Under the pieces are notes generated by a model. The model had not been told where the DNA came from, did no database searches, and saw only the letters and a program-made list of their open reading frames with translations. A program made the position numbers and the translations under genes. DNA of 64,000 bases from Desulfofundulus kuznetsovii DSM 6115 (GTDB taxonomy: Bacteria > Bacillota > Desulfotomaculia > Desulfotomaculales > Desulfovirgulaceae): contig NC_015573.1 in the NCBI RefSeq assembly GCF_000214705.1, positions 953,001-1,017,000 of the forward strand. Reading direction: 5' to 3'. Numbering within the stretch: the first letter of the stretch is position 1; every line of letters starts with the position of its first letter. This document shows positions 1 to 64,000 of the stretch, one piece after another.

Positions 1-1
1 G

Positions 2-42
2 AAGGAGGTGTTTGGGGCAGCGGGCCGCCGGGGTCCGCTGCC
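2..42 (+). promoter_or_regulatory. SD-hairpin-AUG leader, copy 1
   Basis: A strong Shine-Dalgarno sequence (2-10) is followed by an 11-bp stem, 16-26 paired with 32-42 around a 5-nt loop. The start codon of the next gene is at 52, 43 nt past the SD core. The stem has a different sequence from the other ten copies but keeps its pairing (GGCAGCGGGCC with GGTCCGCTGCC). That compensatory change supports a conserved RNA fold. Confidence 0.8.
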
Positions 43-51
43 TTTGTAAGC

Positions 52-324
52 ATGACAAAAGTACGACTTAAAGAACTTATATCGAATTCGATAGTGCAAG
101 AAATTAAACAAAAGATTATGTTAAAAATTGCAGTTCGAAAGGTTCTCAGAGAAGTTTTCAGCGAAATAGAAAGAGTTGCAAGTGCAAAAGTCGGAAATTA
201 TGAGATTTATCTTGCGAATAGTAAATGTGGTAAGTACGTTATTCATACTGCAGAGTGTCGCTTGGGGTGCGTCATGAATCCGGTATTTTTCACAAGGTCG
301 AATCCAGAAGCATCGAAGACGTAG
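52..324 (+). CDS. hypothetical protein behind hairpin leader (90 aa)
   Basis: The family is not recognised. The first 65 residues are rich in Lys, Ile, Val and Glu and look helical, followed by a short segment with three cysteines. The DNA is clearly more AT-rich than the gene that follows, which suggests a separate origin. The ATG at 52 is chosen because it sits just after the hairpin leader, as in the other leader genes. The last 20 or so codons overlap another open frame (255-512), so the natural 3' end may have been lost where two sequences were joined. Whether the whole ORF is translated is uncertain. Confidence 0.5.
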   Translation: MTKVRLKELISNSIVQEIKQKIMLKIAVRKVLREVFSEIERVASAKVGNYEIYLANSKCGKYVIHTAECRLGCVMNPVFFTRSNPEASKT

Positions 325-512
325 ACTCCTTCGTGCGCATTATGAACCAGATGGGCGTTGACCCCAGGCCGTACATCAAGGCCGACACGACGAAGGTCAA
401 AAAACTGCTCGGCGACAACCCGGAGTTGCTGGAAAAGCTGGGACCAGCAGTCCGGGACAACAGCTACACCCGGTTTGAGAGCAAGAAGGTGAAAGGGGAT
501 GAGGTCGCATGA
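255..512 (+). pseudogene. C-terminal remnant of an element core gene
   Basis: From about position 290 this frame has high-GC codon use and reads as the end of a normal soluble protein (motifs VRIMNQMGVDPRP and KVKKLLGDNPELLEKLGP). The frame is closed by a stop at 231 and has no convincing ribosome site. The likely reading is that its 5' part was replaced when the upstream hairpin-leader gene was joined here. Its TGA overlaps the ATG of the SbcC-like gene (ATGA at 509-512), so the two were probably translationally coupled. A GTG at 255 is the earliest possible start. Function unknown. Confidence 0.5.
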
Positions 513-2479
513 AGATAAACCGCCTTTTCCTGCACAACTTCCGCAACCACGAACACACGGAAATTGTCCTGGATGCCATTAATATCCTGGTCGGCAAAAA
601 CGCCGCCGGCAAGTCCTCCATCAAGCACGCCATCGAGTACCTGCTGACCGGCAGGGTCACCGGGCTGACCGATGAAGCCGGGCGCGGGGCCGCCGAGGTC
701 CTGCCCCGGCACGGGGCCGATGCGGCTACCGTAGAGGCCGACATCGAGGGCCTGGGCACGGTCACCCGCTCCACCACCGGCGGCCTGGCGGTGGAGGGCA
801 TGAAAGGGTCCGCCAGAGACCAGCAGGAAGCCCTGTGCAGGTTCGTGGGCGCTTCCCCGGACGTAATCAGCGCGGCCATCAACACCGGCAGGTTCCTGTC
901 GCTGCCCCCGGCGGAACAGAAGGCCCTGCTGTTCCGGTTGCTGGGGTTTACCTTCACGAAAGACAGGTTCCTGGCGCACATCCCGCCGGAATGCCGGGAT
1001 GTGTTTGACCGGCTTTACCCTCCCGGCTTGGCCGGTGGTGCCGAGGTCTTTGACCGGCTGGAGAAGGTTTTCCGGGACGAGAGACGGGCCGCGAAAAAGA
1101 CGCTGAAAGAACTGGAGACCCTGGCCGCCGGTTCCCCAGGGGAATCATCCCTGCCGCCCGGGGCCTGGGAGAACCGGGAGCAGATCCGTCAGCAGCTGGC
1201 CGACCTGAAGAGACAGCGGGACGACCTGTTGCAGACCCGTGCCCGGGCGAGCGAGGCCGGGAAGCAGCGCCGGGAACTGGAGCGGGAAATCGCGGCCCTG
1301 GAAGAAAAACTGGCCGGACTGCGGGCGAGGGAGGAAGAACTGCGCCCCCAGGGTGACGACAGAGCCCTGGCCAACTATACCGAATCCATGACCGCCCGCA
1401 TGGACGTGCTGGCAAAGCAATTGGAAACACTCCGGAACGAGCGCATCCTGGCTGCCAGTCACCTGGAGAGCCACAGGCAAAACAAAGAAGGTTGGCAGAA
1501 TCTCATCGAGCGCATCAAGGCGGATGAGCGCTGCCCCCTGGGGCCGGGGATAGTGTGCACCGCCGACCGTACGGCTATGGTCAAGCAGGTAGAACGGGAC
1601 CTGGCTGCAGTGGACGGGCACATTGAGAAGGCCGCGGCCGAGGTGAAGCGGCTGGAAGAAGAGGCGGCCCGGGTGGAGGCTGAGCTGAACGAGGCCAGGG
1701 CCAAACTGGACGAACACCGCCGGCAAATCCAGGAGTGGCAGCTTGTTGCCAGCCAGGTGAAGCAGGCGGAGGAAACCCTGGAGCGCTTCCGCCAGGCCCT
1801 GGCTTCCCTGGCCGAATACGACCCTGACGACCTGGCCCGGCTGGAGCAGGACCTGGAGGCCCTGGAAAAGCGGATTACCGCCGGTGAGGACCTGGTGCAG
1901 CGCCTGGCTGTGGAGGAATCCCGCCGTAAGGAACAGGAAAAGCTGGCCGCGCGGGTGGAACAGGCCTGTGCGGAGGTGGAGGCCCTGGAAATCCTGGTAG
2001 AGCTGTTCGGGCCGAAGGGACTGCGGCAGCGGCTGCTGGCCGACGTGCTGGACCGCCTGCAGGCCCGGGCGGACGAACGGATGCAGCTGCTGACCGGCGG
2101 GGAGTACAGGGTCCAGTTCAGCGCCGAGGGCAAGGACGGCTTTGCGGTGACGGTATTCCGGAACGACATACCCAGAACGGTTAATCAGTTATCCACCAGC
2201 GAACGCCTGCGCCTGGGCGTGGTCATGCAGGACATCCTGAACGGCCTGACCGGGCTGGGGCTGATGGTCATCGACGACGCCGAGACCCTGGACCCGCAGA
2301 ACAAGATGGCCCTGGTAAACATGCTCCTGAAAATCCGTAGCGAGTACGAGACCATCATCGTGCTGTCCGCCCTGGGCGAGACGGTGCCTAGAAACCCGGG
2401 GATCCCGGGGCTGGCGATGTTCCTGGTGGAGGACGGGACAGTGAGGCCAATACCGGCGCCGGCGGCGATGACGGCTTAA
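509..2479 (+). CDS. SbcC/Rad50-like SMC-family ATPase (656 aa)
   Basis: An N-terminal ABC-type head has Walker A GKNAAGKSS near residue 29. A long Glu/Arg/Leu-rich coiled coil follows (about 190-490), and then a C-terminal half with a signature-like QLSTSERLRLG (about 559) and Walker B MVIDDAETLD (about 585). At the apex, about residue 341, is CPLGPGIVC, a spaced cysteine pair instead of the usual CxxC zinc hook. The protein is shorter than chromosomal SbcC (about 1000 aa), as in phage-encoded relatives. It probably acts on DNA ends or recombination intermediates of the element, but no SbcD-like nuclease is adjacent. The start overlaps the preceding frame by 4 bp. Confidence 0.85.
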   Translation: MKINRLFLHNFRNHEHTEIVLDAINILVGKNAAGKSSIKHAIEYLLTGRVTGLTDEAGRGAAEVLPRHGADAATVEADIEGLGTVTRSTTGGLAVEGMKGSARDQQEALCRFVGASPDVISAAINTGRFLSLPPAEQKALLFRLLGFTFTKDRFLAHIPPECRDVFDRLYPPGLAGGAEVFDRLEKVFRDERRAAKKTLKELETLAAGSPGESSLPPGAWENREQIRQQLADLKRQRDDLLQTRARASEAGKQRRELEREIAALEEKLAGLRAREEELRPQGDDRALANYTESMTARMDVLAKQLETLRNERILAASHLESHRQNKEGWQNLIERIKADERCPLGPGIVCTADRTAMVKQVERDLAAVDGHIEKAAAEVKRLEEEAARVEAELNEARAKLDEHRRQIQEWQLVASQVKQAEETLERFRQALASLAEYDPDDLARLEQDLEALEKRITAGEDLVQRLAVEESRRKEQEKLAARVEQACAEVEALEILVELFGPKGLRQRLLADVLDRLQARADERMQLLTGGEYRVQFSAEGKDGFAVTVFRNDIPRTVNQLSTSERLRLGVVMQDILNGLTGLGLMVIDDAETLDPQNKMALVNMLLKIRSEYETIIVLSALGETVPRNPGIPGLAMFLVEDGTVRPIPAPAAMTA

Positions 2480-2501
2480 TAAAAAGGGAGGGCATACAAA
2501 G

Positions 2502-2678
2502 ATGGCAGGAAGAGCTGAAGATAAGGCCAAGAACGCCGAGATGGTCGAATTTGTTGAAATGTATTGTAAAAAGTGCGGTTCAGAGATCGAGTACGTAGTG
2601 GAAAATAGTTGCCCTTCATGCGGTTTTATAATGATTCACTGTCCCCGGTGTGGCTATAAGTTTTATTTTGGCGAATAA
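2502..2678 (+). CDS. small double zinc-ribbon protein (58 aa)
   Basis: A 58-codon ORF starts at ATG 2502 behind the site aaaaagggagg. It contains three CxxC pairs (CKKC, CPSC, CPRC), the pattern of a rubredoxin-like or double zinc-ribbon fold. It lies 22 bp downstream of the SbcC-like gene and probably shares its transcript. Such mini zinc ribbons are common in phage early regions, where they often bind nucleic acid or polymerase. No specific role can be read here. Confidence 0.7.
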   Translation: MAGRAEDKAKNAEMVEFVEMYCKKCGSEIEYVVENSCPSCGFIMIHCPRCGYKFYFGE

Positions 2679-2776
2679 ACGGTGAAGCCGTTGCCGGCGG
2701 TTAATGCGAGAACGGCATAAGATAGCCATACTTAATTTCGCGAAATATAGCAAAATCATAAAAGGAGGAATCTACC

Positions 2777-3415
2777 ATGAGGTACACCGTTTACGAAGTC
2801 CACTTTGAACTGATTGAGCCGATCCTGGGCACGGTCCCGAAGGATCCGGATGTATACACCCGCTATATTGCCGGGAAAAAAGACCGGAACGGCAACTTGC
2901 TCATCCCGGACGAACGGATGATAGCCGAAGAAGTATCCACCGCGTCTGACCCGGCGGACAAGCTGGAGAAGTCAGGCTGGACCGGGTTCCACCAGGACCA
3001 GAACGGGCTGTTCCTGTACAATTACGTCGTACTTGGCTTTCTCAAGGAGGCCGGGAACGTCCTGAAGGAGCAACTCGGGATTAAGAACCTCAAGAGCAAG
3101 ATCGACCAGTTTGTTTTCGTTGAGCTCCGCCGTATTTACCTGGGCAAAGATAAGCCGGATGGTTACATTGAGCGCCCGCTCCGCGCGATGACCATGCAGG
3201 GGCCGAGGGTGACCGTGGTCAGGAGCGATTACATCGACGCCGGCACCCGGTTTGCCGCACAACTCCTGGTCCTGGACAACAAGAAGATCAACGGTGCGGT
3301 CCTGCGGGAAATCCTCAGCTACGGGCGGTTTAGAGGGTTGGGCCAGTTCAGAAATGGGTCCTACGGCCGGTTTACTTTTGAGATGGCCGAGCTGCGAGGC
3401 AAAAGTATAACTTAG
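2777..3415 (+). CDS. conserved phage-type protein with Gly-rich loop (212 aa)
   Basis: The start ATG follows a good ribosome site (aaaggagg, 2760-2767). The protein opens with a beta-strand-like segment (YTVYEVHFELIEPILGTVP) and ends with a glycine-rich segment GRFRGLGQFRNGSYGRF near residues 184-200. That arrangement resembles the ferredoxin-like fold and G-rich loop of RAMP-type RNA-binding proteins, but this is a resemblance only, with no cas gene nearby. It follows the zinc-ribbon gene in the same orientation and is the last gene before an 840-bp non-coding repeat tract. Function unknown. Confidence 0.75.
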   Translation: MRYTVYEVHFELIEPILGTVPKDPDVYTRYIAGKKDRNGNLLIPDERMIAEEVSTASDPADKLEKSGWTGFHQDQNGLFLYNYVVLGFLKEAGNVLKEQLGIKNLKSKIDQFVFVELRRIYLGKDKPDGYIERPLRAMTMQGPRVTVVRSDYIDAGTRFAAQLLVLDNKKINGAVLREILSYGRFRGLGQFRNGSYGRFTFEMAELRGKSIT

Positions 3416-4240
3416 CAAAGCTGGGGCACAGCAAGGCACAGGCTCGGCGAGGCATGGCATGGCGCGGGCGAAGCAGGGCGAGGCGTGGCCGCGCAAAGGC
3501 ATTGTCCACCCTTGCTTTGCGGGGCAAAGGCAAAGCGCGGCCCGTTTTGCGGCGGCAAAGCGTTGCGTCCCAGGGCAGAGGCTATGCAACGTTAAGCGGA
3601 GCTACGGCATAGCAGGGTCCTGCCTTGCATGGCCGGGCATGCATGGCCGGGCAGCGGCAAAGCAACTCAGGGCGCGGCAGGGGCTTTGCTCAGTTCCGCC
3701 TGGTTCAGTGCCGCATGGGCATGGCAGCGTGCAGTCCAGCAACGCCAGGCAAAGGCAACGCCCGGCGCGGCGGCAAAGCAAAGTACGGCGCGGCGGCGGC
3801 AAAGCAAAGTATCGCGGCGGCCATGCTTCGCACGGCACGGCACCGGCAGAGTTAAGCTAAGTCTGGCAACGGCTCAGTTTGGCTTCGTACGGCGGGGGTA
3901 CGGCGTTGCACCGCGGGGCCGTGGCCAAGCATTGCATAGCCCGGGCACTGTACACCAGGGCAGGGTATTGTGAGGCGCGGCCGGGGCACTGCACTGCCCG
4001 GCACCGGCGAAGCGAGGCGGGGCTGAGGCAAAGTCCGGCACCGCATCGGTATTGCATGGCCATGCGCTTTGTGGCGACGGCGCAGTATCGCAGTGCAAGG
4101 CAGGGGCGTTGCATTGCTGCGCGGCGCGCGGTGCTGCGGCGGTAAAGCCCGGCCCGGCGTTGCTTTGAGCGGCGGCGGTAAAGCCATGCCTGGTTCCGCC
4201 CGGCGGTGCGAGGGCTTGACACAGCAATGCTTTTTGTAAC
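3416..4240 (+). repeat. degenerate 5-nt-periodic low-complexity tract (about 825 bp)
   Basis: This stretch between two convergent genes consists almost entirely of GC-rich words such as GGCAAAGC, GGCATGGC, GGCGAGGC and TTGCAT. In places GGC recurs every five bases exactly (3441, 3446, 3451, 3456, 3461). Stop codons are scarce, so all frames give spurious ORFs of 70-130 codons. None has a ribosome site or a normal protein composition. No gene, promoter or clear long inverted repeat was found in it. Confidence 0.75.
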
Positions 4241-4246
4241 GGCAGC

Positions 4247-4273
4247 AAAAAGCCCCCGCTATTTGGCGGGGGC
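4247..4273 (-). terminator. intrinsic terminator of the minus-strand small-gene operon
   Basis: On the minus strand GCGGGGGC (4266-4273) pairs with GCCCCCGC (4252-4259), followed by a run of five T residues. The stop codon of the ribbon-helix-helix gene (4259-4261) lies inside the hairpin. Confidence 0.85.
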
Positions 4274-4426
4274 CTGCTCCCCGGCGTGCTGCCGGAGGTA
4301 GTCTTCCAGGGCCTGGCGGACCAGGTCTTGGAGGGAGATGCCGGTCTCCACCGAGAGGATCTTTATCCGCCGGTGGAGGTCCGCCGGGATGCGGACGGCC
4401 AGCTTGGTGACCTCTCTAGAATCCAT
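4259..4426 (-). CDS. ribbon-helix-helix (CopG/Arc-type) protein (55 aa)
   Basis: A 55-codon ORF starts at the ATG 4426-4424 behind GGAGGTGTGAT. The N-terminal strand KLAVRIPADLHRRIK and the two helices after it (ILSVETGISLQDLVRQALEDYL) match the ribbon-helix-helix fold that binds DNA as a dimer. It is the last gene of a minus-strand operon of four small genes and ends within the terminator hairpin. It may repress its own operon, whose control region (5360-5504) it would share with the divergent replication genes. The role is inferred from the fold only. Confidence 0.8.
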   Translation of the reverse strand: MDSREVTKLAVRIPADLHRRIKILSVETGISLQDLVRQALEDYLRQHAGEQAPAK

Positions 4427-4427
4427 A

Positions 4428-4673
4428 TCACACCTCCCCCTCTTCTATTTGCCAGGTTTCCCCCACAATCCTATGGGGGAAACACCGGCCACACCAACTG
4501 TGCTGGTTCCACAAGCTACCGCCGCACTCAATACAGCGGTAGCCAACTTCCTCCGCCTCTCCAGGCGGAATATAAGCGGGAGAGGCGGGATCGAGACATT
4601 CGCATACCGGAGGGTTTTCCTCCGGGAAGGTTTTGACAGCGCCGCAACGGGCACAGGTTCCTGTAACCAACAT
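4428..4673 (-). CDS. zinc-ribbon protein (81 aa)
   Basis: The ATG follows aaaggaggaaag. The sequence holds CARCGAV near residue 7, CEC near 24, CIECGGSLW near 48 and CGRCFPHR near 61, enough for two or three zinc sites. The rest is acidic and proline-rich. It ends 1 nt before the ribbon-helix-helix gene, whose ribosome site lies within this gene's last codons, so the two are probably translationally coupled. Likely a nucleic-acid or protein binding adaptor; no exact family recognised. Confidence 0.7.
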   Translation of the reverse strand: MLVTGTCARCGAVKTFPEENPPVCECLDPASPAYIPPGEAEEVGYRCIECGGSLWNQHSWCGRCFPHRIVGETWQIEEGEV

Positions 4674-4765
4674 CTTTCCTCCTTTCTGCCCGGCCTTGCC
4701 CCCGCCGGGCTGGGGAAGTATAGGGCAGTTTTGTTAACCCGGCATACCCAGGCCGGGTGGGAGGA

Positions 4766-5180
4766 TTACCCCTCCCGAGGGATGGCCATACTTTCGAAGT
4801 GGTCTACAACCTCCCACTCCGAGTAGTCACCGGGATAGTACCCGGCGAGGCCACCCGGGTAACGGATCTCATAGTGCCGGCACCCTATATTCCAGGCGCC
4901 AGCCTCTGTCTGCAGGTGCCAGCCACTCTCTGTTTTGTATGCCCCAGTTTTCCGGCCAGTCTTCCTCCGGGATCCAGTCCTGGAGACTGCCGGAACCACG
5001 GCCATCCGGCAGATACAGAATAGTATCTCCGGACGGGGTGGTAACTTCCAGGTAACCGGGCACGTCCTCCAGAGGCCGCAGGGCAACCGGGAAGTCCTCT
5101 TTCACAGGCTCCAGGCCGTCCCAGTTCCCGGGGAGGTTGGCAACAGCGTTACACACGGTGTTCCAGGTGGTTTGCAACAT
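4766..5180 (-). pseudogene. hypothetical protein with probable frameshift
   Basis: The first frame runs from ATG 5180 (ribosome site aaggagg in the end of the preceding gene) and reads convincingly through EEDWPENWG near residue 80. It then stops at 4869. A second frame overlapping it continues with YKTESGWHLQTEAGAWNIG and ends at 4766 with a well-composed tail (GGLAGYYPGDYSEWEVVDHF). A single-base change near 4950 would join the two into one protein of about 138 aa. This may be a sequencing error or real decay. The protein is Trp-rich and acidic; no function recognised. Confidence 0.55.
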
Positions 5181-5182
5181 GA

Positions 5183-5359
5183 TTATTCAACCTCCTTCGC
5201 TTCTTCATCGTGCCATTCTGGATTGCCGCCGCAGGGGTAGGAGCCCTGCAGGTTCTTTTGCCGGTACTCCTCCCACTCCTTGAGGATTTCCGGCGTCAGG
5301 TTCGGGAGTTCTCTCCCGCAACCAGGACAGCGGGGGGTGGCTTCAGTTTTTTGGAACAT
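5183..5359 (-). CDS. small Cys-containing protein (58 aa)
   Basis: The start is placed at the ATG 5359-5357, where AAAGGAGG lies at good spacing; an upstream in-frame ATG lacks a ribosome site. The protein has CPGCGRELP near residue 11, an acidic helix, and a third Cys in SYPCGG. It is probably a mini zinc-binding protein. It is the first gene of the minus-strand operon 5359-4259. Its end overlaps the ribosome site of the next gene. Function unknown. Confidence 0.6.
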   Translation of the reverse strand: MFQKTEATPRCPGCGRELPNLTPEILKEWEEYRQKNLQGSYPCGGNPEWHDEEAKEVE

Positions 5360-5462
5360 TCTGATCATCCTCCTTTTGGTTTTGTGGCTTGCCGTCTTGC
5401 TAGCTTGCTTCCAGTATAGCAAGCCAGGTGGAGGCCGTCAAGGGGTTTTTGCCAAAAAGTTA

Positions 5463-5492
5463 TCGACAAAATTCGACAAAAATTGACATAAC
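5463..5492 (+). repeat. three 10-bp direct repeats before the DnaD-like gene
   Basis: TCGACAAAAT, TCGACAAAAA and TTGACATAAC follow each other without gaps, just upstream of the start at 5505. A DnaA-box-like TTATCGACA overlaps the first one. They lie in the divergent control region between the replication genes and the minus-strand operon, and could be operators or initiator binding sites. Confidence 0.55.
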
Positions 5493-5504
5493 GAGGTGTT
5501 TTGG

Positions 5505-6365
5505 GTGCCTAAAAACAAAGGCTGGTTCCGGCTGTACGACAGGATGATAGACAGCCCCCAGGTGCTGGAACTGAATGATTCCGAATTCCGGCTGCTCATC
5601 TCGCTGTGGTGCCTGGCCAGCTCGGAAAATAATCACGGCCTGGTGCCATACTCGGACGCGGCCATCCGCCGGCGGGTCATGCCGGAGAAATCCCTGGAGG
5701 AAATCCGGCAGATGCTTGCCCACCTGAAGGCGTTGGACCTGCTGGCAGGGGAGGAAGGGAAATACGAAATCCCGCGCTGGGACATCCACCAGTATGGCTA
5801 CCCGTCCCGCGTGCCGGAAAACAGGGCAGATTATAAGGAAAGAAATCGGAAAACTATCGGAAAGTCATCGGAAAGCAATCGGAAAGCGGACGGGGAGAGT
5901 ACGGAAAGTGGCGGGGAAGGAATCGGAAAGTCATCGGAAAGCGATGGGAAAGAAATCGGTAAGGTAGATCCAGATACAGATAAAGATCTAGATATATATG
6001 TGTGTGTTAATAATAGCGCGCGCGAATTTGAAAAGCGTAAGGGCAGACCAATCTCTCCCGCCGAAGCCGAATTCTTCCAGCAGGCAGAAGAAATCCACGG
6101 ACCTGAGCTGGTCCTGGAAGCCATCGCAGAAGCCTTCCGCCAGAAGAAAAACCCCCACCCGGGCTATATCCGGGGCATCCTTGAAAACTGGGCGCGGGAC
6201 GGCCTGCGGACCGTCGAGGATGTACGCCGGGCGAACGAAAAGGCAACGGAAAAACATCGGAAAGACAACGGAAAGGGTGAGGTAAATGGACGGGCTGACC
6301 CCGTGGCAGACGGAGATAAGTACGCTATTCCTGCCGACTTCTACTGGCACGACGAAAGCAGCTGA
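5505..6365 (+). CDS. DnaD-like replication initiator / replisome organiser (286 aa)
   Basis: A winged-helix-like N-terminal domain (about 1-105, GWFRLYDRMIDSPQVLEL) is followed by a Ser/Lys/Glu-rich linker (about 110-155). The C-terminal domain carries the DnaD pattern PGYIRGILENWARDGLRT near residue 230. This is the standard layout of phage initiators that open the origin and recruit the helicase loader, here the DnaC-like gene just downstream. GTG 5505 is preferred because GAGGTG sits at good distance; a GTG at 5496 overlaps that site. The linker is encoded by an 11-bp iteron array, so the origin probably lies inside the gene, as in the lambda O gene. Confidence 0.8.
   Translation: MPKNKGWFRLYDRMIDSPQVLELNDSEFRLLISLWCLASSENNHGLVPYSDAAIRRRVMPEKSLEEIRQMLAHLKALDLLAGEEGKYEIPRWDIHQYGYPSRVPENRADYKERNRKTIGKSSESNRKADGESTESGGEGIGKSSESDGKEIGKVDPDTDKDLDIYVCVNNSAREFEKRKGRPISPAEAEFFQQAEEIHGPELVLEAIAEAFRQKKNPHPGYIRGILENWARDGLRTVEDVRRANEKATEKHRKDNGKGEVNGRADPVADGDKYAIPADFYWHDESS
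5845..5965 (+). repeat. 11-bp iteron array inside the initiator gene (candidate origin)
   Basis: ATCGGAAA or a one- to three-base variant recurs exactly every 11 bp at 5845, 5856, 5867, 5878, 5889, 5900, 5911, 5922, 5933, 5944 and 5955. Since 11 is not a multiple of 3, the repeat is kept at the DNA level, not by codons. It is followed by an AT-rich stretch (about 5975-6015). A second group in the same 11-bp register lies at 6245, 6256 and 6267. Iterons beside an AT-rich stretch inside an initiator gene are a typical origin layout. Confidence 0.75.
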
Positions 6366-6975
6366 CTGGCTAACTGAAGAGCTGGCCCTGTTATTCGGCG
6401 GCCGCATATATTCCCGGCAGCAGTTGGAAGCGGCCGCGGCGGAGATAGACATGGCCATGAAGACGGACCGCATCTGTCCCGGCTGCGCCGGCCTGGAGGC
6501 ATGCGTCATGCCCACGGCGGGCTGGCAGGTGTTTTTCGATGAAGCCGCCGCTGACATGTACCGCCGCCCGTCCTTCCGCTGGCGGCAGTGCCGGTACAGG
6601 AAAGATGCCCAGCAGAAGGAGCAGGAGAAGGTCATGCTGGCGCCCAGGTTCCAGCAGCGCAGTTTCGCCACGTTCCAGGTAACCCCTGAGAACAAGGAAG
6701 CCCTGGAGAAGTGCCGGCGGTACGCGGACAGCCTTTCCCTGTCCACTACCCAGGGGCTGATGCTCATCGGCCCGCCCGGGACGGGGAAGACTCACCTGGC
6801 GGCGGCGATCGCCAGGGCGGCCCTGGAGAAGCGGGTGCCGGCGGCCTTCGTGGTGGTGCCGAACCTGCTGGACGAGCTGCGCCGGGCCGTCAAAAGCGAT
6901 GAAAATGATGTCGAATATATGCTAAGTGCTCTCCGGAACGCTGGACCCAACATTGTTGCTTGTAAGCAGGCTTAG
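6286..6975 (+). pseudogene. DnaC/DnaI-like helicase loader, truncated after Walker A
   Basis: The protein has an N-terminal cysteine cluster (CPGCAGLEAC near residue 65), then the AAA+ Walker A GPPGTGKTH near residue 165 and LLDELRRAV. A helicase loader should continue with Walker B and sensor motifs, but after about position 6936 the sequence changes and the frame stops at 6975. The ATPase domain is therefore cut roughly in half. The loss falls where the cargo region with hairpin leaders begins, so the gene was probably cut by the cargo's arrival. The ATG at 6286 overlaps the initiator gene by 80 bp, so a later start is possible. Confidence 0.75.
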
Positions 6976-6988
6976 AAATCGGGCGGCC

Positions 6989-7052
6989 CGGCCCGCCTTG
7001 ATTTATTTCAGACCAAGGAGGTGAAAAAGGGCGGGCCGCCGGGGGCCTGCCC
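6989..7052 (+). promoter_or_regulatory. SD-hairpin-AUG leader, copy 2, with upstream alternative arm
   Basis: SD aaggaggtg at 7015-7023 is followed by a 9-bp stem (7029-7037 with 7044-7052, one G-U). The start codon is at 7062. Upstream CGGCCCGCC (6989-6997) is fully complementary to 7030-7038, the 5' half of the stem, and would enclose the SD in a loop. Confidence 0.8.
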
Positions 7053-7061
7053 TTTATACAC

Positions 7062-7616
7062 ATGAGCACCAGAGGTGCCTACGGTTTCAGGATTGATGGA
7101 ATGGATAAGGTTACTTACAATCACTCTGATTCTCATCCGGAGTGGCTGGGCAGCGAGATAGTGGCGTTCATCAGGAGGACGCCTTATGAGGAGATGGTGG
7201 AGGCGGCGAGGAAGATCGTCCTGGTTTCGGAGCGCGAGGAACCGACGGACGAACAGATCGAGGAGTGTAGGAAGTTCTTCAACCTTTTCGGTGACTGCGG
7301 GAAGCAGTGGTACTGGCTGTTGAGGGACGCCCAGGGAAATCTTGACGTCTACCTGAGGGGCCTGCGGTACATGATTGACTACAAAGATTTTCTCGCAGAT
7401 TCCCTGTTCTGCGAATGGGCGTACATCATCAACCTCGACGAGAGAATTTTCGAAGTATACCGGGGCTTCCAGAGGAAGAGGGACCGCAACCCTCGAAACC
7501 GGTACCGTAATATGGAAACACATGACGGAAAGTACTACCCGGTGAAGCTGGTAGTAGAGTTTCCGCTAAAAAATATTCCCGGTAACTGGATTGAAGTGGT
7601 CCGGCGCGGTTGTTAA
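7062..7616 (+). CDS. conserved TRGAYGFR-type hypothetical protein (184 aa)
   Basis: The N-terminus (MSTRGAYGFRIDGMDKVTY) matches a widely spread phage and plasmid family, recognised from memory, whose function is unknown. The protein is soluble, rich in aromatic and charged residues, and about the usual length. The ATG directly follows hairpin leader copy 2. A terminator comes right after its stop, so it is a one-gene transcript and not part of the MoxR operon downstream. Confidence 0.7.
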   Translation: MSTRGAYGFRIDGMDKVTYNHSDSHPEWLGSEIVAFIRRTPYEEMVEAARKIVLVSEREEPTDEQIEECRKFFNLFGDCGKQWYWLLRDAQGNLDVYLRGLRYMIDYKDFLADSLFCEWAYIINLDERIFEVYRGFQRKRDRNPRNRYRNMETHDGKYYPVKLVVEFPLKNIPGNWIEVVRRGC

Positions 7617-7620
7617 GAAT

Positions 7621-7671
7621 AAAGGCCCGTTTTACCCTTCCTGCTGGAAGGGAAACGGGCCTTTGTCATTT
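7621..7671 (+). terminator. intrinsic terminator after the TRGAYGFR-type gene
   Basis: AAAGGCCCGTTT (7621-7632) pairs with AAACGGGCCTTT (7653-7664), with an extra inner helix, followed by a T-rich tail. It separates the upstream gene from the MoxR operon. Confidence 0.8.
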
Positions 7672-7699
7672 AATTTTGATCGCAAAGGGGGATGCTTTC

Positions 7700-8617
7700 G
7701 TGAGGGATTGGGATTCGAAATCATGGCAGAGAGAACTGGAAAAGGCCGGTTATCTAGCTCCGGCGAAGGTCTGCACGGCCCTGCAGGTGGCCGCTGCTTT
7801 AGAGAAACCGCTTTTAATCGAAGGGCCGCCGGGAGTGGGTAAGACGTTTCTGGCAAAGGCTGTCGCCCGGGTGACCGGTTCCCGATTGATCCGCCTGCAG
7901 TGCTACGAAGGTATCGACGCATCCCAGGCGCTGTACGAGTACAACTACGGCAAGCAGCTGCTGTACGTCAACATTCTGCGGGAACAGATCAAGGAGAAAC
8001 TGAACGGTGCGTCTTTGAAAAAGGCCGTAGAGATTCTGGATACGGAAGCGCCGTTCTGGGGCAGGGAGTTTCTGGTGAACCGGCCGGTGCTGGAAGCCCT
8101 GGACCCTGGTGACGACGTGCCGCGCGTGCTGCTGGTGGACGAGATAGACCGGTCAGAACGGGAGTTTGAAGCGCTCCTGCTGGAAGCGTTGTCCGACTTC
8201 ACACTGAGCATACCCGAGTTCGGCACTGTACAGGCCAGAAGAAAGCCGGTAGTGTTTCTGACATCGAACCACACGCGGGAACTTTCGGAAGCACTGCGTC
8301 GCCGGTGCATTTACCTTTATATCGACTACCCGTCAGTGGATGAAGAGACCCGGATTATTATGGCCAACGTTCCCGGTGCGGGCAGGGAATTTGCCAGGAA
8401 GGTAGCACAGATCATCAACGTATACCGGAAGGCGTCTCCCCGGCACAAGCCGTCAGTGGCCGAGACCATCGATCTGGCAGTTGCGTTACTGGCGACTGCT
8501 GGAGAGAACTTTAATACAACTGACGTAGTGAATGTTGTTTCCACGTTCTGCAAAAACAAAGAAGACGAGCCTGCTGCGGAAAATGCTGCGCAGTCAGTAC
8601 TGGAGGGAGAGGTGTAG
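7700..8617 (+). CDS. MoxR-family AAA+ ATPase, system copy 1 (305 aa)
   Basis: Walker A EGPPGVGKT is near residue 41, the subfamily motif LQCYEGIDASQALYEYNY near 65, and Walker B VLLVDEIDR near 142. The CYEGID/NYGKQLL pattern matches the CoxD-like branch of MoxR ATPases, which remodel client proteins together with a vWA partner. GTG 7700 is preferred because it aligns with the start of the second copy (17871) and follows AAAGGGGG; a longer upstream extension is unconvincing. It is the first gene of the operon MoxR, winged-helix partner, vWA. The partner begins 3 nt after its stop. Copy 2 shares long identical blocks. Confidence 0.9.
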   Translation: MRDWDSKSWQRELEKAGYLAPAKVCTALQVAAALEKPLLIEGPPGVGKTFLAKAVARVTGSRLIRLQCYEGIDASQALYEYNYGKQLLYVNILREQIKEKLNGASLKKAVEILDTEAPFWGREFLVNRPVLEALDPGDDVPRVLLVDEIDRSEREFEALLLEALSDFTLSIPEFGTVQARRKPVVFLTSNHTRELSEALRRRCIYLYIDYPSVDEETRIIMANVPGAGREFARKVAQIINVYRKASPRHKPSVAETIDLAVALLATAGENFNTTDVVNVVSTFCKNKEDEPAAENAAQSVLEGEV

Positions 8618-8620
8618 CCC

Positions 8621-10387
8621 GTGCTGGTCGTTGACGATTCCAACCGCAGCGATGTAAAGGCCGCGCTGGTGCGCGGCCTCAAACCCCACTTCGGGGACCT
8701 GGACGACCTCATCCCGGAGAAGCTGCTCTGGACAAGCAAGAAAGGCTCAATTATGCTGGGTGCAGTGAATACAGGCAGCGGTATTTGTCTTGTACGGGGT
8801 AAATTTATATCGAAAAATGTTGTCGATACTCCGGAAAAATTAGAGCAGAAACTTCTCAATATTTCGCCGAATCAGCAAGATTACCAGCATATAGCTAATG
8901 TGGTAAAGCAGCTCGAAAATGGAATGCTGTCAGCAATAAACGCATGTGCGGTGGGACGTACGGTCGGTTGTGACAACGGGGATGATATCCTCTGCCAGGA
9001 AGTTATTTCCCTGCTCTACCGGGAACCACCGGATGATCCGGAGCTTTTCGAAAATTTGCTGTCCCGATTCCAGGCCTGCGATATTCGTATCGTAAAAAGA
9101 AAGAAAGGTAAAATGAACCTGCACGTAAAAGGTACAGCAGTGCCGAAACCGAACCGTTTTTTATTTGACGAACTTGCATTCTTTGCAGGCACAGCAGCCC
9201 GGAGTGCCGGTCTGAGAATACCGGACGGGACAGTTGCCGATGCCGTCAGTGCCGCCCGCGGCGAACACCGGAAGTTCGTTCGTAAAGTTGGGATGCTCCC
9301 GATGCTAGATACGACCTTAGATAACTTGCTGCGGCGGAAGGACAAAAAATATCCCAAACTTTACTCGGCGCTGTGGAAAGCAGTCAACTGCACGCACAGC
9401 GCCGAAATGTTGGACGTCAGGTTCGGTGTCAACGGCTTCGATGTGTCCTGCAAGAACTGCGATTTCAAAATTGCTTATCATCCAAACCGGGGCGTCCAGG
9501 CGTACCCGTTTTTCGACGGGAACCCTAAACTAGACACCTTTCTCGAGCATGTTTTTACGGTACAGAAAATATATACCGCAGGTAAAGCGGTCCGGGAAAG
9601 TTGCGCTGGCGTAGCGGAGCAAATGGTGCGCGAGCTGGACGATACCCGGAACAGTATTCATCCCCTGATCAGGTGCGCTCCCGCGGTCAGCCAGTCGCTG
9701 CAAAGAGCTGAAGGGTTTTACGGTGACGCGCGAATTGGTTACGTAGATATTGATGGCCCGTCAGGCCGTTGTTGCATTGCCGGCGAAGCACTGCCGGAGA
9801 CCGGTGTGAGTCCCGGAATTTTACTGGGAACGTTCCGCAAGCTGCTGGACGACTGTCGAAAAAAAGCAGAGAGTATTGCAAAGAGCCAGGACGTTATGCC
9901 GTTCGCCGATGTCATCGTCATACTGCGGTCTGTACTGGACCACAACAGAAAATTCGGCGCCGGCACGTTCACCCTGCTCCTGAGCGGCAGCAGGTCAAAA
10001 CGCCTGGACGAGCTGGACCTGCTCCAGTCCAGGTGGTACGGTGCGTTAAGACAGTACCGCCAGGCAGATATTAAGCAGGTCATAGACTGGTTGCTTAACA
10101 GCGGCCTGCTGAACGTCGTGTACAAGACCAGGCACGATTTGCCGCTGCTGTCAGTGCCCAATTCGGTTATCGAAATTCTCGATAACACTGAGGATAGTCA
10201 ATATCCTGAGAACTCGCTCCCGGACGAGCGTGTTTTCATGCGGGCTATCGACGGTAATGACGTTCAGACGGTGCGGGATCTCTGCGAAAAAGACTTTTCT
10301 TTCGCTCTGTACCTGAAAGCGGCCGAAATCCTCGTTCCCAAGGGGAAGGAAGCGAAAATGGCGAAGGCGGTGTTTGCCAATGATTAA
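8621..10387 (+). CDS. winged-helix / zinc partner of the MoxR-vWA system, copy 1 (588 aa)
   Basis: This large protein sits between the MoxR and vWA genes. It shares three regions with the 581-aa protein at 20378. The first is a Cys-x(20-22)-CxxC block (SCKNCDF near residue 285). The second is a segment at about 424-510 resembling the RQC winged helix of RecQ helicases (LLLSGSRSKRLDELDL, then a hydrophobic LPLLSVPNSV). The third is a C-terminal LVPKGKEAKMAKA. The RQC fold binds duplex DNA ends and G-quadruplexes in RecQ, so nucleic-acid recognition is a reasonable guess. No enzymatic motif was seen. GTG 8621 follows ggagaggtg. It overlaps the vWA gene by 8 bp (ATGATTAA). Confidence 0.75.
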   Translation: MLVVDDSNRSDVKAALVRGLKPHFGDLDDLIPEKLLWTSKKGSIMLGAVNTGSGICLVRGKFISKNVVDTPEKLEQKLLNISPNQQDYQHIANVVKQLENGMLSAINACAVGRTVGCDNGDDILCQEVISLLYREPPDDPELFENLLSRFQACDIRIVKRKKGKMNLHVKGTAVPKPNRFLFDELAFFAGTAARSAGLRIPDGTVADAVSAARGEHRKFVRKVGMLPMLDTTLDNLLRRKDKKYPKLYSALWKAVNCTHSAEMLDVRFGVNGFDVSCKNCDFKIAYHPNRGVQAYPFFDGNPKLDTFLEHVFTVQKIYTAGKAVRESCAGVAEQMVRELDDTRNSIHPLIRCAPAVSQSLQRAEGFYGDARIGYVDIDGPSGRCCIAGEALPETGVSPGILLGTFRKLLDDCRKKAESIAKSQDVMPFADVIVILRSVLDHNRKFGAGTFTLLLSGSRSKRLDELDLLQSRWYGALRQYRQADIKQVIDWLLNSGLLNVVYKTRHDLPLLSVPNSVIEILDNTEDSQYPENSLPDERVFMRAIDGNDVQTVRDLCEKDFSFALYLKAAEILVPKGKEAKMAKAVFAND

Positions 10388-11819
10388 CGCACTTACCCTG
10401 GAAAAGTCACTGTCCGGCTTCAGCCGGTTCCTGCGGCAGAACGACATGCCCGTAGCCGTTTCCGAAACCGTGGACGCGGTTAACGCCGTGCTGGCAGTCG
10501 GGCCGGTTACACTGGACGATTTCAGGGAAACGCTCGCCTGCTGTTTTGTGAAGAGCGCGGACAATATCTCCCGGTTCAACGACCTGTTCGACAAATATTT
10601 CCTGCGCCAGGACGTCCGGGAGTCTGCCGTTCTGGCTGCACTCGCCCTGCGCCAGGGCCTCTCTCCCGTCGACTTGCCCAGTGGCGCGGGCGGACAGTCG
10701 GATGACATGACAACGCTGCCGGAGCAGGACGGGAGTCCGACACCGCAGGGCTGGCGGAAAAACCTCGCGATGTTCGGTGAAATACCAGACTCCTTCCGGT
10801 TATTCCTGGAAGGCAGGCACCGGGACGCCACCCTGCGCTTGATTAAACAGCCGCTGACCATTTCGGTCCGCAAGTCCATCCCAAAAGCGGTTTTCAAAGC
10901 CGCTTCCCGGGGTTTGATTCGAAAGGACGATATGGAAGATGTCCTCAATGTTCTCAGAAATTTTGCGGAGCTGGCCCGGGAAGTGGAAAAATTGGCCGCT
11001 CTCAAACACCGGTCGGAACCGGTGTTCGGTCCCAGCGCGGTCACCCGTTCGCCGGCAGTCATCGGTGAATGCCCGCCGGACCTGCTAGATGCGAATATTG
11101 GTACGCGGCGGGAGGAGATGCGCCGGGTGCTGGACATGATCGCCCGCCAGATTTATACAGGTATGGCCAGACAGTTAGGTACTTCAAACTACAAGAAAGC
11201 TGTAGATTACAAGGCGACAATCAGGCAGAGTTTGAGGACGCTGGGCGAACCGTTCAGCGTGGTGAGGCGGGCCAGGAAGAGGCGCTTGCGCCGGCTGGTC
11301 ACAATCTGCGATGTTTCCGGTTCGGTCAAATATGCTACGGAGCTGCTGTTTTGCTTCATGTACGAGCTGCACCGGGCGTTTGAGGGCCGGGCGAGGCACT
11401 ATGTGTTTGTCAGCGCAGTCGACGACGTGACAGCCTATTTCGAGGAGCCGGACTTCGAGCGGTGTCTGGCCGGCATTTCCCGTGCAGGTATAGACTTCCG
11501 GGGATATTCCGACTACGGCGCGATGTTCAGGATGTTTGCTGAGGAATACGCATCGCACGTGGACAGCGACACGGTGGTGCTCGTCCTGGGCGACGCCCGG
11601 AACAACAGGCGTGCGGACGGCCGGGAGGTGCTGGCGGGGTTGAACGCCCGGGCGCGGGCGGTGATATGGCTGAACCCGGAAGACCCGGCCAAGTGGGACC
11701 GCGGGGACTCCATCATCGGCGTGTACCGCCGCTGCGTCAGCCGGGTGGTAGACATAAGCACGTTCGGCAACCTGCTAGGCTTCCTGACCGACCTGCCGAA
11801 GATGGTCTTAGCGAGATGA
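10380..11819 (+). CDS. vWA (CoxE-like) protein, system copy 1 (479 aa)
   Basis: The N-terminal 280 residues are helical, and a C-terminal von Willebrand A domain carries the MIDAS motif DVSGS near residue 311 and a second metal-site motif LGDARNN near 403. The sequence around them (RRLRRLVTICDVSGSVK) matches CoxE-type vWA proteins that work with MoxR/CoxD ATPases. Start ATG 10380 overlaps the stop of the partner gene, so the two are translationally coupled. The vWA domain would bind Mg and a client protein, with MoxR providing ATP-driven remodelling. A terminator follows at once. Confidence 0.88.
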   Translation: MINALTLEKSLSGFSRFLRQNDMPVAVSETVDAVNAVLAVGPVTLDDFRETLACCFVKSADNISRFNDLFDKYFLRQDVRESAVLAALALRQGLSPVDLPSGAGGQSDDMTTLPEQDGSPTPQGWRKNLAMFGEIPDSFRLFLEGRHRDATLRLIKQPLTISVRKSIPKAVFKAASRGLIRKDDMEDVLNVLRNFAELAREVEKLAALKHRSEPVFGPSAVTRSPAVIGECPPDLLDANIGTRREEMRRVLDMIARQIYTGMARQLGTSNYKKAVDYKATIRQSLRTLGEPFSVVRRARKRRLRRLVTICDVSGSVKYATELLFCFMYELHRAFEGRARHYVFVSAVDDVTAYFEEPDFERCLAGISRAGIDFRGYSDYGAMFRMFAEEYASHVDSDTVVLVLGDARNNRRADGREVLAGLNARARAVIWLNPEDPAKWDRGDSIIGVYRRCVSRVVDISTFGNLLGFLTDLPKMVLAR

Positions 11820-11832
11820 AACTTTTGTTTGG

Positions 11833-11858
11833 GCCGGGGCGTTCTGCTCCGGCTTTTT
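11833..11858 (+). terminator. terminator of MoxR-vWA operon 1
   Basis: GCCGGGGC (11833-11840) pairs with GCTCCGGC (11846-11853), followed by five T residues. Confidence 0.85.
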
Positions 11859-11916
11859 CGTTTTCCCGGGAGGAAAATTTTCACTGGCGAAACCCGGCTG
11901 TCTTTGACCCGGTGAC

Positions 11917-12114
11917 TTGTTTTTTGACAGTTGGTGTGGTAAAATTAAACTGTCGTATATTGATTTGATTGCCGGTACTTTTAAGATACCGGAGAAAGGC
12001 ATCCCTTTACAGGGTGCGGGTTACGGCTTCTTTTAAGGGGCCGGGAAGAGCAAAAAACACAAGACTAAAAGCCTCACTGTGCCTTTTTTCAGGGTGGTGG
12101 GGTTTTATTTTTTT
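11917..12114 (+). promoter_or_regulatory. promoter and attenuator leader, copy A
   Basis: A candidate promoter TTGTTT-N17-TAAAAT (11917-11945) starts a leader. It has hairpin 1 (CCGGTA 11972-11977 with TACCGG 11987-11992), hairpin 2 (12024-12030 with 12037-12043) and a terminator hairpin (12068-12076 with 12098-12106, then a T run). The next gene's SD is at 12118. The same layout recurs at 22188-22371 with compensatory base changes in hairpin 2 and the terminator. It fills most of the gene-free stretch 11820-12158. No known riboswitch class is recognised. Confidence 0.7.
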
Positions 12115-12117
12115 CGG

Positions 12118-12152
12118 AAAGGAGGAACGGGGCAGGCCAGGAAGGTCCGCCC
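12118..12152 (+). promoter_or_regulatory. SD-hairpin-AUG leader, copy 3
   Basis: SD aaaggagg is at 12118-12125, the stem is 12130-12138 with 12144-12152 (one A-C mismatch), and the ATG is at 12159. It lies directly behind the attenuator terminator. Confidence 0.75.
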
Positions 12153-12158
12153 TCCATT

Positions 12159-12794
12159 ATGAGTGCGCCATGGCTCCACGATGATAATGTCGTTATGATG
12201 GATTCTTACCAGTGGCACGCCTCTGTAAAGGAAGAGGTACTCGCCCAACGGACCCTATGCGTGTGTGGTCAAGAAGTTACCTTTGAGAAAGTACGGCGGT
12301 GGATCTTATATACATTCGCCGACGGTCGCTCGCCAGAAACCGGCTCAATTACAGAGGAGGTCAGGGTGCTCATCCCTACTTCCAGGGGTGTGGTCAGCCG
12401 TGTATGCTTTGCTCACCCTAAAATAGAAAAAAATGCCTTCCGGGTCGCTGATCTGGGTGACCCGGAAGTGCGGGAGGTATTAAAAAACCTGGGCGGTCAA
12501 GAAACTGCCAGGGGTCAGTGGAAGTTTTCTTACACTCTCAAAAAGGGGAAGTTTTTGGGGTTGTGTGAAGTATGCGGGAAAAGTATTTACGCAGGGGATT
12601 TGTACAGTTTGCTGCAGAAAGGATGTGCGTACTATTTCTTTTGTGTTTCCTGTTTTTCCCGCTGCGGCAGTCTGAAAAAGTGTATGCAAGAAGCCGATCG
12701 GCGAGCCCAAGAAGAAGCAGCACGTGAGGAAAAAGCTCGCAAGTGGGCTTCTTACGCAGATGACGACCTGGTACCTGAATGGTACCAGGATTAA
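12159..12794 (+). CDS. hypothetical Cys-rich protein (211 aa)
   Basis: No known family is recognised. Cysteine pairs appear in TLCVCGQEV (near residue 32) and in LCEVCGKSIYAGD (near 136) followed by FFCVSCFSRCG (near 165), a pattern typical of a zinc finger or treble-clef domain in the C-terminal half. The last 25 residues are a highly charged helix. The start follows hairpin leader copy 3 and the promoter/attenuator leader A, so transcription and translation may both be controlled. The next gene begins 36 bp downstream with its own ribosome site. Confidence 0.7.
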   Translation: MSAPWLHDDNVVMMDSYQWHASVKEEVLAQRTLCVCGQEVTFEKVRRWILYTFADGRSPETGSITEEVRVLIPTSRGVVSRVCFAHPKIEKNAFRVADLGDPEVREVLKNLGGQETARGQWKFSYTLKKGKFLGLCEVCGKSIYAGDLYSLLQKGCAYYFFCVSCFSRCGSLKKCMQEADRRAQEEAAREEKARKWASYADDDLVPEWYQD

Positions 12795-12830
12795 GTCAAA
12801 GAAAATCACCAAAAAAGGAGGCTTCACTAA

Positions 12831-13205
12831 ATGATCAAGGTGGTAGAAATCAAAGGTCGTCGTTTTGTAAATACTACCCCACATCAAATTAACCTGCGGG
12901 ACGAGGACGGCGTTGATCACGTTGTCCCGCCCAGCGGGGTGCTCATCAACGCCCGGGCGGTAGAAGAACCCGCTGGGGAGCGAGACGGAGTGCAGTTCGT
13001 CCGCACCCGTTTCGTGGCGGACGAAGAATCCGTGCGGGTGCTGGATGAGATCGAAGCCCTCTATCCCGGGGCATTTGTTGTCGGGAGCATAATCGCTGCC
13101 CAGGCCTTCCCGGGCCGGGTTCTGGCAATGATCCCCGTGCCGGGATTCGAAAGAGTGCCGCCCGCCGAAAAGCGCATGCGGGCGGACAAATTTACCGTGT
13201 TCTAA
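12831..13205 (+). CDS. phage-type conserved protein with NTTPHQINL motif (124 aa)
   Basis: The N-terminal pattern NTTPHQINLRDEDG followed by VPPSG matches a small family common in phage and archaeal virus genomes, recognised from memory and of unknown function. Length is typical. The ATG follows aaaaaaggagg at normal spacing and lacks the hairpin leader. It probably shares a transcript with the Cys-rich gene upstream and ends before a clear terminator. Confidence 0.7.
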   Translation: MIKVVEIKGRRFVNTTPHQINLRDEDGVDHVVPPSGVLINARAVEEPAGERDGVQFVRTRFVADEESVRVLDEIEALYPGAFVVGSIIAAQAFPGRVLAMIPVPGFERVPPAEKRMRADKFTVF

Positions 13206-13215
13206 GAGATGTAGA

Positions 13216-13245
13216 GGCAGCTCCCTTTTAAGGGGCTGCCTTTTG
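13216..13245 (+). terminator. intrinsic terminator with TTTTAA loop
   Basis: GGCAGCTCC pairs with GGGGCTGCC (13232-13240) around a loop containing TTTTAA, followed by TTTTGT. The same loop sequence occurs in both hairpins of the attenuator leaders. Confidence 0.85.
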
Positions 13246-13258
13246 TAATTTTCAGGGC

Positions 13259-13321
13259 GGCCCGGCCCGCCCAATCACCTGACAAGGAGGTGAAAAGGGG
13301 CGGGTTGTCGGGGGCCTGCCC
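13259..13321 (+). promoter_or_regulatory. SD-hairpin-AUG leader, copy 4, with upstream alternative arm
   Basis: SD is at 13284-13292, the stem is 13298-13306 with 13313-13321, and the ATG is at 13330. Here the stem's CC has become TT, still pairing as U-G. Upstream CGGCCCGCCC (13263-13272) can pair over 10 positions with the 5' arm. Confidence 0.8.
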
Positions 13322-13329
13322 TTACAAAC

Positions 13330-14271
13330 ATGGACGTTTATAAAAAAATGATAATCGACGAGGTAAAGAGTGCTATACAGAAGAGAGGGAAATACGTAAC
13401 TGTTGCACAGATGTTTGCAAGTGTTGCACTTAACCTGAGAAAGAAAGGTATACGAATAAGAGGAAAAAAGGCTGGAGGAATGGACACAATAAGAAAGATA
13501 TGGCATGATTATTGTTTAAAAGATCGCTACTGGGCACATACATACTCAAAAATTGTGACAGAAGCAAAAACTTTTGTTGGCTTACATAACGACCCGGAAG
13601 TGTTGGTCTTAAAAGAGCGCGTAAGGGAGATGCTAGCACCACTGAAGAATATTACTACGGAAGATATATTAGTAGCTATTGTTGAAACAGGACTTTCCGA
13701 AAAGGTTATTGCGAAAATAAGGAAAGAACTGCGCAGGACAAAAAGCAATGCAGAAACGTGCGATCGACATGATTCTGAAGACAGTTTTGGTAAAGCCGCC
13801 ACGACCATAGAAAAAGAGATCCGGTATCTAAAGGAAAAAGTCCAACACTTAGAAGCCAATATGTTGTTTATCAGGGAAACAGTTCAAGACATTTCTATTG
13901 CGACAACAGGATTAGAAACTTACAAAGCAATTGTGGACGTAATCCAGCAACAGCAAGTGTTCAGGCGCCTTGAGGAACTGGAGGAAAAATTCAAAGAAGT
14001 GGACTATTTTAATAAAAAATTCAGTCAACTGGAAGAAATTCTTCCGGGTATTATCAACAAGAGCAACCAAATAGACGAAGTATCAGCACGCCTTGCTGCA
14101 CTGGAACAAGCGTATGAGAAGGTATCCGGCGCCCTTAACGGAGTAGAGGTTGTTGTCCGGGAACTGCACAGGGTATGGAGTCAAAACAGAACTTCTTCTG
14201 ACAGGCCGGTCAGGTGTCTGTCGGTGCACAAGGACGATACGTCACCGTTTCACAATGCGGGGATGATCTGA
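13330..14271 (+). CDS. coiled-coil hypothetical protein (313 aa)
   Basis: The DNA is much more AT-rich than its neighbours, which suggests separate acquisition. The N-terminal half is basic (KKMIIDEVKSAIQKRGKYV, then GIRIRGKKAGG) and may form a small DNA-binding fold. The C-terminal half (about 155-285) is a long coiled coil (EKEIRYLKEKVQHLEANM, LEELEEKFKEVDYFNKKF). The last 30 codons switch to higher GC and may derive from the next region. The start follows hairpin leader copy 4. Function unknown; the layout would suit a structural or partner-binding protein. Confidence 0.65.
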   Translation: MDVYKKMIIDEVKSAIQKRGKYVTVAQMFASVALNLRKKGIRIRGKKAGGMDTIRKIWHDYCLKDRYWAHTYSKIVTEAKTFVGLHNDPEVLVLKERVREMLAPLKNITTEDILVAIVETGLSEKVIAKIRKELRRTKSNAETCDRHDSEDSFGKAATTIEKEIRYLKEKVQHLEANMLFIRETVQDISIATTGLETYKAIVDVIQQQQVFRRLEELEEKFKEVDYFNKKFSQLEEILPGIINKSNQIDEVSARLAALEQAYEKVSGALNGVEVVVRELHRVWSQNRTSSDRPVRCLSVHKDDTSPFHNAGMI

Positions 14272-14349
14272 ATTGTTGGATAGAGTTTTTCACGGTAATG
14301 GCCATGTGGAGCAAGGCCGCGAGGCCGGTAAAAACTCTTCCGGAAAGAG

Positions 14350-14383
14350 AGGTGGAGAGGGCGGATGTTATACCGGACCGCCC
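14350..14383 (+). promoter_or_regulatory. SD-hairpin-AUG leader, copy 5 (divergent)
   Basis: GAGAGGTGGAGA is followed by GGGCGG (14359-14364) pairing with CCGCCC (14378-14383), and the ATG is at 14394. The loop is longer (13 nt) than in other copies, but the order SD, GC hairpin, AUG is kept. Confidence 0.65.
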
Positions 14384-14393
14384 TTTTCTCATT

Positions 14394-15746
14394 ATGTTTG
14401 AACAGCTCAAACTTTTCCAGGAGCGCGTAAAGACCAACATATCTTCCGAATACGTAAAGTCGTGGGGGGTCGTGGAGGCCCTGCGCGAAATTGTCCAGGA
14501 GAACCTGGACGCAAGGAAGAAGTACTCCTGCCGGGGCAGGGTGTTCTGGAAGAAAGGGTTTCTGGTTGCCGAAGATAACGGGCCTGGGTTGAGGCGGCAG
14601 GACCTGGCTCTAGGGAATTCCGGCAAGCGCGGGCACGGCGAGTTAATCGGCCAGTTTGGGGAAGGGCTGAAGCTGGCCGCGCTGGTCGCTGCCCGGGAAG
14701 GACGGAAGATGTATATTGAGACGGCAGGTTTTACCGCCGTACCGGTGCTGGAGTACGAGCCGGCGCTGGAGTGCCAGGTACTCGTTTTCGTTTTGGAGGA
14801 AAACGACAGGGTTATCGGAACGAAGATCTGTATTGAAGCCACAAAGGAGGAAAGCGATGCGGCTTTAGGCTTGTTCCTGGAGTTCAGCGCGGTCAGGAAA
14901 ATATCCGACAGGATATATCTCCCTGGCGGGCGGGTGTACGTCAACGGAGCGCTGGCGGCAGAGAGGAAGGACATGCTTTTCAGCTACGACCTGACCGGGG
15001 AGAACATCAGGGCGGCGCAGAGCCGGGACAGGACAGTGGTGGACGATGACGCGCTGCTGGAAGAAGTGAGCAAGGTACTCAGCACTTGCAGGAAGCAGAA
15101 AGTTATCGAAACGCTTTTCAGGATCGTGGAGAAGAAGGAAGCGAAGGCGTACCTTGAGGGCAGGGCACACCTTGAACCTCCGAATGGCGACCTGGTGGTG
15201 TGGAAGAAGGCGATGAGGGAAGTTTTTGGTCCGAGGGTGTGTTTGGCAAGCGACCCCGTTTACGACCTGGAGGCCAGGGAGAAAGGGTTTGTAGTCCTCA
15301 ACAGCGTTCCCTGGCGGTGGGAAGGTTGCTTCAGGCGGCTGGGTGCAAAGTTCAGCTATGATATTGCAGCCAGAACCAGGAAGCCGAGGGGAAGAGTTGC
15401 CTTAAAAGACCTGTCCCGGGAAGAAAGCCGGAACCTCCGGTGGGCGAAGAAAATAACCAGAGAAGTTTTTGGTGGAAAACTTCCGAAAATAATGATCGTC
15501 TCCGAAATTCCTCCGGACGGTGAAGAGAGAGTAAGAGGCTGTTACGACCACAGGGGCGTAATCTACCTGCTGCGGGACGTGCTGACAGTTCCTGAAGAAG
15601 TTCTGGGGACCCTGGTGCATGAGATGGTGCACCACGTAACCGATGCACCCGACTGCACGCGGGGATTCGAGCGCGGCTGGCAGGAAGTAGTCGTAAAGGT
15701 ACTTCTTAGGATGTACGGATTGCCGGAGGTAGAAAAAACGGCGTAA
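14394..15746 (+). CDS. GHKL (HSP90-like) ATPase fused to a zinc metalloprotease (450 aa)
   Basis: The N-terminal domain has the GHKL ATP-binding boxes in order: N box EALREIVQENLDARK (near residue 28), G1 EDNGPGL (near 60) and G2 GQFGEGLK (near 86). The C-terminal part has LVHEMVHH near residue 407, an HExxH zinc-protease site, with further acidic and His residues after it. An ATP-driven conformational switch tied to a protease suggests regulated cleavage of a substrate, perhaps triggered by DNA or infection; this is inferred. The start at 14394 is chosen by the leader hairpin, and an upstream extension to 14214 has poor composition. Both activities appear to keep their key residues. Confidence 0.8.
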   Translation: MFEQLKLFQERVKTNISSEYVKSWGVVEALREIVQENLDARKKYSCRGRVFWKKGFLVAEDNGPGLRRQDLALGNSGKRGHGELIGQFGEGLKLAALVAAREGRKMYIETAGFTAVPVLEYEPALECQVLVFVLEENDRVIGTKICIEATKEESDAALGLFLEFSAVRKISDRIYLPGGRVYVNGALAAERKDMLFSYDLTGENIRAAQSRDRTVVDDDALLEEVSKVLSTCRKQKVIETLFRIVEKKEAKAYLEGRAHLEPPNGDLVVWKKAMREVFGPRVCLASDPVYDLEAREKGFVVLNSVPWRWEGCFRRLGAKFSYDIAARTRKPRGRVALKDLSREESRNLRWAKKITREVFGGKLPKIMIVSEIPPDGEERVRGCYDHRGVIYLLRDVLTVPEEVLGTLVHEMVHHVTDAPDCTRGFERGWQEVVVKVLLRMYGLPEVEKTA

Positions 15747-15758
15747 GATATCTAGGCG

Positions 15759-15821
15759 GCCCGGCCCGCTTAACTTACCAAACCAAGGAGGTGAGAAGGG
15801 CGGGCCGCCGGGGGCCTGCCC
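15759..15821 (+). promoter_or_regulatory. SD-hairpin-AUG leader, copy 6
   Basis: SD is at 15785-15793, the stem is 15798-15806 with 15813-15821 around the loop GCCGGG, and the ATG is at 15829. Upstream CGGCCCGC (about 15761-15768) can pair with the 5' arm. Confidence 0.8.
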
Positions 15822-15828
15822 CAAAGAA

Positions 15829-16422
15829 ATGGGATGGACCTGTACCAACAAGCCAAAAGGAATGAGCATCAGGGAATTTTTCGAGAGAGAGTTTAACTAC
15901 ACCAGGGACGACGGCAGGTATGGGAAAATCCTGGACTGCGCCGTAGTAAACCTGCGCACAGCTTATATTGCTTATGAGATAGGCGATGTGCAGGGGAAAC
16001 GGGAGGTAACTGCTATCGTTTGCGCCCTGAGCTTTAGCCCCAACAGTTACTACAACTTTTGTTATAAAGACATGAGCGAATCGATGGGACCGTATTACTA
16101 TGACTGCCCGGAACGCATACTGAAAATGCTCACTCCTACTGATCACGAGTGGGCCAGGGAATGGCGTGAAAAGTGCTGGGAACGCATCCGGGCAAAGAAG
16201 ACCCGTCCGAAGCTAAAAAGAGGGATGATCATTAAATTCGCCGATTCAATTGTGTTTAAGAGTAGGCGGCAGGAAGACACGTTCAGGGTGGAGGACCCGC
16301 GGCGGTTGATATTCTCTGACAGGTGGGGGAAGCGGTACAAACTCCGCCGGGACACTTTGGACTGGGAATTCCAGGTGCTCGAAGACTTTCCACCTGAGCG
16401 AGAAATTGCTGTTTCCGTATAG
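15829..16422 (+). CDS. conserved MGWT-type hypothetical protein (197 aa)
   Basis: The N-terminus MGWTCTNKPKGMSIREFFERE resembles a family seen on plasmids and phages (recognised from memory, function unknown). The C-terminal part reads like a small beta-barrel (GMIIKFADSIVFKSRRQEDTF). The protein is soluble and basic. The ATG lies after hairpin leader copy 6. No terminator is obvious before the next gene, but a GCCGGG hairpin lies in the 80-bp gap. Confidence 0.65.
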   Translation: MGWTCTNKPKGMSIREFFEREFNYTRDDGRYGKILDCAVVNLRTAYIAYEIGDVQGKREVTAIVCALSFSPNSYYNFCYKDMSESMGPYYYDCPERILKMLTPTDHEWAREWREKCWERIRAKKTRPKLKRGMIIKFADSIVFKSRRQEDTFRVEDPRRLIFSDRWGKRYKLRRDTLDWEFQVLEDFPPEREIAVSV

Positions 16423-16502
16423 CGATAGAGTGAAAGCGGCCCGGCAAGAGCGCCGGGTCATAACATTTGAAGGAAAGTTTCAAAGAAAGGAGACAGAAGA
16501 GC

Positions 16503-16886
16503 ATGTATTTTCCAATTTTACGTACTATAAGTCGCTACAAGATTGACGATTTGTTATATAAAAAACTTGATGTCTGGCTTGGAACAAGAAGAAAAGCAAC
16601 AAGAAATTTTTTAAGCCCTTTACAATTTAGCATAGATAGTGGGATAGATGAAGATACTGCCATGTTATTATTTGCAATTTGCACACAGCCTGACATAAAT
16701 TTACTAAAAGTAAGATATATGGTTGAATGCCCATATTGTTACCGCAAACTAGCAATTTTCAACAATCCTATGGAAATTCCTGAGCAAGTTTATTGTCCTG
16801 AAGATGAGGCAGATATACCTGTAAAAAAAGATAATATAGTAATATGGTTTGAATTATTAAGTGAACCGCAGGATCAACCAATTTAA
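16503..16886 (+). CDS. AT-rich hypothetical protein with zinc ribbon (127 aa)
   Basis: Start ATG 16503 follows AAAGGAGACAGAAGAGC; an upstream in-frame extension is unlikely. The N-terminal two thirds read as a helical or winged-helix domain (LDVWLGTRRKATRNFLSPLQ). The C-terminal part has ECPYCYRKL and YCPED, a CxxC...C zinc-ribbon-like cluster near residues 82-103. Base composition is markedly AT-rich against its neighbours, a sign of transfer. It precedes a small Cys gene and a phosphatase. Function unknown; the layout resembles small regulatory partners in defence loci, but this is a guess. Confidence 0.65.
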   Translation: MYFPILRTISRYKIDDLLYKKLDVWLGTRRKATRNFLSPLQFSIDSGIDEDTAMLLFAICTQPDINLLKVRYMVECPYCYRKLAIFNNPMEIPEQVYCPEDEADIPVKKDNIVIWFELLSEPQDQPI

Positions 16887-16923
16887 TTCGCAGATTTCCC
16901 CGGTTATCGGAGGTGGGGTAGAA

Positions 16924-17139
16924 GTGGAACCTAGAAAACTTTCTATCGAAAAATTCTCCTGCTGTTCTCTCTGGCAGGAATGCGAGAAAGCAGGCCGCTG
17001 TGTTCAGGAAGGAAATAGCGTCATTTCCCGGGAACAATATCTGGAAAACTGTACGCTGGCGCAGCGGTACCGGAGGGGAAAAAGGCAATCAACCTCCGAA
17101 AAACAGACGTTAATCCATGAGCAGTTAAGGTTGTTTTAA
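16924..17139 (+). CDS. small Cys-rich protein (71 aa)
   Basis: GTG 16924 follows GGAGGTGGGG. The protein has five cysteines in its first half (SCCSLWQECEKAGRC) and a sixth in YLENC, which suggests a metal site or disulfides, and a basic tail. It lies 37 bp after the AT-rich gene and 22 bp before the phosphatase, all in one direction, so the three may be one transcript. No family recognised. Confidence 0.55.
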   Translation: MEPRKLSIEKFSCCSLWQECEKAGRCVQEGNSVISREQYLENCTLAQRYRRGKRQSTSEKQTLIHEQLRLF

Positions 17140-17161
17140 CATCAAAGAAAGGATGGAATAA

Positions 17162-17812
17162 ATGTCAAGAATTCTGGTTGTCGGCGATGTCCACGGCTGC
17201 CGCCACCTGTTGGAAGCAGTCCTGCACCGAGCAGGCTACAACCCTGATCGGGACCGGCTGATTCTATTGGGGGACTATATCGATCGTGGCCCGGACAGCA
17301 AGGGGACGCTGGAATTGGTTCGGAGTTTGGTGAATAACGGTGCCGTTGCCCTCCGCGGCAACCACGAGCAGATGCTCCTGGACGCCATCAGGAACCCGGA
17401 CCCGGTAAATGAATTGGGAACGTGGTTGAACAACGGCGGTAGGGCAACGTTGAATAGTTTTGGGACTTACTCTGTAAAATTGCTAGCTAGATGGCGGGAT
17501 TTTCTGGAAAGTTTACCGTTGATCCACCAAGAAGAAGAATATATTTTTGTACACGCCGGGGTATTTCCGGGCAGGGAACTGCAGACCGACATCGACCTGC
17601 TCTGGATTCGGGAGCGTTTTCTTTTTTATCCCGGAGCACCGGTACCTGGTCATGTAGTAGTCTTTGGCCACACGATGACTACGATTATTCCCGGCCACGA
17701 ATGCGCCAGGCCCTGGTTTGCGCCGGGGCGCATTGGAATTGACACCGGTGCGTTCAAAACGGGCATTTTAACATGCCTGCAGTTACCCTGTCACTACTGG
17801 CAGACAGGGTGA
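17162..17812 (+). CDS. calcineurin-like metallophosphatase, PrpE/ApaH type (216 aa)
   Basis: The motifs VVGDVHGCRHLL (near residue 6), LLGDYIDRGPDSKG (near 37) and RGNHEQMLL (near 65), with downstream His residues (VHAGVFPG, FGHTMTT), are those of metal-dependent serine/threonine or diadenosine-tetraphosphate phosphatases. Length is typical, and all metal ligands seem present. Phages often carry such phosphatases. It lies just before MoxR operon 2 with a 58-bp gap and its own ribosome site (AAAGGATGG). Whether it serves that operon is not known. Confidence 0.85.
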   Translation: MSRILVVGDVHGCRHLLEAVLHRAGYNPDRDRLILLGDYIDRGPDSKGTLELVRSLVNNGAVALRGNHEQMLLDAIRNPDPVNELGTWLNNGGRATLNSFGTYSVKLLARWRDFLESLPLIHQEEEYIFVHAGVFPGRELQTDIDLLWIRERFLFYPGAPVPGHVVVFGHTMTTIIPGHECARPWFAPGRIGIDTGAFKTGILTCLQLPCHYWQTG

Positions 17813-17870
17813 CTGTCGGCAGGGCAGAAAACACAATCGGGGTAAATACTTTTTCCAAGGAGGGTTTTTT

Positions 17871-18803
17871 ATGAACGCTGCCGAATGGCAAAAAGAACTC
17901 GAAAGAGTATCATATGTACCGGCCAGGGAGATCTGCGCCGTCCTCTCCCTGGCTGAAGTACTCAAGAAACCTGTGCTTGTCGAGGGTCCGCCCGGTGCCG
18001 GCAAAACCTATCTGGCGAAAGCGGCGGCCAGGGTGCTGGGTGCAAAACTCGTACGTCTGCAGTGCTACGAGGGAATCGACGTCAGCAGAGCAGTCTACGA
18101 GTACAACTACGGCAAACAACTCTTGTATTTGAACGCTCTTCGTGACCGGGTGGCGCAGGTACTGAACGGCACGAAGAGCCTGGGGGAAGCCGTAAGCATT
18201 CTCGACCGGGAAGCCCCCTTTTGGGGTGAAGAATTTCTGGTACGCAGGCCGGTTCTGGAAGCGTTGGCTCCCGGGGATGGGGTGCCGCGCGTTCTGCTTG
18301 TCGACGAGGTAGACCGCGCCGACAGGGAATTTGAAGCCCTGTTGCTGGAGGCCCTCTCCGACTGGGCAATATCTATTCCCGAATACGGAACGGTAATTGC
18401 AGAAAAGGAACCCCTAACCATACTTACTTCCAACAGGACGAGAGACCTGTCTGACGCCCTCCGCCGCAGGTGTCTCTATCTATGGCTGGATCTGCCCGAC
18501 AGGAACAGAGAGGCCAAAATCATCGAAGCACAGGTACCCGGTGCGAGCAGAGAATTTGCCCGTAAGGTGGCCTGTTTCATGGAAGAATACCGGAGGATGT
18601 CGCCGAAACACACACCATCAGTAGCGGAAGCGGTAGAACTGGCCCTGGCGCTCCTGACTACCGCCGGTGAAGAATTCAGTGTCGAGGATATTGAGTCGGC
18701 TTTACCCGTTTTCGCGAAAAACAGGGACGACGTAAAGCTCGGCGTGCGTGCAGCGGAAAAAACACTCAAAAGGGCCGAAGGGGGCGCGGGAAGTGCTGAG
18801 TAG
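17871..18803 (+). CDS. MoxR-family AAA+ ATPase, system copy 2 (310 aa)
   Basis: This is a close paralogue of the ATPase at 7700: Walker A EGPPGAGKT near residue 38, LQCYEGIDVSRAVYEYNY near 62, and Walker B LLVDEVDR near 141, with long shared blocks. The ATG follows aaggagggtttttt. Here the order is MoxR, vWA, partner, while copy 1 is MoxR, partner, vWA. Its stop overlaps the vWA start by 11 bp, so the ATPase and vWA proteins are probably made in matched amounts. It most likely remodels a client presented by the vWA protein. Confidence 0.9.
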   Translation: MNAAEWQKELERVSYVPAREICAVLSLAEVLKKPVLVEGPPGAGKTYLAKAAARVLGAKLVRLQCYEGIDVSRAVYEYNYGKQLLYLNALRDRVAQVLNGTKSLGEAVSILDREAPFWGEEFLVRRPVLEALAPGDGVPRVLLVDEVDRADREFEALLLEALSDWAISIPEYGTVIAEKEPLTILTSNRTRDLSDALRRRCLYLWLDLPDRNREAKIIEAQVPGASREFARKVACFMEEYRRMSPKHTPSVAEAVELALALLTTAGEEFSVEDIESALPVFAKNRDDVKLGVRAAEKTLKRAEGGAGSAE

Positions 18804-20295
18804 TGATACGCTCCTGCGTTCCCTGACGGGTTTCGTAGAATACGTAAGAAAGAAAGGGTTACAGGTGAGCCCCGCCGAAGCCGCAGACGCGGTACAGGCT
18901 GTGCAGGTACTTGCACCCCTTTCCCTGTCCAACCTGCGCGAAGTTCTCCGGCCCTGTATGGTTAAAAGCGTCGCCGGTTTTAAAAAGTTCGACGACGCCT
19001 TTGACGAATACTTCCTGGATGACAAAAAACCTGTAGTGGTCGCCGTGACCGCCCTGGCCTCTTTAGAGGCCGGGGGGTCCGGTCGGAAAAAAGGAAAGAA
19101 ATGGTCTAGAGGTGCATCCGGTAGTACAGATGAGGATACGGACGGACACCGCACGGAACAACCGGTACCTGGCAGGCATGTAGGATGGAAAGAATCTCTG
19201 GTAAAACTGGAAGATGGAACCCGGCTTCCCGAATCGTTCAGGTTGTTCATGGCCGGTGAAAAATTTTCCGCTGCGGCGGAGCTGGCGCGAAACCCACTGA
19301 CAGATGCAGACCGGAAGGCAATCACTGCAGTCCTGGGCAGGCTGGCCGTATACGGTGAACTGACTGGGGAGGACCTGCCTGCCGTAACTGAAATGCTCAG
19401 AGAATACGTTGAACTGGGTAAGGCAGTGGAGAAATCGCGTTCTCAAATTTCCAGTAAGAGAGACGTTTCCGACAGGAGAATAGAAACCGGGGAATACCGT
19501 CCACATATTCATGCACCTGTCGTTCGGGTAGACAGTATCCCGCCGGATCTGCTCAACGCCAGGCTGGAGAAGCTGGACAGGAAACGTCTTGCCCTGTTGA
19601 CCGCGGAAATAGAGCGGGCGGCGGCTGCCCTGAAGCCGTTTTTTGCCCGGACACCCGGCCCGGCCAGCAGGAAAAAGGCGCTTGACTACAGGAAAACCCT
19701 GCACGGTAGCCTGGCCACGTTCTGCGAGCCGTTTAAATTGTTCTACAGCGCAAAAAGGCGCAAACTGCGCAGAGTGGTCACTGTTTGCGACCTGTCCGGG
19801 TCGGTTAAAAACGTGACCGGTTTGTACCTGGCGTTCATGTACGGCCTGCATCAGGCATTTGAAGGCCGGGCAAGGCATTTTGTGTTCGTATCCGAAATTG
19901 ACGAAGTTACGCCGTACTTCAGCCTGAACTCTTACGAAGAATGTTTCGACAGGGTAACCCGCGCCGCAGCGGTGGACTACAGGGGTTTCTCCAATTACGG
20001 GAAGATGCTCAGGAAACTCTTCGATAAATATCGTGACGCTTTCGACCACGAGACCGTAGTAATGTTCCTGGGCGATGCCCGGACAAACAAGTACGACCCG
20101 GAAGCGGACATTATGGCACAAATTTCTGCTATGGTTAAGAAACTCTTTTTCCTCAACCCGGAAGACCCGAGGGAGTGGCACACCGGCGACTCAGCTGTAG
20201 CCGCGTATAAAAAAGCGGCTGAATTTGTGGACGTGAGCAGGTTCGGCAGGTTACTGGACTTCCTGGGAAAACTGCCCGGGGTGGTGGTGGGATGA
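18793..20295 (+). CDS. vWA (CoxE-like) protein, system copy 2 (500 aa)
   Basis: The C-terminal vWA domain has CDLSGSVKN near residue 331 as MIDAS and FLGDARTNKYD near 425. The block RRVVTVCDLSGSV and the following MYGLHQAFEGRARHFVFVSE align directly with copy 1. The N-terminal half is helical and less conserved. GTG 18793, inside the end of the MoxR gene and behind AAGGGGGCG, aligns with the copy-1 start. It is followed by a long hairpin and then the partner gene. Confidence 0.88.
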   Translation: MLSSDTLLRSLTGFVEYVRKKGLQVSPAEAADAVQAVQVLAPLSLSNLREVLRPCMVKSVAGFKKFDDAFDEYFLDDKKPVVVAVTALASLEAGGSGRKKGKKWSRGASGSTDEDTDGHRTEQPVPGRHVGWKESLVKLEDGTRLPESFRLFMAGEKFSAAAELARNPLTDADRKAITAVLGRLAVYGELTGEDLPAVTEMLREYVELGKAVEKSRSQISSKRDVSDRRIETGEYRPHIHAPVVRVDSIPPDLLNARLEKLDRKRLALLTAEIERAAAALKPFFARTPGPASRKKALDYRKTLHGSLATFCEPFKLFYSAKRRKLRRVVTVCDLSGSVKNVTGLYLAFMYGLHQAFEGRARHFVFVSEIDEVTPYFSLNSYEECFDRVTRAAAVDYRGFSNYGKMLRKLFDKYRDAFDHETVVMFLGDARTNKYDPEADIMAQISAMVKKLFFLNPEDPREWHTGDSAVAAYKKAAEFVDVSRFGRLLDFLGKLPGVVVG

Positions 20296-20296
20296 T

Positions 20297-20360
20297 ACCT
20301 GCCTGACGGTCACCGCACCCGCCCCTCTGAAGGAGGCAGGTTCCCAGGCCGCATTTTTTT
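20297..20360 (+). promoter_or_regulatory. hairpin between vWA and partner genes, copy 2
   Basis: ACCTGCCT (20297-20304) pairs with AGGCAGGT (20334-20341), with a T run at 20354-20360. The T run is 12 nt from the stem, so this is a weak terminator at best. It could lower expression of the partner relative to the two upstream genes. Confidence 0.45.
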
Positions 20361-20377
20361 CTATGGGGGTGAAAATT

Positions 20378-22123
20378 TTGAATAAAAGCGACTCACAGTG
20401 GGTGCGGGAAATCTTCCGCCGAGTCATGGAACAAAAAGGTTGTGTCCCCCGGCAGCAGAAAAGCTTTGAGCGGATCAGGGTGTCCAAGAAGGGACACGTT
20501 CTCCTGGACAATAGCATGATTCTCAGCAACTCCTTCCTGAAACGAGAAGGAGCTTTAACGGAGAATGGCATGGAAAAGCTGCTTTCCACGCTTTTACCTG
20601 CTGCTGTGGAAAAGATAAAGGACGCCCTGGACAGTCCTCCCAACCGCTGTCCGTTGCCGGCACTGAATGCATGCGACTTTGCGGCTGAAACGGAACCGGG
20701 GGAAGAACCTCCCGCCCTTCTTCTTGAGAAGTTTGCTGAATACCACCGGGATTACTCTGCACGGCTCCGCAAGTTCACCGGTAAAGTTTTCGACGGCCTT
20801 GCCCCGTTTCCTGAATTTGAGTCCGAATCTGTCGCGGCAAGGGCCGGTTGTGTTGTTTCGCCGGAGACTTTTTCTGTCGTCAGGAGGCGTGACGGGCGGT
20901 GGGTGCTCACGTGCGGGCGGTGCGGTTTGATTGCCGTATTTCCGTCTATAGAGGCGGGAAAACCGCAACCCGACCAAATAGGTACGAACATCGACAAGGA
21001 CATGCAGATCATAACCCTTTATGCAGCATCTGCCTGGTCAAAATATCTCTACGAGGACGGCATAATCAACGAAGCGGAGCGGTGCGCAAAAGAAGCGGAG
21101 GAGAAGCTGGCCGGTCACATATATTCTAAAGAACTGGCCGCGAAACTGCATGAACTCAAGACTATAGCCGGAAATTTAAAGCGTGGTGAGTTAACCTTAT
21201 ACGGTGATTCGCTGGCTGTCCCTGGTCCCAAACCACCCGTTCCCGTACGTGCAGTGGGAGAATACCTTGCATCTGTTCTTACGGAAATCAATGCTGGGCA
21301 GAAGATGTCAGTCGAAGAAGTCCGGCATGTTCTTTGTCAAACGTGGGGAGAATCGGGAAAGGAACTGTGGGAGAAAGCACAAAACAAGTGGGCCGGACTG
21401 CCTGCACTTTACCGGCTCCTTCCCGCCGCTAGGCGGGCGTACGAAAGGCTTTCAGCCTTCGCCGGGGCGTGGGAGCAGGGGAAAATAAAAGTAATAGGAG
21501 GCGTCCTGCACCTGGGGGGAGAATCTTTTGCAACTCCCGATGGGCAGACCGCTCTTTCCATCCTGGAACACCACTTTCGTCAGTTTGAAGACAGTTTGAC
21601 CGGGCGGGAACTGCTGGGCGATATTGAAACTATCAAGAAAGTGCTGCAGTATATAGCGGATAACCAGGGTGAGGTGGGAGTAACAACTGCGGTTGCCGTT
21701 TTAACCGGGAGCAGGGCGAGCAAAATAATGCAGAAAGGGTACGACAAATCGCCCTATTACGGTATACTCCGAGGACAGTATACGCAACAGAAGCTTGCTG
21801 AACTTGTCAATCGTCTGGTCAGGGAAGGTTTGCTGACGGTCAAATACATTGGTTACTACGAATTGCCTGTACTGCATGTACCAAAGGCGGTCCAGAAGGC
21901 GCTGGGCGAACTCGAAAAAGGCGTCTCGACGGAAGAGAAAAAAGATCGCCTGTGCCGGATGATAGATACCGCTGTCAAGAACAGGTCGTGGGAAGAACTC
22001 GGTAGCATGGTCAGGGAAGGGGAATTTGCTGCAGAGGTGGTCTTGGTAGCAGCCTCTATCTTCTGGCCTACCGGCAAGGCTGCAAAAGTTCTGACCGAGG
22101 TTCGGAAAACTGTTCCTGCATGA
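20378..22123 (+). CDS. winged-helix / zinc partner of the MoxR-vWA system, copy 2 (581 aa)
   Basis: Like the copy-1 partner (8621), it has a Cys-x22-CxxC block (LTCGRCGLIAVF near residue 185) and an RQC-like winged helix at about 411-505: TAVAVLTGSRASKI, then YDKSPYYGILRGQYT and LPVLHVPKAV. The GSR-x(n)-YGI spacing is close to the RQC domain of RecQ proteins, with no helicase motifs present. The C-terminus IFWPTGKAAKVLTEV parallels copy 1. TTG 20378 is preferred (site GGGGGTG), though an ATG at 20363 is possible. The likely role is target recognition for the MoxR-vWA pair. Confidence 0.75.
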   Translation: MNKSDSQWVREIFRRVMEQKGCVPRQQKSFERIRVSKKGHVLLDNSMILSNSFLKREGALTENGMEKLLSTLLPAAVEKIKDALDSPPNRCPLPALNACDFAAETEPGEEPPALLLEKFAEYHRDYSARLRKFTGKVFDGLAPFPEFESESVAARAGCVVSPETFSVVRRRDGRWVLTCGRCGLIAVFPSIEAGKPQPDQIGTNIDKDMQIITLYAASAWSKYLYEDGIINEAERCAKEAEEKLAGHIYSKELAAKLHELKTIAGNLKRGELTLYGDSLAVPGPKPPVPVRAVGEYLASVLTEINAGQKMSVEEVRHVLCQTWGESGKELWEKAQNKWAGLPALYRLLPAARRAYERLSAFAGAWEQGKIKVIGGVLHLGGESFATPDGQTALSILEHHFRQFEDSLTGRELLGDIETIKKVLQYIADNQGEVGVTTAVAVLTGSRASKIMQKGYDKSPYYGILRGQYTQQKLAELVNRLVREGLLTVKYIGYYELPVLHVPKAVQKALGELEKGVSTEEKKDRLCRMIDTAVKNRSWEELGSMVREGEFAAEVVLVAASIFWPTGKAAKVLTEVRKTVPA

Positions 22124-22149
22124 AAGCCGGAGATTTTCCGGCTTTTTTT
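22123..22149 (+). terminator. terminator of MoxR-vWA operon 2
   Basis: AAAGCCGG (22123-22130) pairs with CCGGCTTT (22138-22145), followed by a T run. Confidence 0.88.
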
Positions 22150-22187
22150 GTTTAAGGACGAAATTTGGCCGTCCTTAACTCAGCGAC

Positions 22188-22371
22188 TTGTTTTTTAATA
22201 ACTGGTGTGGTAAAATTAAGTTGTCGTATATTAATTCGATTGCCGGTACTTTTAAGATACCGGAAGAAAGGTGTTCTCTTTACGGCTTCTTTTAAGAGGC
22301 CGGGGAAAGTAAAAAACACGGGACCAAAAGCCTCACTGTGCCTTTTTCAGCCGGGTGGGGCTTTATTTTTT
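22188..22371 (+). promoter_or_regulatory. promoter and attenuator leader, copy B
   Basis: This repeats leader A: TTGTTT-N17-TAAAAT (22188-22216), hairpin 1 (22243-22248 with 22258-22263), hairpin 2 (22283-22289 with 22296-22302) and a terminator hairpin (22327-22335 with 22356-22364) ending in a T run. In hairpin 2 a U-G of copy A becomes U-A, and in the terminator a G-U becomes G-C, so the pairing is kept while the sequence drifts. Confidence 0.7.
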
Positions 22372-22372
22372 C

Positions 22373-22409
22373 AGAAAGGAGGGATGGGACGGGCCGGGAA
22401 GGTCCGCCC
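22373..22409 (+). promoter_or_regulatory. SD-hairpin-AUG leader, copy 7
   Basis: SD agaaaggaggg is followed by a stem of 22386-22395 with 22401-22409 (one bulged A), and the start codon is at 22420. It sits just behind the terminator of attenuator B. Confidence 0.75.
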
Positions 22410-22419
22410 CCAAAAAGCT

Positions 22420-22725
22420 ATGATTTGCTGTCCAAAGTGCTTCACTCGGGAAAATGTCCGTTATATCTCCAGAGTCCCACATTTTATTTTTGGATCCGGT
22501 TTGAAAGCTACAGAGTTGCCGTTGTATAGGTGCGTCAACTGCGGTCATATATTTGTGAGTGAGGACACTAAATTTTTTCTTTGCAAAAGTTTGGGTGACG
22601 AAGAAGCTCGATTCTGTATAAAGCGTCACATTGAACTGCTAAATGAAGATCTTAAACGCTGGAAGAGAGAAATCGAAGAGATAAATAGAACTATGGCGTC
22701 TAATATGATCACCTGTAGGCGCTGA
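22420..22725 (+). CDS. zinc-ribbon protein with C-terminal helix (101 aa)
   Basis: The N-terminus MICCPKCFTRENV and a second pair YRCVNCGHIFVSE near residue 38 form a four-cysteine zinc ribbon. A charged helix follows (LNEDLKRWKREIEEIN). The start is set at ATG 22420, behind hairpin leader copy 7. An in-frame ATG right at the SD would add only the hairpin-encoded residues and is too close to the SD. It is one of two genes placed behind the duplicated attenuator; the other (12159) is also Cys-rich. Function unknown. Confidence 0.65.
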   Translation: MICCPKCFTRENVRYISRVPHFIFGSGLKATELPLYRCVNCGHIFVSEDTKFFLCKSLGDEEARFCIKRHIELLNEDLKRWKREIEEINRTMASNMITCRR

Positions 22726-22744
22726 GCTAACAGGGCCGACCGGC

Positions 22745-22796
22745 CCAAACCATTTCCACGAAAGGGAGGGAATGGGGCGGGCCGGATGGTCCGCCC
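22745..22796 (+). promoter_or_regulatory. SD-hairpin-AUG leader, copy 8
   Basis: SD aaagggaggg is followed by the stem 22775-22783 with 22788-22796, and the ATG is at 22805. Upstream CCATTTCC can also pair with GGGAATGG just behind the SD, placing the SD in a loop. Confidence 0.78.
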
Positions 22797-22804
22797 CGCA
22801 ATTC

Positions 22805-23029
22805 ATGATAACGGTGAAGGATATTATCAAGAAATACCCACGCGGCACGAAAATCGATGTCTGGGTGCGCAACTGGGGCGGCCCTTCCTACCTGGGCAGG
22901 TTTGCCGTCGAAGCCCGGACGCTCCGGCACGTCGAATCCGGGTTGAAGTGGGGAGAACTGGCGAAAGACGTCACCCGTGATAACCACGGGATGAGGTTAA
23001 TAATCGTAAGGGTGAAGAAGGTAAATTAA
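22805..23029 (+). CDS. small hypothetical protein (74 aa)
   Basis: The protein reads MITVKDIIKKYPRGTKIDV and continues with a beta-rich, basic sequence ending in IIVRVKKVN, suggesting a small soluble fold. ATG 22805 is chosen because it follows hairpin leader copy 8. It is flanked by other single genes with the same leader and has no clear operon partner. No family recognised. Confidence 0.55.
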   Translation: MITVKDIIKKYPRGTKIDVWVRNWGGPSYLGRFAVEARTLRHVESGLKWGELAKDVTRDNHGMRLIIVRVKKVN

Positions 23030-23051
23030 CCAACGGGCCAACCGGTCCAAA

Positions 23052-23095
23052 CCATTCCAGAAAGGAGGAATGGGGCGGGCCGGGAGGGTCCGCCC
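23052..23095 (+). promoter_or_regulatory. SD-hairpin-AUG leader, copy 9
   Basis: SD aaaggagg (23061-23068) is followed by the stem 23073-23081 with 23087-23095 around GGGAG, and the ATG is at 23104. Upstream CCATTCC can pair with GGAATGG and enclose the SD. Confidence 0.8.
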
Positions 23096-23103
23096 TGGAA
23101 ACC

Positions 23104-24071
23104 ATGAGAAATCTTGAAGCAGCCCTCAAGTTCCGGTATAATACTGGGAGAAAGGGTGTTAAGCGAGTGGACGGGATTAACCGGACCAACGACTATGTTT
23201 TTAAGCGTATCTTTGGTTCTGAAGAAGGTAAGGAAGCCCTGCTGGGATTCCTCAATGCGGTGTTCAAACTACCGCCCGGCAGAGAACTGACCGACCTGGA
23301 GTTGCTGGACAGGGAAATCGACCCGGAATACCTTCTCGACAGGGCCGCCCGGCTGGACGTACTGGCGAAGGCGGCTGACGGGTCGCTGATCAACGTCGAG
23401 ATACAGATTGCCAACAGGTTCGACATCGACAAGCGGACACGTTCTACTGGGCGCGGCTGTACGGCGGCCAGTTAAAATCCGGCCAGCAGTTTTCGGAACT
23501 GCGGAGGACAGTCGCTATCAACATCCTGGCCTTCGACTGGTTTGCCGACGAGCGGTACCACCACGTCTTTCGTATCCGGGACATCGAGACCGGGGAACCG
23601 ATGAACGACCACCTGGAAATCCACTTTCTGGAGCTGAACAAGGTGCGGAGGCGCGAGTGGGACCCGGACGACCCGCTGGAAGCGTGGCTGATGTACCTGA
23701 ACAACCTGGAAGGGGAGGGGTTGAGGGTGATCGCGGAAAAGAACCCGGCGATCAAGAAGGCCCTGACCGTCGAAGAAGTTTTCAGGAAGAGCGAACTGGA
23801 GCGCCGCCTGTATGAGTTGCGGGAAAAGGCCATCCGGGACGAAATCTCCATGGTGGCGGGCGCGAAAGCAGAAGGTAGAGCGGAAGGTATGGCTATCAAA
23901 GCCCAGGACGCCATTATCCGTTATCTGAGGAAAAAGTTCAAGGTCGACTGCGAAGATAAAATACGGCAGGTCAGGGACGTTGAAACCCTTGACGGGCTTT
24001 TCGACAGCCTGCTTGATGCCGGGACTTTGGAAGAGGCTGAGGAAGTTATAGCCCGTGTGCTGCCGCAGTAA
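23104..24071 (+). pseudogene. Rpn-family PD-(D/E)XK nuclease/transposase-like protein, frameshifted
   Basis: The first frame (23104-23475) has the family start (NRTNDYVFKRIFGSEEGKE) and catalytic-type strand residues INVEIQIANRFD near residue 98. Near 23440 the frame breaks. The next frame continues the protein (FYWARLYGGQLKSG, then INILAFDWFADERYHHVF) and runs to 24071 with the usual helical C-terminus. One inserted base joins them into about 322 aa, the normal length. Rpn proteins are PD-(D/E)XK nucleases that promote recombination. The gene lies behind hairpin leader copy 9. A shortened second copy is at 25501-25731. Confidence 0.8.
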
Positions 24072-24105
24072 CACTCCCTTACGGGCAAAATAAAATTTGT
24101 AAGTT

Positions 24106-24142
24106 AAGGACGGTCTCTTTACAAGGCCGTCCTTGTCATTTT
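24106..24142 (+). terminator. intrinsic terminator after the Rpn gene
   Basis: AAGGACGG (24106-24113) pairs with CCGTCCTT (24127-24134), followed by GTCATTTT. A near copy follows the shortened Rpn gene at 25767. Confidence 0.75.
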
Positions 24143-24150
24143 CAGAGCCT

Positions 24151-24205
24151 CCGGCCCAAACCATTCCAAAAGGGAGGGAATGGGGCGGGCCGGTAGGGTC
24201 CGCCC
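24151..24205 (+). promoter_or_regulatory. SD-hairpin-AUG leader, copy 10
   Basis: SD aaagggaggg is followed by the stem 24183-24191 with 24197-24205, and the ATG is at 24214. CCATTCC upstream can pair with GGAATGG behind the SD. Confidence 0.8.
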
Positions 24206-24213
24206 CGTATACG

Positions 24214-25064
24214 ATGACACTCACCGACAGAGCGAGAGAAGCCTTGAACCGTCTTTTAGAAATGTTTCGCACCGGAGACCTGCCCGCTGCCGTAGCCCGG
24301 ACGGTCATCCGGGCGAAGACCGGGTACGAGAGGCCGTCCGACAGGTGGAGCCTGGGCAACCGGCTGCTTATGTACCTGGCCGGTACGGAGGACGCCAGGG
24401 GCTACAGGCAGTGGGAAGAAGTAGGGCGACACGTCAAGAAAGGCGCTAAGGCATTCTATATCCTGGCCCCGACCACCAGAAAGAAAACGGTTAAGGAGCG
24501 GGAAGTGGACCCGGAGACCGGCGAAGAGCGGGAAGTGGAGCGGGAGCGCACGGTTATTACCGGCTTCCGGTGTGTCCCGGTGTTCCGGTACGAGGACACG
24601 GAGGGTGAACCCCTGCCGGAAGCGGACTATAACCCGCCGGAGCCGCCGCCCCTGTTCGACGTGGCCAGGCGATTCGCGGGTGACGTGAAATACAAGCCCT
24701 TCGTAGGAAGGTACTACGGCTATTTCAGCCCCGCCAGGGACGAGATAGTTCTGAGTACCCACGATGCGCGCACACCTTCTTTCACGAACTGGCCCACGCC
24801 GTCCATCACCAGGTGAAGCCGGGCGGGTTGAAACCGGGCCAGCACGCGGACCAGGAAATCGTGGCCGAGACCGTGGCTGCCGCCCTGTGCGAGATGTACG
24901 GCTTTTCCGGGTACATCTGGCACGGATGGGAGTATATTCGGCATTACGCCGGTCAGGACGACCGGAAGGCCCTGAAGGCCGTCATGGGCGTTCTGGCGGA
25001 CGTGGAAAAGGTGCTGGACGTTATCCTGGGCGCGGCAGAAGAAAGGAACAAGAAGGTTGCGTAA
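24214..25064 (+). pseudogene. ArdC-like antirestriction/zincin protein, frameshifted
   Basis: The N-terminal part has the ArdC-type ssDNA-binding pattern (NRLLMYLAGTEDARGYRQWEE, then HVKKGAKAFYILAP). The C-terminal part carries FFHELAHAVHH, an HExxH zinc-protease site, in a frame that ends at 25064. The first frame runs from ATG 24214 to 24816, and the break lies near 24768; one base change gives a protein of about 283 aa. Proteins of this layout are carried by mobile elements and protect incoming DNA or cleave host proteins (family knowledge). The gene follows hairpin leader copy 10. Confidence 0.72.
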
Positions 25065-25117
25065 GGAAGAGAGGTTGGATTTCCCGGCCCTGAACCAATT
25101 CAGAAAGGATGGTATAA

Positions 25118-25501
25118 ATGAAAACCCTGTACCAGTGCGAAATTTGCGGGATGGTTTACAAAAACCGTAAGGACGCCGAAAAGTGCGAAGCCCGCGGTAG
25201 GGCGAAGGTGTATCCGGTTGGAATGTTATACTCCGCCGGGTATAAAGACATCGTTTTCGCCGTGGCTAAAAACTATCCCGAAGGACACAGTAACTTTTTT
25301 GCGGCCTGGGCCGCGCGGGATAATGGTTATGGTGATAACTACGGAACAGAGTACTGCGAAGGCGGGTCGGTTTTATATCCTCCCGATCCGAAACTGCCTG
25401 CTTTCCAGCGCATGGTTAACTACCTTACGCGCCATGGTATCCCGGTGACGGTTTGGGACGGTGAAAAACCTGTACCGCTGGAAGATTGGCTAGGAAGATA
25501 A
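25118..25501 (+). CDS. hypothetical protein with zinc finger (127 aa)
   Basis: The N-terminus YQCEICGMVYKNRKDAEKCE is a C2-type zinc-finger-like segment. The remainder is an aromatic-rich domain without known motifs (SNFFAAWAARDNGYGDNYG). The ATG follows agaaaggatggtata. Its last codons run directly into the remnant of a second Rpn gene, so the 3' end may have been altered by recombination. Function unknown. Confidence 0.6.
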   Translation: MKTLYQCEICGMVYKNRKDAEKCEARGRAKVYPVGMLYSAGYKDIVFAVAKNYPEGHSNFFAAWAARDNGYGDNYGTEYCEGGSVLYPPDPKLPAFQRMVNYLTRHGIPVTVWDGEKPVPLEDWLGR

Positions 25502-25731
25502 ATAAGGAGGCCCTGCTGGGTTTTCTCAATGCCGTGTTCAAGCTGCCGCCCGGCAGGGGGCTGACCGATGTAAATCTGCTGGATAGGGAAATCGACCCGG
25601 AATATCTTCTCGACAGGGCCGCCCGGCTGGACGTGCTGGCGAAGGCAGCCGACAGGCTTTTCGACAACCTGCTTGACGCTGAGACGCCGGAAGAAGCTGG
25701 CGAGATCATAGCCCGCGTGCTGCCGCAGTAA
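25501..25731 (+). pseudogene. internally deleted Rpn-family remnant
   Basis: The sequence KEALLGFLNAVFKLPPGR to DVLAKAAD matches the N-terminal region of the Rpn gene at 23104. It then jumps to its C-terminal end (LFDNLLDAETPEEAGEIIARV). The deletion of about 210 codons falls at a short shared GAC(A/G)GG. No start of its own is evident. The terminator and hairpin leader after it also match those after the full-length gene, so a whole 3' cassette was duplicated and then shortened. Confidence 0.75.
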
Positions 25732-25766
25732 CACTCCCTACGGATAAAACAAAAACCTGCAAGTTT

Positions 25767-25803
25767 AGGGACGGTCCTGTAAAGAGACCGTCCTTGTCAT
25801 TTC
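25767..25803 (+). terminator. intrinsic terminator after the Rpn remnant
   Basis: GGACGGTC (25769-25776) pairs with GACCGTCC (25786-25793), followed by TTGTCATTT. Confidence 0.7.
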
Positions 25804-25812
25804 CAGGGCCTA

Positions 25813-25871
25813 CCGGCCCGCCAAAATTCCCACGGGAAGGAGGAAACGGGGCGGGCCGGGATGGTCCGCCC
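25813..25871 (+). promoter_or_regulatory. SD-hairpin-AUG leader, copy 11, with strong alternative arm
   Basis: SD gaaggagg (25836-25843) is followed by the stem 25849-25857 with 25863-25871, and the ATG is at 25879. CCGGCCCGCC (25813-25822) is a perfect 10-bp complement of 25850-25859, the 5' arm, so the two folds exclude each other. Confidence 0.82.
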
Positions 25872-25878
25872 CTCATAC

Positions 25879-26904
25879 ATGGCACGACTGGCATCTGAAG
25901 CTAAAGGCGGGTATTACCCCACTCCACCGAAAGAAATGGGACTTGTCTGTAAAAAGCTCAGGGTAGAACCCGGTACAAAAGTTAACGTAATCGATCCCTG
26001 CGCCGGAGAAGGGGATGCCCTTAAAATGGCCTCCGACCACCTAAAGTCGGAAGGTGGCAATATTGTCACCTACGGAATAGAAATAGAGGCCACCAGGGCA
26101 GAAAAATGCCGCTCGAAGCTCGACCGTGTGGTGAGGTGCGGCTACGAGGAAGCCCGGGTGACGCCGAAGGCGTTCTCCTTCATGTGGCTGAACCCGCCCT
26201 ACAACGAGCGGGGTGGGGAGCGCGCGGAAGTCACGTTCCTGCGCGACCTGACCGACCCCGTGAGCGGCAAGCTCATGAACGGTGGGGTGCTTGGTTACTG
26301 TATCCCGCAGTACGTCCTGACTCAGGCTGCCCCGATCCTGGCCGCCAGGTTTGACGACCTGGCAGTGTACAGGTTCACCGACGAAAACTTTCCGGTATTC
26401 AAGCAGATAGTGGTGTTCGGGGTAAGGCGCGCTAAGGCCAGGCAGGGGAGTGAAGCGCGGGAAATCAGGGAATGGCTGAAAGAACTTTCCCGTAAAGAAG
26501 GACTTCCCGTGCTGGACGCTAATGACGGCGTGACGTATCTCATACCCGAATCTCCTGCCGTAAAAATCACCTTCCGGGGTTCCGTCACGGACCCTCTGGA
26601 GGTGGGCGGGGACATTGTGAGGTCCCCCGTGTGGGAGGAAATCAAATACCTTCTCCCGATGCCCAGGAAAGTGTCGTCATTGAAACCTCCCGTGCTGCCT
26701 TTAAAGCCCGCCCACGATGCTGTAGCGATAGCCGCGGGCGCGATCGGGGGCAACATGGGGACCCACCTTCTGGTGGGCATGACGAAAAAGGTCGTGGACA
26801 GGCAGGTTATCCCGGAAGAAAAGGGGGAAAAAGTCATCGAGACGGAACGGCCCAGGACCACAATCCGGGTTTTCACCCCAGAAGGAATCTACGAACTGGA
26901 GTAG
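25879..26904 (+). CDS. DUF6094-like class I DNA methyltransferase (341 aa)
   Basis: A SAM-binding motif IDPCAGEGDAL lies near residue 45 and the amino-methyltransferase motif LNPPYN near 105, fitting an N6-adenine or N4-cytosine DNA methyltransferase. The N-terminus ASEAKGGYYPTPPKE is typical of the DUF6094-type proteins found in mobile elements beside SNF2 helicases, as here (next gene 13 bp downstream). No separate target-recognition domain was seen. It may protect or mark element DNA. The start is fixed by hairpin leader copy 11. Confidence 0.8.
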   Translation: MARLASEAKGGYYPTPPKEMGLVCKKLRVEPGTKVNVIDPCAGEGDALKMASDHLKSEGGNIVTYGIEIEATRAEKCRSKLDRVVRCGYEEARVTPKAFSFMWLNPPYNERGGERAEVTFLRDLTDPVSGKLMNGGVLGYCIPQYVLTQAAPILAARFDDLAVYRFTDENFPVFKQIVVFGVRRAKARQGSEAREIREWLKELSRKEGLPVLDANDGVTYLIPESPAVKITFRGSVTDPLEVGGDIVRSPVWEEIKYLLPMPRKVSSLKPPVLPLKPAHDAVAIAAGAIGGNMGTHLLVGMTKKVVDRQVIPEEKGEKVIETERPRTTIRVFTPEGIYELE

Positions 26905-26917
26905 GGAGGCGAAAAAG

Positions 26918-29872
26918 TTGAAGATATACTCCAGCGGAGCGGGGCGCACTTTCGAGTGCGTCCTTCATTTTGCGGGGTACCTTGCAGGTTATCTTTACAT
27001 TGCCAGCTTCGCCGGCACTTCCTCTGCTGTCTGGGGCCTGTCGGCGAACATAATCGAAGGCAGGGAAATCGTCATCGAAGACGAATCGGGGAGGAGAATA
27101 TACCTCGACACCCTCGGGGGCCAGTACAGGAGGATTGAATCAAAAACGGGCGATGTGTACCACTGCGTGGTGCTGCACAAGTCCGCAGTGTTCAGCGAAA
27201 ATTCTCCGAACCCCCTTATCGTGGCGGAGGACGGGGATATCGATAAGGCCGTCGGCAGGTATTTAACGGCTAAATTCCCTGTACCGCCCGAGTGGGAAGA
27301 AGACTATTACAAAATCCTGACCTATGCTGAACTCAATATGGTCAGGAACCCGTTCATAGATGTGTGGAAGGACTTGAAGGTGGCCAAGATAACTGCCGTA
27401 AATGGTTACACCAACCATGACAAACTTACGGACGAAACGTTGAAAGAAGCGATAACCCGCGGACTGAAGGAGGGTCTTTTAAAGATTCCCGAATCCGACG
27501 CCGGAGGTGTATTTGACCCTTCGTGGACGATGCGGGAATACCTGAAGGCCAACGCCCGGGTCCTTTCGGAACGGATTAAAATCGTCCGCCCGAGGCACGA
27601 CCCGGAGACGGACAAACTCCACCCGGCCATAGGCCGGATGGAGAGGATACCGTTCCCGGCGCAGGCCCACGTCATCCAGGGGCTGGTCAACACCCTGGAA
27701 GAGCAGAACATGGCCGTGGCCTGCGGTGACATGGGCACGGGGAAGTCCATAATAGCCCTGGGCGTGTGCAACGTGCTCTACGAGAAAAAGAAAGGACCCA
27801 TAACCGTCCTCCTGTGTGCTCCTGGAGTGACTATACCCAAGTGGGAGAAGAAGGAGATTGCCGAAACGCTTCCCGACGCAGAAGTGTTCGTGATCAGGAG
27901 CACGGAGGACGCGGCAAGGTATCTCCGTATGATCAGGGAAGGTCACAGGCCCAAAGGATTGGAATTCGTCCTGGTCGGCCTGGACAGGGCGAAACTGGGA
28001 CCTGAACCCTGGTTTTCGGGGATATGGAAGAGGGTCAGGGGTACGAAAGAATACGCCTGGCACTGTCCCGACTGCGGGGAACCGCTGGAAAATATCTACG
28101 TCAAAGCAAAGGAAGGGGAACGGCCCTTCCTGACGTGGAAAGATCTTGCCTGCGGGAAACCCCCGAAAGAGTATAGAAATCTTCAGCCCAACGGGCTTCC
28201 GGAAGGGTTCATCCCTAAATGGAAGCTCCCCTCCAAGCACAGGAAATGTCCCTCCTGCGGAACTCCCCTGTGGAGGCCCGCCCTGAAGTCCAGGAACGAG
28301 ACTCCCAACAGGCCCCGCTGGTTCGTCAGTTTTATCCTGAAGAAGTTAAAGAAGCACTTCGACCTGTTCATCATGGACGAGGTGCACCAGACGAAGGCCC
28401 GCGACTCCGGCAGGGGCGACGCCTTCGCCCAGATGCTGAAGTCGGCAAAAAAGACTCTATGCCTGACAGGAACCCTGATTAACGGGATGTCCTCCAGTAT
28501 AAAAGAGCTGCTCTGGAGGACCGACCCGAAATCCCTCATCAGGGAGGGGTTCAACCACAAGACCAGCACCGTGGCCTGGGCGAAAAAGTACGGCGTCCTG
28601 GAGAAAGTCATCCGTTCGTCCGACGAGGACGAAGGGATAGTCACCAGGCGCAAGAAGTCCGGCGACCAGGCCAGGGAGAAACCCGGCATAGCCCCGGAGC
28701 TGGTGGTGAACCACCTCCTCCACCGGGCGGCGTTTCTCGAACTGGGCGACCTGGAACTCCCCCTGGTGGAGCTGAAAGAAATCCCCGTGTTCGTGGAGAT
28801 GGACCCCGAGCACATGGAAAAGTACAAGGAATTCCACCGGGAACTCTACAACCTCTGCATGAGCGCCTACATGAGCGGTTCGCCCGGGGCGTTCGCGAAA
28901 TTTATCCCTTCAACGATAAATTATGCCGACCGCCCCGACCTGGGCGCAGAGGTCGCCGTGAAAGACAGGGGCAAAAAAGTCCTGGGTGTGGTGTACGCTC
29001 CGGCTTTCCCGGACGACTATTACCACGCCAAAGAGAGGGAACTGGTCTGCCTGGTCCGGGAAAACTTAGCGGAAGACCGGGGCGTGGTGATTTACTGCAA
29101 CTACACCGACTCCTACGGGGTGCACCACCGCTTAAAAGAAGTCCTGGAAACTCACGGGATAGAGGCGCACGTCCTGGAGAGCCACGTTTCGCCCGAAAAG
29201 CGGGTGGAGTGGCTGGCCCAGAAGGAAGAGGAAGGGGCCAAAGTTATAATCTGCAACATGCGCCTGGTGGAAGTGGGGTTGGATTTACTTCCCTGGCCCA
29301 CGATTATTTTCTACCAGATGAACTACGACATAAACACCGTCCGGCAGGCGTCCAGGAGGGCGTGGAGGATTGGCCAGACCCGGGAATGCCGGGTGTACTA
29401 TCTGGTCTACGAAAGTACCCAGCAGGCCGCGCAGTTTGAGTACTGCATGATCAAGCGTGCCCACGCCATGCTTGCCGAGGGGAGGCTTGACCGGTCGGAA
29501 CTGGCGAAGTTCGGGCGCGACCTGACCTCATCCCTGGCGGCGGACATCGCCGGCTGTCTTGCTGGTGAGGAAGTTGCCGAGAAATGGAAGGAACTGGCTG
29601 AAAGGGACCTGGACGAGAAACTGGAGCTGGTGGAAGAATCGAAGTTCCTGGAGATTCTCTCTAAAACGCAGAAGAAGCTGGCCAGGAGGACTCTCGAACT
29701 CTGCGGCCTGCCGGTGGACGAAATTGAAGAAACGGAAGAAGAAGTCAAGCGGCCGACCATTTTGGAGCTGGCGGCGTTCCTTCCGAAGCGCCGGAGGAAG
29801 CGCGCACCGAGAGCTCCAAAGGGGTACAGGCAGCTCAGTTTCGAGGACCTGTTGTTTGGGGCGGGTATGTGA
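26918..29872 (+). CDS. SNF2-type helicase/translocase with zinc ribbons (984 aa)
   Basis: Walker A GDMGTGKS is near residue 269, a DEVH box (MDEVHQTKA) near 486, and the C-terminal helicase core has QASRRAWRIGQTRECRVYY near 809, the SNF2 motif VI. Two zinc ribbons sit between the lobes' motifs (CPDCGEPL near 382, CPSCGTPLW near 444). The N-terminal 250 residues are not recognised. The start is TTG 26918 behind GGGAGGCG. With the methyltransferase gene it forms a two-gene operon that would act on DNA, perhaps in element defence or transcription. All core motifs look intact. Confidence 0.85.
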   Translation: MKIYSSGAGRTFECVLHFAGYLAGYLYIASFAGTSSAVWGLSANIIEGREIVIEDESGRRIYLDTLGGQYRRIESKTGDVYHCVVLHKSAVFSENSPNPLIVAEDGDIDKAVGRYLTAKFPVPPEWEEDYYKILTYAELNMVRNPFIDVWKDLKVAKITAVNGYTNHDKLTDETLKEAITRGLKEGLLKIPESDAGGVFDPSWTMREYLKANARVLSERIKIVRPRHDPETDKLHPAIGRMERIPFPAQAHVIQGLVNTLEEQNMAVACGDMGTGKSIIALGVCNVLYEKKKGPITVLLCAPGVTIPKWEKKEIAETLPDAEVFVIRSTEDAARYLRMIREGHRPKGLEFVLVGLDRAKLGPEPWFSGIWKRVRGTKEYAWHCPDCGEPLENIYVKAKEGERPFLTWKDLACGKPPKEYRNLQPNGLPEGFIPKWKLPSKHRKCPSCGTPLWRPALKSRNETPNRPRWFVSFILKKLKKHFDLFIMDEVHQTKARDSGRGDAFAQMLKSAKKTLCLTGTLINGMSSSIKELLWRTDPKSLIREGFNHKTSTVAWAKKYGVLEKVIRSSDEDEGIVTRRKKSGDQAREKPGIAPELVVNHLLHRAAFLELGDLELPLVELKEIPVFVEMDPEHMEKYKEFHRELYNLCMSAYMSGSPGAFAKFIPSTINYADRPDLGAEVAVKDRGKKVLGVVYAPAFPDDYYHAKERELVCLVRENLAEDRGVVIYCNYTDSYGVHHRLKEVLETHGIEAHVLESHVSPEKRVEWLAQKEEEGAKVIICNMRLVEVGLDLLPWPTIIFYQMNYDINTVRQASRRAWRIGQTRECRVYYLVYESTQQAAQFEYCMIKRAHAMLAEGRLDRSELAKFGRDLTSSLAADIAGCLAGEEVAEKWKELAERDLDEKLELVEESKFLEILSKTQKKLARRTLELCGLPVDEIEETEEEVKRPTILELAAFLPKRRRKRAPRAPKGYRQLSFEDLLFGAGM

Positions 29873-29886
29873 CCCGCCCCCTTTTT
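29858..29886 (+). terminator. terminator overlapping the SNF2 stop codon
   Basis: GGGGCGGGT (29858-29866) pairs with ACCCGCCCC (29872-29880), followed by a T run. The stop codon TGA (29870-29872) is in the loop. Confidence 0.88.
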
Positions 29887-29914
29887 AAAAATCAAGAAGA
29901 AAGGTGAGATATTT

Positions 29915-31366
29915 ATGCCCGGCCAGGTAGTGCTTCTGGAAAATCCTTTCAATAAAGAAGTGATGCTATTTCCCATAGTGTGGGAAAGTATGGGAATCCT
30001 TTACACTATCCAGCGTTACTTGCAAGAAAGAGGTGTAAATGTTGTAAAGACAAATGCCAGGGAAATAGTTGAGAAAGATCGGCATTTTAAGGAATCGAAA
30101 GCCCTGATGCTGACCACTGCCATAGATATCCGGCAGTACGAACGGCTGTTCATCGAACTGAGGGACCGCGGGATTGTCCTTCCCGACCACCACTTGCAGA
30201 ACCCTTCCGTCATCCACGACATGTTTTACTATTATCCGGTATGTAAAGAGCTGGGTATTAAACAGCCCCGGACCTTTTTTTACCGTTTACTGGAAGACTA
30301 TTTCGATATGAGACCGCATGAGGTTGAGACGTTCAAGGGAGTACAGATACCTGCTGTCCGGGAGGAAGGTCCGGCGGCAGCGATTTCGAAAGACGCTGTG
30401 GAAGTGATCAGTCGAAACGGTGACGGGCTGGGAAACCTCCGGCGACGCGCAGGTGAGTCTGGTTTTCCCGAAGAGGGAAAATACTTTATCCGCGGCACGG
30501 TGACATCGTTCAAGTATCTCCGGAAGGAAGACACCGTGAAGAAGAGCCCGGTGGTTCAGAAATTGCTGCAGGCGGCGCTGGCCCTGAAGGTGCTTAACAG
30601 GGAAAACAGGTTGCTTGATGAAGTGATGGCAGCCCTGGACGGTATACGCGGTGACGAAAGTCTGGCGGATCTGGCTGTTGCCCATTCTCTTGCTGAAGTT
30701 TACGAAAAGATTGCGACAATCGGTCTCCACCTGATAGCGCAGGGACTGGTAAACGAGAACGGTTTCGCGATTCGGGAGTATATCAACATCAGGAGGTTTG
30801 GCAGCGCGGAGACCGTTCTTCCATTAAACGCCGAGTACCGGGCGGTGTGTTTTCGGGGCGACGTGCTGTCGATAGATCTGTGGACGCCCCCGCACCTGTT
30901 CAAGGACGACGTACCGTTTTCGGAATATGCGCTCAATGACGGCGAAATAAGGTACATCGTTCAGTCGTGTAAAAAGTTCAGCCAGTATACAGGTGCGCAG
31001 TTCTTCATGATGGACTTTGCGAAAAGCGAATCGGGAGAACTGTACCTGATAGAGATCAACCCCGGGTATTTCACGTCCATCACGCACGAGAGGAGCAAGA
31101 TCCTTTTCGCGTACTGGGCGGCGAAATACCTGCTGGGCGAAGTACCGGACGAGAGAGGTTACCGAGAATTTTTGAAGCTGTACGGGAACAGGGAATGGTT
31201 TTTCGCACTGAACGAGACGTACCTCAATTATTTAAAGAGAGTCTATCGTAGACATCCAAAGTTAGATGAGATTATAAATAAAAATTTCAAATACATCTAC
31301 AGAAGGTACGCCGAGTTGAGACACACCAGACCGGTATACAACATATTACCGGCCGGTATTTTTTGA
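29915..31366 (+). CDS. ATP-grasp-type protein (483 aa)
   Basis: The C-terminal region has the ATP-grasp metal-binding pattern FMMDFAKSESGELYLIEINPG near residues 365-385, preceded by REYINIRRFG. The N-terminal part is a Rossmann-like segment (VVLLENPFNKEVMLFPIVW). A helical insertion (about 205-270) is unusual. ATP-grasp enzymes join a carboxylate to an amine or thiol through an acyl-phosphate, but the substrate here is unknown. The ATG follows agaaaggtgag. The next gene, a shorter relative, lies 33 bp downstream, and both precede a radical SAM gene. Confidence 0.7.
   Translation: MPGQVVLLENPFNKEVMLFPIVWESMGILYTIQRYLQERGVNVVKTNAREIVEKDRHFKESKALMLTTAIDIRQYERLFIELRDRGIVLPDHHLQNPSVIHDMFYYYPVCKELGIKQPRTFFYRLLEDYFDMRPHEVETFKGVQIPAVREEGPAAAISKDAVEVISRNGDGLGNLRRRAGESGFPEEGKYFIRGTVTSFKYLRKEDTVKKSPVVQKLLQAALALKVLNRENRLLDEVMAALDGIRGDESLADLAVAHSLAEVYEKIATIGLHLIAQGLVNENGFAIREYINIRRFGSAETVLPLNAEYRAVCFRGDVLSIDLWTPPHLFKDDVPFSEYALNDGEIRYIVQSCKKFSQYTGAQFFMMDFAKSESGELYLIEINPGYFTSITHERSKILFAYWAAKYLLGEVPDERGYREFLKLYGNREWFFALNETYLNYLKRVYRRHPKLDEIINKNFKYIYRRYAELRHTRPVYNILPAGIF
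31330..31363 (+). terminator. weak terminator after the ATP-grasp gene
   Basis: ACCGG (31330-31334) can pair with CCGGT (31353-31357), followed by six T residues. The pairing is short, and a competing self-complementary TACCGGCCGGTA is present. Confidence 0.45.
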
Positions 31367-31399
31367 TGAGATTTCACTACACTGCTGAGGTGAGAAACA

Positions 31400-32104
31400 A
31401 TGTTGTCGGAAAAATCTCCAAAAGTCCGGTTAATTTCGGACTTTCATGACTATTACGACCATTGGTTCAATAGTTGCGACGCAGAGCTTGTCTTTGAGCG
31501 CCGGTCCACCGGCGGGATGAGCCGGCCCCAAATGCTGGCATATCTGAAGTCCCTGGGGCTGCAAGTTCCGTTTTTTGGGCGTGTGCGTGACGTTTACAAG
31601 TATACGCTGCGCGGTTTCGAGGAAATTCCTCGCTCCGACACCATCTTTGCCATGGTCGTTCATCTTAATGAAAGAGCCCACCGCGGGGAAGGCAAAGTTA
31701 TGCTTTCCCTGCGCGATGCCCTGGAGAAGTATCCCGATCATTTTGCCGTCCAGTACATCCCGGCCCTACCGTCCGGCCTGGGACTGACCTGGAGGTACCT
31801 GCAGGTCGGGAACAAGATATTCTGGCTGGAATATTTCAGCCGCGACGACTGGCGATCTAACTGCGGCGATGTCGAAGTCCGGGTCTTGTCCCGGGAGAGG
31901 GACGGATACAACAACAAAATAAGGTACCCGCTGTATGCCGTAGACTTCATCCCGGCTGCCGGCAAGCTGTACGCCATCGACTTTAACATTGCACCGGGCA
32001 TAAAGGGTACCGGCGTGGAAGAACTCCTGCCAGCCCGGGAGGCGGCGGAAGCAATCAAGAAAGCAATAATTCTATTTGCCAGCCAGAAGGAGGCGAGCGT
32101 TTGA
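31400..32104 (+). CDS. phage-type protein related to ATP-grasp enzymes (234 aa)
   Basis: The N-terminus RLISDFHDYYDHWFNSC and FERRSTGGMSRPQMLAYLK match a family seen in large phages (recognised from memory). The C-terminal YAVDFIPAAGKLYAIDFNIAPG resembles the ATP-grasp metal-site strand of the preceding protein. It is shorter than most ATP-grasp enzymes and may be a divergent or partner subunit. The ATG has a modest ribosome site (GAGGTGAG). The radical SAM gene starts 2 nt after its stop, so the two are coupled. Confidence 0.62.
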   Translation: MLSEKSPKVRLISDFHDYYDHWFNSCDAELVFERRSTGGMSRPQMLAYLKSLGLQVPFFGRVRDVYKYTLRGFEEIPRSDTIFAMVVHLNERAHRGEGKVMLSLRDALEKYPDHFAVQYIPALPSGLGLTWRYLQVGNKIFWLEYFSRDDWRSNCGDVEVRVLSRERDGYNNKIRYPLYAVDFIPAAGKLYAIDFNIAPGIKGTGVEELLPAREAAEAIKKAIILFASQKEASV

Positions 32105-32106
32105 TT

Positions 32107-32970
32107 ATGTCTTACGTTACCTATGTTGATGGCGTAAAAATTGTTTACAGCCCCTTTGTTTCCGAAGAAGAAGTCCAGACGCTGGTACAGGAGGAAATCG
32201 CCCACTTCAGCCAGACGGGGAAACGCCTGTCAAAAGTGGAAATTGACATCGATGGAGAAGATTATGTGATCAAATCCTGGGAAGTTTCCCCGATCCGCCG
32301 GATACGCAGGATCACTGGTTACCTGGCCCCCACAGATAGCTGGAATTCGGCCAAGCTGTCAGAACTGCGGGACCGGGTAATCCACCATAACCTGGCTGCC
32401 CGGAACCGGCTCGCCGTTCAGGAAACCGGCATCAGGCTCCGCCTGAACGGAATGGTCTACGAATCAGTGGTGGATGGCCCCGGCCTGCGGGACGTGGTGT
32501 TTGTGCAGGGCTGCCCGCACCGGTGCGCCGGTTGCCAGAACCCCGGCTCGTGGGATTTCGGTGGCGGTACGGAAGTGGACATAGCTAACGTCCTGGTTTC
32601 CCTGCCATCAAGCCCTCTCGTTTCCGGGATTACTTTCTCCGGCGGGGAACCCTTCTGCCAGGCGGCGGCCCTGGTGGAGGTGGCCCGGCAGGTGAAAGCC
32701 AGGGGGCTCGACATCTGGGTTTACACGGGTTACACCTGGGAGGAACTTCTGGCTCACCCGGATCCGGCGGTGAAGCGGCTGCTCGTCCTTGCCGACGTGG
32801 TAATAGACGGGCGGTTCGTACAGGCGGAAGCGGACCTGTCCCTGCCCTTCCGGGGGAGCCGGAACCAGCGGCTCATTGACGTGAAGAAATCGCTTCAGAC
32901 TGGTAGAGTAATTTTGTGGGAACAGAAAAGCTACGCGATGGAAATACCGCCGAGGCGGGTGGCGGTGTAA
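32107..32970 (+). CDS. NrdG-like radical SAM activase with NrdD-like N-terminal piece (287 aa)
   Basis: The C-terminal domain has CPHRCAGC (near residue 135), the CxxxCxxC iron-sulfur site of radical SAM proteins, with VVDGPGLRDVVF before it and SGGEPF after it. This matches activases of anaerobic ribonucleotide reductase. The N-terminal 100 residues contain RITGYLAPTDSWNSAKLSE, similar to the C-terminal zinc region of NrdD. So the protein may combine an activase with a fragment of its own substrate. Oxygen sensitivity suits an anaerobic host. A strong terminator follows. Confidence 0.82.
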   Translation: MSYVTYVDGVKIVYSPFVSEEEVQTLVQEEIAHFSQTGKRLSKVEIDIDGEDYVIKSWEVSPIRRIRRITGYLAPTDSWNSAKLSELRDRVIHHNLAARNRLAVQETGIRLRLNGMVYESVVDGPGLRDVVFVQGCPHRCAGCQNPGSWDFGGGTEVDIANVLVSLPSSPLVSGITFSGGEPFCQAAALVEVARQVKARGLDIWVYTGYTWEELLAHPDPAVKRLLVLADVVIDGRFVQAEADLSLPFRGSRNQRLIDVKKSLQTGRVILWEQKSYAMEIPPRRVAV

Positions 32971-32998
32971 GGCACGGGTTCAGTCCCGTGCTTTTTTA
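32970..32998 (+). terminator. terminator after the radical SAM gene
   Basis: GCACGGG (32972-32978) pairs with CCCGTGC (32985-32991), followed by six T residues. Confidence 0.92.
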
Positions 32999-33054
32999 TT
33001 TTTTCAGCATAGGACATCCCGGCAGTCCTGTAGAAATTTAGGGGAGGTGCAGGG

Positions 33055-33219
33055 ATGAAAAAGACGAAAAAGAAAAAGGGAACCGAAAATTATTCGGTTA
33101 AGGTAATCTTTACCGGTACTGAAGAAGAAAGCCGGAAGGTCCTTGCTGAAGCCCGCCAGTATGCTTTTGCAAAAATACTGGAAAAAATCCGCCGCGAGAG
33201 AGGCGAATATACGTGCTAG
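33055..33219 (+). CDS. small basic protein before the recombinase (54 aa)
   Basis: The ORF starts at ATG 33055 behind GGGGAGGTG and overlaps the recombinase start by 7 bp, so the two are translationally coupled. It is very basic at its N-terminus (MKKTKKKKG) and helical afterwards (SRKVLAEARQYAFAKILEKI). Small proteins in this position beside serine integrases are sometimes directionality or accessory factors. That role is a guess here. Confidence 0.6.
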   Translation: MKKTKKKKGTENYSVKVIFTGTEEESRKVLAEARQYAFAKILEKIRRERGEYTC

Positions 33220-34919
33220 CAGTAGTTTATGTTCGGGTAAGTACCGAAGATCAGGTAAGACACGGCTATTCCCTGGACGCTCAGGAGGAAGCCTGCCGGA
33301 AAAAAGCGCAGGAACTGGGTGCGACGCGGGTGGAAGTGTACCGTGATGAAGGCGTGACAGGGGAAATACTCGAACGTCCGGGGCTGCAGGCGGCGCTGGC
33401 GGCCGTAAACGGCGGTGCCGCGGTGTTCATCGTTTACGACCCCGACAGGCTTTCCCGGAAAGTGGAACACCAGCTCCTGCTGGTGGATATGATAGAAAAA
33501 GCCGGGTGCCGCCTTGAGTTTGTGACGATGGAATGGCAGAATACTCCCGAGGGACGGTTCTTTTACATCATGCGCAGTGCCGTAGCCGAACTGGAAAAAG
33601 AGAAAATTAAAGTCCGGAGCCGTCTCGGCAGGTTGAGGAAAGCCCGCCAGGGGCTCTTACCGTTCAATCCCCGCACTTACGGGTACCGGTACGTTGGAGA
33701 CCGATACGAAATAGACGAATTCCAGGCGTCCATATACCACCGCATGGTGGACATGGCAATCCGGGGGATGTCCACGGCTCAAATTGCAAGACAGCTCAAT
33801 AAGGAAAAAATTCCCTCTCCGCAAGGGAACTGGTGGCACAGGCAAACAGTGCGGCGCATCCTTCGCAGCCCGGTATACATGGGAACTCTCTATGTAAACC
33901 AGTACAACACGGAAGGTCACAAGGCGGCCCGCCAGCGGGGGGAAAAGACGACGCTCCGCCTGCGGCAGAAGGAAGAGTGGATTCCTGTACCCGTCCCTCC
34001 CCTGATTGAACGCGGGAAGTGGGAACTCCTGCAGAAATCCCTGGATGCCCGCAGGAAAGGGCCGGACGGGGGGAGGGTGCGCCGCTATTACCTCAGCCGG
34101 CTGCTCAGGTGCGGCTACTGCGGGTGCAGTCTTACCGGTGGTTACGGCATGTCGTCCACGCGGAGGAATACCTACAGGTATTATATGTGCACCAACGCCT
34201 GGCCCTCCGTACGTGTGCAGAAGCGCAACCCGCCGGCGTGTCCCGGCAACAGGCACCGGGCCGACGTGATTGAGGAAGCGGTGTGGGCGAAAGTGCGCGA
34301 ATGGCTTGAAGACCCGGAAGCCCTGATCCGCGATACAGGACGGGATGCCGGAACAGGACTGACGGAAAAAGAAATTGCCCGTATTGAGAAGCGCCTCAAC
34401 CAGCTCGACCGCGAACGGGAACGGGCATTTGAAGCGTACCGGCGGGGTCTGGTTGACGTGGAAATGTTTGAAAGGGCCGTCCTGGACATCCAGAAGGAAA
34501 AAGAAGTTCTCAGCGGCAGGCTTGCGGAACTTCAGGAAGCCATGCGCGCGGCAGCCCTGTCCGAACAGGGCGTGGAATCACTGCGCAAACTGGCCTGCGA
34601 GGTAGCCGAACGGCTGGACGACCTCAACTGGGAGGAGAGGGAAAAAATAATCCGGCTTCTGGTGCGCCGTATAACAGTCATGAGCGGAGAACTTATAATC
34701 GAGGCCAGGATCCACGGTACAGAAATAAGTTGCGGTAGTGGAACAAACACGTTGGTCAGGATGGCGATCAATCTTTCCCGGGGAGATTCAATAATACGGC
34801 AGGCCATTACACCGGCTGCATTGCAGCCGAATCCCATGCTCATGGTCAGCGCCTGCTTACCCTGGGTGCCGGCCATCTTAAATAAAGGGTCGATATTGAA
34901 AGCCACCCGGGGCAGGTAA
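33213..34919 (+). CDS. large serine recombinase (integrase) of the feoB element (568 aa)
   Basis: The N-terminal resolvase domain has YVRVSTEDQVRHGYSLDAQ with the catalytic serine at about residue 10. Then come the recombinase domain, a zinc ribbon (CGYCGCSLTGGY near 300, CPGNR near 347) and a coiled coil (about 390-450), the usual layout of phage integrases. GTG 33213 begins the protein. The conserved part ends near LIIEARI, and the last 60 codons read through the attachment site into the antisense strand of feoB. The C-terminus would therefore differ in the excised circle. It most likely integrated the element 1-34.74 kb. Confidence 0.92.
   Translation: MLAVVYVRVSTEDQVRHGYSLDAQEEACRKKAQELGATRVEVYRDEGVTGEILERPGLQAALAAVNGGAAVFIVYDPDRLSRKVEHQLLLVDMIEKAGCRLEFVTMEWQNTPEGRFFYIMRSAVAELEKEKIKVRSRLGRLRKARQGLLPFNPRTYGYRYVGDRYEIDEFQASIYHRMVDMAIRGMSTAQIARQLNKEKIPSPQGNWWHRQTVRRILRSPVYMGTLYVNQYNTEGHKAARQRGEKTTLRLRQKEEWIPVPVPPLIERGKWELLQKSLDARRKGPDGGRVRRYYLSRLLRCGYCGCSLTGGYGMSSTRRNTYRYYMCTNAWPSVRVQKRNPPACPGNRHRADVIEEAVWAKVREWLEDPEALIRDTGRDAGTGLTEKEIARIEKRLNQLDRERERAFEAYRRGLVDVEMFERAVLDIQKEKEVLSGRLAELQEAMRAAALSEQGVESLRKLACEVAERLDDLNWEEREKIIRLLVRRITVMSGELIIEARIHGTEISCGSGTNTLVRMAINLSRGDSIIRQAITPAALQPNPMLMVSACLPWVPAILNKGSILKATRGR
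34735..34752 (+). other. right attachment junction (attR) in feoB, approximate
   Basis: On the minus strand FeoB matches the family through LIAILTN and FVP (codons up to 34739) and then diverges, where the family has CNGRFP. The crossover is therefore placed within this stretch. The partner site and the rest of feoB should lie left of the window, so the core cannot be read exactly. Confidence 0.65.
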
Positions 34920-36122
34920 CCCAGGTCTTCCAGCAGGGCGAAGATGGGGAAAAAGATGGCCATGGGGGGCAGCATCACCGATATCACCCAGGCTGCGGTG
35001 CGGTAGACGCCCGTAACCACCAGCCCGTGCAGCCAGGATGGAGCGTCCAGCCACACAAAGACTTCCGAAAGCCGTTCCTCCCCCCAGAACAAGGCCTTCG
35101 CCAGTAACTGAGAAGGGTAATTGGCTCCCACCAGGGTTATCCAGAAAGCCAGCCCCAGGAGCAGGAACATAATCGGGAAGCCCAGCAGGCGGGAAGTGAG
35201 GATGTCGTCTACTTTATGTTCCCAATCCCTGTGGGAACCGGTTTGCCTGACCACCCGGGCGGCGATGGCTTCCGCCTCCCGGTAGATTGTTTTAACGATG
35301 CGGTCCCGTATCTCAAGCTGATGGGCTTCATTCACCACGCCGGGTCCGGCTTCAGGTGGGGCAGTATTTATACCGCTCACGCAAAACACCCCATTCCGGT
35401 ACCTCAAAGTATTGTCTTATATTATCGAAAGTGTTCCGGTCGTGATCTATTATTCTTAACGCAAGCCAGCGGGCGTTGATCAATTCCTTGATTTCCCCGG
35501 GTATTTGCTGTTCCACCTGTGCCACGGCATCTTCGATGTCTGGATCGTAAACCATCCGGCGGGGGGTGGGAACTATTTGTCCCCGTACCATGGCGTCGAT
35601 CCCGGCCTTTAATTCCTTAAGGCCTAGGCCGTTCCTGGCAGCCGTGGCTACCACGGGTACACCCAGTTCCCGGGCCAGGCAATCGACATCAATAAAAATG
35701 TTTTTCCTGCGCGCCTCATCAATAAAGTTAACGCAAACAATTACCTTGCTGGTAATTTCCATCACCTGTAAAGCGAGATTTAAATTTCTTTCCAGGCAGG
35801 TGGCGTCGGTGACCACCACCGTGGCGTCAGGCCGGGCAAAGCATAAAAAGTTCCGGGCGACCATTTCTTCGGCCGAGTTTGCCAGCAGGGAATAGGTTCC
35901 CGGCAGGTCCACCAGGATGTACTTTTTGCCGCCGGAATGAAATGTGCCCTGGGCCTGGAGCACCGTCTTGCCCGGCCAGTTGCCCGTATGCTGTTTCAGC
36001 CCGGTCAGGGCGTTAAAAATGGTGCTTTTGCCGGTATTGGGGTTGCCCGCCAGGGCAATTACGGCAGCTTCGGGGTCCGGGTGGATGTTAAACCTTTCGC
36101 GCAGTTCGGTTGCAAGGGGCAT
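34739..36122 (-). pseudogene. feoB: ferrous iron transporter FeoB, interrupted and frameshifted
   Basis: The N-terminal part (ATG 36122) is the G-protein domain with G1 GNPNTGKST, G3 DLPGT and a C-V-N-F-I-D G4-like stretch; family members normally show NxxD there. The frame stops at 35352. The membrane part continues in another frame from about 35400 (RIVKTIYREAEAIAARVV, then PIMFLLLGLAFWITLVGANY, and GFGCNAAGV). It ends at the element junction near 34739, before the conserved CNGRFP. The gene is therefore broken twice, by one frameshift and by the insertion. FeoB imports Fe(II) across the membrane. Its partner feoA lies 189 bp upstream. Confidence 0.88.
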
Positions 36123-36311
36123 AAAAACACCTCACTACTTGGGCTGTGGCAGCGGATGCGGACGCGGATGGTGTACCGCGGTTTTTCAAGGGCTTCGCAC
36201 AAGGCAGAGGAGGCGGCGGTAGGGCCGGAACACAGGAACTGCGGGAAAAGTAGGCCGCCGCCCGGGCAGTTTGCAAAGGTGAGTAGTGCTGCCTTCAGCG
36301 CGCCGGCAGTA

Positions 36312-36545
36312 TCATAAGGGTGTCACCAGCACCTGGCCGGCTTCTTCCCGGCGCAGGGCAATTAATGCTCCCCGGATGCGGTAAGCGATCGGGTCGCCCA
36401 GCGGGCTGCGCCTTACCGCCTGGACCGGCGTGTCGGGAACCAGGCCCAGGTCCAGCAACCGGCATCTGGTCATGCCCCGTGCTTTTAAAAATACCACCCG
36501 TCCCCATTGGCCAATGGGTAGTTCGGACAGCGGCAGGACTTTCAC
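36312..36545 (-). CDS. feoA: FeoA, SH3-like partner of the FeoB iron transporter (77 aa)
   Basis: The sequence (LPIGQWGRVVFLKARGMTR, then LLDLGLVPDTPVQAV, ending with LRREEAGQVLV) is a typical FeoA SH3-like domain of usual length. FeoA supports FeoB in Fe(II) uptake. The ATG follows AAGGAGGGG on the minus strand. The 189-bp gap to feoB holds no supported gene. No iron-box operator could be recognised upstream in 36546-36758. Confidence 0.9.
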   Translation of the reverse strand: MKVLPLSELPIGQWGRVVFLKARGMTRCRLLDLGLVPDTPVQAVRRSPLGDPIAYRIRGALIALRREEAGQVLVTPL

Positions 36546-36758
36546 TTCAGCATTCCCCTCCTTATGGAAATTTTAGGGCGACAAAACGATCGCTTTACCG
36601 GCGTCCGGTTCATCCTGGAGCAGGTTCACCGTGTCCGGCGTTTCTTTCTCCGGCGGTTTTATATTACGGGCTTACGGTTATATTGGTTACTTACAAAATA
36701 GAAGAAAACGATGGATGCGTCCTGTTAACCCGGCACTATTGCTGTCGTGCCTGGATAA

Positions 36759-36794
36759 CAAAAAAGCAAGGGGAACGCAAGGTGCGCTCCCCTT
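36759..36794 (-). terminator. terminator downstream of the small gene at 36860 (minus strand)
   Basis: On the minus strand AAGGGGA (88-94 side) pairs with TCCCCTT (68-74 side), with an inner GCG/CGC helix, followed by TTGCTTTTTT. It lies in the 314-bp gap 36546-36859, which otherwise shows no gene. Confidence 0.8.
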
Positions 36795-36859
36795 ATAATT
36801 TCAGCCATATCCAGATAAATGCTACCATCCACTGCCGGCAGGTGGTTGCATTCTTCTTT

Positions 36860-36991
36860 TTATGCAGCCGGGTTGAGTTTGGTAACTATGAAATGTTTTT
36901 CCGTTTCCCAGATCTCCGCCAGCTCATCTTCGTCCACGAAGCGCCAGCATACCTCTTCCCCTTCGAGCCAGGTCACCAGGTAGGGCATCAT
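36860..36991 (-). CDS. small acidic hypothetical protein (43 aa)
   Basis: The ORF starts at ATG 36991 behind GGGGGGAGCGG. The product (WLEGEEVCWRFVDEDELAEI, ending FIVTKLNPAA) is acidic and aromatic. It is terminated by its own hairpin, and an 18-bp palindrome lies 20 bp upstream of its start. It appears to be an independently regulated micro-protein gene; no family is known to me. A longer upstream reading is unlikely. Confidence 0.55.
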   Translation of the reverse strand: MMPYLVTWLEGEEVCWRFVDEDELAEIWETEKHFIVTKLNPAA

Positions 36992-37010
36992 TTTCCGCTC
37001 CCCCCGCATT

Positions 37011-37028
37011 TTGTATACTTGTATACAA
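37011..37028. promoter_or_regulatory. 18-bp palindrome, candidate operator
   Basis: TTGTATACTTGTATACAA is symmetric except for its two central bases. It is a typical size for a dimeric repressor site (GntR-like sites look similar). It lies in the promoter area of the gene at 36991-36860. Confidence 0.5.
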
Positions 37029-37503
37029 TATTCCCCTAACCCAATCTTAACAAAAAAATCTGGTCCCGGCAAGACCTGAATTGAAAAGAAAAGGGAGAAA
37101 GTAGAGCATCGTGAAGGAAGAGCATTTTTTTTGTCGAATAAAGCTCGGGTAAAAATACTGCCTCCGGGAGAGCAGGCCCGGTTAAGGCCGGGGATTAAAT
37201 AAGGGGTCTTTAGTTTCCTGCAGGTAATCATTATTTGCGCAAAAGAAAAAGACAGGAACGGGGATGATTTCCATGGTGCAGAGGAAAAAGAAGCTTAGCT
37301 TATAATATACCTCATATGGATTATTCTGGCACACACCCTCCCCCGTGTCTGCCTCCGTTTCCTACCTTTTCCCCCTGATTTTCATTCATCAGGCAATTTC
37401 CCGGTATAATTTTCCTGATGCTTGAGGTATTTCCGTGCAATCTTTACTTAACTGTGCCATATCAAAATCAGGCTGATACACTGTTGCCTGTGCATTCATC
37501 CAG
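37029..37503. other. gene-free stretch
   Basis: No ORF with a ribosome site, no RNA gene and no strong hairpin was seen. The stretch is AT-richer than the flanks and should contain the promoter of the HD-GYP gene. Confidence 0.5.
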
Positions 37504-38736
37504 TTGAGAGCATTAGACATACCCATGGGAGTGAAGGTTGGAGTGAACAGCGAGGAAAGGGTTGTCCCAGCTCAGAGTCCGGAGAAAAATTCCGGGACAG
37601 CCCCGGATACTAACTGGCTTAAGGCTCATATTCTAATTACCAGAGAAGTAAATCATCTCCTTCTTGAGGTTCGCGAGGAGAGCGAGCTGTTTAAGCGCAT
37701 TTGCGAGCTTCTCGCCGGGCTCGAATTTATCAGGTTTGCCTGGATTGGTCTTGCCGAGAAAGAGACATTTGGGGTGACGCCCATTGCACACAGCGGTTTT
37801 GAGAACGGCTACCTGCGTTCAGTAAAGGTTACCTGGGACGACAGTCAGACGGATCCCGGACCGACCGGCGCAGCCATCAGAACGGGCGAGCCCGTAGTAG
37901 TGCGGGATATATGTTGCGACCCGCAGCATACGCCCTGGCGCGAGGAAGCGGTGCGCCGTGGCTATGCGTCAAGCGCGGCTGTTCCCCTGGTGCACGAGGG
38001 CGAAGTTGTGGGAATCCTTAATGTTTATTCCCACCTGCCGGACGCTTTTGACCCCGAAGAAATGGCCTTTCTCGCCGAAATTGCAGGCGACATTGCCCTT
38101 GGGATCAAGCGGCTGCGCCTGGAAAGAAAGCTGGACGAAACGGTCGTCCGGCTCCGGCAGATGCTGTACGGTACGGTAGAGGCTCTCAGCAGGATGCTGG
38201 AGCTACGGGACCCGTACACAGCCGGCCACCAGATGCGGGTGGCCCGGCTGGCCTGCGCCATCGCCCGGGAGATGGGTTGGCCGGAAGACCGGGTGGAGGG
38301 TCTCCGGCTCGCCGCGTTGCTGCATGATATAGGGAAGATGGCCATCCCGGCAGAGATCCTCACCGCACCGCGCCGGCTGACGGAACCGGAGATGCAGCTG
38401 ATCAGGTTGCACCCGGTGCTGGGGTTCGAGGTGCTTAAGGGGATAGAGTTTCCCTGGCCGGTATCGCAGGCACTGCTGCAGCACCACGAGAGAATGGACG
38501 GGAGCGGTTACCCGGGCGGGCTGCGGGGAGAGGCCATCATTCCCGAGGCCCGGATTCTGGGTGTTGCCGACGTGGTGGAATCCATGGCATCGCACCGGCC
38601 CTACCGGGCCGCCCTGGGTATGGAGGCCGCCCTGGAAGAAATCAGCCGGAACAGCGGCATCCTTTACGACCCGCAGGTGGTGAAGGCGTGCCTGGTCGTC
38701 TGCCGGAACAACCCCGGCGTCCTGGTGCAGGATTAA
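37504..38736 (+). CDS. GAF and HD-GYP protein, probable c-di-GMP phosphodiesterase (410 aa)
   Basis: A GAF sensor domain (about 50-205; IRFAWIGLAEKE, then AVPLVHEGEVVGILNVYS) is followed by an HD-GYP domain (about 220-400). The latter keeps LLHDIGKMAIP near residue 274 and HHERMDGSGYPGGL near 325, the metal and GYP motifs of c-di-GMP hydrolases. No transmembrane part is visible, so it is cytoplasmic. The start is uncertain: TTG 37504, ATG 37525 and GTG 37540 are all in frame and none has a strong ribosome site. It stands alone between feoA and spoVR. Confidence 0.88.
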   Translation: MRALDIPMGVKVGVNSEERVVPAQSPEKNSGTAPDTNWLKAHILITREVNHLLLEVREESELFKRICELLAGLEFIRFAWIGLAEKETFGVTPIAHSGFENGYLRSVKVTWDDSQTDPGPTGAAIRTGEPVVVRDICCDPQHTPWREEAVRRGYASSAAVPLVHEGEVVGILNVYSHLPDAFDPEEMAFLAEIAGDIALGIKRLRLERKLDETVVRLRQMLYGTVEALSRMLELRDPYTAGHQMRVARLACAIAREMGWPEDRVEGLRLAALLHDIGKMAIPAEILTAPRRLTEPEMQLIRLHPVLGFEVLKGIEFPWPVSQALLQHHERMDGSGYPGGLRGEAIIPEARILGVADVVESMASHRPYRAALGMEAALEEISRNSGILYDPQVVKACLVVCRNNPGVLVQD

Positions 38737-38961
38737 ACTGGCGTTTATCAGGTTGGTGACGGAGGTGTTTCTCCGGGTGGGGCGTAAAACAGTGTTAAAG
38801 TTCGACAGCATTATTCTTGACGGTTTAGCCCCGGTAAGAACTATTTTTCAGGATCCCGGGACTGTTTAAGTTTAAAGACAACTCGCCCCGGCTTCCCACA
38901 TAAATCTATATATAAACAAGAACGTTTCTTTGTCACCAGGGAAAACTGGAGGTTGATTAAC

Positions 38962-39153
38962 ATGACCAGAGAAGAGCTGCGCAAGCTTTCGGAAGCCGTG
39001 GAAATAATCACCGCTAAGGCCCGGGAATTTGGTCTGGATTTTTATGATATGTATTTTGAAATCTGCCCGGCAGATATCATCTATGCCTTTGGGGCTTACG
39101 GTATGCCCACCCGTTTCTCTCACTGGACTTTCGGCAAGCCAAATGCCACATAA
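38962..39153 (+). pseudogene. spoVR: SpoVR N-terminal fragment (split by the second element)
   Basis: ATG 38962 follows CTGGAGGT. The frame matches the start of SpoVR ([20 protein letters not shown], then [13 protein letters not shown]). At GGC AA (39133-39137) the sequence leaves spoVR, and the frame stops after five foreign codons. The rest of the gene is at 55001-56275. Joining 39137 to 55006 restores GGC AAA in frame and gives a 481-aa SpoVR, the usual length. SpoVR is needed for normal spore cortex formation in Bacillus (family knowledge). Confidence 0.93.
39133..39151. other. attL of the spoVR element
   Basis: The core GGCAA (39133-39137) is shared with attR (55001-55005). To its right AATGCCACAT (39142-39151) is the reverse complement of ATGTGGCATT at the other end. 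In the circle they form a near-perfect 30-bp palindromic attP. Confidence 0.88.
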
Positions 39154-39208
39154 CTCACAACTGCCGGGGATTTTGTTTTTCGGGGTCATTTTCCAGCTCT
39201 CCCGGGGT

Positions 39209-40717
39209 TTACACCCGGTAGAAAATGGTCAGGTCTTCTTCGCTCTTAACCAGGATGTGGTCGATGATCTCCTGCAGGTACATTTTGGCCCGCGTTATAT
39301 CGGTTTCCTGAAGGAGCCGGACGGCGGCCTTCATTTTTACCTGCACACGGCGCTGAATTTCCTCCGGGGGAATACAACCGTTCAAACGGGCGCGGGTTTC
39401 GGCAATAAGTTTTTTCAGTTCCGCTTGCTCGGCGGTTATTTTTAACTTGCGCTCCCGGAAGAAATCCAGGTCGTATGCCCCCGCTTCATAAGCGGCGGCC
39501 GCCTTTTCCAGGGCCGTATCCAGAGCGGCCAGGCGGCGTTCGTAAAGCTCAAGATTTTGTTTAATTGATTCACCGTCTTCGAGGATAATATTACGGTCCA
39601 CTATCATACCGGGACCATTGCGGATCAACATTTCAATGTCTTCCAGGACAAGCTTTTCCAGCCTGTCTGCGCGGTACTCGTGCCCCTGGCACGTACCCTT
39701 GCTGGCGTAGTTGTTGCACCGGTAGTATTTGTAACAATACTTGCCTTTGCGGTTGGTCCTGCCGGCCATACTAACGTGGTTACCTTCGGGGTCGGTACAG
39801 TGCCCGCATTTAAGCAGGCCGGAAAGAAGAAAATTTTGATTCTGGGCGCGGCCGCCCAGTTTATTTTTGGTATTCCTTCTGGTTTGCGCCTTTTCCCAGA
39901 TCTCGCGGTTGATGATAGGGGTGTGATTGTTTTCTATGCTTATGTTCAGGCCATCTTTGTCCCAGAGGAAACAGCCGGTGTAAACTTCATTTTCCAAAAT
40001 GTCTCTTACAGTGGAGTGCGACCACTGGTTGCCCTTGCGGGTACGCAGGCCCAGCCTGTTCAGCTCCACGGCAATTCCTCTCATGCCCAGGTTTTGTTCC
40101 ACATATAGGCGAAAAATTTTTTTGACTACTTCGGCCTCGTGGGGCACGACTTCAAAACCCTGGGGGCCGATGGTGTAACCATAGGGCGTTTTACCCAGGG
40201 GCTTTCCCTCCCTGGCACGCTCTATCATGCTTCCCATAACCTTGCCGGCCAGCTGTTTGCGAAAGTATTCCGCAAACACGGCCAGGATCTGCATCTGCAT
40301 TATCCCCTGGGGGGTGGATGTATCTACCGGGTCGTGAACGGAGACGAGCGCAACATTACGTTTGGCAAGCTCATCGGTAAACAGAAGGGTATCCGTCATG
40401 CTCCTGGCCAGGCGGTCCAGTTCGTGGACAATTACGTAAGAGATGTTGTTATCCTCAATAAACTTGAGGATTTTTTCCTGTTCACCGGTTGATCTGGACA
40501 GCACTTTCGCCCCGGACTGTACAAACTCGAAAATATGGATAAGCTCAAAGCCCCGGCGGCGGCACTCTTCCGCTATGTGCGCTTTTTGATGGGGTATGGA
40601 GTAGCGTTCTTCGTTGGCCTGTTCGGCGGTTGATACCCGGACGATGCCTATGGCCCGGTTGGTGCGGTTGTCAATTGCTTTCAGCGGGGTTGATTTTTTC
40701 CTGTTCCTTCTAGCCAT
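39209..40717 (-). CDS. large serine recombinase of the spoVR element (502 aa)
   Basis: The resolvase domain has AIGIVRVSTAEQANEERYS with the catalytic serine near residue 29. The recombinase domain follows, then a zinc ribbon (KCGHCTDPEG, then CNNYASKGTCQG) and a coiled coil near 385-450. ATG 40717 follows GGAGGTAAAC. The stop is 72 bp from attL, the expected position for an integrase. It is clearly different from the recombinase at 33213. It should integrate the 15.9-kb element into spoVR and, with a directionality factor, excise it. Confidence 0.94.
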   Translation of the reverse strand: MARRNRKKSTPLKAIDNRTNRAIGIVRVSTAEQANEERYSIPHQKAHIAEECRRRGFELIHIFEFVQSGAKVLSRSTGEQEKILKFIEDNNISYVIVHELDRLARSMTDTLLFTDELAKRNVALVSVHDPVDTSTPQGIMQMQILAVFAEYFRKQLAGKVMGSMIERAREGKPLGKTPYGYTIGPQGFEVVPHEAEVVKKIFRLYVEQNLGMRGIAVELNRLGLRTRKGNQWSHSTVRDILENEVYTGCFLWDKDGLNISIENNHTPIINREIWEKAQTRRNTKNKLGGRAQNQNFLLSGLLKCGHCTDPEGNHVSMAGRTNRKGKYCYKYYRCNNYASKGTCQGHEYRADRLEKLVLEDIEMLIRNGPGMIVDRNIILEDGESIKQNLELYERRLAALDTALEKAAAAYEAGAYDLDFFRERKLKITAEQAELKKLIAETRARLNGCIPPEEIQRRVQVKMKAAVRLLQETDITRAKMYLQEIIDHILVKSEEDLTIFYRV

Positions 40718-40782
40718 GTTTACCTCCAGCGCTTGTTCCGGAGGAGGTTCGCTTTACACCCGGTTATGGGCCGGTTTTTGGG

Positions 40783-41124
40783 TTATAGCCTGTACTCGAC
40801 GGTTTCCGGACCCGACAGTATTTCGTAAAGAAAGCTGGCTTTTTGTTTCTGTGCCCGGTCGATTTCTTCCGGGGCGTAACCACGTACCTCTATGGGCTCC
40901 ATAACTTCTGCCAGGGCGTCACCAAGGATTTCCCAGCGCCTCCATACGGGCATGTCACTGAAGGCTGAGGAAACAATTATAAGGTCGATGTCACTGTAAG
41001 GACCGGCTGTCCCCCTGGCTTGAGAGCCAAACAGGTATGCTGCCTGGACAGGGATGCCTTTCCGGGCGAGAACAGTTAAGTACCGCCTGATAATTTCATT
41101 TACTCGACCTGGTGCTTGAGACAT
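40783..41124 (-). CDS. mntA: MNT-type nucleotidyltransferase antitoxin (113 aa)
   Basis: The motif YLFGSQARGTAGPYSDIDLI (near residues 30-49) is the minimal nucleotidyltransferase active site GSxARG...DID. Together with the HEPN gene upstream it forms the well-known HepT/MntA toxin-antitoxin pair. MntA neutralises the HEPN ribonuclease by AMP transfer to it. The two genes overlap by 25 bp. Pairs of this kind help keep mobile elements in the cell. The gene symbol is given by family resemblance. Confidence 0.85.
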   Translation of the reverse strand: MSQAPGRVNEIIRRYLTVLARKGIPVQAAYLFGSQARGTAGPYSDIDLIIVSSAFSDMPVWRRWEILGDALAEVMEPIEVRGYAPEEIDRAQKQKASFLYEILSGPETVEYRL

Positions 41125-41483
41125 TCTATCACTTCCTCCGTGCGGTTTAAGTAATCCCGGGTAACATGGTGCGGGTATTCAGCAATTGCCCGTTTGAGTT
41201 CCTCGGGATACCTGGTGACAACTCCCGCCAGGCTCAACCGGCTGACGAACTTTATTTGTTCATCAGTTAAAACAGCGTTTCCCAGTTTCATCAGGTTAAT
41301 CAAATTATGGGTTTTCGGCGGAGCCTTACCTGTTTGTTTAACTACTAAAGCCTTTAGCGCCTTCTCAATGGCCAGGTGGCACATAAAAATGGTGTAAAGG
41401 TACCTCCGGGCACGGTACAGGCTTTTTGCCGTGTCCAGGTCATATTCGGATTGGTCAAGCCATTCTTTTACCTGCGGGTCCAC
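41100..41483 (-). CDS. hepT: HEPN-domain toxin (127 aa)
   Basis: The sequence KEWLDQSEYDLDTAKSLYRA and FMCHLAIEKALKALVV is a typical HEPN domain. Toward the C-terminus there is a possible R-x(n)-H site in LKRAIAEYPHHVTRDY, which in HEPN toxins cleaves RNA. GTG 41483 is preferred, as GGAGG lies at usable distance; an ATG at 41507 has no ribosome site. It is transcribed with the antitoxin gene, with which it overlaps. Confidence 0.82.
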   Translation of the reverse strand: MDPQVKEWLDQSEYDLDTAKSLYRARRYLYTIFMCHLAIEKALKALVVKQTGKAPPKTHNLINLMKLGNAVLTDEQIKFVSRLSLAGVVTRYPEELKRAIAEYPHHVTRDYLNRTEEVIECLKHQVE

Positions 41484-41630
41484 AGAATTCAGGCCTCCAA
41501 CCGGCATTTGCTGCGCTGATGTTTCTCACATTTCATGTTTACTTTAATACTATACCATATCCTGTCAGCAGGAGCAATATAACCAGCGGTGGGCTATCAT
41601 GCCGACCGCTTTTTTACTGGAGGTAGCAGA

Positions 41631-42611
41631 ATGAACGAAGCTGAGCCAAAAACTTTTTTATGCGATAGACGGCAGCGCGGGTGGTTTTGGGATTATAACG
41701 ATGTTTTCGAATCGGGCCTTTCAGCCAACGCCATGCTGGTGAGATTGTACCTTGCCAGGTGCGCCAACGGAGACCGTCAGGCGTGGCCATCGCTGAATAC
41801 TATAGCCAGGAATTGCAGGATCAGTAAACCCACGGTGATAAAAGCCCTCAAGGAGCTTGAGGAAAAAGGATGGCTGGAAAAGGTCATACGGAAGCGACCC
41901 AACCAGGAGTATGAGACAACCATATACGTCCTCAAAGACCCACCGGTTACGGGCACCGCCGATTCTGGCCCGGAGGAGGGGGGTGGTAAAGCAGGTTTAC
42001 CACCGGTAAAAAATAAAACCGGTGAAGACAGGGGGGTGGTAAACGACGTTTACCACCTGGTAAACCAGTTTGACAACCTGGTAAAGCAGGTTGACTCTAA
42101 CAATACCCAGATAAAAAGAAATATTGTTGTTGTTGATAAACCGGGGACAGATGTCAACAATTCCCAGGAAACTGGCTCCGGTGACCATGAGGTTGGGGAG
42201 TGCCCCAAAGGGGAGGAAAACCCGGGTGACGAGCAACCAGCACCGGAAGACCGGGACGTTTCCAGGCTCCGGGCCCTCACGCGGGAAGCTACCGGAGCCG
42301 AAGTAGAAGGCGAATTTTTCGAGCGGCTTTTGAAGTTTTACCCGGCAGACCAAATCAGGCAAAAGATCACGCTTGTTGGCAACATGGGCGAGAGCACCGG
42401 GATCCGAAACGTGCCGGGGTTGATCGTGGCGGCCTTGAGGGGAGATTTCGAGCACATTCCCGGCAGGCCGCAATTGACAAGCGAGGTTACGAGACAGGAC
42501 GGCAGTACCCGTAAAAAACGAGCCGGCCCGGGTCCGGCAAGTAAAACCTATGACGATGAAGACTTGAAGCAAAGAAAGCGGGAATTGCTCAAATCCCTGT
42601 ACCTGAGTTAA
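41631..42611 (+). CDS. winged-helix replication initiator-like protein (326 aa)
   Basis: The N-terminal 110 residues contain a winged helix (SLNTIARNCRISKPTVIKAL, then LEEKGWLEKVIRK), as in initiators of plasmids and integrative elements. The middle is a linker encoded by a cluster of inverted repeats (41982-42091). The C-terminal part is helical and DnaD-like in tone (FERLLKFYPADQIRQKITLV). ATG 41631 follows CTGGAGGTAGCAG. The coupling-protein gene starts just downstream. Replication of the excised circle is the likely role; a plain transcription regulator is the alternative. Confidence 0.7.
   Translation: MNEAEPKTFLCDRRQRGWFWDYNDVFESGLSANAMLVRLYLARCANGDRQAWPSLNTIARNCRISKPTVIKALKELEEKGWLEKVIRKRPNQEYETTIYVLKDPPVTGTADSGPEEGGGKAGLPPVKNKTGEDRGVVNDVYHLVNQFDNLVKQVDSNNTQIKRNIVVVDKPGTDVNNSQETGSGDHEVGECPKGEENPGDEQPAPEDRDVSRLRALTREATGAEVEGEFFERLLKFYPADQIRQKITLVGNMGESTGIRNVPGLIVAALRGDFEHIPGRPQLTSEVTRQDGSTRKKRAGPGPASKTYDDEDLKQRKRELLKSLYLS
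41982..42091 (+). repeat. inverted-repeat cluster in the initiator-like gene (candidate origin)
   Basis: GGTGGTAAA-N5-TTTACCACC (41982-42004) and GGTGGTAAAC-N3-GTTTACCACC (42035-42057) are perfect inverted repeats. CTGGTAAACCAG (42057-42068) and AACCTG-N5-GCAGGTT follow. All share the core GGTAAA(C). Such clusters bind initiators or regulators. Confidence 0.7.
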
Positions 42612-42624
42612 CGAGGTGAGAGCA

Positions 42625-44472
42625 TTGATAAGCTTATCGGCAGTGGTTGATAGAGTTGCCCGACACAAACGGCCTGCACTGATTGTTTCCGCCTGTTTGG
42701 GCTTAATAATCCTGCTCGTCCTGGACGTCTGGATCCTGGGCACGGCGGCCGCCTGGCTGCACGGCCTCGGGACCTGGCTGAAGGGGCAATCCATATTCGC
42801 CACTCCGGCGGAAAAAGCCGCAGCAGCCCATGCTTTCGAATCGGTGTCCTGGTACTGGAGCCACCCCATTACCGTGGCCAGGGCGTGGCTGAGCGGCAGG
42901 CCGCTGTCAAAACCTGAAGTGCGCCAGATCTGGTTGATGCTGAACCTGGCCGCTTTGGCGCTGGCCGGTACCGGCCTGGCCTGGTGGAAACTCGGGGGAT
43001 ACCGCAAACGATGGGGTACCAATAATGTCGGGGACCGGGACATTGAAAAGCTGCGGTTCACCCGGATAAAGTTCGACCCCAACCGCTACCTGGAGCGCAC
43101 CCCTGAAAACCGGATCTTTCTGGGACTGGACGACAGCCGGCGGCCCGTAACGGTACCAGTGGCCAGAATGGTTGAGCACGTCCACATCCTGGGCGGCAGT
43201 GGAACTGGAAAGACCAGTTTTGCGGTGGTTCCCATCTGCATTCAGGCCATCAGACGGGGCATGGCCACCGTCGTAGTGGACTTTAAAGGCGACAAGGGGG
43301 CCATCCAGCAACTGGCCCGGGAAGCACGGGCGGCGGGAAAGAAGTTCTTCCTGTTTTCCCTGCACCCCCAGATCGCGGGGAACACCTATAACCCCCTGGC
43401 CAGCGGCGGGGCGCTGTCCAAGGTGGAGCGCGTGATGACTGCGCTTGAGCTGGTCTACGAGGGGGAAGCCCGGTTCTACAGCTACTGCCAGCAGGCCGTG
43501 TTTCTACCCCTGATCAAGTACCTGGACGACCGGGGGGTTCGTTACACCCTGCGGGACATACAGGAGATTTTGAAAAACCCCGAGTTGGTGCAGGAGCTGA
43601 CCGGAGAAGAAATGTCCCCGGGCCAGATCAAGGGACTGACCGCGGCCCTGACGCCTTATGCGGACCTGGAGGCAATCAACGACCCCGACGGGGACATAGA
43701 CCTGGCGGAGGTAATGGCAGCCGGCGACGTGGCTTACTTCGACCTGCGCTCGGCCGTGGCTCCCGAGCTGGCAAGCTCCCTGGGCAAGATGATTGCCATG
43801 GATTTGCAGGCCCTGGCCGCCTTCAGGACTCCCCAGGACCGGATGGCGCTGGTGGCCATCGACGAATTCCAGAACATGGCCTGCCCGGCATTCAGGAACA
43901 TCATCAGCAAGGTACGTAGCGCCGGCTACGCCCTCGTCCTGGCCAACCAGGCTTTGGGGGACTTAAGGGCCGTAGGAGAGGATTTCCTGAACACGGTGGT
44001 TACAAATACCAGCACCAAGATTATCTTCAATGTGGAAGACCCCGGAGATGCGGAATACTTTGCCCGCCGCTCGGGCCAGGTGGTCGTTTCCACCCACGGC
44101 TTCAGCACCAGCCGGGAGGCAAAGCACCCCCTGGCCACCACCAGCTACGGGGAAAGTGTCCAGGAGTACGACAAACACAAGATCCACAGCAACGTTTTCC
44201 TGTGCCTGCCGTTCGGCAAGTCGGTGATCTTCCGCCGGGGCGAAGTGGCCGTCCTGGGCAACCATGCTCACCTGATCACCCGGGACGAGAAAGACCGCCT
44301 GGAGCGGATGCCCTACCCCGAGCCGGAAAGGGTGGTCAAGCAGGGGGTGAAAACGGTCAACCAGCTGGTCGAACAGATGAAGGCCAGACGGGTCGGCGGT
44401 CAGGCTCGGCCCCGGCCGCGGCCCGGCCAGCCGGAAAATGCTCCTGTCCAGGCGGAAGAGATTACCATGTAG
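42625..44472 (+). CDS. VirD4/TcpA-type conjugal coupling ATPase (615 aa)
   Basis: Two N-terminal membrane segments (LIIVSACLG region at about 15-40, and LNLAALALAGTGLAWW near 105) precede the ATPase. It has Walker A GGSGTGKTS near residue 190 and Walker B LVAIDEFQNMA near 409. This is the layout of coupling proteins that deliver the relaxase-DNA complex to a transfer channel. No VirB4-like or channel gene is present in the element, so it is probably mobilised by another system. TTG 42625 suits the site AACGAGGTGA better than GTG 42616. Confidence 0.88.
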   Translation: MISLSAVVDRVARHKRPALIVSACLGLIILLVLDVWILGTAAAWLHGLGTWLKGQSIFATPAEKAAAAHAFESVSWYWSHPITVARAWLSGRPLSKPEVRQIWLMLNLAALALAGTGLAWWKLGGYRKRWGTNNVGDRDIEKLRFTRIKFDPNRYLERTPENRIFLGLDDSRRPVTVPVARMVEHVHILGGSGTGKTSFAVVPICIQAIRRGMATVVVDFKGDKGAIQQLAREARAAGKKFFLFSLHPQIAGNTYNPLASGGALSKVERVMTALELVYEGEARFYSYCQQAVFLPLIKYLDDRGVRYTLRDIQEILKNPELVQELTGEEMSPGQIKGLTAALTPYADLEAINDPDGDIDLAEVMAAGDVAYFDLRSAVAPELASSLGKMIAMDLQALAAFRTPQDRMALVAIDEFQNMACPAFRNIISKVRSAGYALVLANQALGDLRAVGEDFLNTVVTNTSTKIIFNVEDPGDAEYFARRSGQVVVSTHGFSTSREAKHPLATTSYGESVQEYDKHKIHSNVFLCLPFGKSVIFRRGEVAVLGNHAHLITRDEKDRLERMPYPEPERVVKQGVKTVNQLVEQMKARRVGGQARPRPRPGQPENAPVQAEEITM

Positions 44473-45084
44473 CGGCAGGCATTTTCCGGCATTACTGGTG
44501 CCACGTGCCAGACGCCCCCCGCAGAGCCACCCCGCAGAACGGTTCCGCGTGGGCCTGCGTATTCATCCTGCGGGGGTGCTCTGCAGGGGCCGGGCCTTGC
44601 CGGGGCTTGCCGCTGTAGCGGTGGGCCGATGGAACGTTCCGTGCGGTGGAACGCTCCATCGGCATTGGAGCAGCCACCCGGCCAACTGCGCTTACGCAAT
44701 ACCTCGCTGCCGCTCGGTATTGCTCCCGGCCCTGACGGGCCGGAGCGCAGTAAGCCGGGCTCCGGGCCTTCGGCGGCACCCCCGCTTCGCGGGGGCAAGG
44801 GGGCTTCGCCCCTGCCGCCTTCGGCCCTCCGGGGTTCGCGCTCCGCGCTCACCCTGGCTGCTCCGGCGGCCCTGCGCTCCGCCGGCAACGCGTGCACCGG
44901 CAGTTGGGGGCAACACTTCACTGCCTGCCGGCTGCGCTCCGGGCCGCAAAAGGGGGCCGGGGGCTCCACCCCCTGCCCCCTTTTAAACCCCCAACCCCCG
45001 CCGGGGGGTGACAACCCCCCGGACCCCCATAAAACGCTCCGCCGGTTTTTGGCGGGGCTGTTATTTTACGGGAGGTGTTTAACT
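44473..45084. other. GC-rich non-coding region with hairpins (candidate oriT)
   Basis: No supported gene was found, although long stop-free frames cross it. It holds a 14-position inverted repeat with one mismatch (44627-44640 with 44648-44661), CCGGGGGGT-gaca-ACCCCCCGG (45001-45022) and a terminator-like GCTCCGCC/GGCGGGGC (45036-45058). Its place between the coupling protein and two relaxation-type genes suits an origin of transfer. Confidence 0.5.
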
Positions 45085-45729
45085 ATCGCGAAAATCACTA
45101 AAGCAAAGCAGTTGACTGAACGCGACAAGGCCATCCTTACGGATCTGGCCAGATGTAGAGTGCTTTCCCTGGAACAAATCAAAAACGCCTACTGGCCCAC
45201 AGCAAAAGAGAGGACCTGCCTGGAGAGGCTGCAGAGGCTTGAAAAGGCGGGCTACATTCAGAGCGAAACAGTTCCTGGAGAAAAACCGGGCATTTGGGTA
45301 AGGGTTTTTTGTTTAGGCCACCAGGGTAAGGAATGGGCTACAGGCCCGGAGGGTGGGTTCGACAGCAAGAAGGTTTTCATTCACCCGGGCAAGTGGGACG
45401 AAATTTTGCACCAGGTCAGGACAAATGAAATCTATTACCGTTTGAGCCCAACAGAGAGAGACACTTTCAGGATTGGTGACGTAATCGAGGTGGAACGGGA
45501 GTATTACAAAGGGAGCGGCGGCATTGAGGTTCCTGATGCTGCTTATGTCAGCGATTCCGGAGAGGAAGTCTACGTGGAAGCCGACGTGGGACACTATACT
45601 TCCGCCCAGGTGAGAGCCAAAGCGGCCAGCTTCGAGGGTACCAGGACCATATGGGTCTGCCCGGCCGGCCGGGAAAGGTTTCTCCAAAGGCACGGGGCCA
45701 GGGGAGAGTTTTTCACTTACGCTTTATAG
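45085..45729 (+). CDS. replication-relaxation family protein (214 aa)
   Basis: An N-terminal winged helix (ERDKAILTDLARCRVLSLEQ, then RLQRLEKAGYI) is followed by a domain with EVYVEADVGHYTSAQVRAK, a D/E...K pattern like PD-(D/E)XK enzymes. This matches replication-relaxation proteins of Firmicute plasmids and integrative elements, thought to act at the transfer or replication origin. No ATG, GTG or TTG lies at the ribosome site GGGAGGTG (45070-45077). The codon at right distance is ATC (45085); the next in-frame option is TTG at 45109. A rare ATC start is possible but unproven. Confidence 0.7.
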   Translation: MAKITKAKQLTERDKAILTDLARCRVLSLEQIKNAYWPTAKERTCLERLQRLEKAGYIQSETVPGEKPGIWVRVFCLGHQGKEWATGPEGGFDSKKVFIHPGKWDEILHQVRTNEIYYRLSPTERDTFRIGDVIEVEREYYKGSGGIEVPDAAYVSDSGEEVYVEADVGHYTSAQVRAKAASFEGTRTIWVCPAGRERFLQRHGARGEFFTYAL

Positions 45730-45753
45730 GAGGGGTTATTAGGAGGGATTTTT

Positions 45754-46177
45754 ATGAGCGACAGCGACAAGGTAGTATCAATATTCCGCCTTCGGGAAAA
45801 AGCCCTGTCCCACAAGGCGCAGGAAAGCGACCTGGAGACAAGTATCCAGACCAGACTGGACGAGTTTACAGAAAGGCTTTTGGGCCTGATCGACCCGGAC
45901 CGCCGCCGGACAAAGGCGACGGTCTACGCGGCCAACCACGCCCGGCAATGGGCCGAAGAAGGTGCCCGGCTCCAGGCTCTCCGCGAACAGGCGGGAGTAA
46001 CCAGGCGCCCTGGCAAAGGCTCTGGGGGTATCCCCCCAGCGGTTAGCCCGGCTGGAAATGGGCCTGCCGGTGGTGGACGCTAAACTGTTGCGGGCGGCAT
46101 ATTTGCTGTTTTTTGAGAACCTGGCCGGCCGGTTCCAAACCCGTCATTCCCGGGCAACCTGCATAAAGAGGCGGTGA
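45754..46177 (+). pseudogene. HTH (XRE-like) regulator, frameshifted
   Basis: The frame from ATG 45754 (site ggagggattttt) encodes an N-terminal helical region and then the beginning of a helix-turn-helix (LQALREQAGVTRR). Near 46006 one extra base moves the rest into another frame, which reads ALAKALGVSPQRLARLEMG and ends at 46177. The joined protein of about 140 aa would have an intact HTH. Without correction the product stops at 46083 with a nonsense tail. It lies between two relaxation-type genes and may regulate them. Confidence 0.7.
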
Positions 46178-46179
46178 AC

Positions 46180-46812
46180 ATGATCATTACCGACAGGGAC
46201 AGGGCGGTCCTGGAATTCCTGGCCAAGTGGCGTTTCTGCACCGTGGAGCAGCTGCAAAAGGCCGGAATTTTCCATACCGCCTACAACACCTGTTACAAGC
46301 GGTTGCACTTAATGCAAAAGGCCGGTTTGATCAAGGCCATCCGGTTGAAGAACGGCAAACTGGTTTATCATCTCAGCCCTGGTGGCGGGGAAGCCATCGG
46401 CCTGGTGGATTCCTGGCACTCCAAAAGGTACCGGTGCGCGGCAAGCACAGTGGTCAACCAGCTGGTGCTGGTTGATTTCGCCCTGGCCATGAAGGTGGAC
46501 TACCTCCCGCGGGAAAAGGCCCTGGAACGGTTTGTTGCAGCCAGTTACGACGCCCTGGCCAGGATCTCCAGGTTATCGGATGTTTACTACGAGAAGGACG
46601 GCATGCTGCATGTGCTGGTGGTGGACAGAAAATTGTCCATGAAGTATTTCCAGGAACGGGTCAAGGCTTATTCGGGCTTGCCGGTGGAGTTGCGGGACGG
46701 ACTGGTGGTCGTCTTTCTGGTCTTCAGCGAGGCCAAGAAGAACCAGGTACTGAGGCTGGCCGCCGGCGGGCCGGTGCGGGTCAAGGTTTATAAGTCAAGC
46801 TGGAAGTATTAA
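46180..46812 (+). CDS. replication-relaxation-like protein (210 aa)
   Basis: The protein starts MIITDRDRAVLEFLAKWRF with a winged helix (VEQLQKAGIFHTAYNTCYKR), like the N-terminus of the protein at 45085. The C-terminal half differs and has no clear nuclease motif (LHVLVVDRKLSMKYFQERV). ATG 46180 lies behind AAAGAGGCGGTG; an in-frame GTG at 46174 is possible. It probably binds element DNA near the origin with the first family member. Confidence 0.65.
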   Translation: MIITDRDRAVLEFLAKWRFCTVEQLQKAGIFHTAYNTCYKRLHLMQKAGLIKAIRLKNGKLVYHLSPGGGEAIGLVDSWHSKRYRCAASTVVNQLVLVDFALAMKVDYLPREKALERFVAASYDALARISRLSDVYYEKDGMLHVLVVDRKLSMKYFQERVKAYSGLPVELRDGLVVVFLVFSEAKKNQVLRLAAGGPVRVKVYKSSWKY

Positions 46813-46886
46813 GGACGGCCCGGGCCGTCGCTTAGCCGGGGAAGCATTCCTTACGGGTCGCGACCGCCCGGGCCGATTATTTGGGG

Positions 46887-46966
46887 GGCACAATCCGGCC
46901 CGCTTCCGGGCCGGACTGTGCCGGGAGAACCAAACAAGGAAGCTCCGCCGGGCGCGGAGCTTTTTC
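46887..46966 (+). terminator. long hairpin and intrinsic terminator
   Basis: GGCACA-A-TCCGGCCCG (46887-46902) pairs with CGGGCCGGA-C-TGTGCC (46907-46922). It is followed by AAGCTCCGC/GCGGAGCTT (46940-46962) with a T run, a clear terminator. The remainder of the gap 46813-47278 is GC-rich and shows no supported gene. Confidence 0.8.
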
Positions 46967-47278
46967 ATGCCCCCGCCGGCCGGTCTGATTTTAGCCTGCA
47001 GCGCCACCCCGTTGGGCAAGGGGTAAAGGCCTGCGGCATATGCTCCCTCGCTTCGCTCGGTCCGCTATTCCTCGGCCCGGCCCTGGTGGGCCGCCCCTTG
47101 CCCCCCGGGGACCCCGGCGCTTTAAATGCAGGCTAAAACCGGCCGGCGGGGGCGAAAATGGCGGGGTTTGCCCGGGGAAGCCCAACCCCCCCCAACCCCC
47201 CCGCCCAAGGGGCCGGGGGGACTTGCCGGCTTTGCCCGTTAAGCGGCCGGTTACCAAATCTCAAGGAGGTCGATTGCT

Positions 47279-47536
47279 GTGAGGATTGTTTTTGAAAACA
47301 GTTTGGAGCGCCAGGCCTGGGAGCTGTTCCTGGAGGCACACCGTAAGTGGTGCAAAAACCACGGCGACGAGCTGGCGGACATGGTGCACTTCATGGCGGA
47401 GATCCTCGGGGAGGATGAAGAGGTCCGGCAGATGGCCGTGAAAATCGCCGTCAGCCCGGAGGACATCCGGACCGAAGACGGGAAATCGGGGAGAAGGGAA
47501 GGGGGTGGAGGAAATCAGGGCCAAGCTATCCGGTAA
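47279..47536 (+). CDS. small acidic hypothetical protein (85 aa)
   Basis: GTG 47279 follows AAGGAGGTCGATTGCT. The protein begins MRIVFENSLERQAWELFLEA, continues as helices rich in Glu and Asp (MAEILGEDEEVRQMAVKIAV), and has a Gly/Arg-rich tail. No membrane segment or metal site is visible. It stands alone between a terminator and a hairpin at 47600. Function unknown. Confidence 0.6.
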   Translation: MRIVFENSLERQAWELFLEAHRKWCKNHGDELADMVHFMAEILGEDEEVRQMAVKIAVSPEDIRTEDGKSGRREGGGGNQGQAIR

Positions 47537-47599
47537 TGTGCATTTACTCCCGGGATGCGGTTGTGGTTAAGGAAGTGGTATTACCTTCTGGGAAATGAG

Positions 47600-47639
47600 A
47601 AGGATTGCACCTGGAAGCCAAACAACCCGTGCAATCCTT
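47600..47639. other. 11-bp inverted repeat
   Basis: AAGGATTGCAC (47600-47610) and GTGCAATCCTT (47629-47639) are perfect complements around an 18-nt loop. There is no T run. It could be an operator or an mRNA hairpin. Confidence 0.5.
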
Positions 47640-47701
47640 CCCTCCAGGGGGACCGGCAAATCCCCCTGGCCTATTTTACCTGAAAAGGAGGCCAGGATCA
47701 A

Positions 47702-48106
47702 ATGGAGTTTAACAACGACATATGGGAAACGGTGAAGAGGGTTTTAGATCACACGGCAATCAGTTGGCTGCCGGAGGGGATTAGAAAGAGTCCCGTTGCT
47801 GTCCTGGAAGATGCCAGGTGCTGGTTTTCCCCCGTCAACGACCCGGAAAAGGGGCCTGAATACCAGTCGCGTGTGGAAAGGCTGGATAGCATATGCGATG
47901 AGATCGCTGATTTGCTCCCGGATGATGGAAAGGAATTGATAGAGGAACTGAAGGAAGTGTACGCTTTTCTGGAGGAAATGAATGTCAGGCACTCGTACAG
48001 GTTGGGTTTGCGGGACGGCTTTCTGTTAGCTGTGGAGTTGCTGGCGGAAACCAAACAGCGGGCCGGGAAAAGGGACGGAAAGAAGGTGGCCGAAAGTGGC
48101 AAATGA
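47702..48106 (+). CDS. hypothetical helical protein (134 aa)
   Basis: The ATG follows AAAAGGAGGCCAGGATCA. The protein is predicted mostly helical and acidic (EIADLLPDDGKELIEELKEV) with a basic end (KQRAGKRDGKKVAESGK). Its end overlaps the S24 gene by 11 bp, so the two are probably expressed together and may work together. No family recognised. Confidence 0.6.
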   Translation: MEFNNDIWETVKRVLDHTAISWLPEGIRKSPVAVLEDARCWFSPVNDPEKGPEYQSRVERLDSICDEIADLLPDDGKELIEELKEVYAFLEEMNVRHSYRLGLRDGFLLAVELLAETKQRAGKRDGKKVAESGK

Positions 48107-48470
48107 TGCATGCTGCATGGATCCGATTGCCGTTCCCCGGGCTGAGGAACTTTTTGTGTTGGAGAGGGAGCTGCGCGGAGATATAGACAGGTCCGGTCAG
48201 TATTTTTATCTCCGGGTTAGAGACGACAGTATGGCCGGCAGTCGCATCTACCCGGGCGACATTGTACTCGTACACCGGCAGGATACCGTGGATGAGGGGC
48301 AGATAGCCATAGCCCTGGTAAACGGTAAAGAAGCCATTCTTAGGAGGGTAAAACACTTGAGGGGTTTGATAATCCTGTATCCGGATAACCCCAAATATCA
48401 ACCGCAGATGCACAAAGCGGGTGAAGTAAGAATACTTGGGCGAGTAGTGAAAGTGGGGTTTGAGCCTTGA
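48096..48470 (+). CDS. stand-alone S24 (LexA/repressor-type) peptidase domain (124 aa)
   Basis: The sequence YLRVRDDSMAGSRIYPGDIVLV contains the catalytic serine region (DSM...GD), and NGKEAILRRV contains the lysine of the Ser-Lys dyad, as in LexA and phage repressors. The N-terminal DNA-binding domain is missing, and no Ala-Gly or Cys-Gly cleavage site was seen ahead of the domain. It may be a partner or a remnant of a repressor, perhaps acting with the upstream gene. GTG 48096 overlaps the upstream stop. Confidence 0.75.
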   Translation: MANDACCMDPIAVPRAEELFVLERELRGDIDRSGQYFYLRVRDDSMAGSRIYPGDIVLVHRQDTVDEGQIAIALVNGKEAILRRVKHLRGLIILYPDNPKYQPQMHKAGEVRILGRVVKVGFEP

Positions 48471-48571
48471 ATTCGGGAGCAATTTGAGGAGGTGATGCCG
48501 GAGGGATAGTGGTATAATGTACCAGGTGGCCTTGATTCGGCATGTTTAGTTCCCGGAAAGGAGTGTTTTTC

Positions 48572-49651
48572 ATGCGGAAAACCTTTACCATTACCCTGAT
48601 CATGCTAGCCCTGGCCTTTACCATGGCCACGGCAGCCCTGGCCCAGCAGGAGAAGGTGGATGTGTACGAAAACCAGAAGCTGGTGAAATCTGTGGTCTTC
48701 GTGGTCGGCACCAGGGAATACTTCGTCAACGGCCAGACTCCTGGAGTCAAGATGGACGTTGCTCCCTTCGTGGAAGCTGGCCGCACCTTCGTCCCCGTGC
48801 GTTACCTGAGCAACGCCCTGGGGGTGGAGGACAAATATATCGGCTGGAACGAGAAGGCCCGGCTGGTAACGCTGAAGCAGCCCGGGTACCCGGTGGTGGA
48901 GCTGGTGGTCGGCAGCAGGCAACTCAAGTCCAACGGTAAGGTTACCAACATGGACGTATCCCCCCTGGTCAGGAGCGGGCGCACCTTCTTACCTGCCCGG
49001 TGGCTGGCCGAGGCTTTGGGGTATCAGGTAGATTGGGACGCCTCTCTCGGCCTGGTGGTGTGCTGGCCGAAGGGCGAGCCGAAGCCGGACGTGAGCGCGG
49101 TTGAGCAGTATCTGAACAATCAGAAACCGGCTGAACCGGTAAATCCAGTTGGTACCCTCAAGGAGCTTCTTGCTAAGGCCAGGCCGATTGAAGGTAAGCT
49201 GTTCAGCTTCAGCGGTTGGAAGTTTGACCCGGAGATTCAAGAACAGTTGCAAAGGTTCTGGGACAGTATAGATGCCAGTCCTGTAATACAAGAAGTTTCT
49301 GTTAGCGAATTGCGCCCCTACGGAATTAAACTAGGAAAGGACGCGATCATACATGATATTGATGTAACTAAAGATGGTATAACAATTACCGCAAGCACCC
49401 CTGGACGCTTTATACCTTTCTTCTACCTTGTAGAAGAGGGTAACGTAGTGCGCTACAAAGGCGGTGGAGGGTACATGGGCAAAGAAACCGGGACGTTAAG
49501 TGTACCCGTTGAGCATATCCGCGCATGGACGCCTGACGGTATGCATACTCTTCCACAAGCCGACCTGACCAAAGTAACCCATGTTATGTTTCCAGGTACT
49601 GATGGGGAGATCTTGCTGGTCAAGAACCCACTGTATAAGGGGGGTAATTGA
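48572..49651 (+). CDS. secreted protein with copper amine oxidase N-terminal-like domains (359 aa)
   Basis: A signal peptide (FTITLIMLALAFTMATAALA) is followed by two repeats of the copper amine oxidase N-terminal-like fold: FVNGQTPGVKMDVAPFVEAG with TFVPVRYLSNALG, and SPLVRSGRTFLPARWLAEA. Such domains are common on Firmicute cell surfaces, and have no oxidase activity by themselves. The C-terminal 170 residues are not recognised. ATG 48572 follows AAAGGAG. The next gene overlaps its stop by 4 bp, giving an operon of exported proteins. Confidence 0.82.
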   Translation: MRKTFTITLIMLALAFTMATAALAQQEKVDVYENQKLVKSVVFVVGTREYFVNGQTPGVKMDVAPFVEAGRTFVPVRYLSNALGVEDKYIGWNEKARLVTLKQPGYPVVELVVGSRQLKSNGKVTNMDVSPLVRSGRTFLPARWLAEALGYQVDWDASLGLVVCWPKGEPKPDVSAVEQYLNNQKPAEPVNPVGTLKELLAKARPIEGKLFSFSGWKFDPEIQEQLQRFWDSIDASPVIQEVSVSELRPYGIKLGKDAIIHDIDVTKDGITITASTPGRFIPFFYLVEEGNVVRYKGGGGYMGKETGTLSVPVEHIRAWTPDGMHTLPQADLTKVTHVMFPGTDGEILLVKNPLYKGGN

Positions 49652-50625
49652 AAGTGTTGAGAAAACTGATCAGCTGGTTGCTGATGACGGCGTTGGTTTT
49701 AGGAGCCGTCCCATACGGGGCGGCTTCAGCATTGCCCGGCGGTGAAGGTGAACAGGTAGTCAAGCAGGAAGTTATCGTCGGCTACTTTGACATCTGGAAA
49801 GGGAACACCTGGCAGGACACTAACCATGACGGGACGCCGGACATGCCCGGGCAGAAAGGGAAAACTTACACCAATACCTATTCCGCGGCGGAGAAGCTGA
49901 AGGACTGGGAACTGACCAGGGTGGAAGTGAAGTATCCCTTCAGCCCGGGAGAATACGAAGCTGCCGGCGGTAGACAGTACGGGCCTGACGGGAGCTTGTG
50001 GTACGACCCTGATACGGGAGAACCGGGCATGTCGTGGAACTGGTTTCATTTTTGGTACTTAGATCACCTCCCTCATAACCTCTCAGTGAAAATTGCCAGT
50101 CAGGACTTGGTTGCCGGGAAGGCTGCGGTTAAGTGGGCGTTGGATCTTGCACCATTGTCTAACGCTCTAAACCTCAAAGACTCCGAAAACCGCCGGTACA
50201 TTGGGTACGAGCCGGGTAACTTCGGCGAACTGGTAGAAGGCTGGCGGTGGTACCTCCCGGCGATAATCACCTGGTACGGCGTACCGAAACAGCAACAGCT
50301 GCCCGATTTCTACGCGAAAATAAGCCCCAAACAATCCAAGGGCAAACCAGGGGAGGAGATGACCTTTACGGTGACCTTCGGCTTGAAACCTGACTTCCCC
50401 TATCCCTCGGAAGCCATACTGAGGGCCTTCCACGTGGTGGGGGATCGGAAGTTTCCGGTAACCCTGAAGCCACTGAAAAACGCACCTGATCCGGAAAAGC
50501 CGGTGGTATTTTTCCCAGGGGAGGAAAAGCAGTACGAGGCTACAATTCGCGCTCAGAACGTGAATAGCCGGGTGGTTGTCGAAATTCTCCCAGCGGGAGC
50601 TGAAACGGTAAGGCCACTCGGTTAA
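49648..50625 (+). CDS. secreted hypothetical protein (325 aa)
   Basis: A signal peptide (LISWLLMTALVLGAVPYGAASA) is followed by an extracellular region rich in Trp, Tyr and Pro, with a Ca-binding-like DTNHDGTPDMPGQKG near residue 55. The C-terminal part reads as a beta-sandwich (KPGEEMTFTVTFGLKP). TTG 49648 overlaps the previous stop. It probably acts on or in the cell envelope with its neighbours. No enzyme motif recognised. Confidence 0.65.
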   Translation: MKVLRKLISWLLMTALVLGAVPYGAASALPGGEGEQVVKQEVIVGYFDIWKGNTWQDTNHDGTPDMPGQKGKTYTNTYSAAEKLKDWELTRVEVKYPFSPGEYEAAGGRQYGPDGSLWYDPDTGEPGMSWNWFHFWYLDHLPHNLSVKIASQDLVAGKAAVKWALDLAPLSNALNLKDSENRRYIGYEPGNFGELVEGWRWYLPAIITWYGVPKQQQLPDFYAKISPKQSKGKPGEEMTFTVTFGLKPDFPYPSEAILRAFHVVGDRKFPVTLKPLKNAPDPEKPVVFFPGEEKQYEATIRAQNVNSRVVVEILPAGAETVRPLG

Positions 50626-50685
50626 TAAATTGAAGGGGGTTGGGGGATTCCCAACCCCTTTCAAATAAACAGGGGGTGTTATACC

Positions 50686-52124
50686 TTGAAAAGACTGGTC
50701 CTGGTTGCAACTTTGTTAATGGTGATAGTTCTATTGGCCGGCTGCGGCCGGCAAGCTACTTTTAGTTTGCCACCTCTGCCGGAGCAGGTTAGGGGTTCGC
50801 TGGCAAACCAGCAGGGTGGGGAAAAGTTAAGCGCCAAAGAGCTTGTAAGGGAATGGGTTCGGTTTAACCAGAACGATTTGGCAGAACTGAAAAGGATTGC
50901 GGCTATTGCAGACATGGAGGAAAGAAGGAGGGTTGCTTTCGAGCAATGGCAGGAACTGTGGGGAGTTTATAAGGCATGGAGAGAACGAGGGGGCTACCTT
51001 CTCGGGAAAACGGGGATCCTGGTATACGGGCCGGTGGCCTCCGGCTGGATGAACGAGATTCTGACGGCTATGCTCAAACGTGAAGTAATAATGGACGGAG
51101 GAGATTTGACCCACGTACTTGCCGAGCGGACACCGCGGCAACCGGAAAAGCCGGCAGACGCGACCGCTTTCAAGGATTATGACAGGCAATGGTACGAGCT
51201 GGCCGGGCTCACCGGGGAAGCAAACCACTGGGCGGGAATGCTTGCCAACAGCGACATTCAGCTGGCTTCGGACATGGAAGCGGTCAATCAGCTGAAAGCC
51301 TTTTTGAAAGCTTCGCCGTACCCGTTTCTCGACGGGTTATTTGACGGGACGGAAATTTACTTCATTCCTGCAGTCAAGTTTTACTCGGATCTGGGACAGG
51401 ACTGGAGTGGGAGCAGCTCGCACGTCATCAAGTGGAACGGCCCGTATTCGCCGGAGGCCTTGCAGTACAGGTGCAGGATTATTACGCTCTGGGCTGGCGG
51501 TCTCACAACGTATTTACCTCACGAACTGGGACATGCGTGGTTTTTCAACCAGTATTACAATCCCGGCAGGTTGCCGGATATTTATGCCACCTATGTTTCC
51601 CTGCGGAAACCGGCAGTACCGGATAAGCTTCCGGGGAAGCCCGATGAATTCTTAAGTGATTCGCGCTTAGCCAATCTTGAAAATGAAAAAAACACATTGC
51701 CGTGGGAAAAAGAGCCTTGTGAAGTTTTACCGGAAGACTTTGCCCGTTTGTTTTTCCCGGAAGCGGTTACTTATGAATGGCAACATGAATGGCCGAACAT
51801 CTTCAGGTCCGGGGATGGTCACGGAGCGATTCGCAACGGTTGAGGGAATGGTTCTCGACACTTAAGCCGCGGTATTTTGCTGAGTACAGGTCCTTGAAAA
51901 TAGATCCGGTCCCACGGCGGTTCAAACATACCCTCACAATTACGGGTGCTGCGCTACCTGGAGCCAGGGTTGAGCTTTTCGCTTTTGACACCAAGGAGTA
52001 CATAGACAAAACCACCGCGGGAGCGGACGGAAAGTTTGAGTTGAATGTAGAAAGGACGGGTCATTTTGCGGTTGTTTCCGGGAACACCTGGAAAGAGGTT
52101 ATGGTCAAGAAGTTAAACTTGTAG
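50686..52124 (+). pseudogene. lipoprotein with HExxH zinc site, probable frameshift near its end
   Basis: A lipoprotein signal (LVATLLMVIVLLAGCGRQ) predicts attachment to the membrane by its cysteine. LTTYLPHELGHAWFFN near residue 275 is an HExxH zinc-peptidase motif. The frame stops at 51843, but an overlapping frame (51789-52124) continues with LREWFSTLKPRYFAEYRSL and a beta-sandwich domain typical of secreted proteins (ALPGARVELFAFDTKEYID). A single-base change near 51820 would join them into about 479 aa. If real, the shift removes the C-terminal domain and leaves the catalytic part. Confidence 0.68.
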
Positions 52125-52287
52125 CATTTCACTGCCGCGGATTCCGCCCGGGTGGAAAGGGGAGGAGTAAGGGCACGTTGGGAACCGCCCGGGTTGGTTA
52201 TGGCTATGGACCTTAATGGGGTGGACTCAGAGGGGGCACGGTGATTGCCGGGCCCCTCAAAATCTTATTTGGAGGTGTCCTTAATCA

Positions 52288-52521
52288 GTGAAGAAAAAAG
52301 CAAAAGTTGATCAAATCCTAGATATGGTGCGCCAGTACAGGGTAGTGCCGGCTACTGTGCTAGCGGAAAAAGTTTACGGCGCTGCTACGCGTGAAAACTT
52401 GCGCAAGTTGCAGCGGCTCATAGCTGTTTGTCGTAAAAAAGGCCGGAAGACCGAGGGTATTTACTGCATACAAGGTAACTATGTTGATATATCTTCAATC
52501 TGCAAATATGGTTCCGAGTAA
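52288..52521 (+). CDS. small winged-helix-like protein (77 aa)
   Basis: The basic protein starts MKKKAKVDQILDMVRQYRVV and continues with helices that suit a small winged helix (TRENLRKLQRLIAVCRKKG). GTG 52288 has TTGGAGGTG 14 nt upstream, a rather long spacing. It is convergent with the XRE gene and overlaps its 3' end by 43 bp. It may be a regulator of the element. No family recognised. Confidence 0.55.
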   Translation: MKKKAKVDQILDMVRQYRVVPATVLAEKVYGAATRENLRKLQRLIAVCRKKGRKTEGIYCIQGNYVDISSICKYGSE

Positions 52522-53369
52522 AATACTTCCGGTATGCTGACTTGTGGCGGATAGTAACTTATTACCTTTTTTTGTTTTTTTGTGTGTGAAGTCAAATAAG
52601 CGGTTATTTCGCCAGGGTTAAGGGGGTTCAGTTCCACCCTATCACACAGCAATAATATTACGTCCAAAGCACCAAAGGCATCCGGTACTCGGTCAGGCTG
52701 ATCTTGCGTAATCAATTCTATAAAGTGGCCGAATGTCCAGGCAACTCGGGCAAATCGTGGTGGTAGGGAATCCAAAATTTTTTTAATTCGTGGGGGAGGT
52801 TGAGTTAAGCGGTCAAGATACGCTTCTCCTGGTTTAAGAAAACGCATCTCTTTTGAAAGCCAGACGATGATCTTAAACTTCGTTTCAGTTGTAAGAGCAG
52901 AATACTCGAAGATGTCATCATTAATGAGTGACCAGAGGTAAGAATACATTATTAGATCAACTTCCTTTTTCGGGTCGTTTTCTGAGGGGAGTAATCTTTC
53001 CGGAAGAATAATTCTTATAAAATCTCCCGGCCAGGAAGGATCCTTATGTGTATATTTTGAATCAAGGAAAGCCTTCAAAACTCCTAAAGAGCACCATGAT
53101 ATAGGGTAAAAAGGATTATCTGCGGATAAGCGAAAAGCGTATTCCTTTAAAAAGCAATTGCCAATGTATTGCGCCAGACAATGAAATTTTTTCGGTTCGT
53201 TCAAAGAGAGATAATTTAACAGAGCGGCTATAGTATTCGTGGTAGGAGGCAACCAGCCACTTTCTAGAGCCGCAATAGATGAATGGGGGAGATTTATTAA
53301 AGTAGCAAACTTACGAAGTGGTAAATTACTTGAGTTGCGCAATATTTTACAAAATGTGCCAACACGCAT
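52479..53369 (-). CDS. XRE-type HTH protein with long C-terminal domain (296 aa)
   Basis: An N-terminal helix-turn-helix (LPLRKFATLINLPHSSIAAL, then ESGWLPPTTNTIAALLNYL) is followed by 230 residues of unknown, mostly helical sequence with an AT-rich gene composition. It faces a promoter and structured leader on the other strand (53478 onward), as repressors of lysogeny-type switches do. ATG 53369 lies behind AAAGGAGAC. It could keep the element silent until a signal arrives; this is inferred. Confidence 0.72.
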   Translation of the reverse strand: MRVGTFCKILRNSSNLPLRKFATLINLPHSSIAALESGWLPPTTNTIAALLNYLSLNEPKKFHCLAQYIGNCFLKEYAFRLSADNPFYPISWCSLGVLKAFLDSKYTHKDPSWPGDFIRIILPERLLPSENDPKKEVDLIMYSYLWSLINDDIFEYSALTTETKFKIIVWLSKEMRFLKPGEAYLDRLTQPPPRIKKILDSLPPRFARVAWTFGHFIELITQDQPDRVPDAFGALDVILLLCDRVELNPLNPGEITAYLTSHTKKQKKVISYYPPQVSIPEVFYSEPYLQIEDIST

Positions 53370-53477
53370 CTCTAAATAGTCTCCTTTTTAAAAAATAATT
53401 TCCTTATTTTACTTATTACATACCCCAGTATAGATGTATTGGTTAATTAAATTTTATCCAAAATTAAAAATACCTCC

Positions 53478-53507
53478 TTGACATTTTATTAATCCTTAAG
53501 GTATATT
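53478..53507 (+). promoter_or_regulatory. promoter facing the structured leader
   Basis: TTGACA (53478-53483), an 18-bp spacer and TATATT (53502-53507). The inverted repeat GGTTA/TAACC (about 53508-53526) overlaps the expected start region and may be an operator. Confidence 0.7.
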
Positions 53508-53551
53508 GGTTATGAAATCATTAACCAGAATGAAAAGAAAGGGAAAAGAGC

Positions 53552-53690
53552 TGCCGGCTAGGTTGCCTCAACTGGGTAAGGCTGGCGGTACTGATTCTCG
53601 CCTCTCCTGGGCGTAGACGCCCAGAGGCCCCGGCACCGTCCGGGTCACCAAACGAGCCTGGTTTCCCAGGGTGCACTTGAAGGCACGAAT
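53552..53690 (+). ncRNA. structured 5' leader of unknown class
   Basis: TGCCGG (53552-53557) can close with CCGGCA (53630-53635) around three hairpins: GCCT/AGGC, GGCG/CGCC and CTGGGCG-taga-CGCCCAG (53607-53624). Further short helices follow up to the GTGC/GCAC hairpin (about 53671-53686). It lies between a good promoter and the ribosome site of the gene at 53709. It may be a regulatory leader; no known riboswitch consensus fits. Confidence 0.5.
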
Positions 53691-53708
53691 AAGAAAGGGG
53701 GGTTTTTT

Positions 53709-54053
53709 GTGCTTTTTCCGCCCTGCATTAAACAGGTTTTTTGTTCTGACTCAACGGGTGTGATCAAAGCGAGAGTGCGGGTCCAAACTGCGGTGAGAGC
53801 GGTGCGGTCCGGCCGGGCCCGGAAAATCTCTGACAACTTGATTCAATACCGCGATCGATGGGATGATACACCTGCTCTCACTCTGGGCTACGACGAGATT
53901 GCGTTGCTGAGAACTATATCGCGTTACACCCCTAAACCGGGATGGCTAAAAACGGATGATCCAGATACAGTGCGTAATATTTTCAAGCATAATAACTCTG
54001 TAGTAGCACTGGCTCTGCCAAACCTACACGGCCGCGGCCCGGCAAATGTGTGA
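53709..54053 (+). CDS. hypothetical basic protein behind structured leader (114 aa)
   Basis: GTG 53709 lies 7 nt after AAAGGGGGG. The protein is basic (VKARVRVQ-type segment VIKARVRVQTAVRAVRSGRA) with a mixed C-terminal half (ALTLGYDEIALLRTIS). No motif known. The ribosome site and leader support translation, but a non-coding role for the region is the alternative. Confidence 0.45.
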   Translation: MLFPPCIKQVFCSDSTGVIKARVRVQTAVRAVRSGRARKISDNLIQYRDRWDDTPALTLGYDEIALLRTISRYTPKPGWLKTDDPDTVRNIFKHNNSVVALALPNLHGRGPANV

Positions 54054-54121
54054 TAACCTTCGGAGTTGTCGATTGTTTCTTGTCCCAGTATGGTGTACAA
54101 TGGGGGTGATGAAGGTAGGTG

Positions 54122-54640
54122 ATGGCCATGCCGGGAGAAGCGATCAATGAAATCGCGGCCACCAGCGAACAACCGCCGGGCGATGCTCCACCACGGCACC
54201 TGGTGTCCCAGGAATTCCTTGTCCTGTTCCAGCAGATTAACCGCTCGGACGAGAAGGTAACTCAACGAATTGATCACGTGGACAGTAAACTTACTGACCG
54301 GATCAATCGCCTGGATGAAAAAATGACCGAGCGAATCAACCAGGTCGAGGGCCGGATAAACCAACTGGATGGCCGGATAAGCCAGGTGGAAGGCCGGATA
54401 AACCAACTGGAGGGGCGGATAAATCAGGTTGAGGAGAAGTTAACCAGCCGGATCAACCAGGTGGAAGAAAGGTTGACCAACAAGATAGATCGGGTTGATG
54501 AAAAACTAACCGATCGAATAAACCAGGTGGAAGATAAGCTGGCCGAACGTCTTGACAACCTGCGGTTTTGGGCTATAGGCGCGGTAGTAGCCATAGTGGT
54601 GGGGTTCATCGGCACAATTGTCACCCTGATCAACCGTTAA
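54122..54640 (+). CDS. heptad-repeat coiled-coil protein with C-terminal membrane anchor (172 aa)
   Basis: From about residue 35 to 140 the protein is built of seven-residue units such as RINQVEG and RINQLDG, encoded by 21-bp DNA repeats. These form a long parallel coiled coil. The C-terminus is a membrane helix (FWAIGAVVAIVVGFIGTIVT) with a short tail, so the coil would stand in the cytoplasm or project from the membrane. Start choice among 54122 and 54128 is uncertain. Similar proteins are common in Desulfotomaculum-type genomes (from memory). Function unknown. Confidence 0.72.
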   Translation: MAMPGEAINEIAATSEQPPGDAPPRHLVSQEFLVLFQQINRSDEKVTQRIDHVDSKLTDRINRLDEKMTERINQVEGRINQLDGRISQVEGRINQLEGRINQVEEKLTSRINQVEERLTNKIDRVDEKLTDRINQVEDKLAERLDNLRFWAIGAVVAIVVGFIGTIVTLINR

Positions 54641-54792
54641 AAAAAAGCAGAACCGACTACCCGAAAAGTACCGGAAACAAACCGGTGCTTTTCTTTTTGT
54701 AATAAAACCTGGACGTTCGCCAATATTTACCATTACGGGACAACTTTTACTTTTTCATGTTTTACATAAATTGTTTCAGGGGGGGTGGTTTC

Positions 54793-54990
54793 ATGGCGGT
54801 GGAACGGGCCTGGGTGACTGCCGACGGCAGGGTTATTCACCAGTTGACGGATGAGCAAATGCTTGCTTTTAAAAGAAAGCTCATCAGCGGTTTAAATAAT
54901 CTTGCCTACCAGCATGTGCTGGAAGAACTGAAACTGGAAAAACAGCGGGTTCGAGAGGACCGGGCGGTTTCTACCGCCGGTTGTCAGTAA
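54793..54990 (+). CDS. small charged protein beside attR (65 aa)
   Basis: ATG 54793 follows GGGGGTGGTTTC. The product (MAVERAWVTADGRVIHQLTD, then a basic/acidic helix LEELKLEKQRVRE) ends exactly at the left edge of the attachment palindrome. A place next to att and its size would allow a directionality factor for the recombinase, but nothing in the sequence proves it. Confidence 0.55.
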   Translation: MAVERAWVTADGRVIHQLTDEQMLAFKRKLISGLNNLAYQHVLEELKLEKQRVREDRAVSTAGCQ

Positions 54991-55005
54991 TGTGGCATTA
55001 GGCAA
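54990..55005. other. attR of the spoVR element
   Basis: ATGTGGCATTA precedes the core GGCAA (55001-55005), beyond which spoVR resumes. Together with attL this defines an element of 15,868 bp (39138-55005). Confidence 0.88.
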
Positions 55006-56275
55006 AGCATACCATAAAATGAAAACCCAGTATGATTACAACCTGAGCCGCATCTACGAAATGGTAATAAACTCCAACCCCTGCTATGCCTTTCTCCTGG
55101 AAGGCAATTCCCTGGTCCAGAACAAGCTGGTGATAGCCCACGTTCTGGCCCACTGCGACTTTTTTAAAAACAACGTCTATTTCAAGCATACCAACCGCAA
55201 TATGGTGGAATCCATGGCCAGTGCGGCCGAGAGATTCCGCGGTTACGAGCTTAAATACGGCAAGGACAGGGTAGAAGCCTTTCTAGATGCGGTGATTTCC
55301 ATCCAGGAACACGTGGACCCCTATCATTTCATAAAGGCCGGCCGGGAAAAGAAAAAGCAGGAAAAAGAAGAAGGGTTCTGTGCCTGCGGCCAGGGCAGGA
55401 AGTGCGGAAAACGACACCGGGAGGAAACCCCCTATGATGACCTGTGGGAGCTTGATGAGCCCAAATGCGCCGGACACTGTGAAAAACCCAGGAAGTTTCC
55501 CCCGGAGCCGGAAAAAGACCTGTTGCTGTTTATTATGGAACATGCCCGGGATCTGGACGACTGGCAGCGGGACATTATATCCGTAATCCGTCAGGAAATG
55601 CTTTATTTCTGGCCCCAGTTGGAAACAAAAATTATGAACGAAGGCTGGGCCACCTACTGGCACCTGCGCATTATGCGGGAAATGGATCTTACTGAGGCAG
55701 AAGCTGTAGAGTTCGCCAAAATGCATGCCGGGGTAATTCAACCTTCCCGGGTGCGTCTGAATCCCTATCACCTGGGGTTGAAAATTTTTGAAGACATTGA
55801 AAGGCGCTGGAACGAGCCCACCGGGGAAGAGAGGAAAAAATACAACCGCTCCGGCGGTGAGGGAAGGCGGAAGATCTTCGAGGTGCGGGAACAGGAAAAT
55901 GACATTTCCTTCCTGAGGAACTACCTGACCAAAGAACTAATAGAAGAAATGGACCTTTATCTTTACAAAAAGATGGGCTACGATTGGAAGGTATCGGACA
56001 AAGACTGGGAAAAGGTCAAAGACGGCATCCTTTCCAGCCTGACCAACGGCGGCTACCCCTATATCGTGGTGGAAGACGGGGATTTCAATAAACGGGGCGA
56101 TTTATACTTGAAACACTGTTACGAGGGCCTGGAGCTGGATGTGTTCTACCTGGAAAAAACTCTGCCCTACGTATACCGCCTCTGGGGGAGGTCGGTGCAC
56201 CTGGAGACGGTGATTGATAATAAAAAGGTGCTTTTCTCTTACAATGGGGAAAAGGTAAGTAAAAAATTTATTTAG
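55001..56275 (+). pseudogene. spoVR: SpoVR C-terminal part (split by the second element)
   Basis: From GGC AAA the sequence reads GKAYHKMKTQYDYNLSRIYE and follows SpoVR to its end, including CGQGRKCGKRH and the conserved ENDISFLRNYLTKELIEEM. A GTG at 54992 could start a shortened product, but no ribosome site supports it. Only the excised form would give full SpoVR (481 aa). The reading frame is intact, with no further damage, which suggests that the gene is still under selection. Confidence 0.93.
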
Positions 56276-56295
56276 CACTTCCAGAAAAATATAGC

Positions 56296-56349
56296 GGGCG
56301 GCGGCCTTTCCCGGCCGTATTTGGCGGGACGGCCTGCCGCCCTTTTGTT
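56296..56349 (+). terminator. terminator after spoVR
   Basis: GGGCGGC (56296-56302) pairs with GCCGCCC (56336-56342), with further inner pairing, followed by a T run. Confidence 0.8.
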
Positions 56350-56457
56350 TGCTGGGCGGCCCGAAGCGAGCCGCGGTGCGCATCTTACGCGGAAGCCAGG
56401 GAGTGAGCAGGACAACGCCGTTCCTTAAGCGGGTTGACTGAACACTTACGTTTCGGG

Positions 56458-57474
56458 TTAGACGAAGTAATCGATCTTTGCCCCGGGAAACAGTTCCTCT
56501 GTTTTTGAAACGATGGTTTCCTTTAAACGGTGCATTAACTGCGGGGCGTAAACATATTTCCCGTAACCGAACTGGCCGAACTTGAACTTTCTGTTTTCTT
56601 CATTCATGGGTAAAACGGTATTGGGGAAGAGCGTTTTTATTCTGTTTTTTGCCCGTACGGTAAACCGGTGGGTGATAAATTCAAAAGATAACACCTGAGA
56701 CTCGGGGAGGGAATCCCTTATTGCTTTTAATAAATCTATGTAGTCCGTTTCCCAGCCGGGGTAGGCTATGATGGGAGCAATGATGAACCCCGTGGGATAA
56801 CCAGCCTCTATAGCTTTTCTGGCTGCCTTTAATCGCTGTTCCAGCTTTGGCGTTCCGTGTTCAAAGGATTTTATTATTCTGGTAGTATTTACGCTAAAAC
56901 GAACTGTTGTATTCCCGTTATGTTTTAAAATTAAAAGTGAATCAATCTCAGTGAATTTGGTGGCAAAGCGAAAACGGCCAAAATTCTGGATGGCAAAAAA
57001 GAGGATGGTTTTGGCCAGCGCCCCGGTGTATTTCTCTACCGGAACCGGATCCGAAGTGGCTGATCCCTCGAATATGGTTACCTCGGGCTGCCTTTTCACT
57101 ATGTAATCCCGGGCTTTTTCCAGAATCTCTTCAATATTCACATAAGCCCTGATGTACGGTTTACTGGGCAGGCTGCCGAGCAAATAACAGTATTCACATT
57201 TTCCGGGGCAGGAAGTGGTCAATGGCAGCTGGTAATGGGCCGACGGTTTACAGGTTTGAAAAGCAAGAGTCCTCCTCACGCCGAATACCAGCGTTCTCTT
57301 TGCTTCTCTGTAGGCTTCTTGCGGATTCTTACCGGGAATGCCAGTTATCCTGTTGTGGGAACGGGTCACAATTACCTCAATATCGGCTCGTTTAAATGAT
57401 TCCCAGAGGTATTTACCTAAAGGATATTCCAGGGCGTCCTGTTCAAATATTACTCTATCAGGGTAAAAATCCAT
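56458..57474 (-). CDS. splB: spore photoproduct lyase (338 aa)
   Basis: The radical SAM motif CPGKCEYCYLLGSLPSKPY lies near residue 90. The protein begins FYPDRVIFEQDALEYPLGKY and has SplB-type blocks (FEGSATSDPVPVEKYTG, then NTTVRFSVNTTRIIKSFEHG). The enzyme repairs the thymine dimer of UV-irradiated spores at germination, using SAM and an iron-sulfur cluster. Length and key residues are normal. It is transcribed toward spoVR, and ATG 57474 lies behind GGGGTGG. Confidence 0.94.
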   Translation of the reverse strand: MDFYPDRVIFEQDALEYPLGKYLWESFKRADIEVIVTRSHNRITGIPGKNPQEAYREAKRTLVFGVRRTLAFQTCKPSAHYQLPLTTSCPGKCEYCYLLGSLPSKPYIRAYVNIEEILEKARDYIVKRQPEVTIFEGSATSDPVPVEKYTGALAKTILFFAIQNFGRFRFATKFTEIDSLLILKHNGNTTVRFSVNTTRIIKSFEHGTPKLEQRLKAARKAIEAGYPTGFIIAPIIAYPGWETDYIDLLKAIRDSLPESQVLSFEFITHRFTVRAKNRIKTLFPNTVLPMNEENRKFKFGQFGYGKYVYAPQLMHRLKETIVSKTEELFPGAKIDYFV

Positions 57475-57670
57475 GTCAAACCACCCCTGTCTATAACATG
57501 TGTAACTTCTATTATAACCGTTTCGGCTTTCAAAAATTCCCAGGTATACCGTGTTGTTGTTTGCATGTCCGGCAGGAATCGCCGGATAACTTCATAATTT
57601 GTCAGTATTAGGGCCATCCTAGTTTAAAAGCGGGCCGGTAATAATATTTTTTGTCTGGGGGTGGCGGCGT

Positions 57671-58540
57671 TTGCGTCCCATCTGGAAAGGGGCGGTTAGT
57701 TTTGGCCTGGTTTACGTGCCCGTGAAAATGTACGCGGCTACGGAAAAAAAAGATGTAAAATTCAACTATTTACACCAGAAGTGCAAAAACCCTATTCAGT
57801 ACCGGCGCTATTGCCCCTACTGTGAAGAAGAAGTTCCCCTGGAGGAACTGGTACGGGGATACGAGTATGAAAAGGGGCGCTATGTCATCTTACGGGACGA
57901 AGATTTTGACGCTTTGCCCGGGGGGGACGGGCACAACATTGAAATCATGGATTTCGTGGAACTGGGGGAAATAGACCCCATCTATTACGACAAAGCCTAC
58001 TACCTGGCCCCCGCCGGCGGCGGGGAAAAGGTCTACGAGCTGTTAAAGCGAGCTATGGAAGAGAGCGGCAGGGTGGCCGTGGCCCGGGTAACCATCCGCA
58101 GCAAAGTGAGCCTGGCCGTGCTGCGGGTGGCCAGGGGTGTGCTGTCCATGAGCACCATGTTTTATCCCGATGAGGTACGGGATGCCGGGGCCATTGAAGA
58201 AATGCACTACCGGGTGGAGGTGCCGGAAAAGGAACTGCAGATGGCGGTAAATTTAGTCAACAGCCTTACGGCTTCCTTTGACCCGGAGAAATATACCGAT
58301 GAATACCGTCATGCGCTTATGGAGTTAATCCAGGCCCGGGTGGCCGGCCGGCAGGTGGCCGAGCCCACCCGGCCGGAAGCGGGCAGGGTGGTGGACCTGA
58401 TGGAGGCCTTGAAGGCCAGCATCGAAAAGGCTAAAAGGGAACGGGGCCGGCAAGCAGCCGGGGAAGCTCCGGGAGAGGGAGAAATGGAGCCGCAAAAAAG
58501 CCGTCGCCGGGGGCGCAAGAAGGCGGCAGGGGAAGGGTAG
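57671..58540 (+). CDS. ku: Ku, DNA end-binding protein of bacterial NHEJ (289 aa)
   Basis: The N-terminus IWKGAVSFGLVYVPVKMY and DFVELGEIDPIYYDKAYYL are typical of bacterial Ku. The C-terminus ends in a Lys/Arg-rich tail (RRRGRKKAAGEG) that helps DNA binding. Ku forms a ring on broken ends and recruits LigD. TTG 57671 follows GGGGGTGGCGG. The ligase gene begins 8 bp downstream. Together with the polymerase gene it makes a split LigD system, typically useful for spores. Confidence 0.95.
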   Translation: MRPIWKGAVSFGLVYVPVKMYAATEKKDVKFNYLHQKCKNPIQYRRYCPYCEEEVPLEELVRGYEYEKGRYVILRDEDFDALPGGDGHNIEIMDFVELGEIDPIYYDKAYYLAPAGGGEKVYELLKRAMEESGRVAVARVTIRSKVSLAVLRVARGVLSMSTMFYPDEVRDAGAIEEMHYRVEVPEKELQMAVNLVNSLTASFDPEKYTDEYRHALMELIQARVAGRQVAEPTRPEAGRVVDLMEALKASIEKAKRERGRQAAGEAPGEGEMEPQKSRRRGRKKAAGEG

Positions 58541-58548
58541 AGCGCCAG

Positions 58549-59505
58549 GTGGAAGGACAAGTATCCCTGCCTCTCCTGAAGCCCATGCTGGCCACATCAT
58601 CCCGGCCCTTTGACAGCCCCGATTTTCTCTACGAAGTTAAATGGGACGGCTATCGCGTGCTGGCCTACCTGGACGGCGATACGCTGTTGCGCTCCCGCAA
58701 CTTGCGGGATATTACGGCCACCTTTCCGGAACTGGATGAGCTTCATAAATGTGTAAAAAACCAGCCGGCCATTGTTGACGGTGAAATCGTCATTTTTCAG
58801 GATGGCCGGCCATCTTTTGCCGCCCTGCAGGCCCGGGGACGGTTGGAAGACCCTTTGAAGATTAAAAGTATGGTCCGACGGTATCCTGCCATTCTTATGG
58901 CTTTCGATGTACTTTACGCCGGTGGCCGCTCCCTTTTGAACGAACCTTTACGCCGCCGCAAGGAAATCCTGACGGAAATGATTAACCCCGGTGACCAGGT
59001 GCTTGTTTCCGAGTTTGTTTTGCATCAAGGGCGGGCCTTTGCTGACGCATGTGCTGCCTGGGGGCTGGAGGGAGCCATGGCCAAGCACCTGGACAGCCCC
59101 TACCTTCCCGGCCAGCGCTCCCCCTACTGGCGTAAATTCCGCCATACCAAAGAGGCCGATCTGGTCATCTGCGGTTACCAGGAGGGGTTGGGCCGGCGGC
59201 GTCTCGGTGCCCTGGTACTGGGCGGATACCGGAGTGGGGAACTTGTCTACCAGGGCAAAGTGGGCACGGGGTTTAGCCGGGAAGAGGAGGAACGACTGTT
59301 GGAGCTGTTATCCCGCCTCGTCATCCCCCGGCCCGTTCTGGCTCTGCCGCCGGTAGAGGCCCGGCGCACCATCGCGGTGGAACCAGTACTGGTTTGCGCT
59401 GTAGAGTATCTCTCTTTAACAGCCGGTGGCCTGCTCCGGCATTGCAGCTACCGGGGGTTACGACCGGATAAATCACCCCGGGAATGCCATTTTCTGCTGA
59501 AGTAA
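58549..59505 (+). CDS. ligD: LigD-type ATP-dependent DNA ligase (318 aa)
   Basis: The adenylation motif YEVKWDGYR (lysine near residue 31) and VDGEIVIF mark the nucleotidyltransferase domain. KFRHTKEADLVICGY and QGKVGTGFS belong to its C-terminal part and OB fold. It seals ends held by Ku. There is no nuclease or polymerase domain, so the LigD functions are separated; the polymerase is at 59973. GTG 58549 overlaps no gene and lies just after ku. Confidence 0.93.
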   Translation: MEGQVSLPLLKPMLATSSRPFDSPDFLYEVKWDGYRVLAYLDGDTLLRSRNLRDITATFPELDELHKCVKNQPAIVDGEIVIFQDGRPSFAALQARGRLEDPLKIKSMVRRYPAILMAFDVLYAGGRSLLNEPLRRRKEILTEMINPGDQVLVSEFVLHQGRAFADACAAWGLEGAMAKHLDSPYLPGQRSPYWRKFRHTKEADLVICGYQEGLGRRRLGALVLGGYRSGELVYQGKVGTGFSREEEERLLELLSRLVIPRPVLALPPVEARRTIAVEPVLVCAVEYLSLTAGGLLRHCSYRGLRPDKSPRECHFLLK

Positions 59506-59580
59506 AAAAATTTTTTAGGCTGTCACCACTGCCGGGAGTTCTCCATAATATGGTACCAAATAATGAAGGGAGGACTCCAA

Positions 59581-59691
59581 ATGGGTTATGGTTTAGGCGG
59601 TGCTTATCCAGCAAACTTCTCTTTTATATTGTTTCTAATTCTGATCTTACTATTTTTCGGAGATGGTTTTTTTGGCGGTAACCCCAGGTAA
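59581..59691 (+). CDS. hydrophobic micro-protein 1 (36 aa)
   Basis: ATG 59581 follows AAGGGAGGACTCCAA. After a Gly-rich start (MGYGLGGAYPANF) comes a membrane helix ending in FFGDGFFGG. A second very similar gene follows at 59733, so this is a tandem duplication. Small Gly/hydrophobic proteins of this kind are common in spore formers (YjcZ-like), and a spore or envelope role is likely but inferred. Confidence 0.7.
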   Translation: MGYGLGGAYPANFSFILFLILILLFFGDGFFGGNPR

Positions 59692-59732
59692 GCCTATTTG
59701 AGGAGCAATTTAAAAGTTAAGGAGGGGGTGCG

Positions 59733-59840
59733 ATGAGCGGTTCCTATCCCTATGGCGGTTACTTTTCCTTTATTTTGTTCCTGATTTTGCTTTTACTGTT
59801 CTTTGGGGATGGCTTCTTCTGCTGGCCTAATCCAAAGTAA
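59733..59840 (+). CDS. hydrophobic micro-protein 2 (35 aa)
   Basis: ATG 59733 follows AAGGAGGGGGTGCG. The sequence (YPYGGYFSFILFLILLLLFFG) is nearly the same as micro-protein 1, with a membrane helix and the end DGFFCWPNPK. The strong ribosome site and the parallel copy argue that both are expressed. They lie between the ligase and polymerase parts of the NHEJ genes. Confidence 0.72.
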   Translation: MSGSYPYGGYFSFILFLILLLLFFGDGFFCWPNPK

Positions 59841-59972
59841 AAACCGGCAAAGGGCTGCATCAAATGATGCAGCCTGATGTCTGTTTGGGGCATTCTGCTT
59901 CATTCATTTCCCACCCCTGCCTTTTAAAAGTATTTTTCAAAAAGCATAATAAGGTAAGGGGGGGTAAAAAAC

Positions 59973-60908
59973 GTGGATCGGGAGATGATCAAAGTTTTTG
60001 GACAAAACCTTTCTTTCACCAACCTGGACAAGCTGTTCTGGCCCGAAGAAGGTTTAACCAAGGCTCATTTAATAAAATATTACAACGATATAGCTCCCTT
60101 TTTGCTGCCGTATATTCATAACCGCCCCCTGGTCATGAAACGCTATCCCGACGGCATCAGCGGGGAAGCTTTTTATCAGAAGGAATGTCCGGACTACGCT
60201 CCCGATTGGATTGAAACCTTTCCCGTCCACCATTCGGAAAGGGTAATCAACTACATAATCTGCAACGATCTGGCCACTTTACTCTGGCTTGCCAACCAGG
60301 CCTGCATTGAAGTGCATGCCTGGCTGTCTACACGGGACAATATAGAGTGTCCCGATATTGCTGTAATGGACCTGGATCCGGCTCAAGGCGCCACTTTCAG
60401 GGACATCCTGCAGGTTGCCCTTTTGGTGCGTGAGGCCCTGGCGGAGTTTGGCCTCCAGGCTTTCGCCAAAACATCCGGGGCCAGGGGTTTGCACCTGTTC
60501 ATCCCCATCCGGCCGGTATATCCATTCCGGGATGTCGCCAGGGCCATGGAGTATATCGCCCAGCTGGTCAACCGGGTCTATCCCGTCCGGACCACCCTGG
60601 AACGCACAGTGCCCAAAAGAAAGGGGAAAGTCTACCTGGACTATTTGCAGAACGGGCGCGGTAAAACCATGGCCTTTCCCTACAGCCTGCGTCCTTTGCC
60701 CGGAGCCCTGGTTTCAACCCCTCTAACCTGGGATGAGGTTCAGTCCCTGAACGTAAACCCGGTGGACTTCAACATAAACACTATTTTTGAGCGCCTGAAG
60801 GAAACCGGGGATCTTTTCAGAGACCTCCTGGTGCAGGAACAAAGCCTGGACGGCATTCTGGAGATACTGGCCGGGCCCCATGGATTAACGTTGGGGACGG
60901 AAGGTTAA
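59973..60908 (+). CDS. ligD: LigD-type polymerase (AEP primase-polymerase) (311 aa)
   Basis: The catalytic motif MDLDPAQGATF (aspartates near residues 131-133) and KTSGARGLHLFIPI match the polymerase domain of LigD, of the archaeo-eukaryotic primase fold. FYQKECPDYAPDWIETF is typical as well. It fills gaps with ribo- or deoxynucleotides during end joining with Ku. GTG 59973 follows AAGGGGGGG. It stands as a single gene beside ku and the ligase. Confidence 0.93.
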   Translation: MDREMIKVFGQNLSFTNLDKLFWPEEGLTKAHLIKYYNDIAPFLLPYIHNRPLVMKRYPDGISGEAFYQKECPDYAPDWIETFPVHHSERVINYIICNDLATLLWLANQACIEVHAWLSTRDNIECPDIAVMDLDPAQGATFRDILQVALLVREALAEFGLQAFAKTSGARGLHLFIPIRPVYPFRDVARAMEYIAQLVNRVYPVRTTLERTVPKRKGKVYLDYLQNGRGKTMAFPYSLRPLPGALVSTPLTWDEVQSLNVNPVDFNINTIFERLKETGDLFRDLLVQEQSLDGILEILAGPHGLTLGTEG

Positions 60909-61090
60909 GATATAGCTTCCCTCTTTCCCGGTTCGTGCTGCCGGGGGGTTCTTTTGGTCCCCCGGCTCTTTTGTGCGGGCAGGTCCCCTTTGCCTACCAG
61001 GCAGCTATACCTGCATTTAATGCGCCCCCCAGTTGATCTACAATAGGCTTATAAAAAAGATGCCCCTGAAGTATCCCCAGTTTTTTTAGC

Positions 61091-61299
61091 CCCTGTTTTG
61101 GCTCGGTAGCGAGCGACTTGAGCCGAGCGGCCGGCCAAACTTGGCGAGGCGAAAAGCGAAGGCAGGCCCGAGGGCATGGATGCCCGAGGCCGGCAACTGA
61201 GGCAGGATGCCGAATTTGCCGGGAAGCCTGCCGGAGCTTTGAGCCGAGCACTAGTTTGGCCCGCGAGGCTCACCGGAGCGAGCGGGAGCCAAAACAGGG
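61091..61299. repeat. 209-bp element with terminal inverted repeats
   Basis: CCCTGTTTTGGCTC (61091-61104) and GAGCCAAAACAGGG (61286-61299) are perfect 14-bp inverted repeats. The interior holds further hairpins, such as GGGCAT-gg-ATGCCC, and no ORF with a start site. It may be a small MITE-like insertion or a structured RNA. The remainder of the gap 60909-61478 shows no gene. Confidence 0.6.
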
Positions 61300-61478
61300 T
61301 AGTTGAAAAGCGGGGATAACTCAGAAGATGCCCATCTTGCCATCCCTCTGTATGCCGTGGTATCTTTTTACTACCCCGGTCAGTTTCTCTAGTATATATT
61401 CATTGGTGGTACAAATTTTCCCATTGGGGCAGGAGTTTTCCCTTTCTTTCCCGAATGCCTTTTCAACCCGAGGTGAGC

Positions 61479-62588
61479 ATGGTGGATGAGAAAATCTACT
61501 GGATGGGCTGGCAGTATCTCCTGCCCGGTAGTGCCAAGCGCATCTGGAACCTAGTGGAAAGGTTTGGTTCCCCCGGGGCAGCCTGGATGGCCTCCGGGGA
61601 AGCTCTGGTCACCAGGGGCGGTTTTGAGCCACAGGCGGCGGCAAGCCTGGTACGCCGCCGCTCTGAACTGGATCTTCAGGAAGAGCTGGCCCGGTTGCGG
61701 GAACAAAATATAACCTATATCACCTTTGAGGATAAGGACTATCCCCAGCTGCTGCGGGTCATTTTTGACCCCCCGCCCGGTCTTTTTGTCCGGGGTACTC
61801 TGCCCCCGCCCGGGGGGCAGGCAGTGGCCGTTGTAGGTTCCCGCCGGCCCACCCCCTACGGTGTGGCTGTGGCCGAGAAATTGGGCGAGGAACTGGCCCG
61901 GGCGGGGGTAACCGTGGTGAGCGGCATGGCCCGGGGGATTGACAGCGCTGCCCACCGGGGGGCCCTGGCGGCCGGGGGACGGACGATGGCCGTGCTGGGT
62001 TGCGGCGTCGATGTGGTATACCCCCGGGAAAATAAGCGGTTAATGGAAGACATTATCGAAGCCGGGGCGGTGATCAGCGAGTTTCCCCCCGGTTCTCCCC
62101 CCGAGGCGTGGCACTTTCCGGTGCGCAACCGGATCATCAGCGGTTTATCCCGGGCCACGGTGGTGGTGGAAGCCGCGGAAAAAAGCGGCGCCCTCATTAC
62201 GGCCGACCTGGCCCTGGACCAGGGGCGGGATGTCATGGCCGTGCCCGGTCCCGTAACCAGCCCGCAAAGCCGCGGCCCCAACCAGTTAATCAAGCAGGGT
62301 GCCCGGCTGGTGGAAAGCGTGGCCGATGTCCTGGAGGAACTGGGTATTACCTGCCTTTTCCCGGGAAAACATCTTCAGTCCCCGGTAATGCCCAGACTTA
62401 CTGCTGAAGAGGAAACGGTTTACGGGATGCTGTCTGGTGACCCCGTGCCGGTGGATATAATTATTGAAAATACGGGACTGGCCGCGCAACAGGTGTTGTC
62501 CGCCCTGATGTTTCTGGAAGTCAAGGGCCTGGTCAGGCAGTTTCCCGGCCGGCTCTACGCCCGGCGTGAAAAACCCACCCGGTTCTAA
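61479..62588 (+). CDS. dprA: DprA, DNA-processing protein (369 aa)
   Basis: The Rossmann-type core has VVGSRRPTPYG (near residue 118), SGMARGIDSAAHRGAL (near 147) and HFPVRNRIISGLS (near 208). An N-terminal helical part and a C-terminal winged helix (ISKSG-like DIIIENTGLAAQQVLSALM) complete it. DprA loads RecA onto incoming single-stranded DNA. ATG 61479 is preferred (site GAGGTGAGC), 24 bp inside a longer frame. It lies directly before topA, the usual order in Firmicutes. Confidence 0.95.
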   Translation: MVDEKIYWMGWQYLLPGSAKRIWNLVERFGSPGAAWMASGEALVTRGGFEPQAAASLVRRRSELDLQEELARLREQNITYITFEDKDYPQLLRVIFDPPPGLFVRGTLPPPGGQAVAVVGSRRPTPYGVAVAEKLGEELARAGVTVVSGMARGIDSAAHRGALAAGGRTMAVLGCGVDVVYPRENKRLMEDIIEAGAVISEFPPGSPPEAWHFPVRNRIISGLSRATVVVEAAEKSGALITADLALDQGRDVMAVPGPVTSPQSRGPNQLIKQGARLVESVADVLEELGITCLFPGKHLQSPVMPRLTAEEETVYGMLSGDPVPVDIIIENTGLAAQQVLSALMFLEVKGLVRQFPGRLYARREKPTRF

Positions 62589-62673
62589 AGTCTCGGGGTC
62601 TTCATACATTTTTAAAAAAGATTCGTGCGGTTAATATAATGGTTAAACCGGAAAAAAAAGAAGGTGGCCTTCT

Positions 62674-64000
62674 TTGTCCAAAACGCTGGTTATTGTGGAA
62701 TCGCCTGCCAAAGCAAAAAGCATCGGCAAGTTATTGGGTAAAAAATATACCATCAAAGCTTCTATGGGGCATGTGCGGGACCTGCCCAAAAGCCAGTTCG
62801 GGGTGGACGTGGAGCACGGTTTTACACCCAAGTACATCACCATAAGGGGCAAGGGAGAAATCATCAAAGAGCTTAGAACCGCGGTCAAAAAGGCCGACCG
62901 GGTGTTGCTGGCTTCCGACCCCGATCGGGAAGGGGAGGCCATTGCCTGGCATCTGGCCAACGTACTGGAAATTGACGAGAATGCGCCTTGTCGCATTGAG
63001 TTTAATGAAATTACGAAGCAGGCCGTGCAAAATGCCGTGAAGGCACCCCGGCCCATTGACTACAACCGGGTAAATGCCCAGCAGGCCCGCCGGATACTCG
63101 ACAGGCTGGTAGGTTATAAACTGAGCCCCCTGTTGTGGCGCAAGGTCAAAAAAGGTCTTTCAGCCGGCCGGGTACAGTCGGTGGCGGTGCGGTTGATCTG
63201 CGACCGGGAAGAGGAGATTAACGCCTTTGTCCCCGAAGAATACTGGACCTTGACGGCCGTATTTACCCGCCGGGGAAAGGATCCTTTTGAGGCCAAACTG
63301 TACAAGATTGGGGATAAAAAGGCAGAAATAAAAAACCAGGCGCAAATCGAGGAGATCTTAAAGGAGCTGAAGGGGGTCTCCTACCGGGTCGTTAAAATTA
63401 CCCGCAGGGAAAAAACCCGCCAGCCGGCCCCGCCCTTTACCACCAGCAGCCTGCAGCAGGAGGCTTACCGCAAGCTCAATTTCACGGCCCGCAAAACCAT
63501 GATGGTGGCCCAACAATTGTACGAGGGGCTGGAACTGGGTAAGGAGGGCCCCGTAGGTCTGGTTACCTATATACGTACCGACTCCACCCGGGTGGCCGTG
63601 CAGGCCCAAATGGACGCCCGGGCTTACATTCAGGAAAAATTCGGCCCCGGGTATGTTCCGGAAAAACCCCGGCAGGTGGCGGCCAGGGGAAGGGCGCAGG
63701 ATGCCCACGAAGCCATCCGGCCCACCGCGGTGGAACGGGAACCCGAGGCCATTAAGCAGTACCTTACGCCGGATCAGTACAAGCTCTATAAATTAATCTG
63801 GTCTCGTTTTGTGGCCAGCCAGATGAGCCCGGCCATTATTGAAACCACCAGCATTGATATTACCGGGGGCCACTATACTTTCAGAGCTGCCGGGTCAGTG
63901 GTCAAATTCCCCGGGTTTACCCGGGTTTATGTGGAATCCCGGGATGACGAAACTAAAGAGGAGGAAGGGGTTCTGCCCGCCCTTTCCGAGGGGGAGGCCC
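62674..64000 (+). CDS. topA: DNA topoisomerase I, 3' end beyond the window
   Basis: The TOPRIM domain begins at once (LVIVESPAKAKSIGKLLG) and includes SDPDREGEAIAWH (near residue 84). The active-site tyrosine lies in VTYIRTDSTR near residue 299. The frame is open to the last base of the window (442 codons), so the C-terminal zinc-binding part is outside. TTG 62674 follows AAGGTGGCC. The enzyme relaxes negative supercoils. It follows dprA by 85 bp. Confidence 0.95.
   Translation, partial: MSKTLVIVESPAKAKSIGKLLGKKYTIKASMGHVRDLPKSQFGVDVEHGFTPKYITIRGKGEIIKELRTAVKKADRVLLASDPDREGEAIAWHLANVLEIDENAPCRIEFNEITKQAVQNAVKAPRPIDYNRVNAQQARRILDRLVGYKLSPLLWRKVKKGLSAGRVQSVAVRLICDREEEINAFVPEEYWTLTAVFTRRGKDPFEAKLYKIGDKKAEIKNQAQIEEILKELKGVSYRVVKITRREKTRQPAPPFTTSSLQQEAYRKLNFTARKTMMVAQQLYEGLELGKEGPVGLVTYIRTDSTRVAVQAQMDARAYIQEKFGPGYVPEKPRQVAARGRAQDAHEAIRPTAVEREPEAIKQYLTPDQYKLYKLIWSRFVASQMSPAIIETTSIDITGGHYTFRAAGSVVKFPGFTRVYVESRDDETKEEEGVLPALSEGEA

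What the first reader, a model, noticed from the sequence alone, without database searches (positions are those of the whole stretch)
2..25881. Eleven genes share a leader with a GC-rich hairpin between the Shine-Dalgarno sequence and the start codon
Copies lie at 2-52, 7015-7062, 12118-12159, 13284-13330, about 14350-14394, 15785-15829, 22373-22420, 22761-22805, 23061-23104, 24169-24214 and 25836-25879. Each has a strong SD, then a stem of usually 9 bp (GGGCGGGCC with GGTCCGCCC or GGCCTGCCC), then the ATG. The linear SD-AUG distance is 35-45 nt, too long for normal initiation. Folding the hairpin leaves roughly 10-16 nt. Copy 1 has a different stem sequence with compensating changes on both sides, and copy 4 keeps pairing through U-G. 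A hairpin bringing SD and AUG together is known for phage T4 genes 25 and 38 (established). A whole family of such leaders in one element would be new to me. It could tie these cargo genes to one regulator, to temperature, or to a modified ribosome.
Basis: partly seen in the sequence, partly recalled or inferred. Interest (0 to 1): 0.92.

Follow-up and report, generated by a model that had tools for sequence, protein, structure and literature searches.

The report
Hairpin-bridged translation leaders in conjugative elements
Mobile DNA elements of a group of anaerobic bacteria put the same foldable RNA leader in front of many of their genes, with a hairpin that brings a distant ribosome-binding site up to the start codon, and most of these elements also encode a protein related to ribosomal protein S1; it looks like a new, regulon-wide way to control when an invading element's proteins are made.

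Summary
All 11 leaders exist (10 clear, copy 5 weak). The same genome has two more clusters. Covariance models find the leader in 34 of 113 genomes of the order and in Moorella and other relatives. A second class has an unrelated stem sequence but the same layout.

The stem pairs covary. G·U far outnumbers A·C (148 to 7), so the sense-strand RNA is what is selected. The linear SD-AUG distance is 30-43 nt; leaving out the hairpin gives a median of 12 nt (IQR 11-12). This is a split ribosome-binding site, as in T4 genes 25 and 38, but used by a whole set of genes.

P2 flanks the SD. P1, an upstream strand, competes with the leader hairpin for its 5' arm. Computed energies of the two states are close. 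I infer a translational ON/OFF switch.

The genes are typical of conjugative elements (ArdC, RadC, SSB). Leaders co-occur with an element-encoded S1-like RNA-binding protein (28 of 34 leader genomes; p=9e-16). It is a candidate regulator, but physical linkage is not excluded. Rfam has no match. Function is inferred; nothing was tested at the bench.

The parts
2..54 (+). leader copy 1: SD, 11-12 bp hairpin (P3), ATG at 52 (gene 52-324). Its P1 and P2 5' strands lie just outside the window (L012)
6987..7064 (+). leader copy 2 (C-type): P1 5' strand GGCGGCCCGGCCCGCC, SD, P3, ATG at 7062
   Evidence: (minimum free energy structure is the closed form, -46.7 kcal/mol, z -4.4)
12118..12161 (+). leader copy 3: SD + P3 + ATG at 12159; no P1, terminator-like U-rich stretch upstream
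13253..13332 (+). leader copy 4 (C-type): P1 5' strand, P2 (TCACCT/AGGTGA), SD, P3 with U-G pairs, ATG at 13330
14347..14396 (+). leader copy 5, divergent and weakest; ATG at 14394
   Evidence: 8.5 bits
15752..15831 (+). leader copy 6 (C-type): P1, P2, SD, P3, ATG at 15829 (DUF6927 gene)
22373..22422 (+). leader copy 7: SD + P3 + ATG at 22420; no P1
22730..22807 (+). leader copy 8 (G-type): GGGCCGACCGGCCC (P1), CCATTTCC/GGGAATGG (P2), SD, P3, ATG at 22805
23033..23106 (+). leader copy 9 (G-type): P1, P2 (CCATTCC/GGAATGG), SD, P3, ATG at 23104 (PDDEXK_2 gene)
   Evidence: (closed form is the minimum free energy structure, z -3.5)
24142..24216 (+). leader copy 10 (G-type): P1, P2, SD, P3, ATG at 24214 (ArdC-type gene)
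25805..25881 (+). leader copy 11 (G-type): P1, SD, P3, ATG at 25879 (DUF6094 methyltransferase-like gene)
52..26904 (+). accessory region whose genes carry the leaders (ArdC-type, PDDEXK_2, DUF6927, DUF6094 and unknown genes)

Best explanation
Each leader is a translation-initiation switch shared by the accessory genes of a conjugative element. Shown by sequence: a strong SD, a stable hairpin (P3) of usually 9-12 bp, then the AUG, with a fixed spacing of about 12 nt once the hairpin is left out; a stem (P2) around the SD; and, in most copies, an upstream strand (P1) complementary to the 5' arm of P3. Inferred ON state: P3 forms and the 30S subunit holds SD and AUG together with P3 looped out (split ribosome-binding site, as in T4 genes 25 and 38). 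Inferred OFF state: P1 captures the 5' arm of P3, so the SD sits at the tip of a P1-P2 arm, 30-43 nt from the AUG and out of register. What flips it is not known. Candidate 1 is the element-encoded S1-like protein, a homologue of ribosomal protein S1, which would open P1/P2 or recruit the ribosome (about 35% likely). Candidate 2 is a ribosome finishing the preceding gene, whose stop codon lies next to P1 in about 40% of copies and which would cover the P1 strand (translational coupling). The likely purpose is coordinated expression of establishment and anti-defence genes after transfer.
For: P3: 98.9% of cells paired and 6 of 10 pairs with changes on both sides, above all 500 shuffles. Own 3' arm pairs better than arms from other loci (p about 1e-10 with one leader per locus). 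G-U 148 vs A-C 7; spacing without hairpin median 12, IQR 11-12; embedded ATGs fall evenly in all three frames (35/31/30), so the hairpin is not coding. P2: swap test p 1e-4 to 1e-7 with one per locus. P1: upstream flank folds with the 5' arm far better than shuffles (mean z -3.05); swap test p=9e-8 over all, 0.0015-0.03 with one per locus; closed-minus-open energy median -3.3 kcal/mol at 37 C and -1.8 at 60 C, against +10.5 and +8.2 with shuffled flank. A second class with another stem (TGGATACGGGC/GCCCGTATCC) keeps a complementary upstream strand (GCCCGTAATCC). S1-like protein: S1 domains, best PDB relatives are bS1 by sequence (E 7e-54) and by fold (E 2e-15). One copy accompanies each of the 3 leader clusters in this genome. 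Co-occurrence 28/34 leader genomes in the order, p=9e-16; 15/19 in the phylum sample, p=5e-21. Among genomes with a T4SS coupling protein, leaders occur in 27/32 with the S1-like protein and 3/17 without (p=8e-6).
Against: No experiment. P1 is the weakest helix: copies 3 and 7 and some homologues lack it, and the relatedness-controlled test is only p 0.0015-0.03. The SD is not predicted to be less accessible in the closed than in the open state (0.56 vs 0.50 unpaired), so OFF must work by distance rather than by hiding the SD. The S1-like gene usually lies near the T4SS coupling protein gene and could serve conjugation itself; co-occurrence within one element is partly linkage. A divergent S1-like group (about 138-173 bits), to which the copy nearest this window belongs (146.5 bits), occurs in several genomes without detectable leaders.
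Confidence: 0.6

Rival explanations
1. A constitutive split ribosome-binding site without a switch: P3 only sets the spacing, and P1/P2 are by-products of GC-rich spacer or of stability elements at the end of the preceding gene.
For: P3 and the spacing are much better supported than P1; copies 3 and 7 lack P1.
Against: Cognate P1 and P2 pair better than swapped ones; upstream flank folds with the 5' arm, mean z -3.05; P1 complementarity is kept when the stem changes to class 2.
Confidence: 0.2
2. Translational coupling device: a ribosome terminating on the upstream gene covers the P1 strand, P3 then forms and the next gene is started.
For: In about 40% of copies the upstream stop codon lies 22-48 nt before the SD, next to the start of P1.
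Against: In 32 of 147 copies a terminator-like hairpin lies within 150 nt upstream, and many stops lie more than 80 nt away.
Confidence: 0.2
3. DNA-level element: single-stranded-DNA promoter (Frpo-like) or recombination site of gene cassettes, acting during conjugative transfer.
For: Repeated hairpins in front of ardC, ssb and radC-type genes, as in leading regions and establishment islands (PMC8708921, PMC11541004); genes lie in cassette-like arrays.
Against: Hairpin lies between SD and AUG with fixed spacing, so it is inside the mRNA; G-U 148 vs A-C 7 points to the sense strand; stem sequence is replaceable (class 2), unlike a recombinase or polymerase site.
Confidence: 0.07
4. Transcriptional antitermination or attenuation RNA (put- or LoaP-hairpin-like) that lets RNA polymerase read through the terminators between the genes.
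For: Some leaders follow terminator-like hairpins closely, leaving little room for a promoter.
Against: Does not explain the fixed SD-P3-AUG spacing; many leaders have no terminator nearby.
Confidence: 0.06

Closest known systems
Split ribosome-binding sites of phage T4 genes 25 and 38 (PMC3014915)
   Same: Hairpin between SD and AUG shortens an overlong spacing (27 to 11 nt and 22 to 5 nt there; 30-43 to about 12 nt here)
   Different: T4: single genes in one phage group. Here: several genes per element (up to 11), at least two unrelated stem sequences, a competing upstream strand, and a co-occurring S1-like protein
E. coli thrS split ribosome-binding site (PMC3936740, citing Sacerdot et al.)
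   Same: The ribosome accommodates a long hairpin inside the initiation region without unfolding it
   Different: There the hairpin separates an upstream single-stranded region from the SD-AUG domain (from general knowledge); a single gene
pLS20-family establishment gene regulatory sequences EGeRS1/2 (PMC8708921)
   Same: A conserved sequence repeated upstream of establishment operons, ardC among them
   Different: EGeRS1 are 400-600 bp, lie upstream of the RBS and have an unknown mechanism; these are about 80-90 nt and include the RBS
TAACTGA repeats of Beggiatoaceae (PMC4679880)
   Same: Repeats just upstream of many start codons; ribosomal S1 proposed there as a possible reader
   Different: Direct heptamer repeats, largely without SD; host genes rather than a conjugative element

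Membership tests
T4 gene 25/38-type split RBS | SD-AUG distance too long in the linear sequence | tested here: met
   30-43 nt, median 37
T4 gene 25/38-type split RBS | Intervening stem restores a functional spacing | tested here: met
   median 12 nt, IQR 11-12 without the hairpin
T4 gene 25/38-type split RBS | Base pairing of the stem conserved in relatives | tested here: met
T4 gene 25/38-type split RBS | Breaking the stem lowers translation | not testable with these tools
   needs reporters or toeprinting
Riboswitch-like two-state leader | Mutually exclusive helices with similar stability | tested here: met
   P1 and P3 share the 5' arm; energies within 5 kcal/mol in 57% at 37 C and 72% at 60 C
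Riboswitch-like two-state leader | Member of a described cis-regulatory RNA family | tested here: not met
   no Rfam 15 family at gathering threshold, only chance-level matches below it
Riboswitch-like two-state leader | Conserved unpaired ligand pocket | tested here: inconclusive
   apart from the SD, loops and linkers vary in sequence; no formal test made
Single-stranded DNA promoter (Frpo type) | Hairpin lies upstream of the transcription start and outside the mRNA | tested here: not met
   hairpin lies between SD and AUG in all classes; transcription starts themselves were not mapped
Ribosomal protein S1 family (for the S1-like protein) | Tandem S1 domains with bS1 as closest relatives | tested here: met
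Ribosomal protein S1 family (for the S1-like protein) | Association with the 30S subunit | not testable with these tools
   not tested; sequence matches bS1 residues about 90-307, roughly domains 2-4 (domain borders from general knowledge)

The most novel reading that the evidence does not exclude
A conjugative element carries its own translation-initiation system: a dedicated S1-like protein that acts on a family of split-RBS leaders with interchangeable stem sequences, switching a whole set of establishment and anti-defence genes at the step of ribosome binding.
Probability: 0.3. Interest if true: 0.92.

Novelty: new variant of a known kind. Interest (0 to 1): 0.78.

Why it matters
Hairpins inside the SD-AUG spacer are known from a few single genes; here the arrangement appears as a widespread, structurally conserved and repeated device with alternative folding, so it offers dozens of natural variants to ask how a ribosome accommodates a hairpin during initiation. 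If the S1-like protein is its reader, a mobile element would control its genes with a captured ribosomal protein. It would also explain how these elements coordinate genes that lie behind terminators or in separate units.

Tried and rejected
(1) Coding function of the hairpin (N-terminal extension or leader peptide): embedded ATGs fall evenly in the three frames and 35 of 171 leaders have an in-frame stop. (2) Temperature sensing: closed and open states shift alike between 37 and 60 C. (3) SD sequestration as the OFF mechanism: not supported by predicted accessibility, so I describe OFF as out of register. (4) Known Rfam family: none. (5) The genome-wide pattern scan hit many GC-rich Streptomyces and other genomes; rescoring with R2 put these at about 31 bits or less, against about 35 and more for most real ones. 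(6) S1-like protein on named plasmids or phages: none found. (7) MAFFT alignment of the whole leader misplaced loop gaps; replaced by covariance-model alignment. (8) First closed-state energy calculation over-constrained the G-type; repeated with a fairer constraint. (9) Papers on such leaders in Desulfotomaculum, or on S1-domain proteins together with integrative conjugative elements and leaders: none in the library searched.
Full report
WHAT IS THERE. Each is SD, hairpin (here P3), ATG. A mechanical scan on both strands finds these eleven on the + strand and otherwise only a few weak chance hits. Copy 5 is divergent (8.5 bits with model R2) and copy 1 has a 2-bp longer stem (16.8 bits). The window is G000:C1:953001-1017000 of a 3,601,386-bp single-contig genome; I recall that length as Desulfofundulus (Desulfotomaculum) kuznetsovii, which is recollection only. 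The same genome has two more leader clusters, at 1590.8-1593.9 kb and about 2416-2419 kb, both on the minus strand.

DISTRIBUTION. Model R1 (six copies) found leaders in 21 of 100 relatives. R2, built from 97 matches, found them in 23 of 113 genomes of the order and 18 of 398 of a phylum sample. One viral contig also carries a copy (L228, 44 bits).

P3 IS A SELECTED RNA HELIX. On 93 distinct rows 98.9% of cells pair, 6 of 10 pairs have changes on both sides, and all five measures exceed all 500 shuffles; that alignment was fitted to the structure, so I added an alignment-light test. Own 3' arms pair better than 3' arms swapped in from other loci (p about 1e-10 with one leader per locus). Over 171 leaders there are 148 G-U and 7 A-C cells; since a G-U pair is an A-C mismatch on the other strand, selection acts on the sense strand. 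Linear SD-AUG distance is 30-43 nt, but without the hairpin the median is 12 and the interquartile range 11-12 (n=153). The model was built with the ATG included, which favours such an end point, but 142 of 147 copies have an ORF of at least 40 aa from it, and N-termini of homologous proteins begin there (for example MKKRVNIVSVK, MPAKRVNIVSVR, MKAKRVNIVSLK).

THE HALF THAT WAS MISSED. A conserved 5' flank lies upstream of the SD. Helix P2 (for example CCATTCC/GGAATGG, CCGTTC/GAACGG, TCACCT/AGGTGA) encloses the SD. Helix P1 pairs an upstream GC-rich strand (GGGCCGACCGGCCC or GGCGGCCCGGCCCGCC) with the 5' arm of P3, and so excludes P3. For copies 2, 4 and 9 the predicted minimum free energy fold is this closed form. 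The flank folds with the 5' arm better than dinucleotide-shuffled flanks (mean z -3.05, n=146). Swap tests: P2 p=3.8e-14 and P1 p=8.8e-8 over all, and 1e-4 to 1e-7 and 0.0015 to 0.03 with one leader per locus. So P2 is well supported and P1 moderately. Closed-minus-open free energy has a median of -3.3 kcal/mol (37 C) or -1.8 (60 C), against +10.5 or +8.2 when the flank is shuffled. Predicted SD accessibility is about the same in both states (0.56 closed, 0.50 open), so the OFF state, if real, works by putting the SD out of reach of the AUG and not by hiding it.

AN S1-LIKE PROTEIN GOES WITH THE LEADERS. Clustering of 1,240 predicted proteins around the leaders showed a roughly 280-aa family in 20 of 47 stretches, many of which are cut by contig ends. 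It has an S1 domain by Pfam (PF00575, E 9e-11) and the alignment reads as three S1-like units (my reading). Its profile best matches ribosomal protein bS1 in the PDB (E 7e-54), and the predicted structure (mean pLDDT 85) best matches bS1 (E 2e-15). This genome has three such proteins, one upstream of each leader cluster on the same strand; the one nearest the window lies 17 kb before it and is divergent (146 bits against 326-367). In the order 33 genomes have the protein at 200 bits or more.

A PREDICTION THAT HELD. Fifteen genomes of the order had the S1-like protein but no R2 leader. I fetched stretches next to the protein (14 of these genomes and a few others) and scanned them without a sequence model. 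Most contained SD-hairpin-AUG leaders with other stem sequences, chiefly TGGATACGGGC/GCCCGTATCC, again preceded by a complementary strand such as GCCCGTAATCC. The scan gave 36 hits in 310 kb there, many of them of this kind, against 7 dissimilar low-scoring hits in 97 kb of control DNA. A model of this second class (R3) matched 21 of 113 genomes. Combined, leaders occur in 34 genomes, 28 of them with the protein at 200 bits or more; 5 have the protein only and 74 neither (p=9e-16). In the phylum sample the counts are 15 both, 4 leader only, 3 protein only, 376 neither (p=5e-21). Among genomes with a T4SS coupling protein, leaders are in 27 of 32 with and 3 of 17 without the S1-like protein (p=8e-6). 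These p-values ignore relatedness, and genes of one element travel together, so they show association, not function.

GENES AND CONTEXT. Leader-bearing genes include ArdC-type antirestriction proteins, RadC, a protein that reads like single-stranded DNA-binding protein (MNKVMLVGRLTE..., L085; my reading), PDDEXK_2 nucleases, DUF6094 and DUF6927 proteins and many small unknown ones; neighbours include integrase, topoisomerase, coupling protein and a toprim-type protein. This resembles establishment or leading-region gene sets of conjugative elements (PMC8708921, PMC5512222). P1 starts close to the upstream stop codon in about 40% of copies; 32 of 147 have a terminator-like hairpin within 150 nt upstream.

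MECHANISM AND NOVELTY. I commit to a split ribosome-binding site (about 0.85 likely) that can be switched by competition between P1 and P3 (about 0.55), with the S1-like protein as candidate trans factor (about 0.35) and coupling to the upstream ribosome as the main alternative trigger (about 0.2). The working principle is that of T4 genes 25 and 38 (PMC3014915) and is related to thrS (PMC3936740). What is new, as far as the libraries searched show, is a family of such leaders with interchangeable stems across many genes of a mobile element, with an opposing strand and a co-occurring S1-like protein. I file it as a new variant of a known kind.

Noticed in passing
window 7610-11819 and 17871-22123: Two diverged copies of a three-gene set: AAA+ (MoxR-like) ATPase, RQC-domain protein, VWA/CoxE protein; both are followed by similar intergenic DNA (11888-12112 and 22159-22371) and then by a leader without P1 (copies 3 and 7).
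   Followed up: partly
window 23104-23815, 24214-25093 and 25503-25769: The PDDEXK_2 and ArdC-type genes look broken by frame changes compared with longer relatives in L013 (317-aa and 282-aa forms), and 25503-25769 holds fragments duplicating the PDDEXK_2 gene.
   Followed up: partly
window 5812-5974 and 6223-6286: Tandem repeats of an 11-base unit (about ATCGGAAAGNN), many copies; unexplained.
   Followed up: no
window 3549-4122: Irregular repeats rich in GCGGCGGCAAAGC-like units.
   Followed up: no
G025, G035, G040, G051, G058, G062, G064, G069, G104: A divergent group of S1-like proteins (about 138-173 bits), often within a few kb of a T4SS coupling protein gene, in several genomes without detectable leaders; the copy 17 kb upstream of this window belongs to this group.
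   Followed up: partly
L297 about 10942 and L300 about 7942: A conserved gene (MCRLFL...) whose start region has a long hairpin that takes in an SD-like stretch just before the ATG; different from the leaders here.
   Followed up: no
L228 (IMGVR_UViG_3300006674_001449) 1015-1056: One viral contig carries a clear leader copy (44 bits).
   Followed up: no

Follow-up and report, generated by a model that had tools for sequence, protein, structure and literature searches.

Replication origins that lie within the gene of their own initiator are already known from phage lambda and from plasmid pSK41. In lambda, iterons stand in the middle of the O initiator gene (ori-lambda) and are followed by an AT-rich region that is unwound, and the helicase-loader gene comes next (PMC7466680). 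In the staphylococcal plasmid pSK41, the winged-helix N-terminal domain of the RepA_N-type protein Rep binds Rep boxes at the center of the rep gene; the origin encodes a linker that the protein can do without, and both domains of Rep resemble DnaD (PMC5703833). Chimeric Rep proteins of the pPR9 type carry an HTH_36 N-domain on the pSK41 C-domain, the N-domain and the origin having been exchanged jointly and the C-domain kept (PMC5703833).

Here we examined a 64,000-bp stretch of Desulfofundulus kuznetsovii DSM 6115 (the window; bases 953001 to 1017000 of the 3,601,386-bp genome; positions are those of the window unless marked otherwise). Positions 5845 to 6015 very probably constitute a replication origin located within the gene of a phage-type initiator, in the manner of lambda O and pSK41 Rep. 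The features of the locus are as follows.

4359 to 6903, plus strand: phage-derived segment, collinear with viral contig L004 (1 to 3274) at 75 to 95% DNA identity in blocks
5505 to 6365, plus strand: initiator gene encoding a winged-helix N-domain, a disordered linker and a DnaD/DnaB_2 C-domain (Pfam, PHROG, model and PDB matches)
5508 to 5840, plus strand: N-domain coding part, the probable iteron reader (homology to relatives; iterated profile, E = 1.7e-24)
5845 to 5963, plus strand: main array of eleven 11-bp iterons, consensus ATCGGAAAGNN; units at 5889 and 5911 weak, an extra weak unit at 5834
5966 to 6015, plus strand: probable DNA-unwinding element, AGATCCAGATACAGATAAAGATCTAGATATATATG..., with six-base AGAT repeats and then an AT-rich run; low stability, and a like repeat in nearly all relatives
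6024 to 6230, plus strand: DnaD/DnaB_2 C-domain coding part (PF07261 at amino acids [aa] 173 to 241), presumed to recruit the helicase or its loader
6234 to 6277, plus strand: second, 3′ cluster of four units (AACGAAAAG, AACGGAAAA, ATCGGAAAG, AACGGAAAG), directly before the loader start codon
6286 to 6975, plus strand: truncated DnaC/DnaI-like helicase loader; as far as 6903 its DNA is 95.5% identical to that of the L004 loader, and beyond this point the sequence is unrelated

The sequence-only reading of this DNA had described eleven ATCGGAAAG-like units at 11-bp intervals, and the step is indeed exact, with starts at 5845, 5856 and so on to 5955. Nine units agree with ATCGGAAAG at no fewer than 7 of 9 positions; the other two, at 5889 (GACGGGGAG) and 5911 (GCGGGGAAG), are weak by inspection (5/9 each). 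In the 244 kb of genome around the locus there are six exact copies of ATCGGAAAG, always inside the initiator gene and on the plus strand, with no copy outside the gene on either strand. Unit positions 1 to 9 are conserved in the main array and positions 10 and 11 are free, as binding sites would show and recent slippage would not. Selection at the DNA level had also been claimed, since the period does not match codons. Synonymous-codon shuffles, which leave the protein sequence unchanged (n = 2,000), gave 50.3 ± 5.5 lag-11 matches in the main array, with a maximum of 69, versus 81 observed (0/2,000 reached this value). The repeat thus exceeds coding constraint, and the earlier estimate of roughly one site per helical turn is upheld by the 11-bp spacing. 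A 10-bp ATCGACAAAA repeat at 5462 to 5488 was not counted as part of the origin because it is partly present in L004, which uses other iterons.

In the initiator gene, the main array is followed by an easily melted stretch (5965 to 6015), the C-domain part and the 3′ cluster; the linker-coding part holds both the iterons and the unstable AT-rich stretch. The AT-rich character first assigned to 5975 to 6015 is confirmed (A+T at 32 of 41 positions), and 51-mers starting near 5965 rank up to 46th least stable among the 63,949 in the window. In the 3′ cluster, the units at 6245, 6256 and 6267 are real and the one at 6234 is weaker (lag-11 matches at 25 of 33 positions versus 17.4 ± 2.5 expected; 0/2,000 synonymous shuffles as high). 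These three units had been read as in register with the main array; they keep 11-bp steps among themselves but are out of phase with it (6245 − 5845 = 400 bp, or 4 modulo 11). L004 has no such cluster at the matching place.

The protein had been read as 286 aa long, consistent with a GTG start at 5505; the relative L003 has ATG at the equivalent place. Its C-terminal domain is a DnaB_2 domain (PF07261, E = 2.7e-13, 49.8 bits versus a cutoff of 22), and the protein matches the DnaD-like helicase loader PHROG 186 (E = 1.2e-24), while its N-terminal part matches replication initiation proteins in PHROGs. The predicted model contains helices and a wing at about aa 5 to 96 and a helical domain at aa 169 to 253, and the linker (aa 117 to 167) is predicted to be disordered (pLDDT < 50). 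In the PDB, the model matches DnaD over the whole protein (9a5c_B) and the DnaD C-domain (2zc2_A, Z = 8.8). The modeled N-domain resembles RepA N-domains over about 86 residues (4pql, Z = 8.5; 5kbj, 8.4; 4pt7, 8.3), scores that general CRP-type winged helices tie. In direct Pfam searches at E values up to 1, the window protein matched neither RepA_N (PF06970) nor Phage_rep_org_N (PF09681). Its N-domain is homologous to those of L003 (68% identity), L005 (36%) and others, and several of the homologs aligned to it pass the PF09681 cutoff. The window N-domain therefore appears to be a divergent PF09681 relative that falls below Pfam detection, not a member by score.

The proposed likeness to ori-lambda, placed within a DnaD-type initiator gene, is borne out by the anatomy: iterons in the linker part, then the AT-rich stretch, with the loader gene next and a PF07261 C-domain in the protein. 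Lambda, however, has four iterons (six in Stx phages), each an inverted repeat, whereas the window has about eleven short direct 9-bp units at 11-bp steps; the ATCGGAAAG units are nonpalindromic and lack the inverted repeats of lambda O sites. The DnaD-type C-domain is a further difference from lambda O. As in pSK41, the origin candidate lies centrally in the initiator gene, by anatomy only; the modeled N-domain aligns with RepA structures 4pql, 5kbj and 4pt7, at scores that CRP-type winged helices equal. In contrast to the four Rep boxes of pSK41, the window has another iteron layout, no RepA_N sequence match and a phage-type loader gene that overlaps the initiator gene. The PF09681 replisome organizer gp45 of Listeria phage A500 shares a homologous N-domain, GTAACG-type units at 12-, 11- and 10-bp steps and an AGATA-type stretch; the window protein differs from PF09681 organizers in being below Pfam detection for that family.

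Relatives were found by protein or profile search, and the 11-bp spacing with changed letters occurs in relatives from three bacterial phyla. In L003, ACGGWAA units repeat with an 11-bp step where the window has its array. The same period is seen with TGTCGCAA units in L005 and L060, with GTCACG units in L061, L062, L063, L087 and L096, with GAACGAGG units in L069, and with GTAACG/GAAACG units in L090 to L095, L123 and L124 (Pseudomonadota, an Acidobacteriota bin and phages) and in L074, L076, L125 and L126 (Bacillota and phages). Unit types across the relatives are CGGWAA, GTCACG, GTAACG, GTCGCAA and GAACGAGG. Step counts obtained from hand-chosen cores with a spacing filter are descriptive only; the unbiased test of the period was a count of every pair of identical 5-mers within the linkers of 30 nonredundant N-domain genes, with host dnaD genes and N-domain parts as controls. 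Pairs 11 bp apart numbered 213 versus 24.4 ± 7.1 in synonymous shuffles (z = 27), and pairs 22 bp apart numbered 122 versus 16.2 expected. The 11-bp excess holds without the window, L003 and L004 (164 versus 21.2 expected) and in the non-Bacillota set of seven Proteobacteria/Acidobacteria genes and phages (43 versus 6.6 expected); it is absent from 22 host dnaD genes (15 versus 10.1 expected) and from the N-domain parts of the initiator genes themselves (12 versus 9.6 expected). Such a linker array was not seen in L077, L083, L085 and L103, a minority of the 30 genes. A separate series of 6-, 12- and 18-bp pairs in the 30 linkers comes from hexamer repeats after the array. On the N-domain tree, iteron type clusters (9 changes versus a shuffled mean of 14.2; 0/200 as low). 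By its linker array at 10- to 12-bp steps followed by ACAGA/AGATA repeats, the window fits this group of 11-bp in-gene iteron initiators.

These comparisons bear on two other accounts of the repeats. The first is that selection acts on the peptide, a repetitive disordered linker (SSES..., DTDT...): the linker is predicted to be disordered, DT/ET-rich peptides recur, and the 6- and 12-bp periods are partly codon driven. However, 11 is not a multiple of 3, the units occupy all three reading frames, shuffles that keep the peptide fall short of the observed repeat, and the peptides encoded by the linker differ wholly between relatives. The synonymous-shuffle tests already largely refute this account, which we regard as extremely improbable. 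It had been set beforehand that relatives keeping the peptide and losing the 11-bp period would speak against an origin; the opposite was found, the period being kept and both unit and peptide changed. The second account, a tandem-duplication (slippage) product without function, could draw on L069, in which the 11-bp copies are nearly identical. It is very unlikely given that conservation in the window is confined to unit positions 1 to 9 and that the same period recurs with unrelated units in three phyla.

In nearly all relatives, ACAGA/AGATA repeats follow the array, usually starting 1 to 9 bases past its last unit, and among 26 genes, 20 have their least stable 41-mer in the 60 nt downstream of that unit (2.2 expected). 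ACAGA motifs number 86 versus 45.8 ± 4.6 under synonymous shuffling, and their reading frames are mixed in L004, L063, L069 and L095; this excess and the mixed frames indicate that the stretch is selected as DNA and does not merely encode a DT/ET-rich peptide. In Bacillus subtilis, the single-strand element bound by DnaD consists of TnnT pairs (PMC10201434). By inspection, neither the ACAGAT repeat nor its complement contains a regular TnnT motif, and we therefore do not claim identity with the DnaD element.

In L004, L069, L096 and L063, a second array of the gene's own unit, at 11- to 12-bp steps, lies in the 90 bp preceding the start codon, pointing to autoregulation as an additional role of the iterons. 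They might even be mainly an autoregulatory operator of the initiator gene, with no origin, a reading that the position of the window's 3′ cluster directly before the loader start codon would also favor. The linker array is nevertheless the constant one: the window, L061, L087 and L095 have it and lack the upstream copy, and no ATCGGAAAG copy with up to 2 mismatches precedes the window's start codon. The least stable DNA of the gene, moreover, lies a few bases past the array, and an operator needs none. An operator without an origin thus seems unlikely, and the operator and origin roles would be compatible with each other.

Comparison with L004 points to exchange of the part that confers specificity. 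L004 has no DNA counterpart of the initiator gene up to 6285; the C-domains share 65% protein identity, the N-domains about 27% with weak significance, and the L004 iterons (TGTCACGA at 11 to 12 bp) are entirely unlike those of the window. The N-domain and iterons thus appear to move jointly as a specificity module, exchangeable while the C-domain and loader stay. This is the same exchange of N-domain and origin with the C-domain kept as in pPR9, and it would be a natural case in which replicon specificity changed and the helicase-loading part was retained, as proposed for pPR9 to escape incompatibility. The window N-domain differs from that of pPR9 in belonging to another family, and the window's own HTH_36 gene (41589 to 42611) has a different repeat layout.

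A CRISPR array elsewhere in the genome (genome 2,990,697 to 2,994,914; L144) contains 57 exact copies of the repeat core, and three of its spacers match L004: one exactly (31/31) within the initiator N-domain, one over 32 bp at 91% and one over 37 bp at 89%. The host lineage has accordingly met L004-like phages; none of the spacers matches the window's own initiator. An apparent second initiator at genome 2.99 Mb was rejected, as it proved to be the CRISPR array.

From the anatomy, the excess over coding constraint, the period conserved across relatives and the joint change of N-domain and iterons, all directly observed, we infer binding, oligomerization, melting and helicase loading at this origin. 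The N-terminal winged helix would bind its own gene head to tail, with one protomer per 11-bp unit. Protomers would then lie on nearly the same helix face and could oligomerize across the array, and the oligomer would strain the adjoining AT-rich stretch of AGAT/ACAGA repeats until it opens. The DnaD-type C-domain would bring the helicase and loader to the opened strand, and the linker peptide would act mainly as a tether whose DNA carries the sites. Against an in-gene origin we counted the loader truncation, the lack of a skew turn (both below), the tie between RepA and CRP-type folds for the N-domain, and the four relatives with upstream arrays, in which part of the iteron role may be autoregulation.

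We further suggest, tentatively and at somewhat less than even confidence, that these genes represent a large undescribed class in which PF09681-like N-domains, joined to C-domains of several kinds and found in Bacillota, Pseudomonadota and an Acidobacteriota bin, share one origin grammar written in linker codons. One winged-helix protomer per helical turn would read a free unit at a fixed period, and the frame-independent ACAGA/AGATA repeats a few bases past the array would form a specific single-strand element that serves to open the strands or load the helicase, with a role perhaps like that of DnaA-trios or of the DnaD recognition element. In-gene origins as such are known, as described above for lambda O and pSK41 Rep; a fixed 11-bp grammar with a free unit and an ACAGA-type stretch in PF09681-like initiators was not found described in the literature searched, a weak absence given that few subscription papers were covered. 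An initiator linker with 11-bp units followed by an ACAGA-type stretch would offer a rule for finding origins of phages and integrative elements from sequence alone, and the relatives offer natural pairs of N-domain and iterons for working out recognition.

An iteron-pattern search of viral contigs gave 24 matches, of which only L042 (identical to L003), L046 and L049 lie in clear replication genes; L039 is a possible further case interrupted by the contig end. An 11-bp CGGWAA array alone was rejected as a diagnostic, since other viral-contig matches fall outside replication genes, and a search of a plasmid collection gave one weak, unrelated-looking match. CGGAAAC occurs every 11 bp in two further linkers: in L049, that of a phage replication protein of the DUF1376 type (reverse strand, with the array at 1554 of the reverse complement), and in L046, that of a DnaD-like replication protein without a Pfam match (array at 746). 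Given these two cases, the 11-bp layout may not be confined to this N-domain family.

The initiator gene lies within a 211.7-kb integrative element (genome 776,049 to 987,756) inserted in feoB, whose N-part is at 34.8 to 36.1 kb of the window and whose C-part is about 212 kb away, at genome 775.8 to 776.0 kb. Both element junctions have CTGACCAA in common, and a large serine recombinase is encoded at the right end; excision would restore feoB. A true phage origin module may here be a relic or passive passenger of this element, no longer used. The phage-like segment stops within the loader gene at 6903, ahead of the part reading VVLDDLGAERVTDW in L004, which by resemblance is probably the Walker B region, and the loader has 229 aa here versus 297 in L004. 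Elsewhere in the genome, the loader C-part has a single match, which adjoins the chromosomal dnaD locus, and GC skew over the element rises monotonically with no turn at the initiator gene, a result that is uninformative. On the other side, the initiator frame, iterons and AT-rich stretch are intact, and the element bears further replication-type genes (sliding clamp and CHC2-type primase) besides a PD-(D/E)XK/Cas4-like nuclease and coupling proteins. We give the relic reading about an even chance; it is compatible with the in-gene origin design and concerns present activity only. Firing in this genome is doubtful because the element's own loader is truncated, although the host loader near chromosomal dnaD could substitute for it. 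Of the origin candidate first put forward, the in-gene design is thus upheld and well supported as an evolved arrangement; its current use as the element's origin is not, given the truncated loader and the skew without a turn, and a working origin in this genome is only possible.

The HTH_36 gene at 41589 to 42611 (PF13730; PHROG replication initiation) is a second initiator-like gene in the window. Its linker contains GGTGGTAAAC...GTTTACCACC dyads spaced by about 21 bp (repeats at about 41984 to 42095); the gene adjoins a TraG-like coupling gene and a second serine recombinase, and is perhaps another in-gene origin, of the pPR9 type. Elsewhere in the window, 7703 to 11819 and 17871 to 22123 hold two diverged three-gene copies of an operon for a MoxR ATPase, a large protein and a CoxE-type vWA protein, with an RQC-like domain in the large protein of one copy; a further vWA-like protein adjoins an ATPase in L128 (10458 to 12935). 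About 800 bp at 3430 to 4250 are G+C rich and apparently noncoding, and consist of irregularly spaced short words, among them GGCAAAGC, GGCATGG and CGGCGCGG. Finally, a 21-bp tandem repeat at 54338 to 54434 encodes a heptad-like INQVEGR/INQLEGR peptide repeat.

Follow-up and report, generated by a model that had tools for sequence, protein, structure and literature searches.

What reads the leader that stands twice on one stretch of the Desulfofundulus kuznetsovii chromosome: a ligand, or a protein that rides on RNA polymerase? The window, meaning the whole stretch of 64,000 nucleotides analyzed here, contains the leader at 11917-12113 (copy 1) and at 22188-22371 (copy 2). A preliminary description proposed a transcription switch stacked on a translation switch. 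The host belongs to an order of anaerobic, mostly sulfate-reducing bacteria.

The two leaders in the window

The two leaders do share promoter spacing, two hairpins, and a terminator, as first described. Their surroundings also agree with that account: each follows an operon encoding MoxR AAA, VWA, and RQC-domain proteins, and each precedes a Cys-containing ORF whose Shine-Dalgarno and start codon are separated by a hairpin. The features are as follows.

11917..11945, + strand: promoter of copy 1, from sequence (TTGTTT at 11917-11922, 17-nt spacer, TAAAAT at 11940-11945, TG ahead of the -10)
11972..11992, + strand: hairpin 1 of copy 1, CCGGUA-CUUUUAAG-A-UACCGG
12024..12043, + strand: hairpin 2 of copy 1, CGGCUUCU-UUUA-AGGGGCCG
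12068..12113, + strand: predicted intrinsic terminator of copy 1
12116..12152, + strand: Shine-Dalgarno, then hairpin ahead of the start codon, copy 1 (from sequence; repeat family D2)
12159..12794, + strand: first gene 3' of leader 1, 211-aa Cys-containing protein without a Pfam family
22188..22216, + strand: promoter of copy 2 (TTGTTT at 22188-22193, 17 nt, TAAAAT at 22211-22216)
22243..22263, + strand: hairpin 1 of copy 2
22283..22302, + strand: hairpin 2 of copy 2, CGGCUUCU-UUUA-AGAGGCCG
22327..22371, + strand: predicted intrinsic terminator of copy 2
22374..22409, + strand: Shine-Dalgarno, then hairpin ahead of the start codon, copy 2 (from sequence; repeat family D2)
22420..22725, + strand: first gene 3' of leader 2, 101-aa Cys-rich protein with weak zinc-ribbon matches, under cut-off
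33213..34919, + strand: large serine recombinase (Resolvase, Recombinase, and zinc ribbon), near the right end of the element

A 26-nt pattern spanning hairpin 1 and its surroundings, allowing up to three mismatches, matches only copies 1 and 2 in the window and was recovered in 0 of 100 shuffles. The copies have the apex motif C-UUUYAA-G in common, and hairpin 1 adds a bulged A beneath the apex. The earlier account had passed over both details, along with the copies outside the window and a NusG paralogue on the element. Its translation hairpin, layered on transcription control, is real as sequence, and the regulatory role is a prediction. Its argument from pair-keeping drift holds in part: the changes (U-G to U-A in hairpin 2, G-U to G-C in the terminator) are genuine, but they are one-sided. 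Finally, an inverted repeat around the -10, GACAGTT..AACTGTC, looks compensatory between copies 1 and 2; we attribute it to chance, as it is absent from copy 3 and straddles the promoter.

Further copies and the repeated RNA unit

Comparative searching, suggested at the outset as a check, revealed a third, near-identical copy and two divergent copies upstream of the window, plus relatives in other genomes (G000 denotes the window genome, and other G-numbers genomes of the same order). Specifically, a whole-genome search placed copy 3 at G000:C1:952633-952767, 366 bp upstream of the window. It has a TTGCCT-17-TATAAT promoter, a sliding-clamp gene before it, and a short Cys-rich ORF after it. 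A covariance model built from five leader copies, R1, identified the divergent copies at 937193 and 948307 and showed that G002 carries orthologues of the G000 leaders. The strongest R1 matches fall in G000, G002, G035, and G097, all four among the nine genomes that bear the NusG paralogue described below, and same-genus genomes lacking that paralogue gave no R1 match. Some genomes beyond those nine gave weak R1 hits.

Searches of the paralogue regions yielded two arrays in G035, four in G097, and two in G051. The arrays of G058 (two, of three hairpins) and G081 (two, of two hairpins) were reached with an RNA model restricted to hairpin 1, together with regions selected for the presence of a NusG paralogue. 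The second G051 array, found by searching for the hairpin type of the first G051 leader, lies 13 kb from it and displays compensatory stem changes, its own terminator, and its own Shine-Dalgarno. The leader and hairpin models give E-values that are approximate by construction. In G111, the hairpin-1 model reached 35 bits within an apparent spo0B-type coding sequence; with at least this one probable false positive, weak matches to that model were not counted. The total is 17 distinct leaders, the G002 orthologues not included, from six lineages, and all belong to a single family of integrated conjugation-type elements.

In each of G000, G035, G058, G081, G097, and G051, a 231-aa ORF is followed by one array, and thus the position of this array is orthologous across six genomes. 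G025, G063, G074, and G084 possess a relative of this ORF and only housekeeping NusG; in G025, G084, and G074, hairpins and terminators follow the relative, with no obvious repeated unit. Despite their NusG paralogues, G028 and G060 (the latter 72% complete) revealed no array within the sequence searched. Blastn against plasmid and phage collections gave no match to the leader, and viral contigs gave none to exact or gapped DNA patterns or to the NusG paralogue protein. An order-wide search with a two-apex pattern returned mostly unpaired stretches and was discarded.

The element that repeats within a leader is UU(R)-hairpin-N4-AAG, present in two to three copies. This consensus was derived from instances picked for similar hairpins, and its information content is descriptive rather than a test. 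Units are spaced 34-41 nt start to start in 15 of the 17 leaders and 51-52 nt in the remaining two. Hairpin 1 of Desulfofundulus reads CCGG-NN-C-UUUNAA-G-R-NN-CCGG, with close variants in G035, G058, and G097; apices across lineages include C-UUUYAA-G, CCC-GGA-GGG, and GUGC-NNNA-GCGC. Nine of 14 copies are of type A (promoter, hairpins, and terminator). The other five, type B, carry the same hairpins beside a Shine-Dalgarno without a terminator.

RNAalifold recovered both hairpins independently from alignment A7, with six pairs changed on both sides. Hairpin 1 is paired in 94.8% of cells, versus 17-39% when slid; hairpin 2 is paired in 93.2% of cells and has 11 both-sided cells, versus 2.8 when shuffled. 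Such compensatory changes show up only once distant relatives are included. At the level of the alignment, both stems are supported by compensatory changes.

The conjugation-type element and its NusG paralogue

The element that houses the leaders encodes a CD1115-family VirD4/TraG coupling protein, a DnaN-like clamp, SSB, a CHC2/DUF3854 protein, an actin-like protein, MoxR/VWA systems, a double-S1 protein, and the large serine recombinase listed above. A VirB4-like ATPase is encoded at 868 kb. The PF03432 relaxase was not found in the genome, and the element is therefore termed conjugation-type, not proven conjugative. Most of these elements have in common the double-S1 protein (L052:15718-16191) and the 231-aa protein, the latter encoded adjacent to one leader. 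The unit that follows the leader at 937193 contains a further three terminator-like sites on the same strand within about 3.5 kb.

Outside the window, the same element also encodes P0001, a 163-aa NusG-family protein (G000:C1:931164-931655). Its NGN domain matches PF02357 with 38.8 bits (cut-off 22.2, E 1.4e-9), and P0001 matches NusG structures in the PDB, with its KOW region aligned to them. Against LoaP (NF033641) it scores 44.5 bits, below the cut-off of 125, and scores against RfaH models are likewise under cut-off. Strong relatives of P0001 exist in 9 of 113 genomes of the order; in an evenly drawn phylum sample (398 genomes), the only matches were three of those same nine. The nine paralogues from these elements group as a single clade (100/100) separate from eight housekeeping NusG sequences, and all six array-bearing lineages encode this specialized paralogue. 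Members of the subclade G000/G002/G097/G058/G035 (94/93) all have CCGG/CCAG-C-UUY-type hairpins, and the G081 and G051 paralogues belong to two other subclades with other hairpin types. As judged from sequence, hairpin type tracking NusG subclade fits co-evolution. Because the elements share their whole history, the match does not single out NusG.

NusG paralogues are a known class of trans-acting antitermination factors for long operons. We infer the link to NusG from co-occurrence together with this known biology; as everything on one element co-occurs, it is the biology that points to NusG specifically. Housekeeping NusG could also be the partner.

Promoter, hairpins, and terminator stand in that order, the paired stems and their spacing are conserved, the arrays recur at orthologous positions, and the paralogue is present. 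Given that this arrangement recurs in related elements with their own NusG-like factor, the hairpins are probably the factor's boarding site on RNA polymerase. The mechanism we propose, which we hold at even confidence, is that the hairpins recruit the NusG paralogue, enabling polymerase to pass both the leader terminator and later ones by processive antitermination. Each leader would form the 5' end of an operon of the integrated element. RNA polymerase would start at the promoter and transcribe two, or in some relatives three, small hairpins with common flanks; the element's NusG paralogue would recognize them and board the elongation complex. Polymerase loaded in this way would pass the leader terminator and subsequent intrinsic terminators. 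Stray transcripts, or transcripts in cells without the factor, would stop at the leader terminator, so that operon expression would depend on the element's own factor. Type B copies may re-load the factor inside long operons. The wider proposal falls a little short of even confidence: mobile elements of this order may use evenly spaced arrays of two to three hairpins as NusG-paralogue loading sites, constituting a lineage-wise co-evolving code, orthogonal antitermination pairs, and a second class of RNA-guided NusG paralogues.

Alternative readings and known systems

Two alternatives retain some standing, and we consider both unlikely. In the first, the hairpins would themselves act in cis as an RNA antiterminator on RNA polymerase, in the manner of HK022 put, EAR, and canT of Tn916, with the NusG paralogue unneeded. 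Two adjacent hairpins resemble put in outline. RNA-only antiterminators are known in Gram-positive conjugative elements, with canT as the precedent: it acts in cis, processively, and independently of other Tn916 genes (PMC11658703). However, active canT fragments span 341-452 nt versus 60-120 nt for the array here, and lineages differ in their stems and loops as their NusG subclades do, which suggests a trans-acting partner that also varies.

In the second, to which we extend the same low credence, another RNA-binding protein (the double-S1 protein, the 231-aa protein, or a host protein) would bind the hairpins and control termination or mRNA fate. Most of these elements also retain the S1 and 231-aa proteins, and type B copies adjoin ribosome-binding sites without a terminator. 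Nonetheless, S1 domains mostly bind single-stranded RNA with low specificity, and the type A order of promoter, hairpins, and terminator points to transcription elongation, the territory of NusG.

There is only a slim chance that the leader is an sRNA gene or a plain terminator, producing a short stable RNA while the genes that follow rely on other promoters or on basal read-through. The promoter-RNA-terminator unit is complete in itself, but the Shine-Dalgarno of the next gene abuts the terminator tract in copies 1 and 2, which leaves no room for a second promoter, and neither recurrence at operon starts nor the terminator-less copies fit an sRNA gene.

The ligand remains to be considered. 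Thermodynamic folding of the full-length RNAs of copies 1-3 revealed no helix competing with the terminator. For copies 2 and 3, both hairpins and the terminator are predicted to form side by side, with a probability of about 0.8-1.0 per pair. The predicted fold of copy 1 favors pairing of hairpin 1 with hairpin 2, but each hairpin could still fold locally if it forms early, as the RNA is being transcribed. The slimmest prospects belong to a riboswitch that senses a ligand, or to a classical attenuator, with an alternative helix blocking the terminator. While the conserved leader with its terminator, the terminator 5' arm invariant in five copies, and the capacity of the copy 1 hairpins to pair together would suit it, the three folded copies show no conserved antiterminator helix, the conserved core consists of a pair of small hairpins that resemble each other, type B copies carry the hairpins with no terminator at all, the downstream genes are those of a mobile element rather than a metabolic pathway, and Rfam 15, riboswitches included, gives no match at gathering score. 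The last result bears out the preliminary description, which had recognized no known riboswitch family. Of its transcription switch, the conserved transcription-control leader is supported and the ligand-type switch is not, as in the folds of copies 1-3 no helix sequesters the terminator 5' arm. These three folds thus lend no support to a classical riboswitch or attenuator, and a trans-acting factor, encoded by the element itself, is likelier than a ligand switch.

In ANTAR target RNAs, too, a terminator is preceded by a pair of tandem hairpins whose loops have six nucleotides, with A at position 1 and G at position 4. The UUUYAA loops here fail that A1/G4 rule, and there is no overlap between hairpin 2 and the terminator.

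Recruitment of a NusG paralogue by leader hairpins, the reading we prefer, has its closest parallel in LoaP: this NusG paralogue binds to a hairpin of the leader and brings about read-through (PMC12691694). The dfn/mln leaders of Bacillus velezensis likewise combine a NusG paralogue with a hairpin between promoter and intrinsic terminator, ahead of long operons (PMC12691694). However, dfn has a single UNCG-type hairpin, whereas the leaders here have two to three tandem units with other apices, and none of the 36 hairpins listed for the 17 leaders has a UNCG loop. LoaP serves an antibiotic cluster, whereas the paralogue here lies on a mobile element. RfaH, also a NusG paralogue, acts on conjugation operons of F-like plasmids, but its ops signal is a non-template DNA element, GGGCGGTAGCGT (PMC8955417), in contrast to hairpin RNA; allowing up to two mismatches, ops matches the window 15 times versus 17.9 expected, with 0 matches in the leaders. 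Finally, conAn of pLS20 and canT likewise lie where conjugation operons of Gram-positive elements begin, and processive antitermination is known there and proposed here. conAn consists of protein ConAn1 and RNA conAn2, and canT is a lone RNA, about 450 nt long, that acts by itself (PMC8955417, PMC11658703). As described, neither involves a NusG paralogue (PMC8955417, PMC11658703), whereas one is proposed here. Our searches of the open-licence literature turned up no account that pairs a NusG paralogue with hairpin arrays on a Gram-positive conjugative element.

If the paralogue binds the hairpins, these elements would provide a second, independent case of an RNA-guided NusG paralogue, with arrays replacing the single hairpin. 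Several diverged protein-hairpin pairs would then be at hand for studying the evolution of specificity, and the pairs would be candidate orthogonal antiterminators for synthetic operons. For conjugation-type elements of this order, the arrays would constitute a means of antitermination separate from both conAn and canT.

MoxR systems of the conjugation-type element

The MoxR pair at locus L017 (2029-5936), consisting of MoxR and a CobT-type VWA protein, belongs to the conserved core of the element. It is the third such system. The other two are diverged copies of a set comprising MoxR, a VWA protein, and an RQC-domain protein, located in the window at 7610-11819 and 17871-22123.

Hairpins near the Shine-Dalgarno sequence

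Many genes of the window's element carry a G+C-rich hairpin between the Shine-Dalgarno (SD) sequence and the start codon.

SD-to-start hairpin sites in the window
7014-7054
12124-12164
13283-13323
15783-15823
22381-22421
22768-22808
23067-23107
24177-24217
25843-25883

The related elements of genomes G035 and G097 possess similar SD-hairpin leaders with different stem sequences. Type B leaders, which lack a terminator and adjoin the SD, are preceded at four loci by an additional 5' hairpin, followed in three of the four by AUGGAG.

Type B leaders with a preceding hairpin
L017, 8240-8310
L055, 3330-3380
L056, about 4440-4510, minus strand
L058, about 3600-3650, minus strand

Hairpin 1 is closely matched at about 1334-1361 of locus L137 (G111:C72), inside an apparent spo0B-type coding sequence. 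The element's NusG paralogue was not detected in genome G111. This match is probably due to chance.

Repeats and duplications in the window

An 11-bp repeat array (ATCGGAAAGNN) lies within an ORF at 5834-5974, and tandem repeats of 21 and 33 nt occupy 54268-54544 in a coiled-coil-like ORF. Additionally, the window holds two apparently broken copies of a gene fragment together with its terminator-like tail.

Duplicated segment pairs
23229-23382 and 25503-25656
23991-24109 and 25651-25769
24104-24157 and 25765-25818

HEARO RNAs, and an apparent insertion at a leader

HEARO RNAs (Rfam) flank the leader of the related element in genome G058 (L104, 18489-18698 and 19761-19980), and one is also present in the G081 element (L115, 2775-3015, minus strand). 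Finally, at one Desulfofundulus australicus locus (L018, G002:C54, about 2560-4450, minus strand), the stretch from the leader terminator to the following gene's SD appears to be interrupted by a TnpB-like insertion sequence. At this position, the insertion would separate the leader from its operon.
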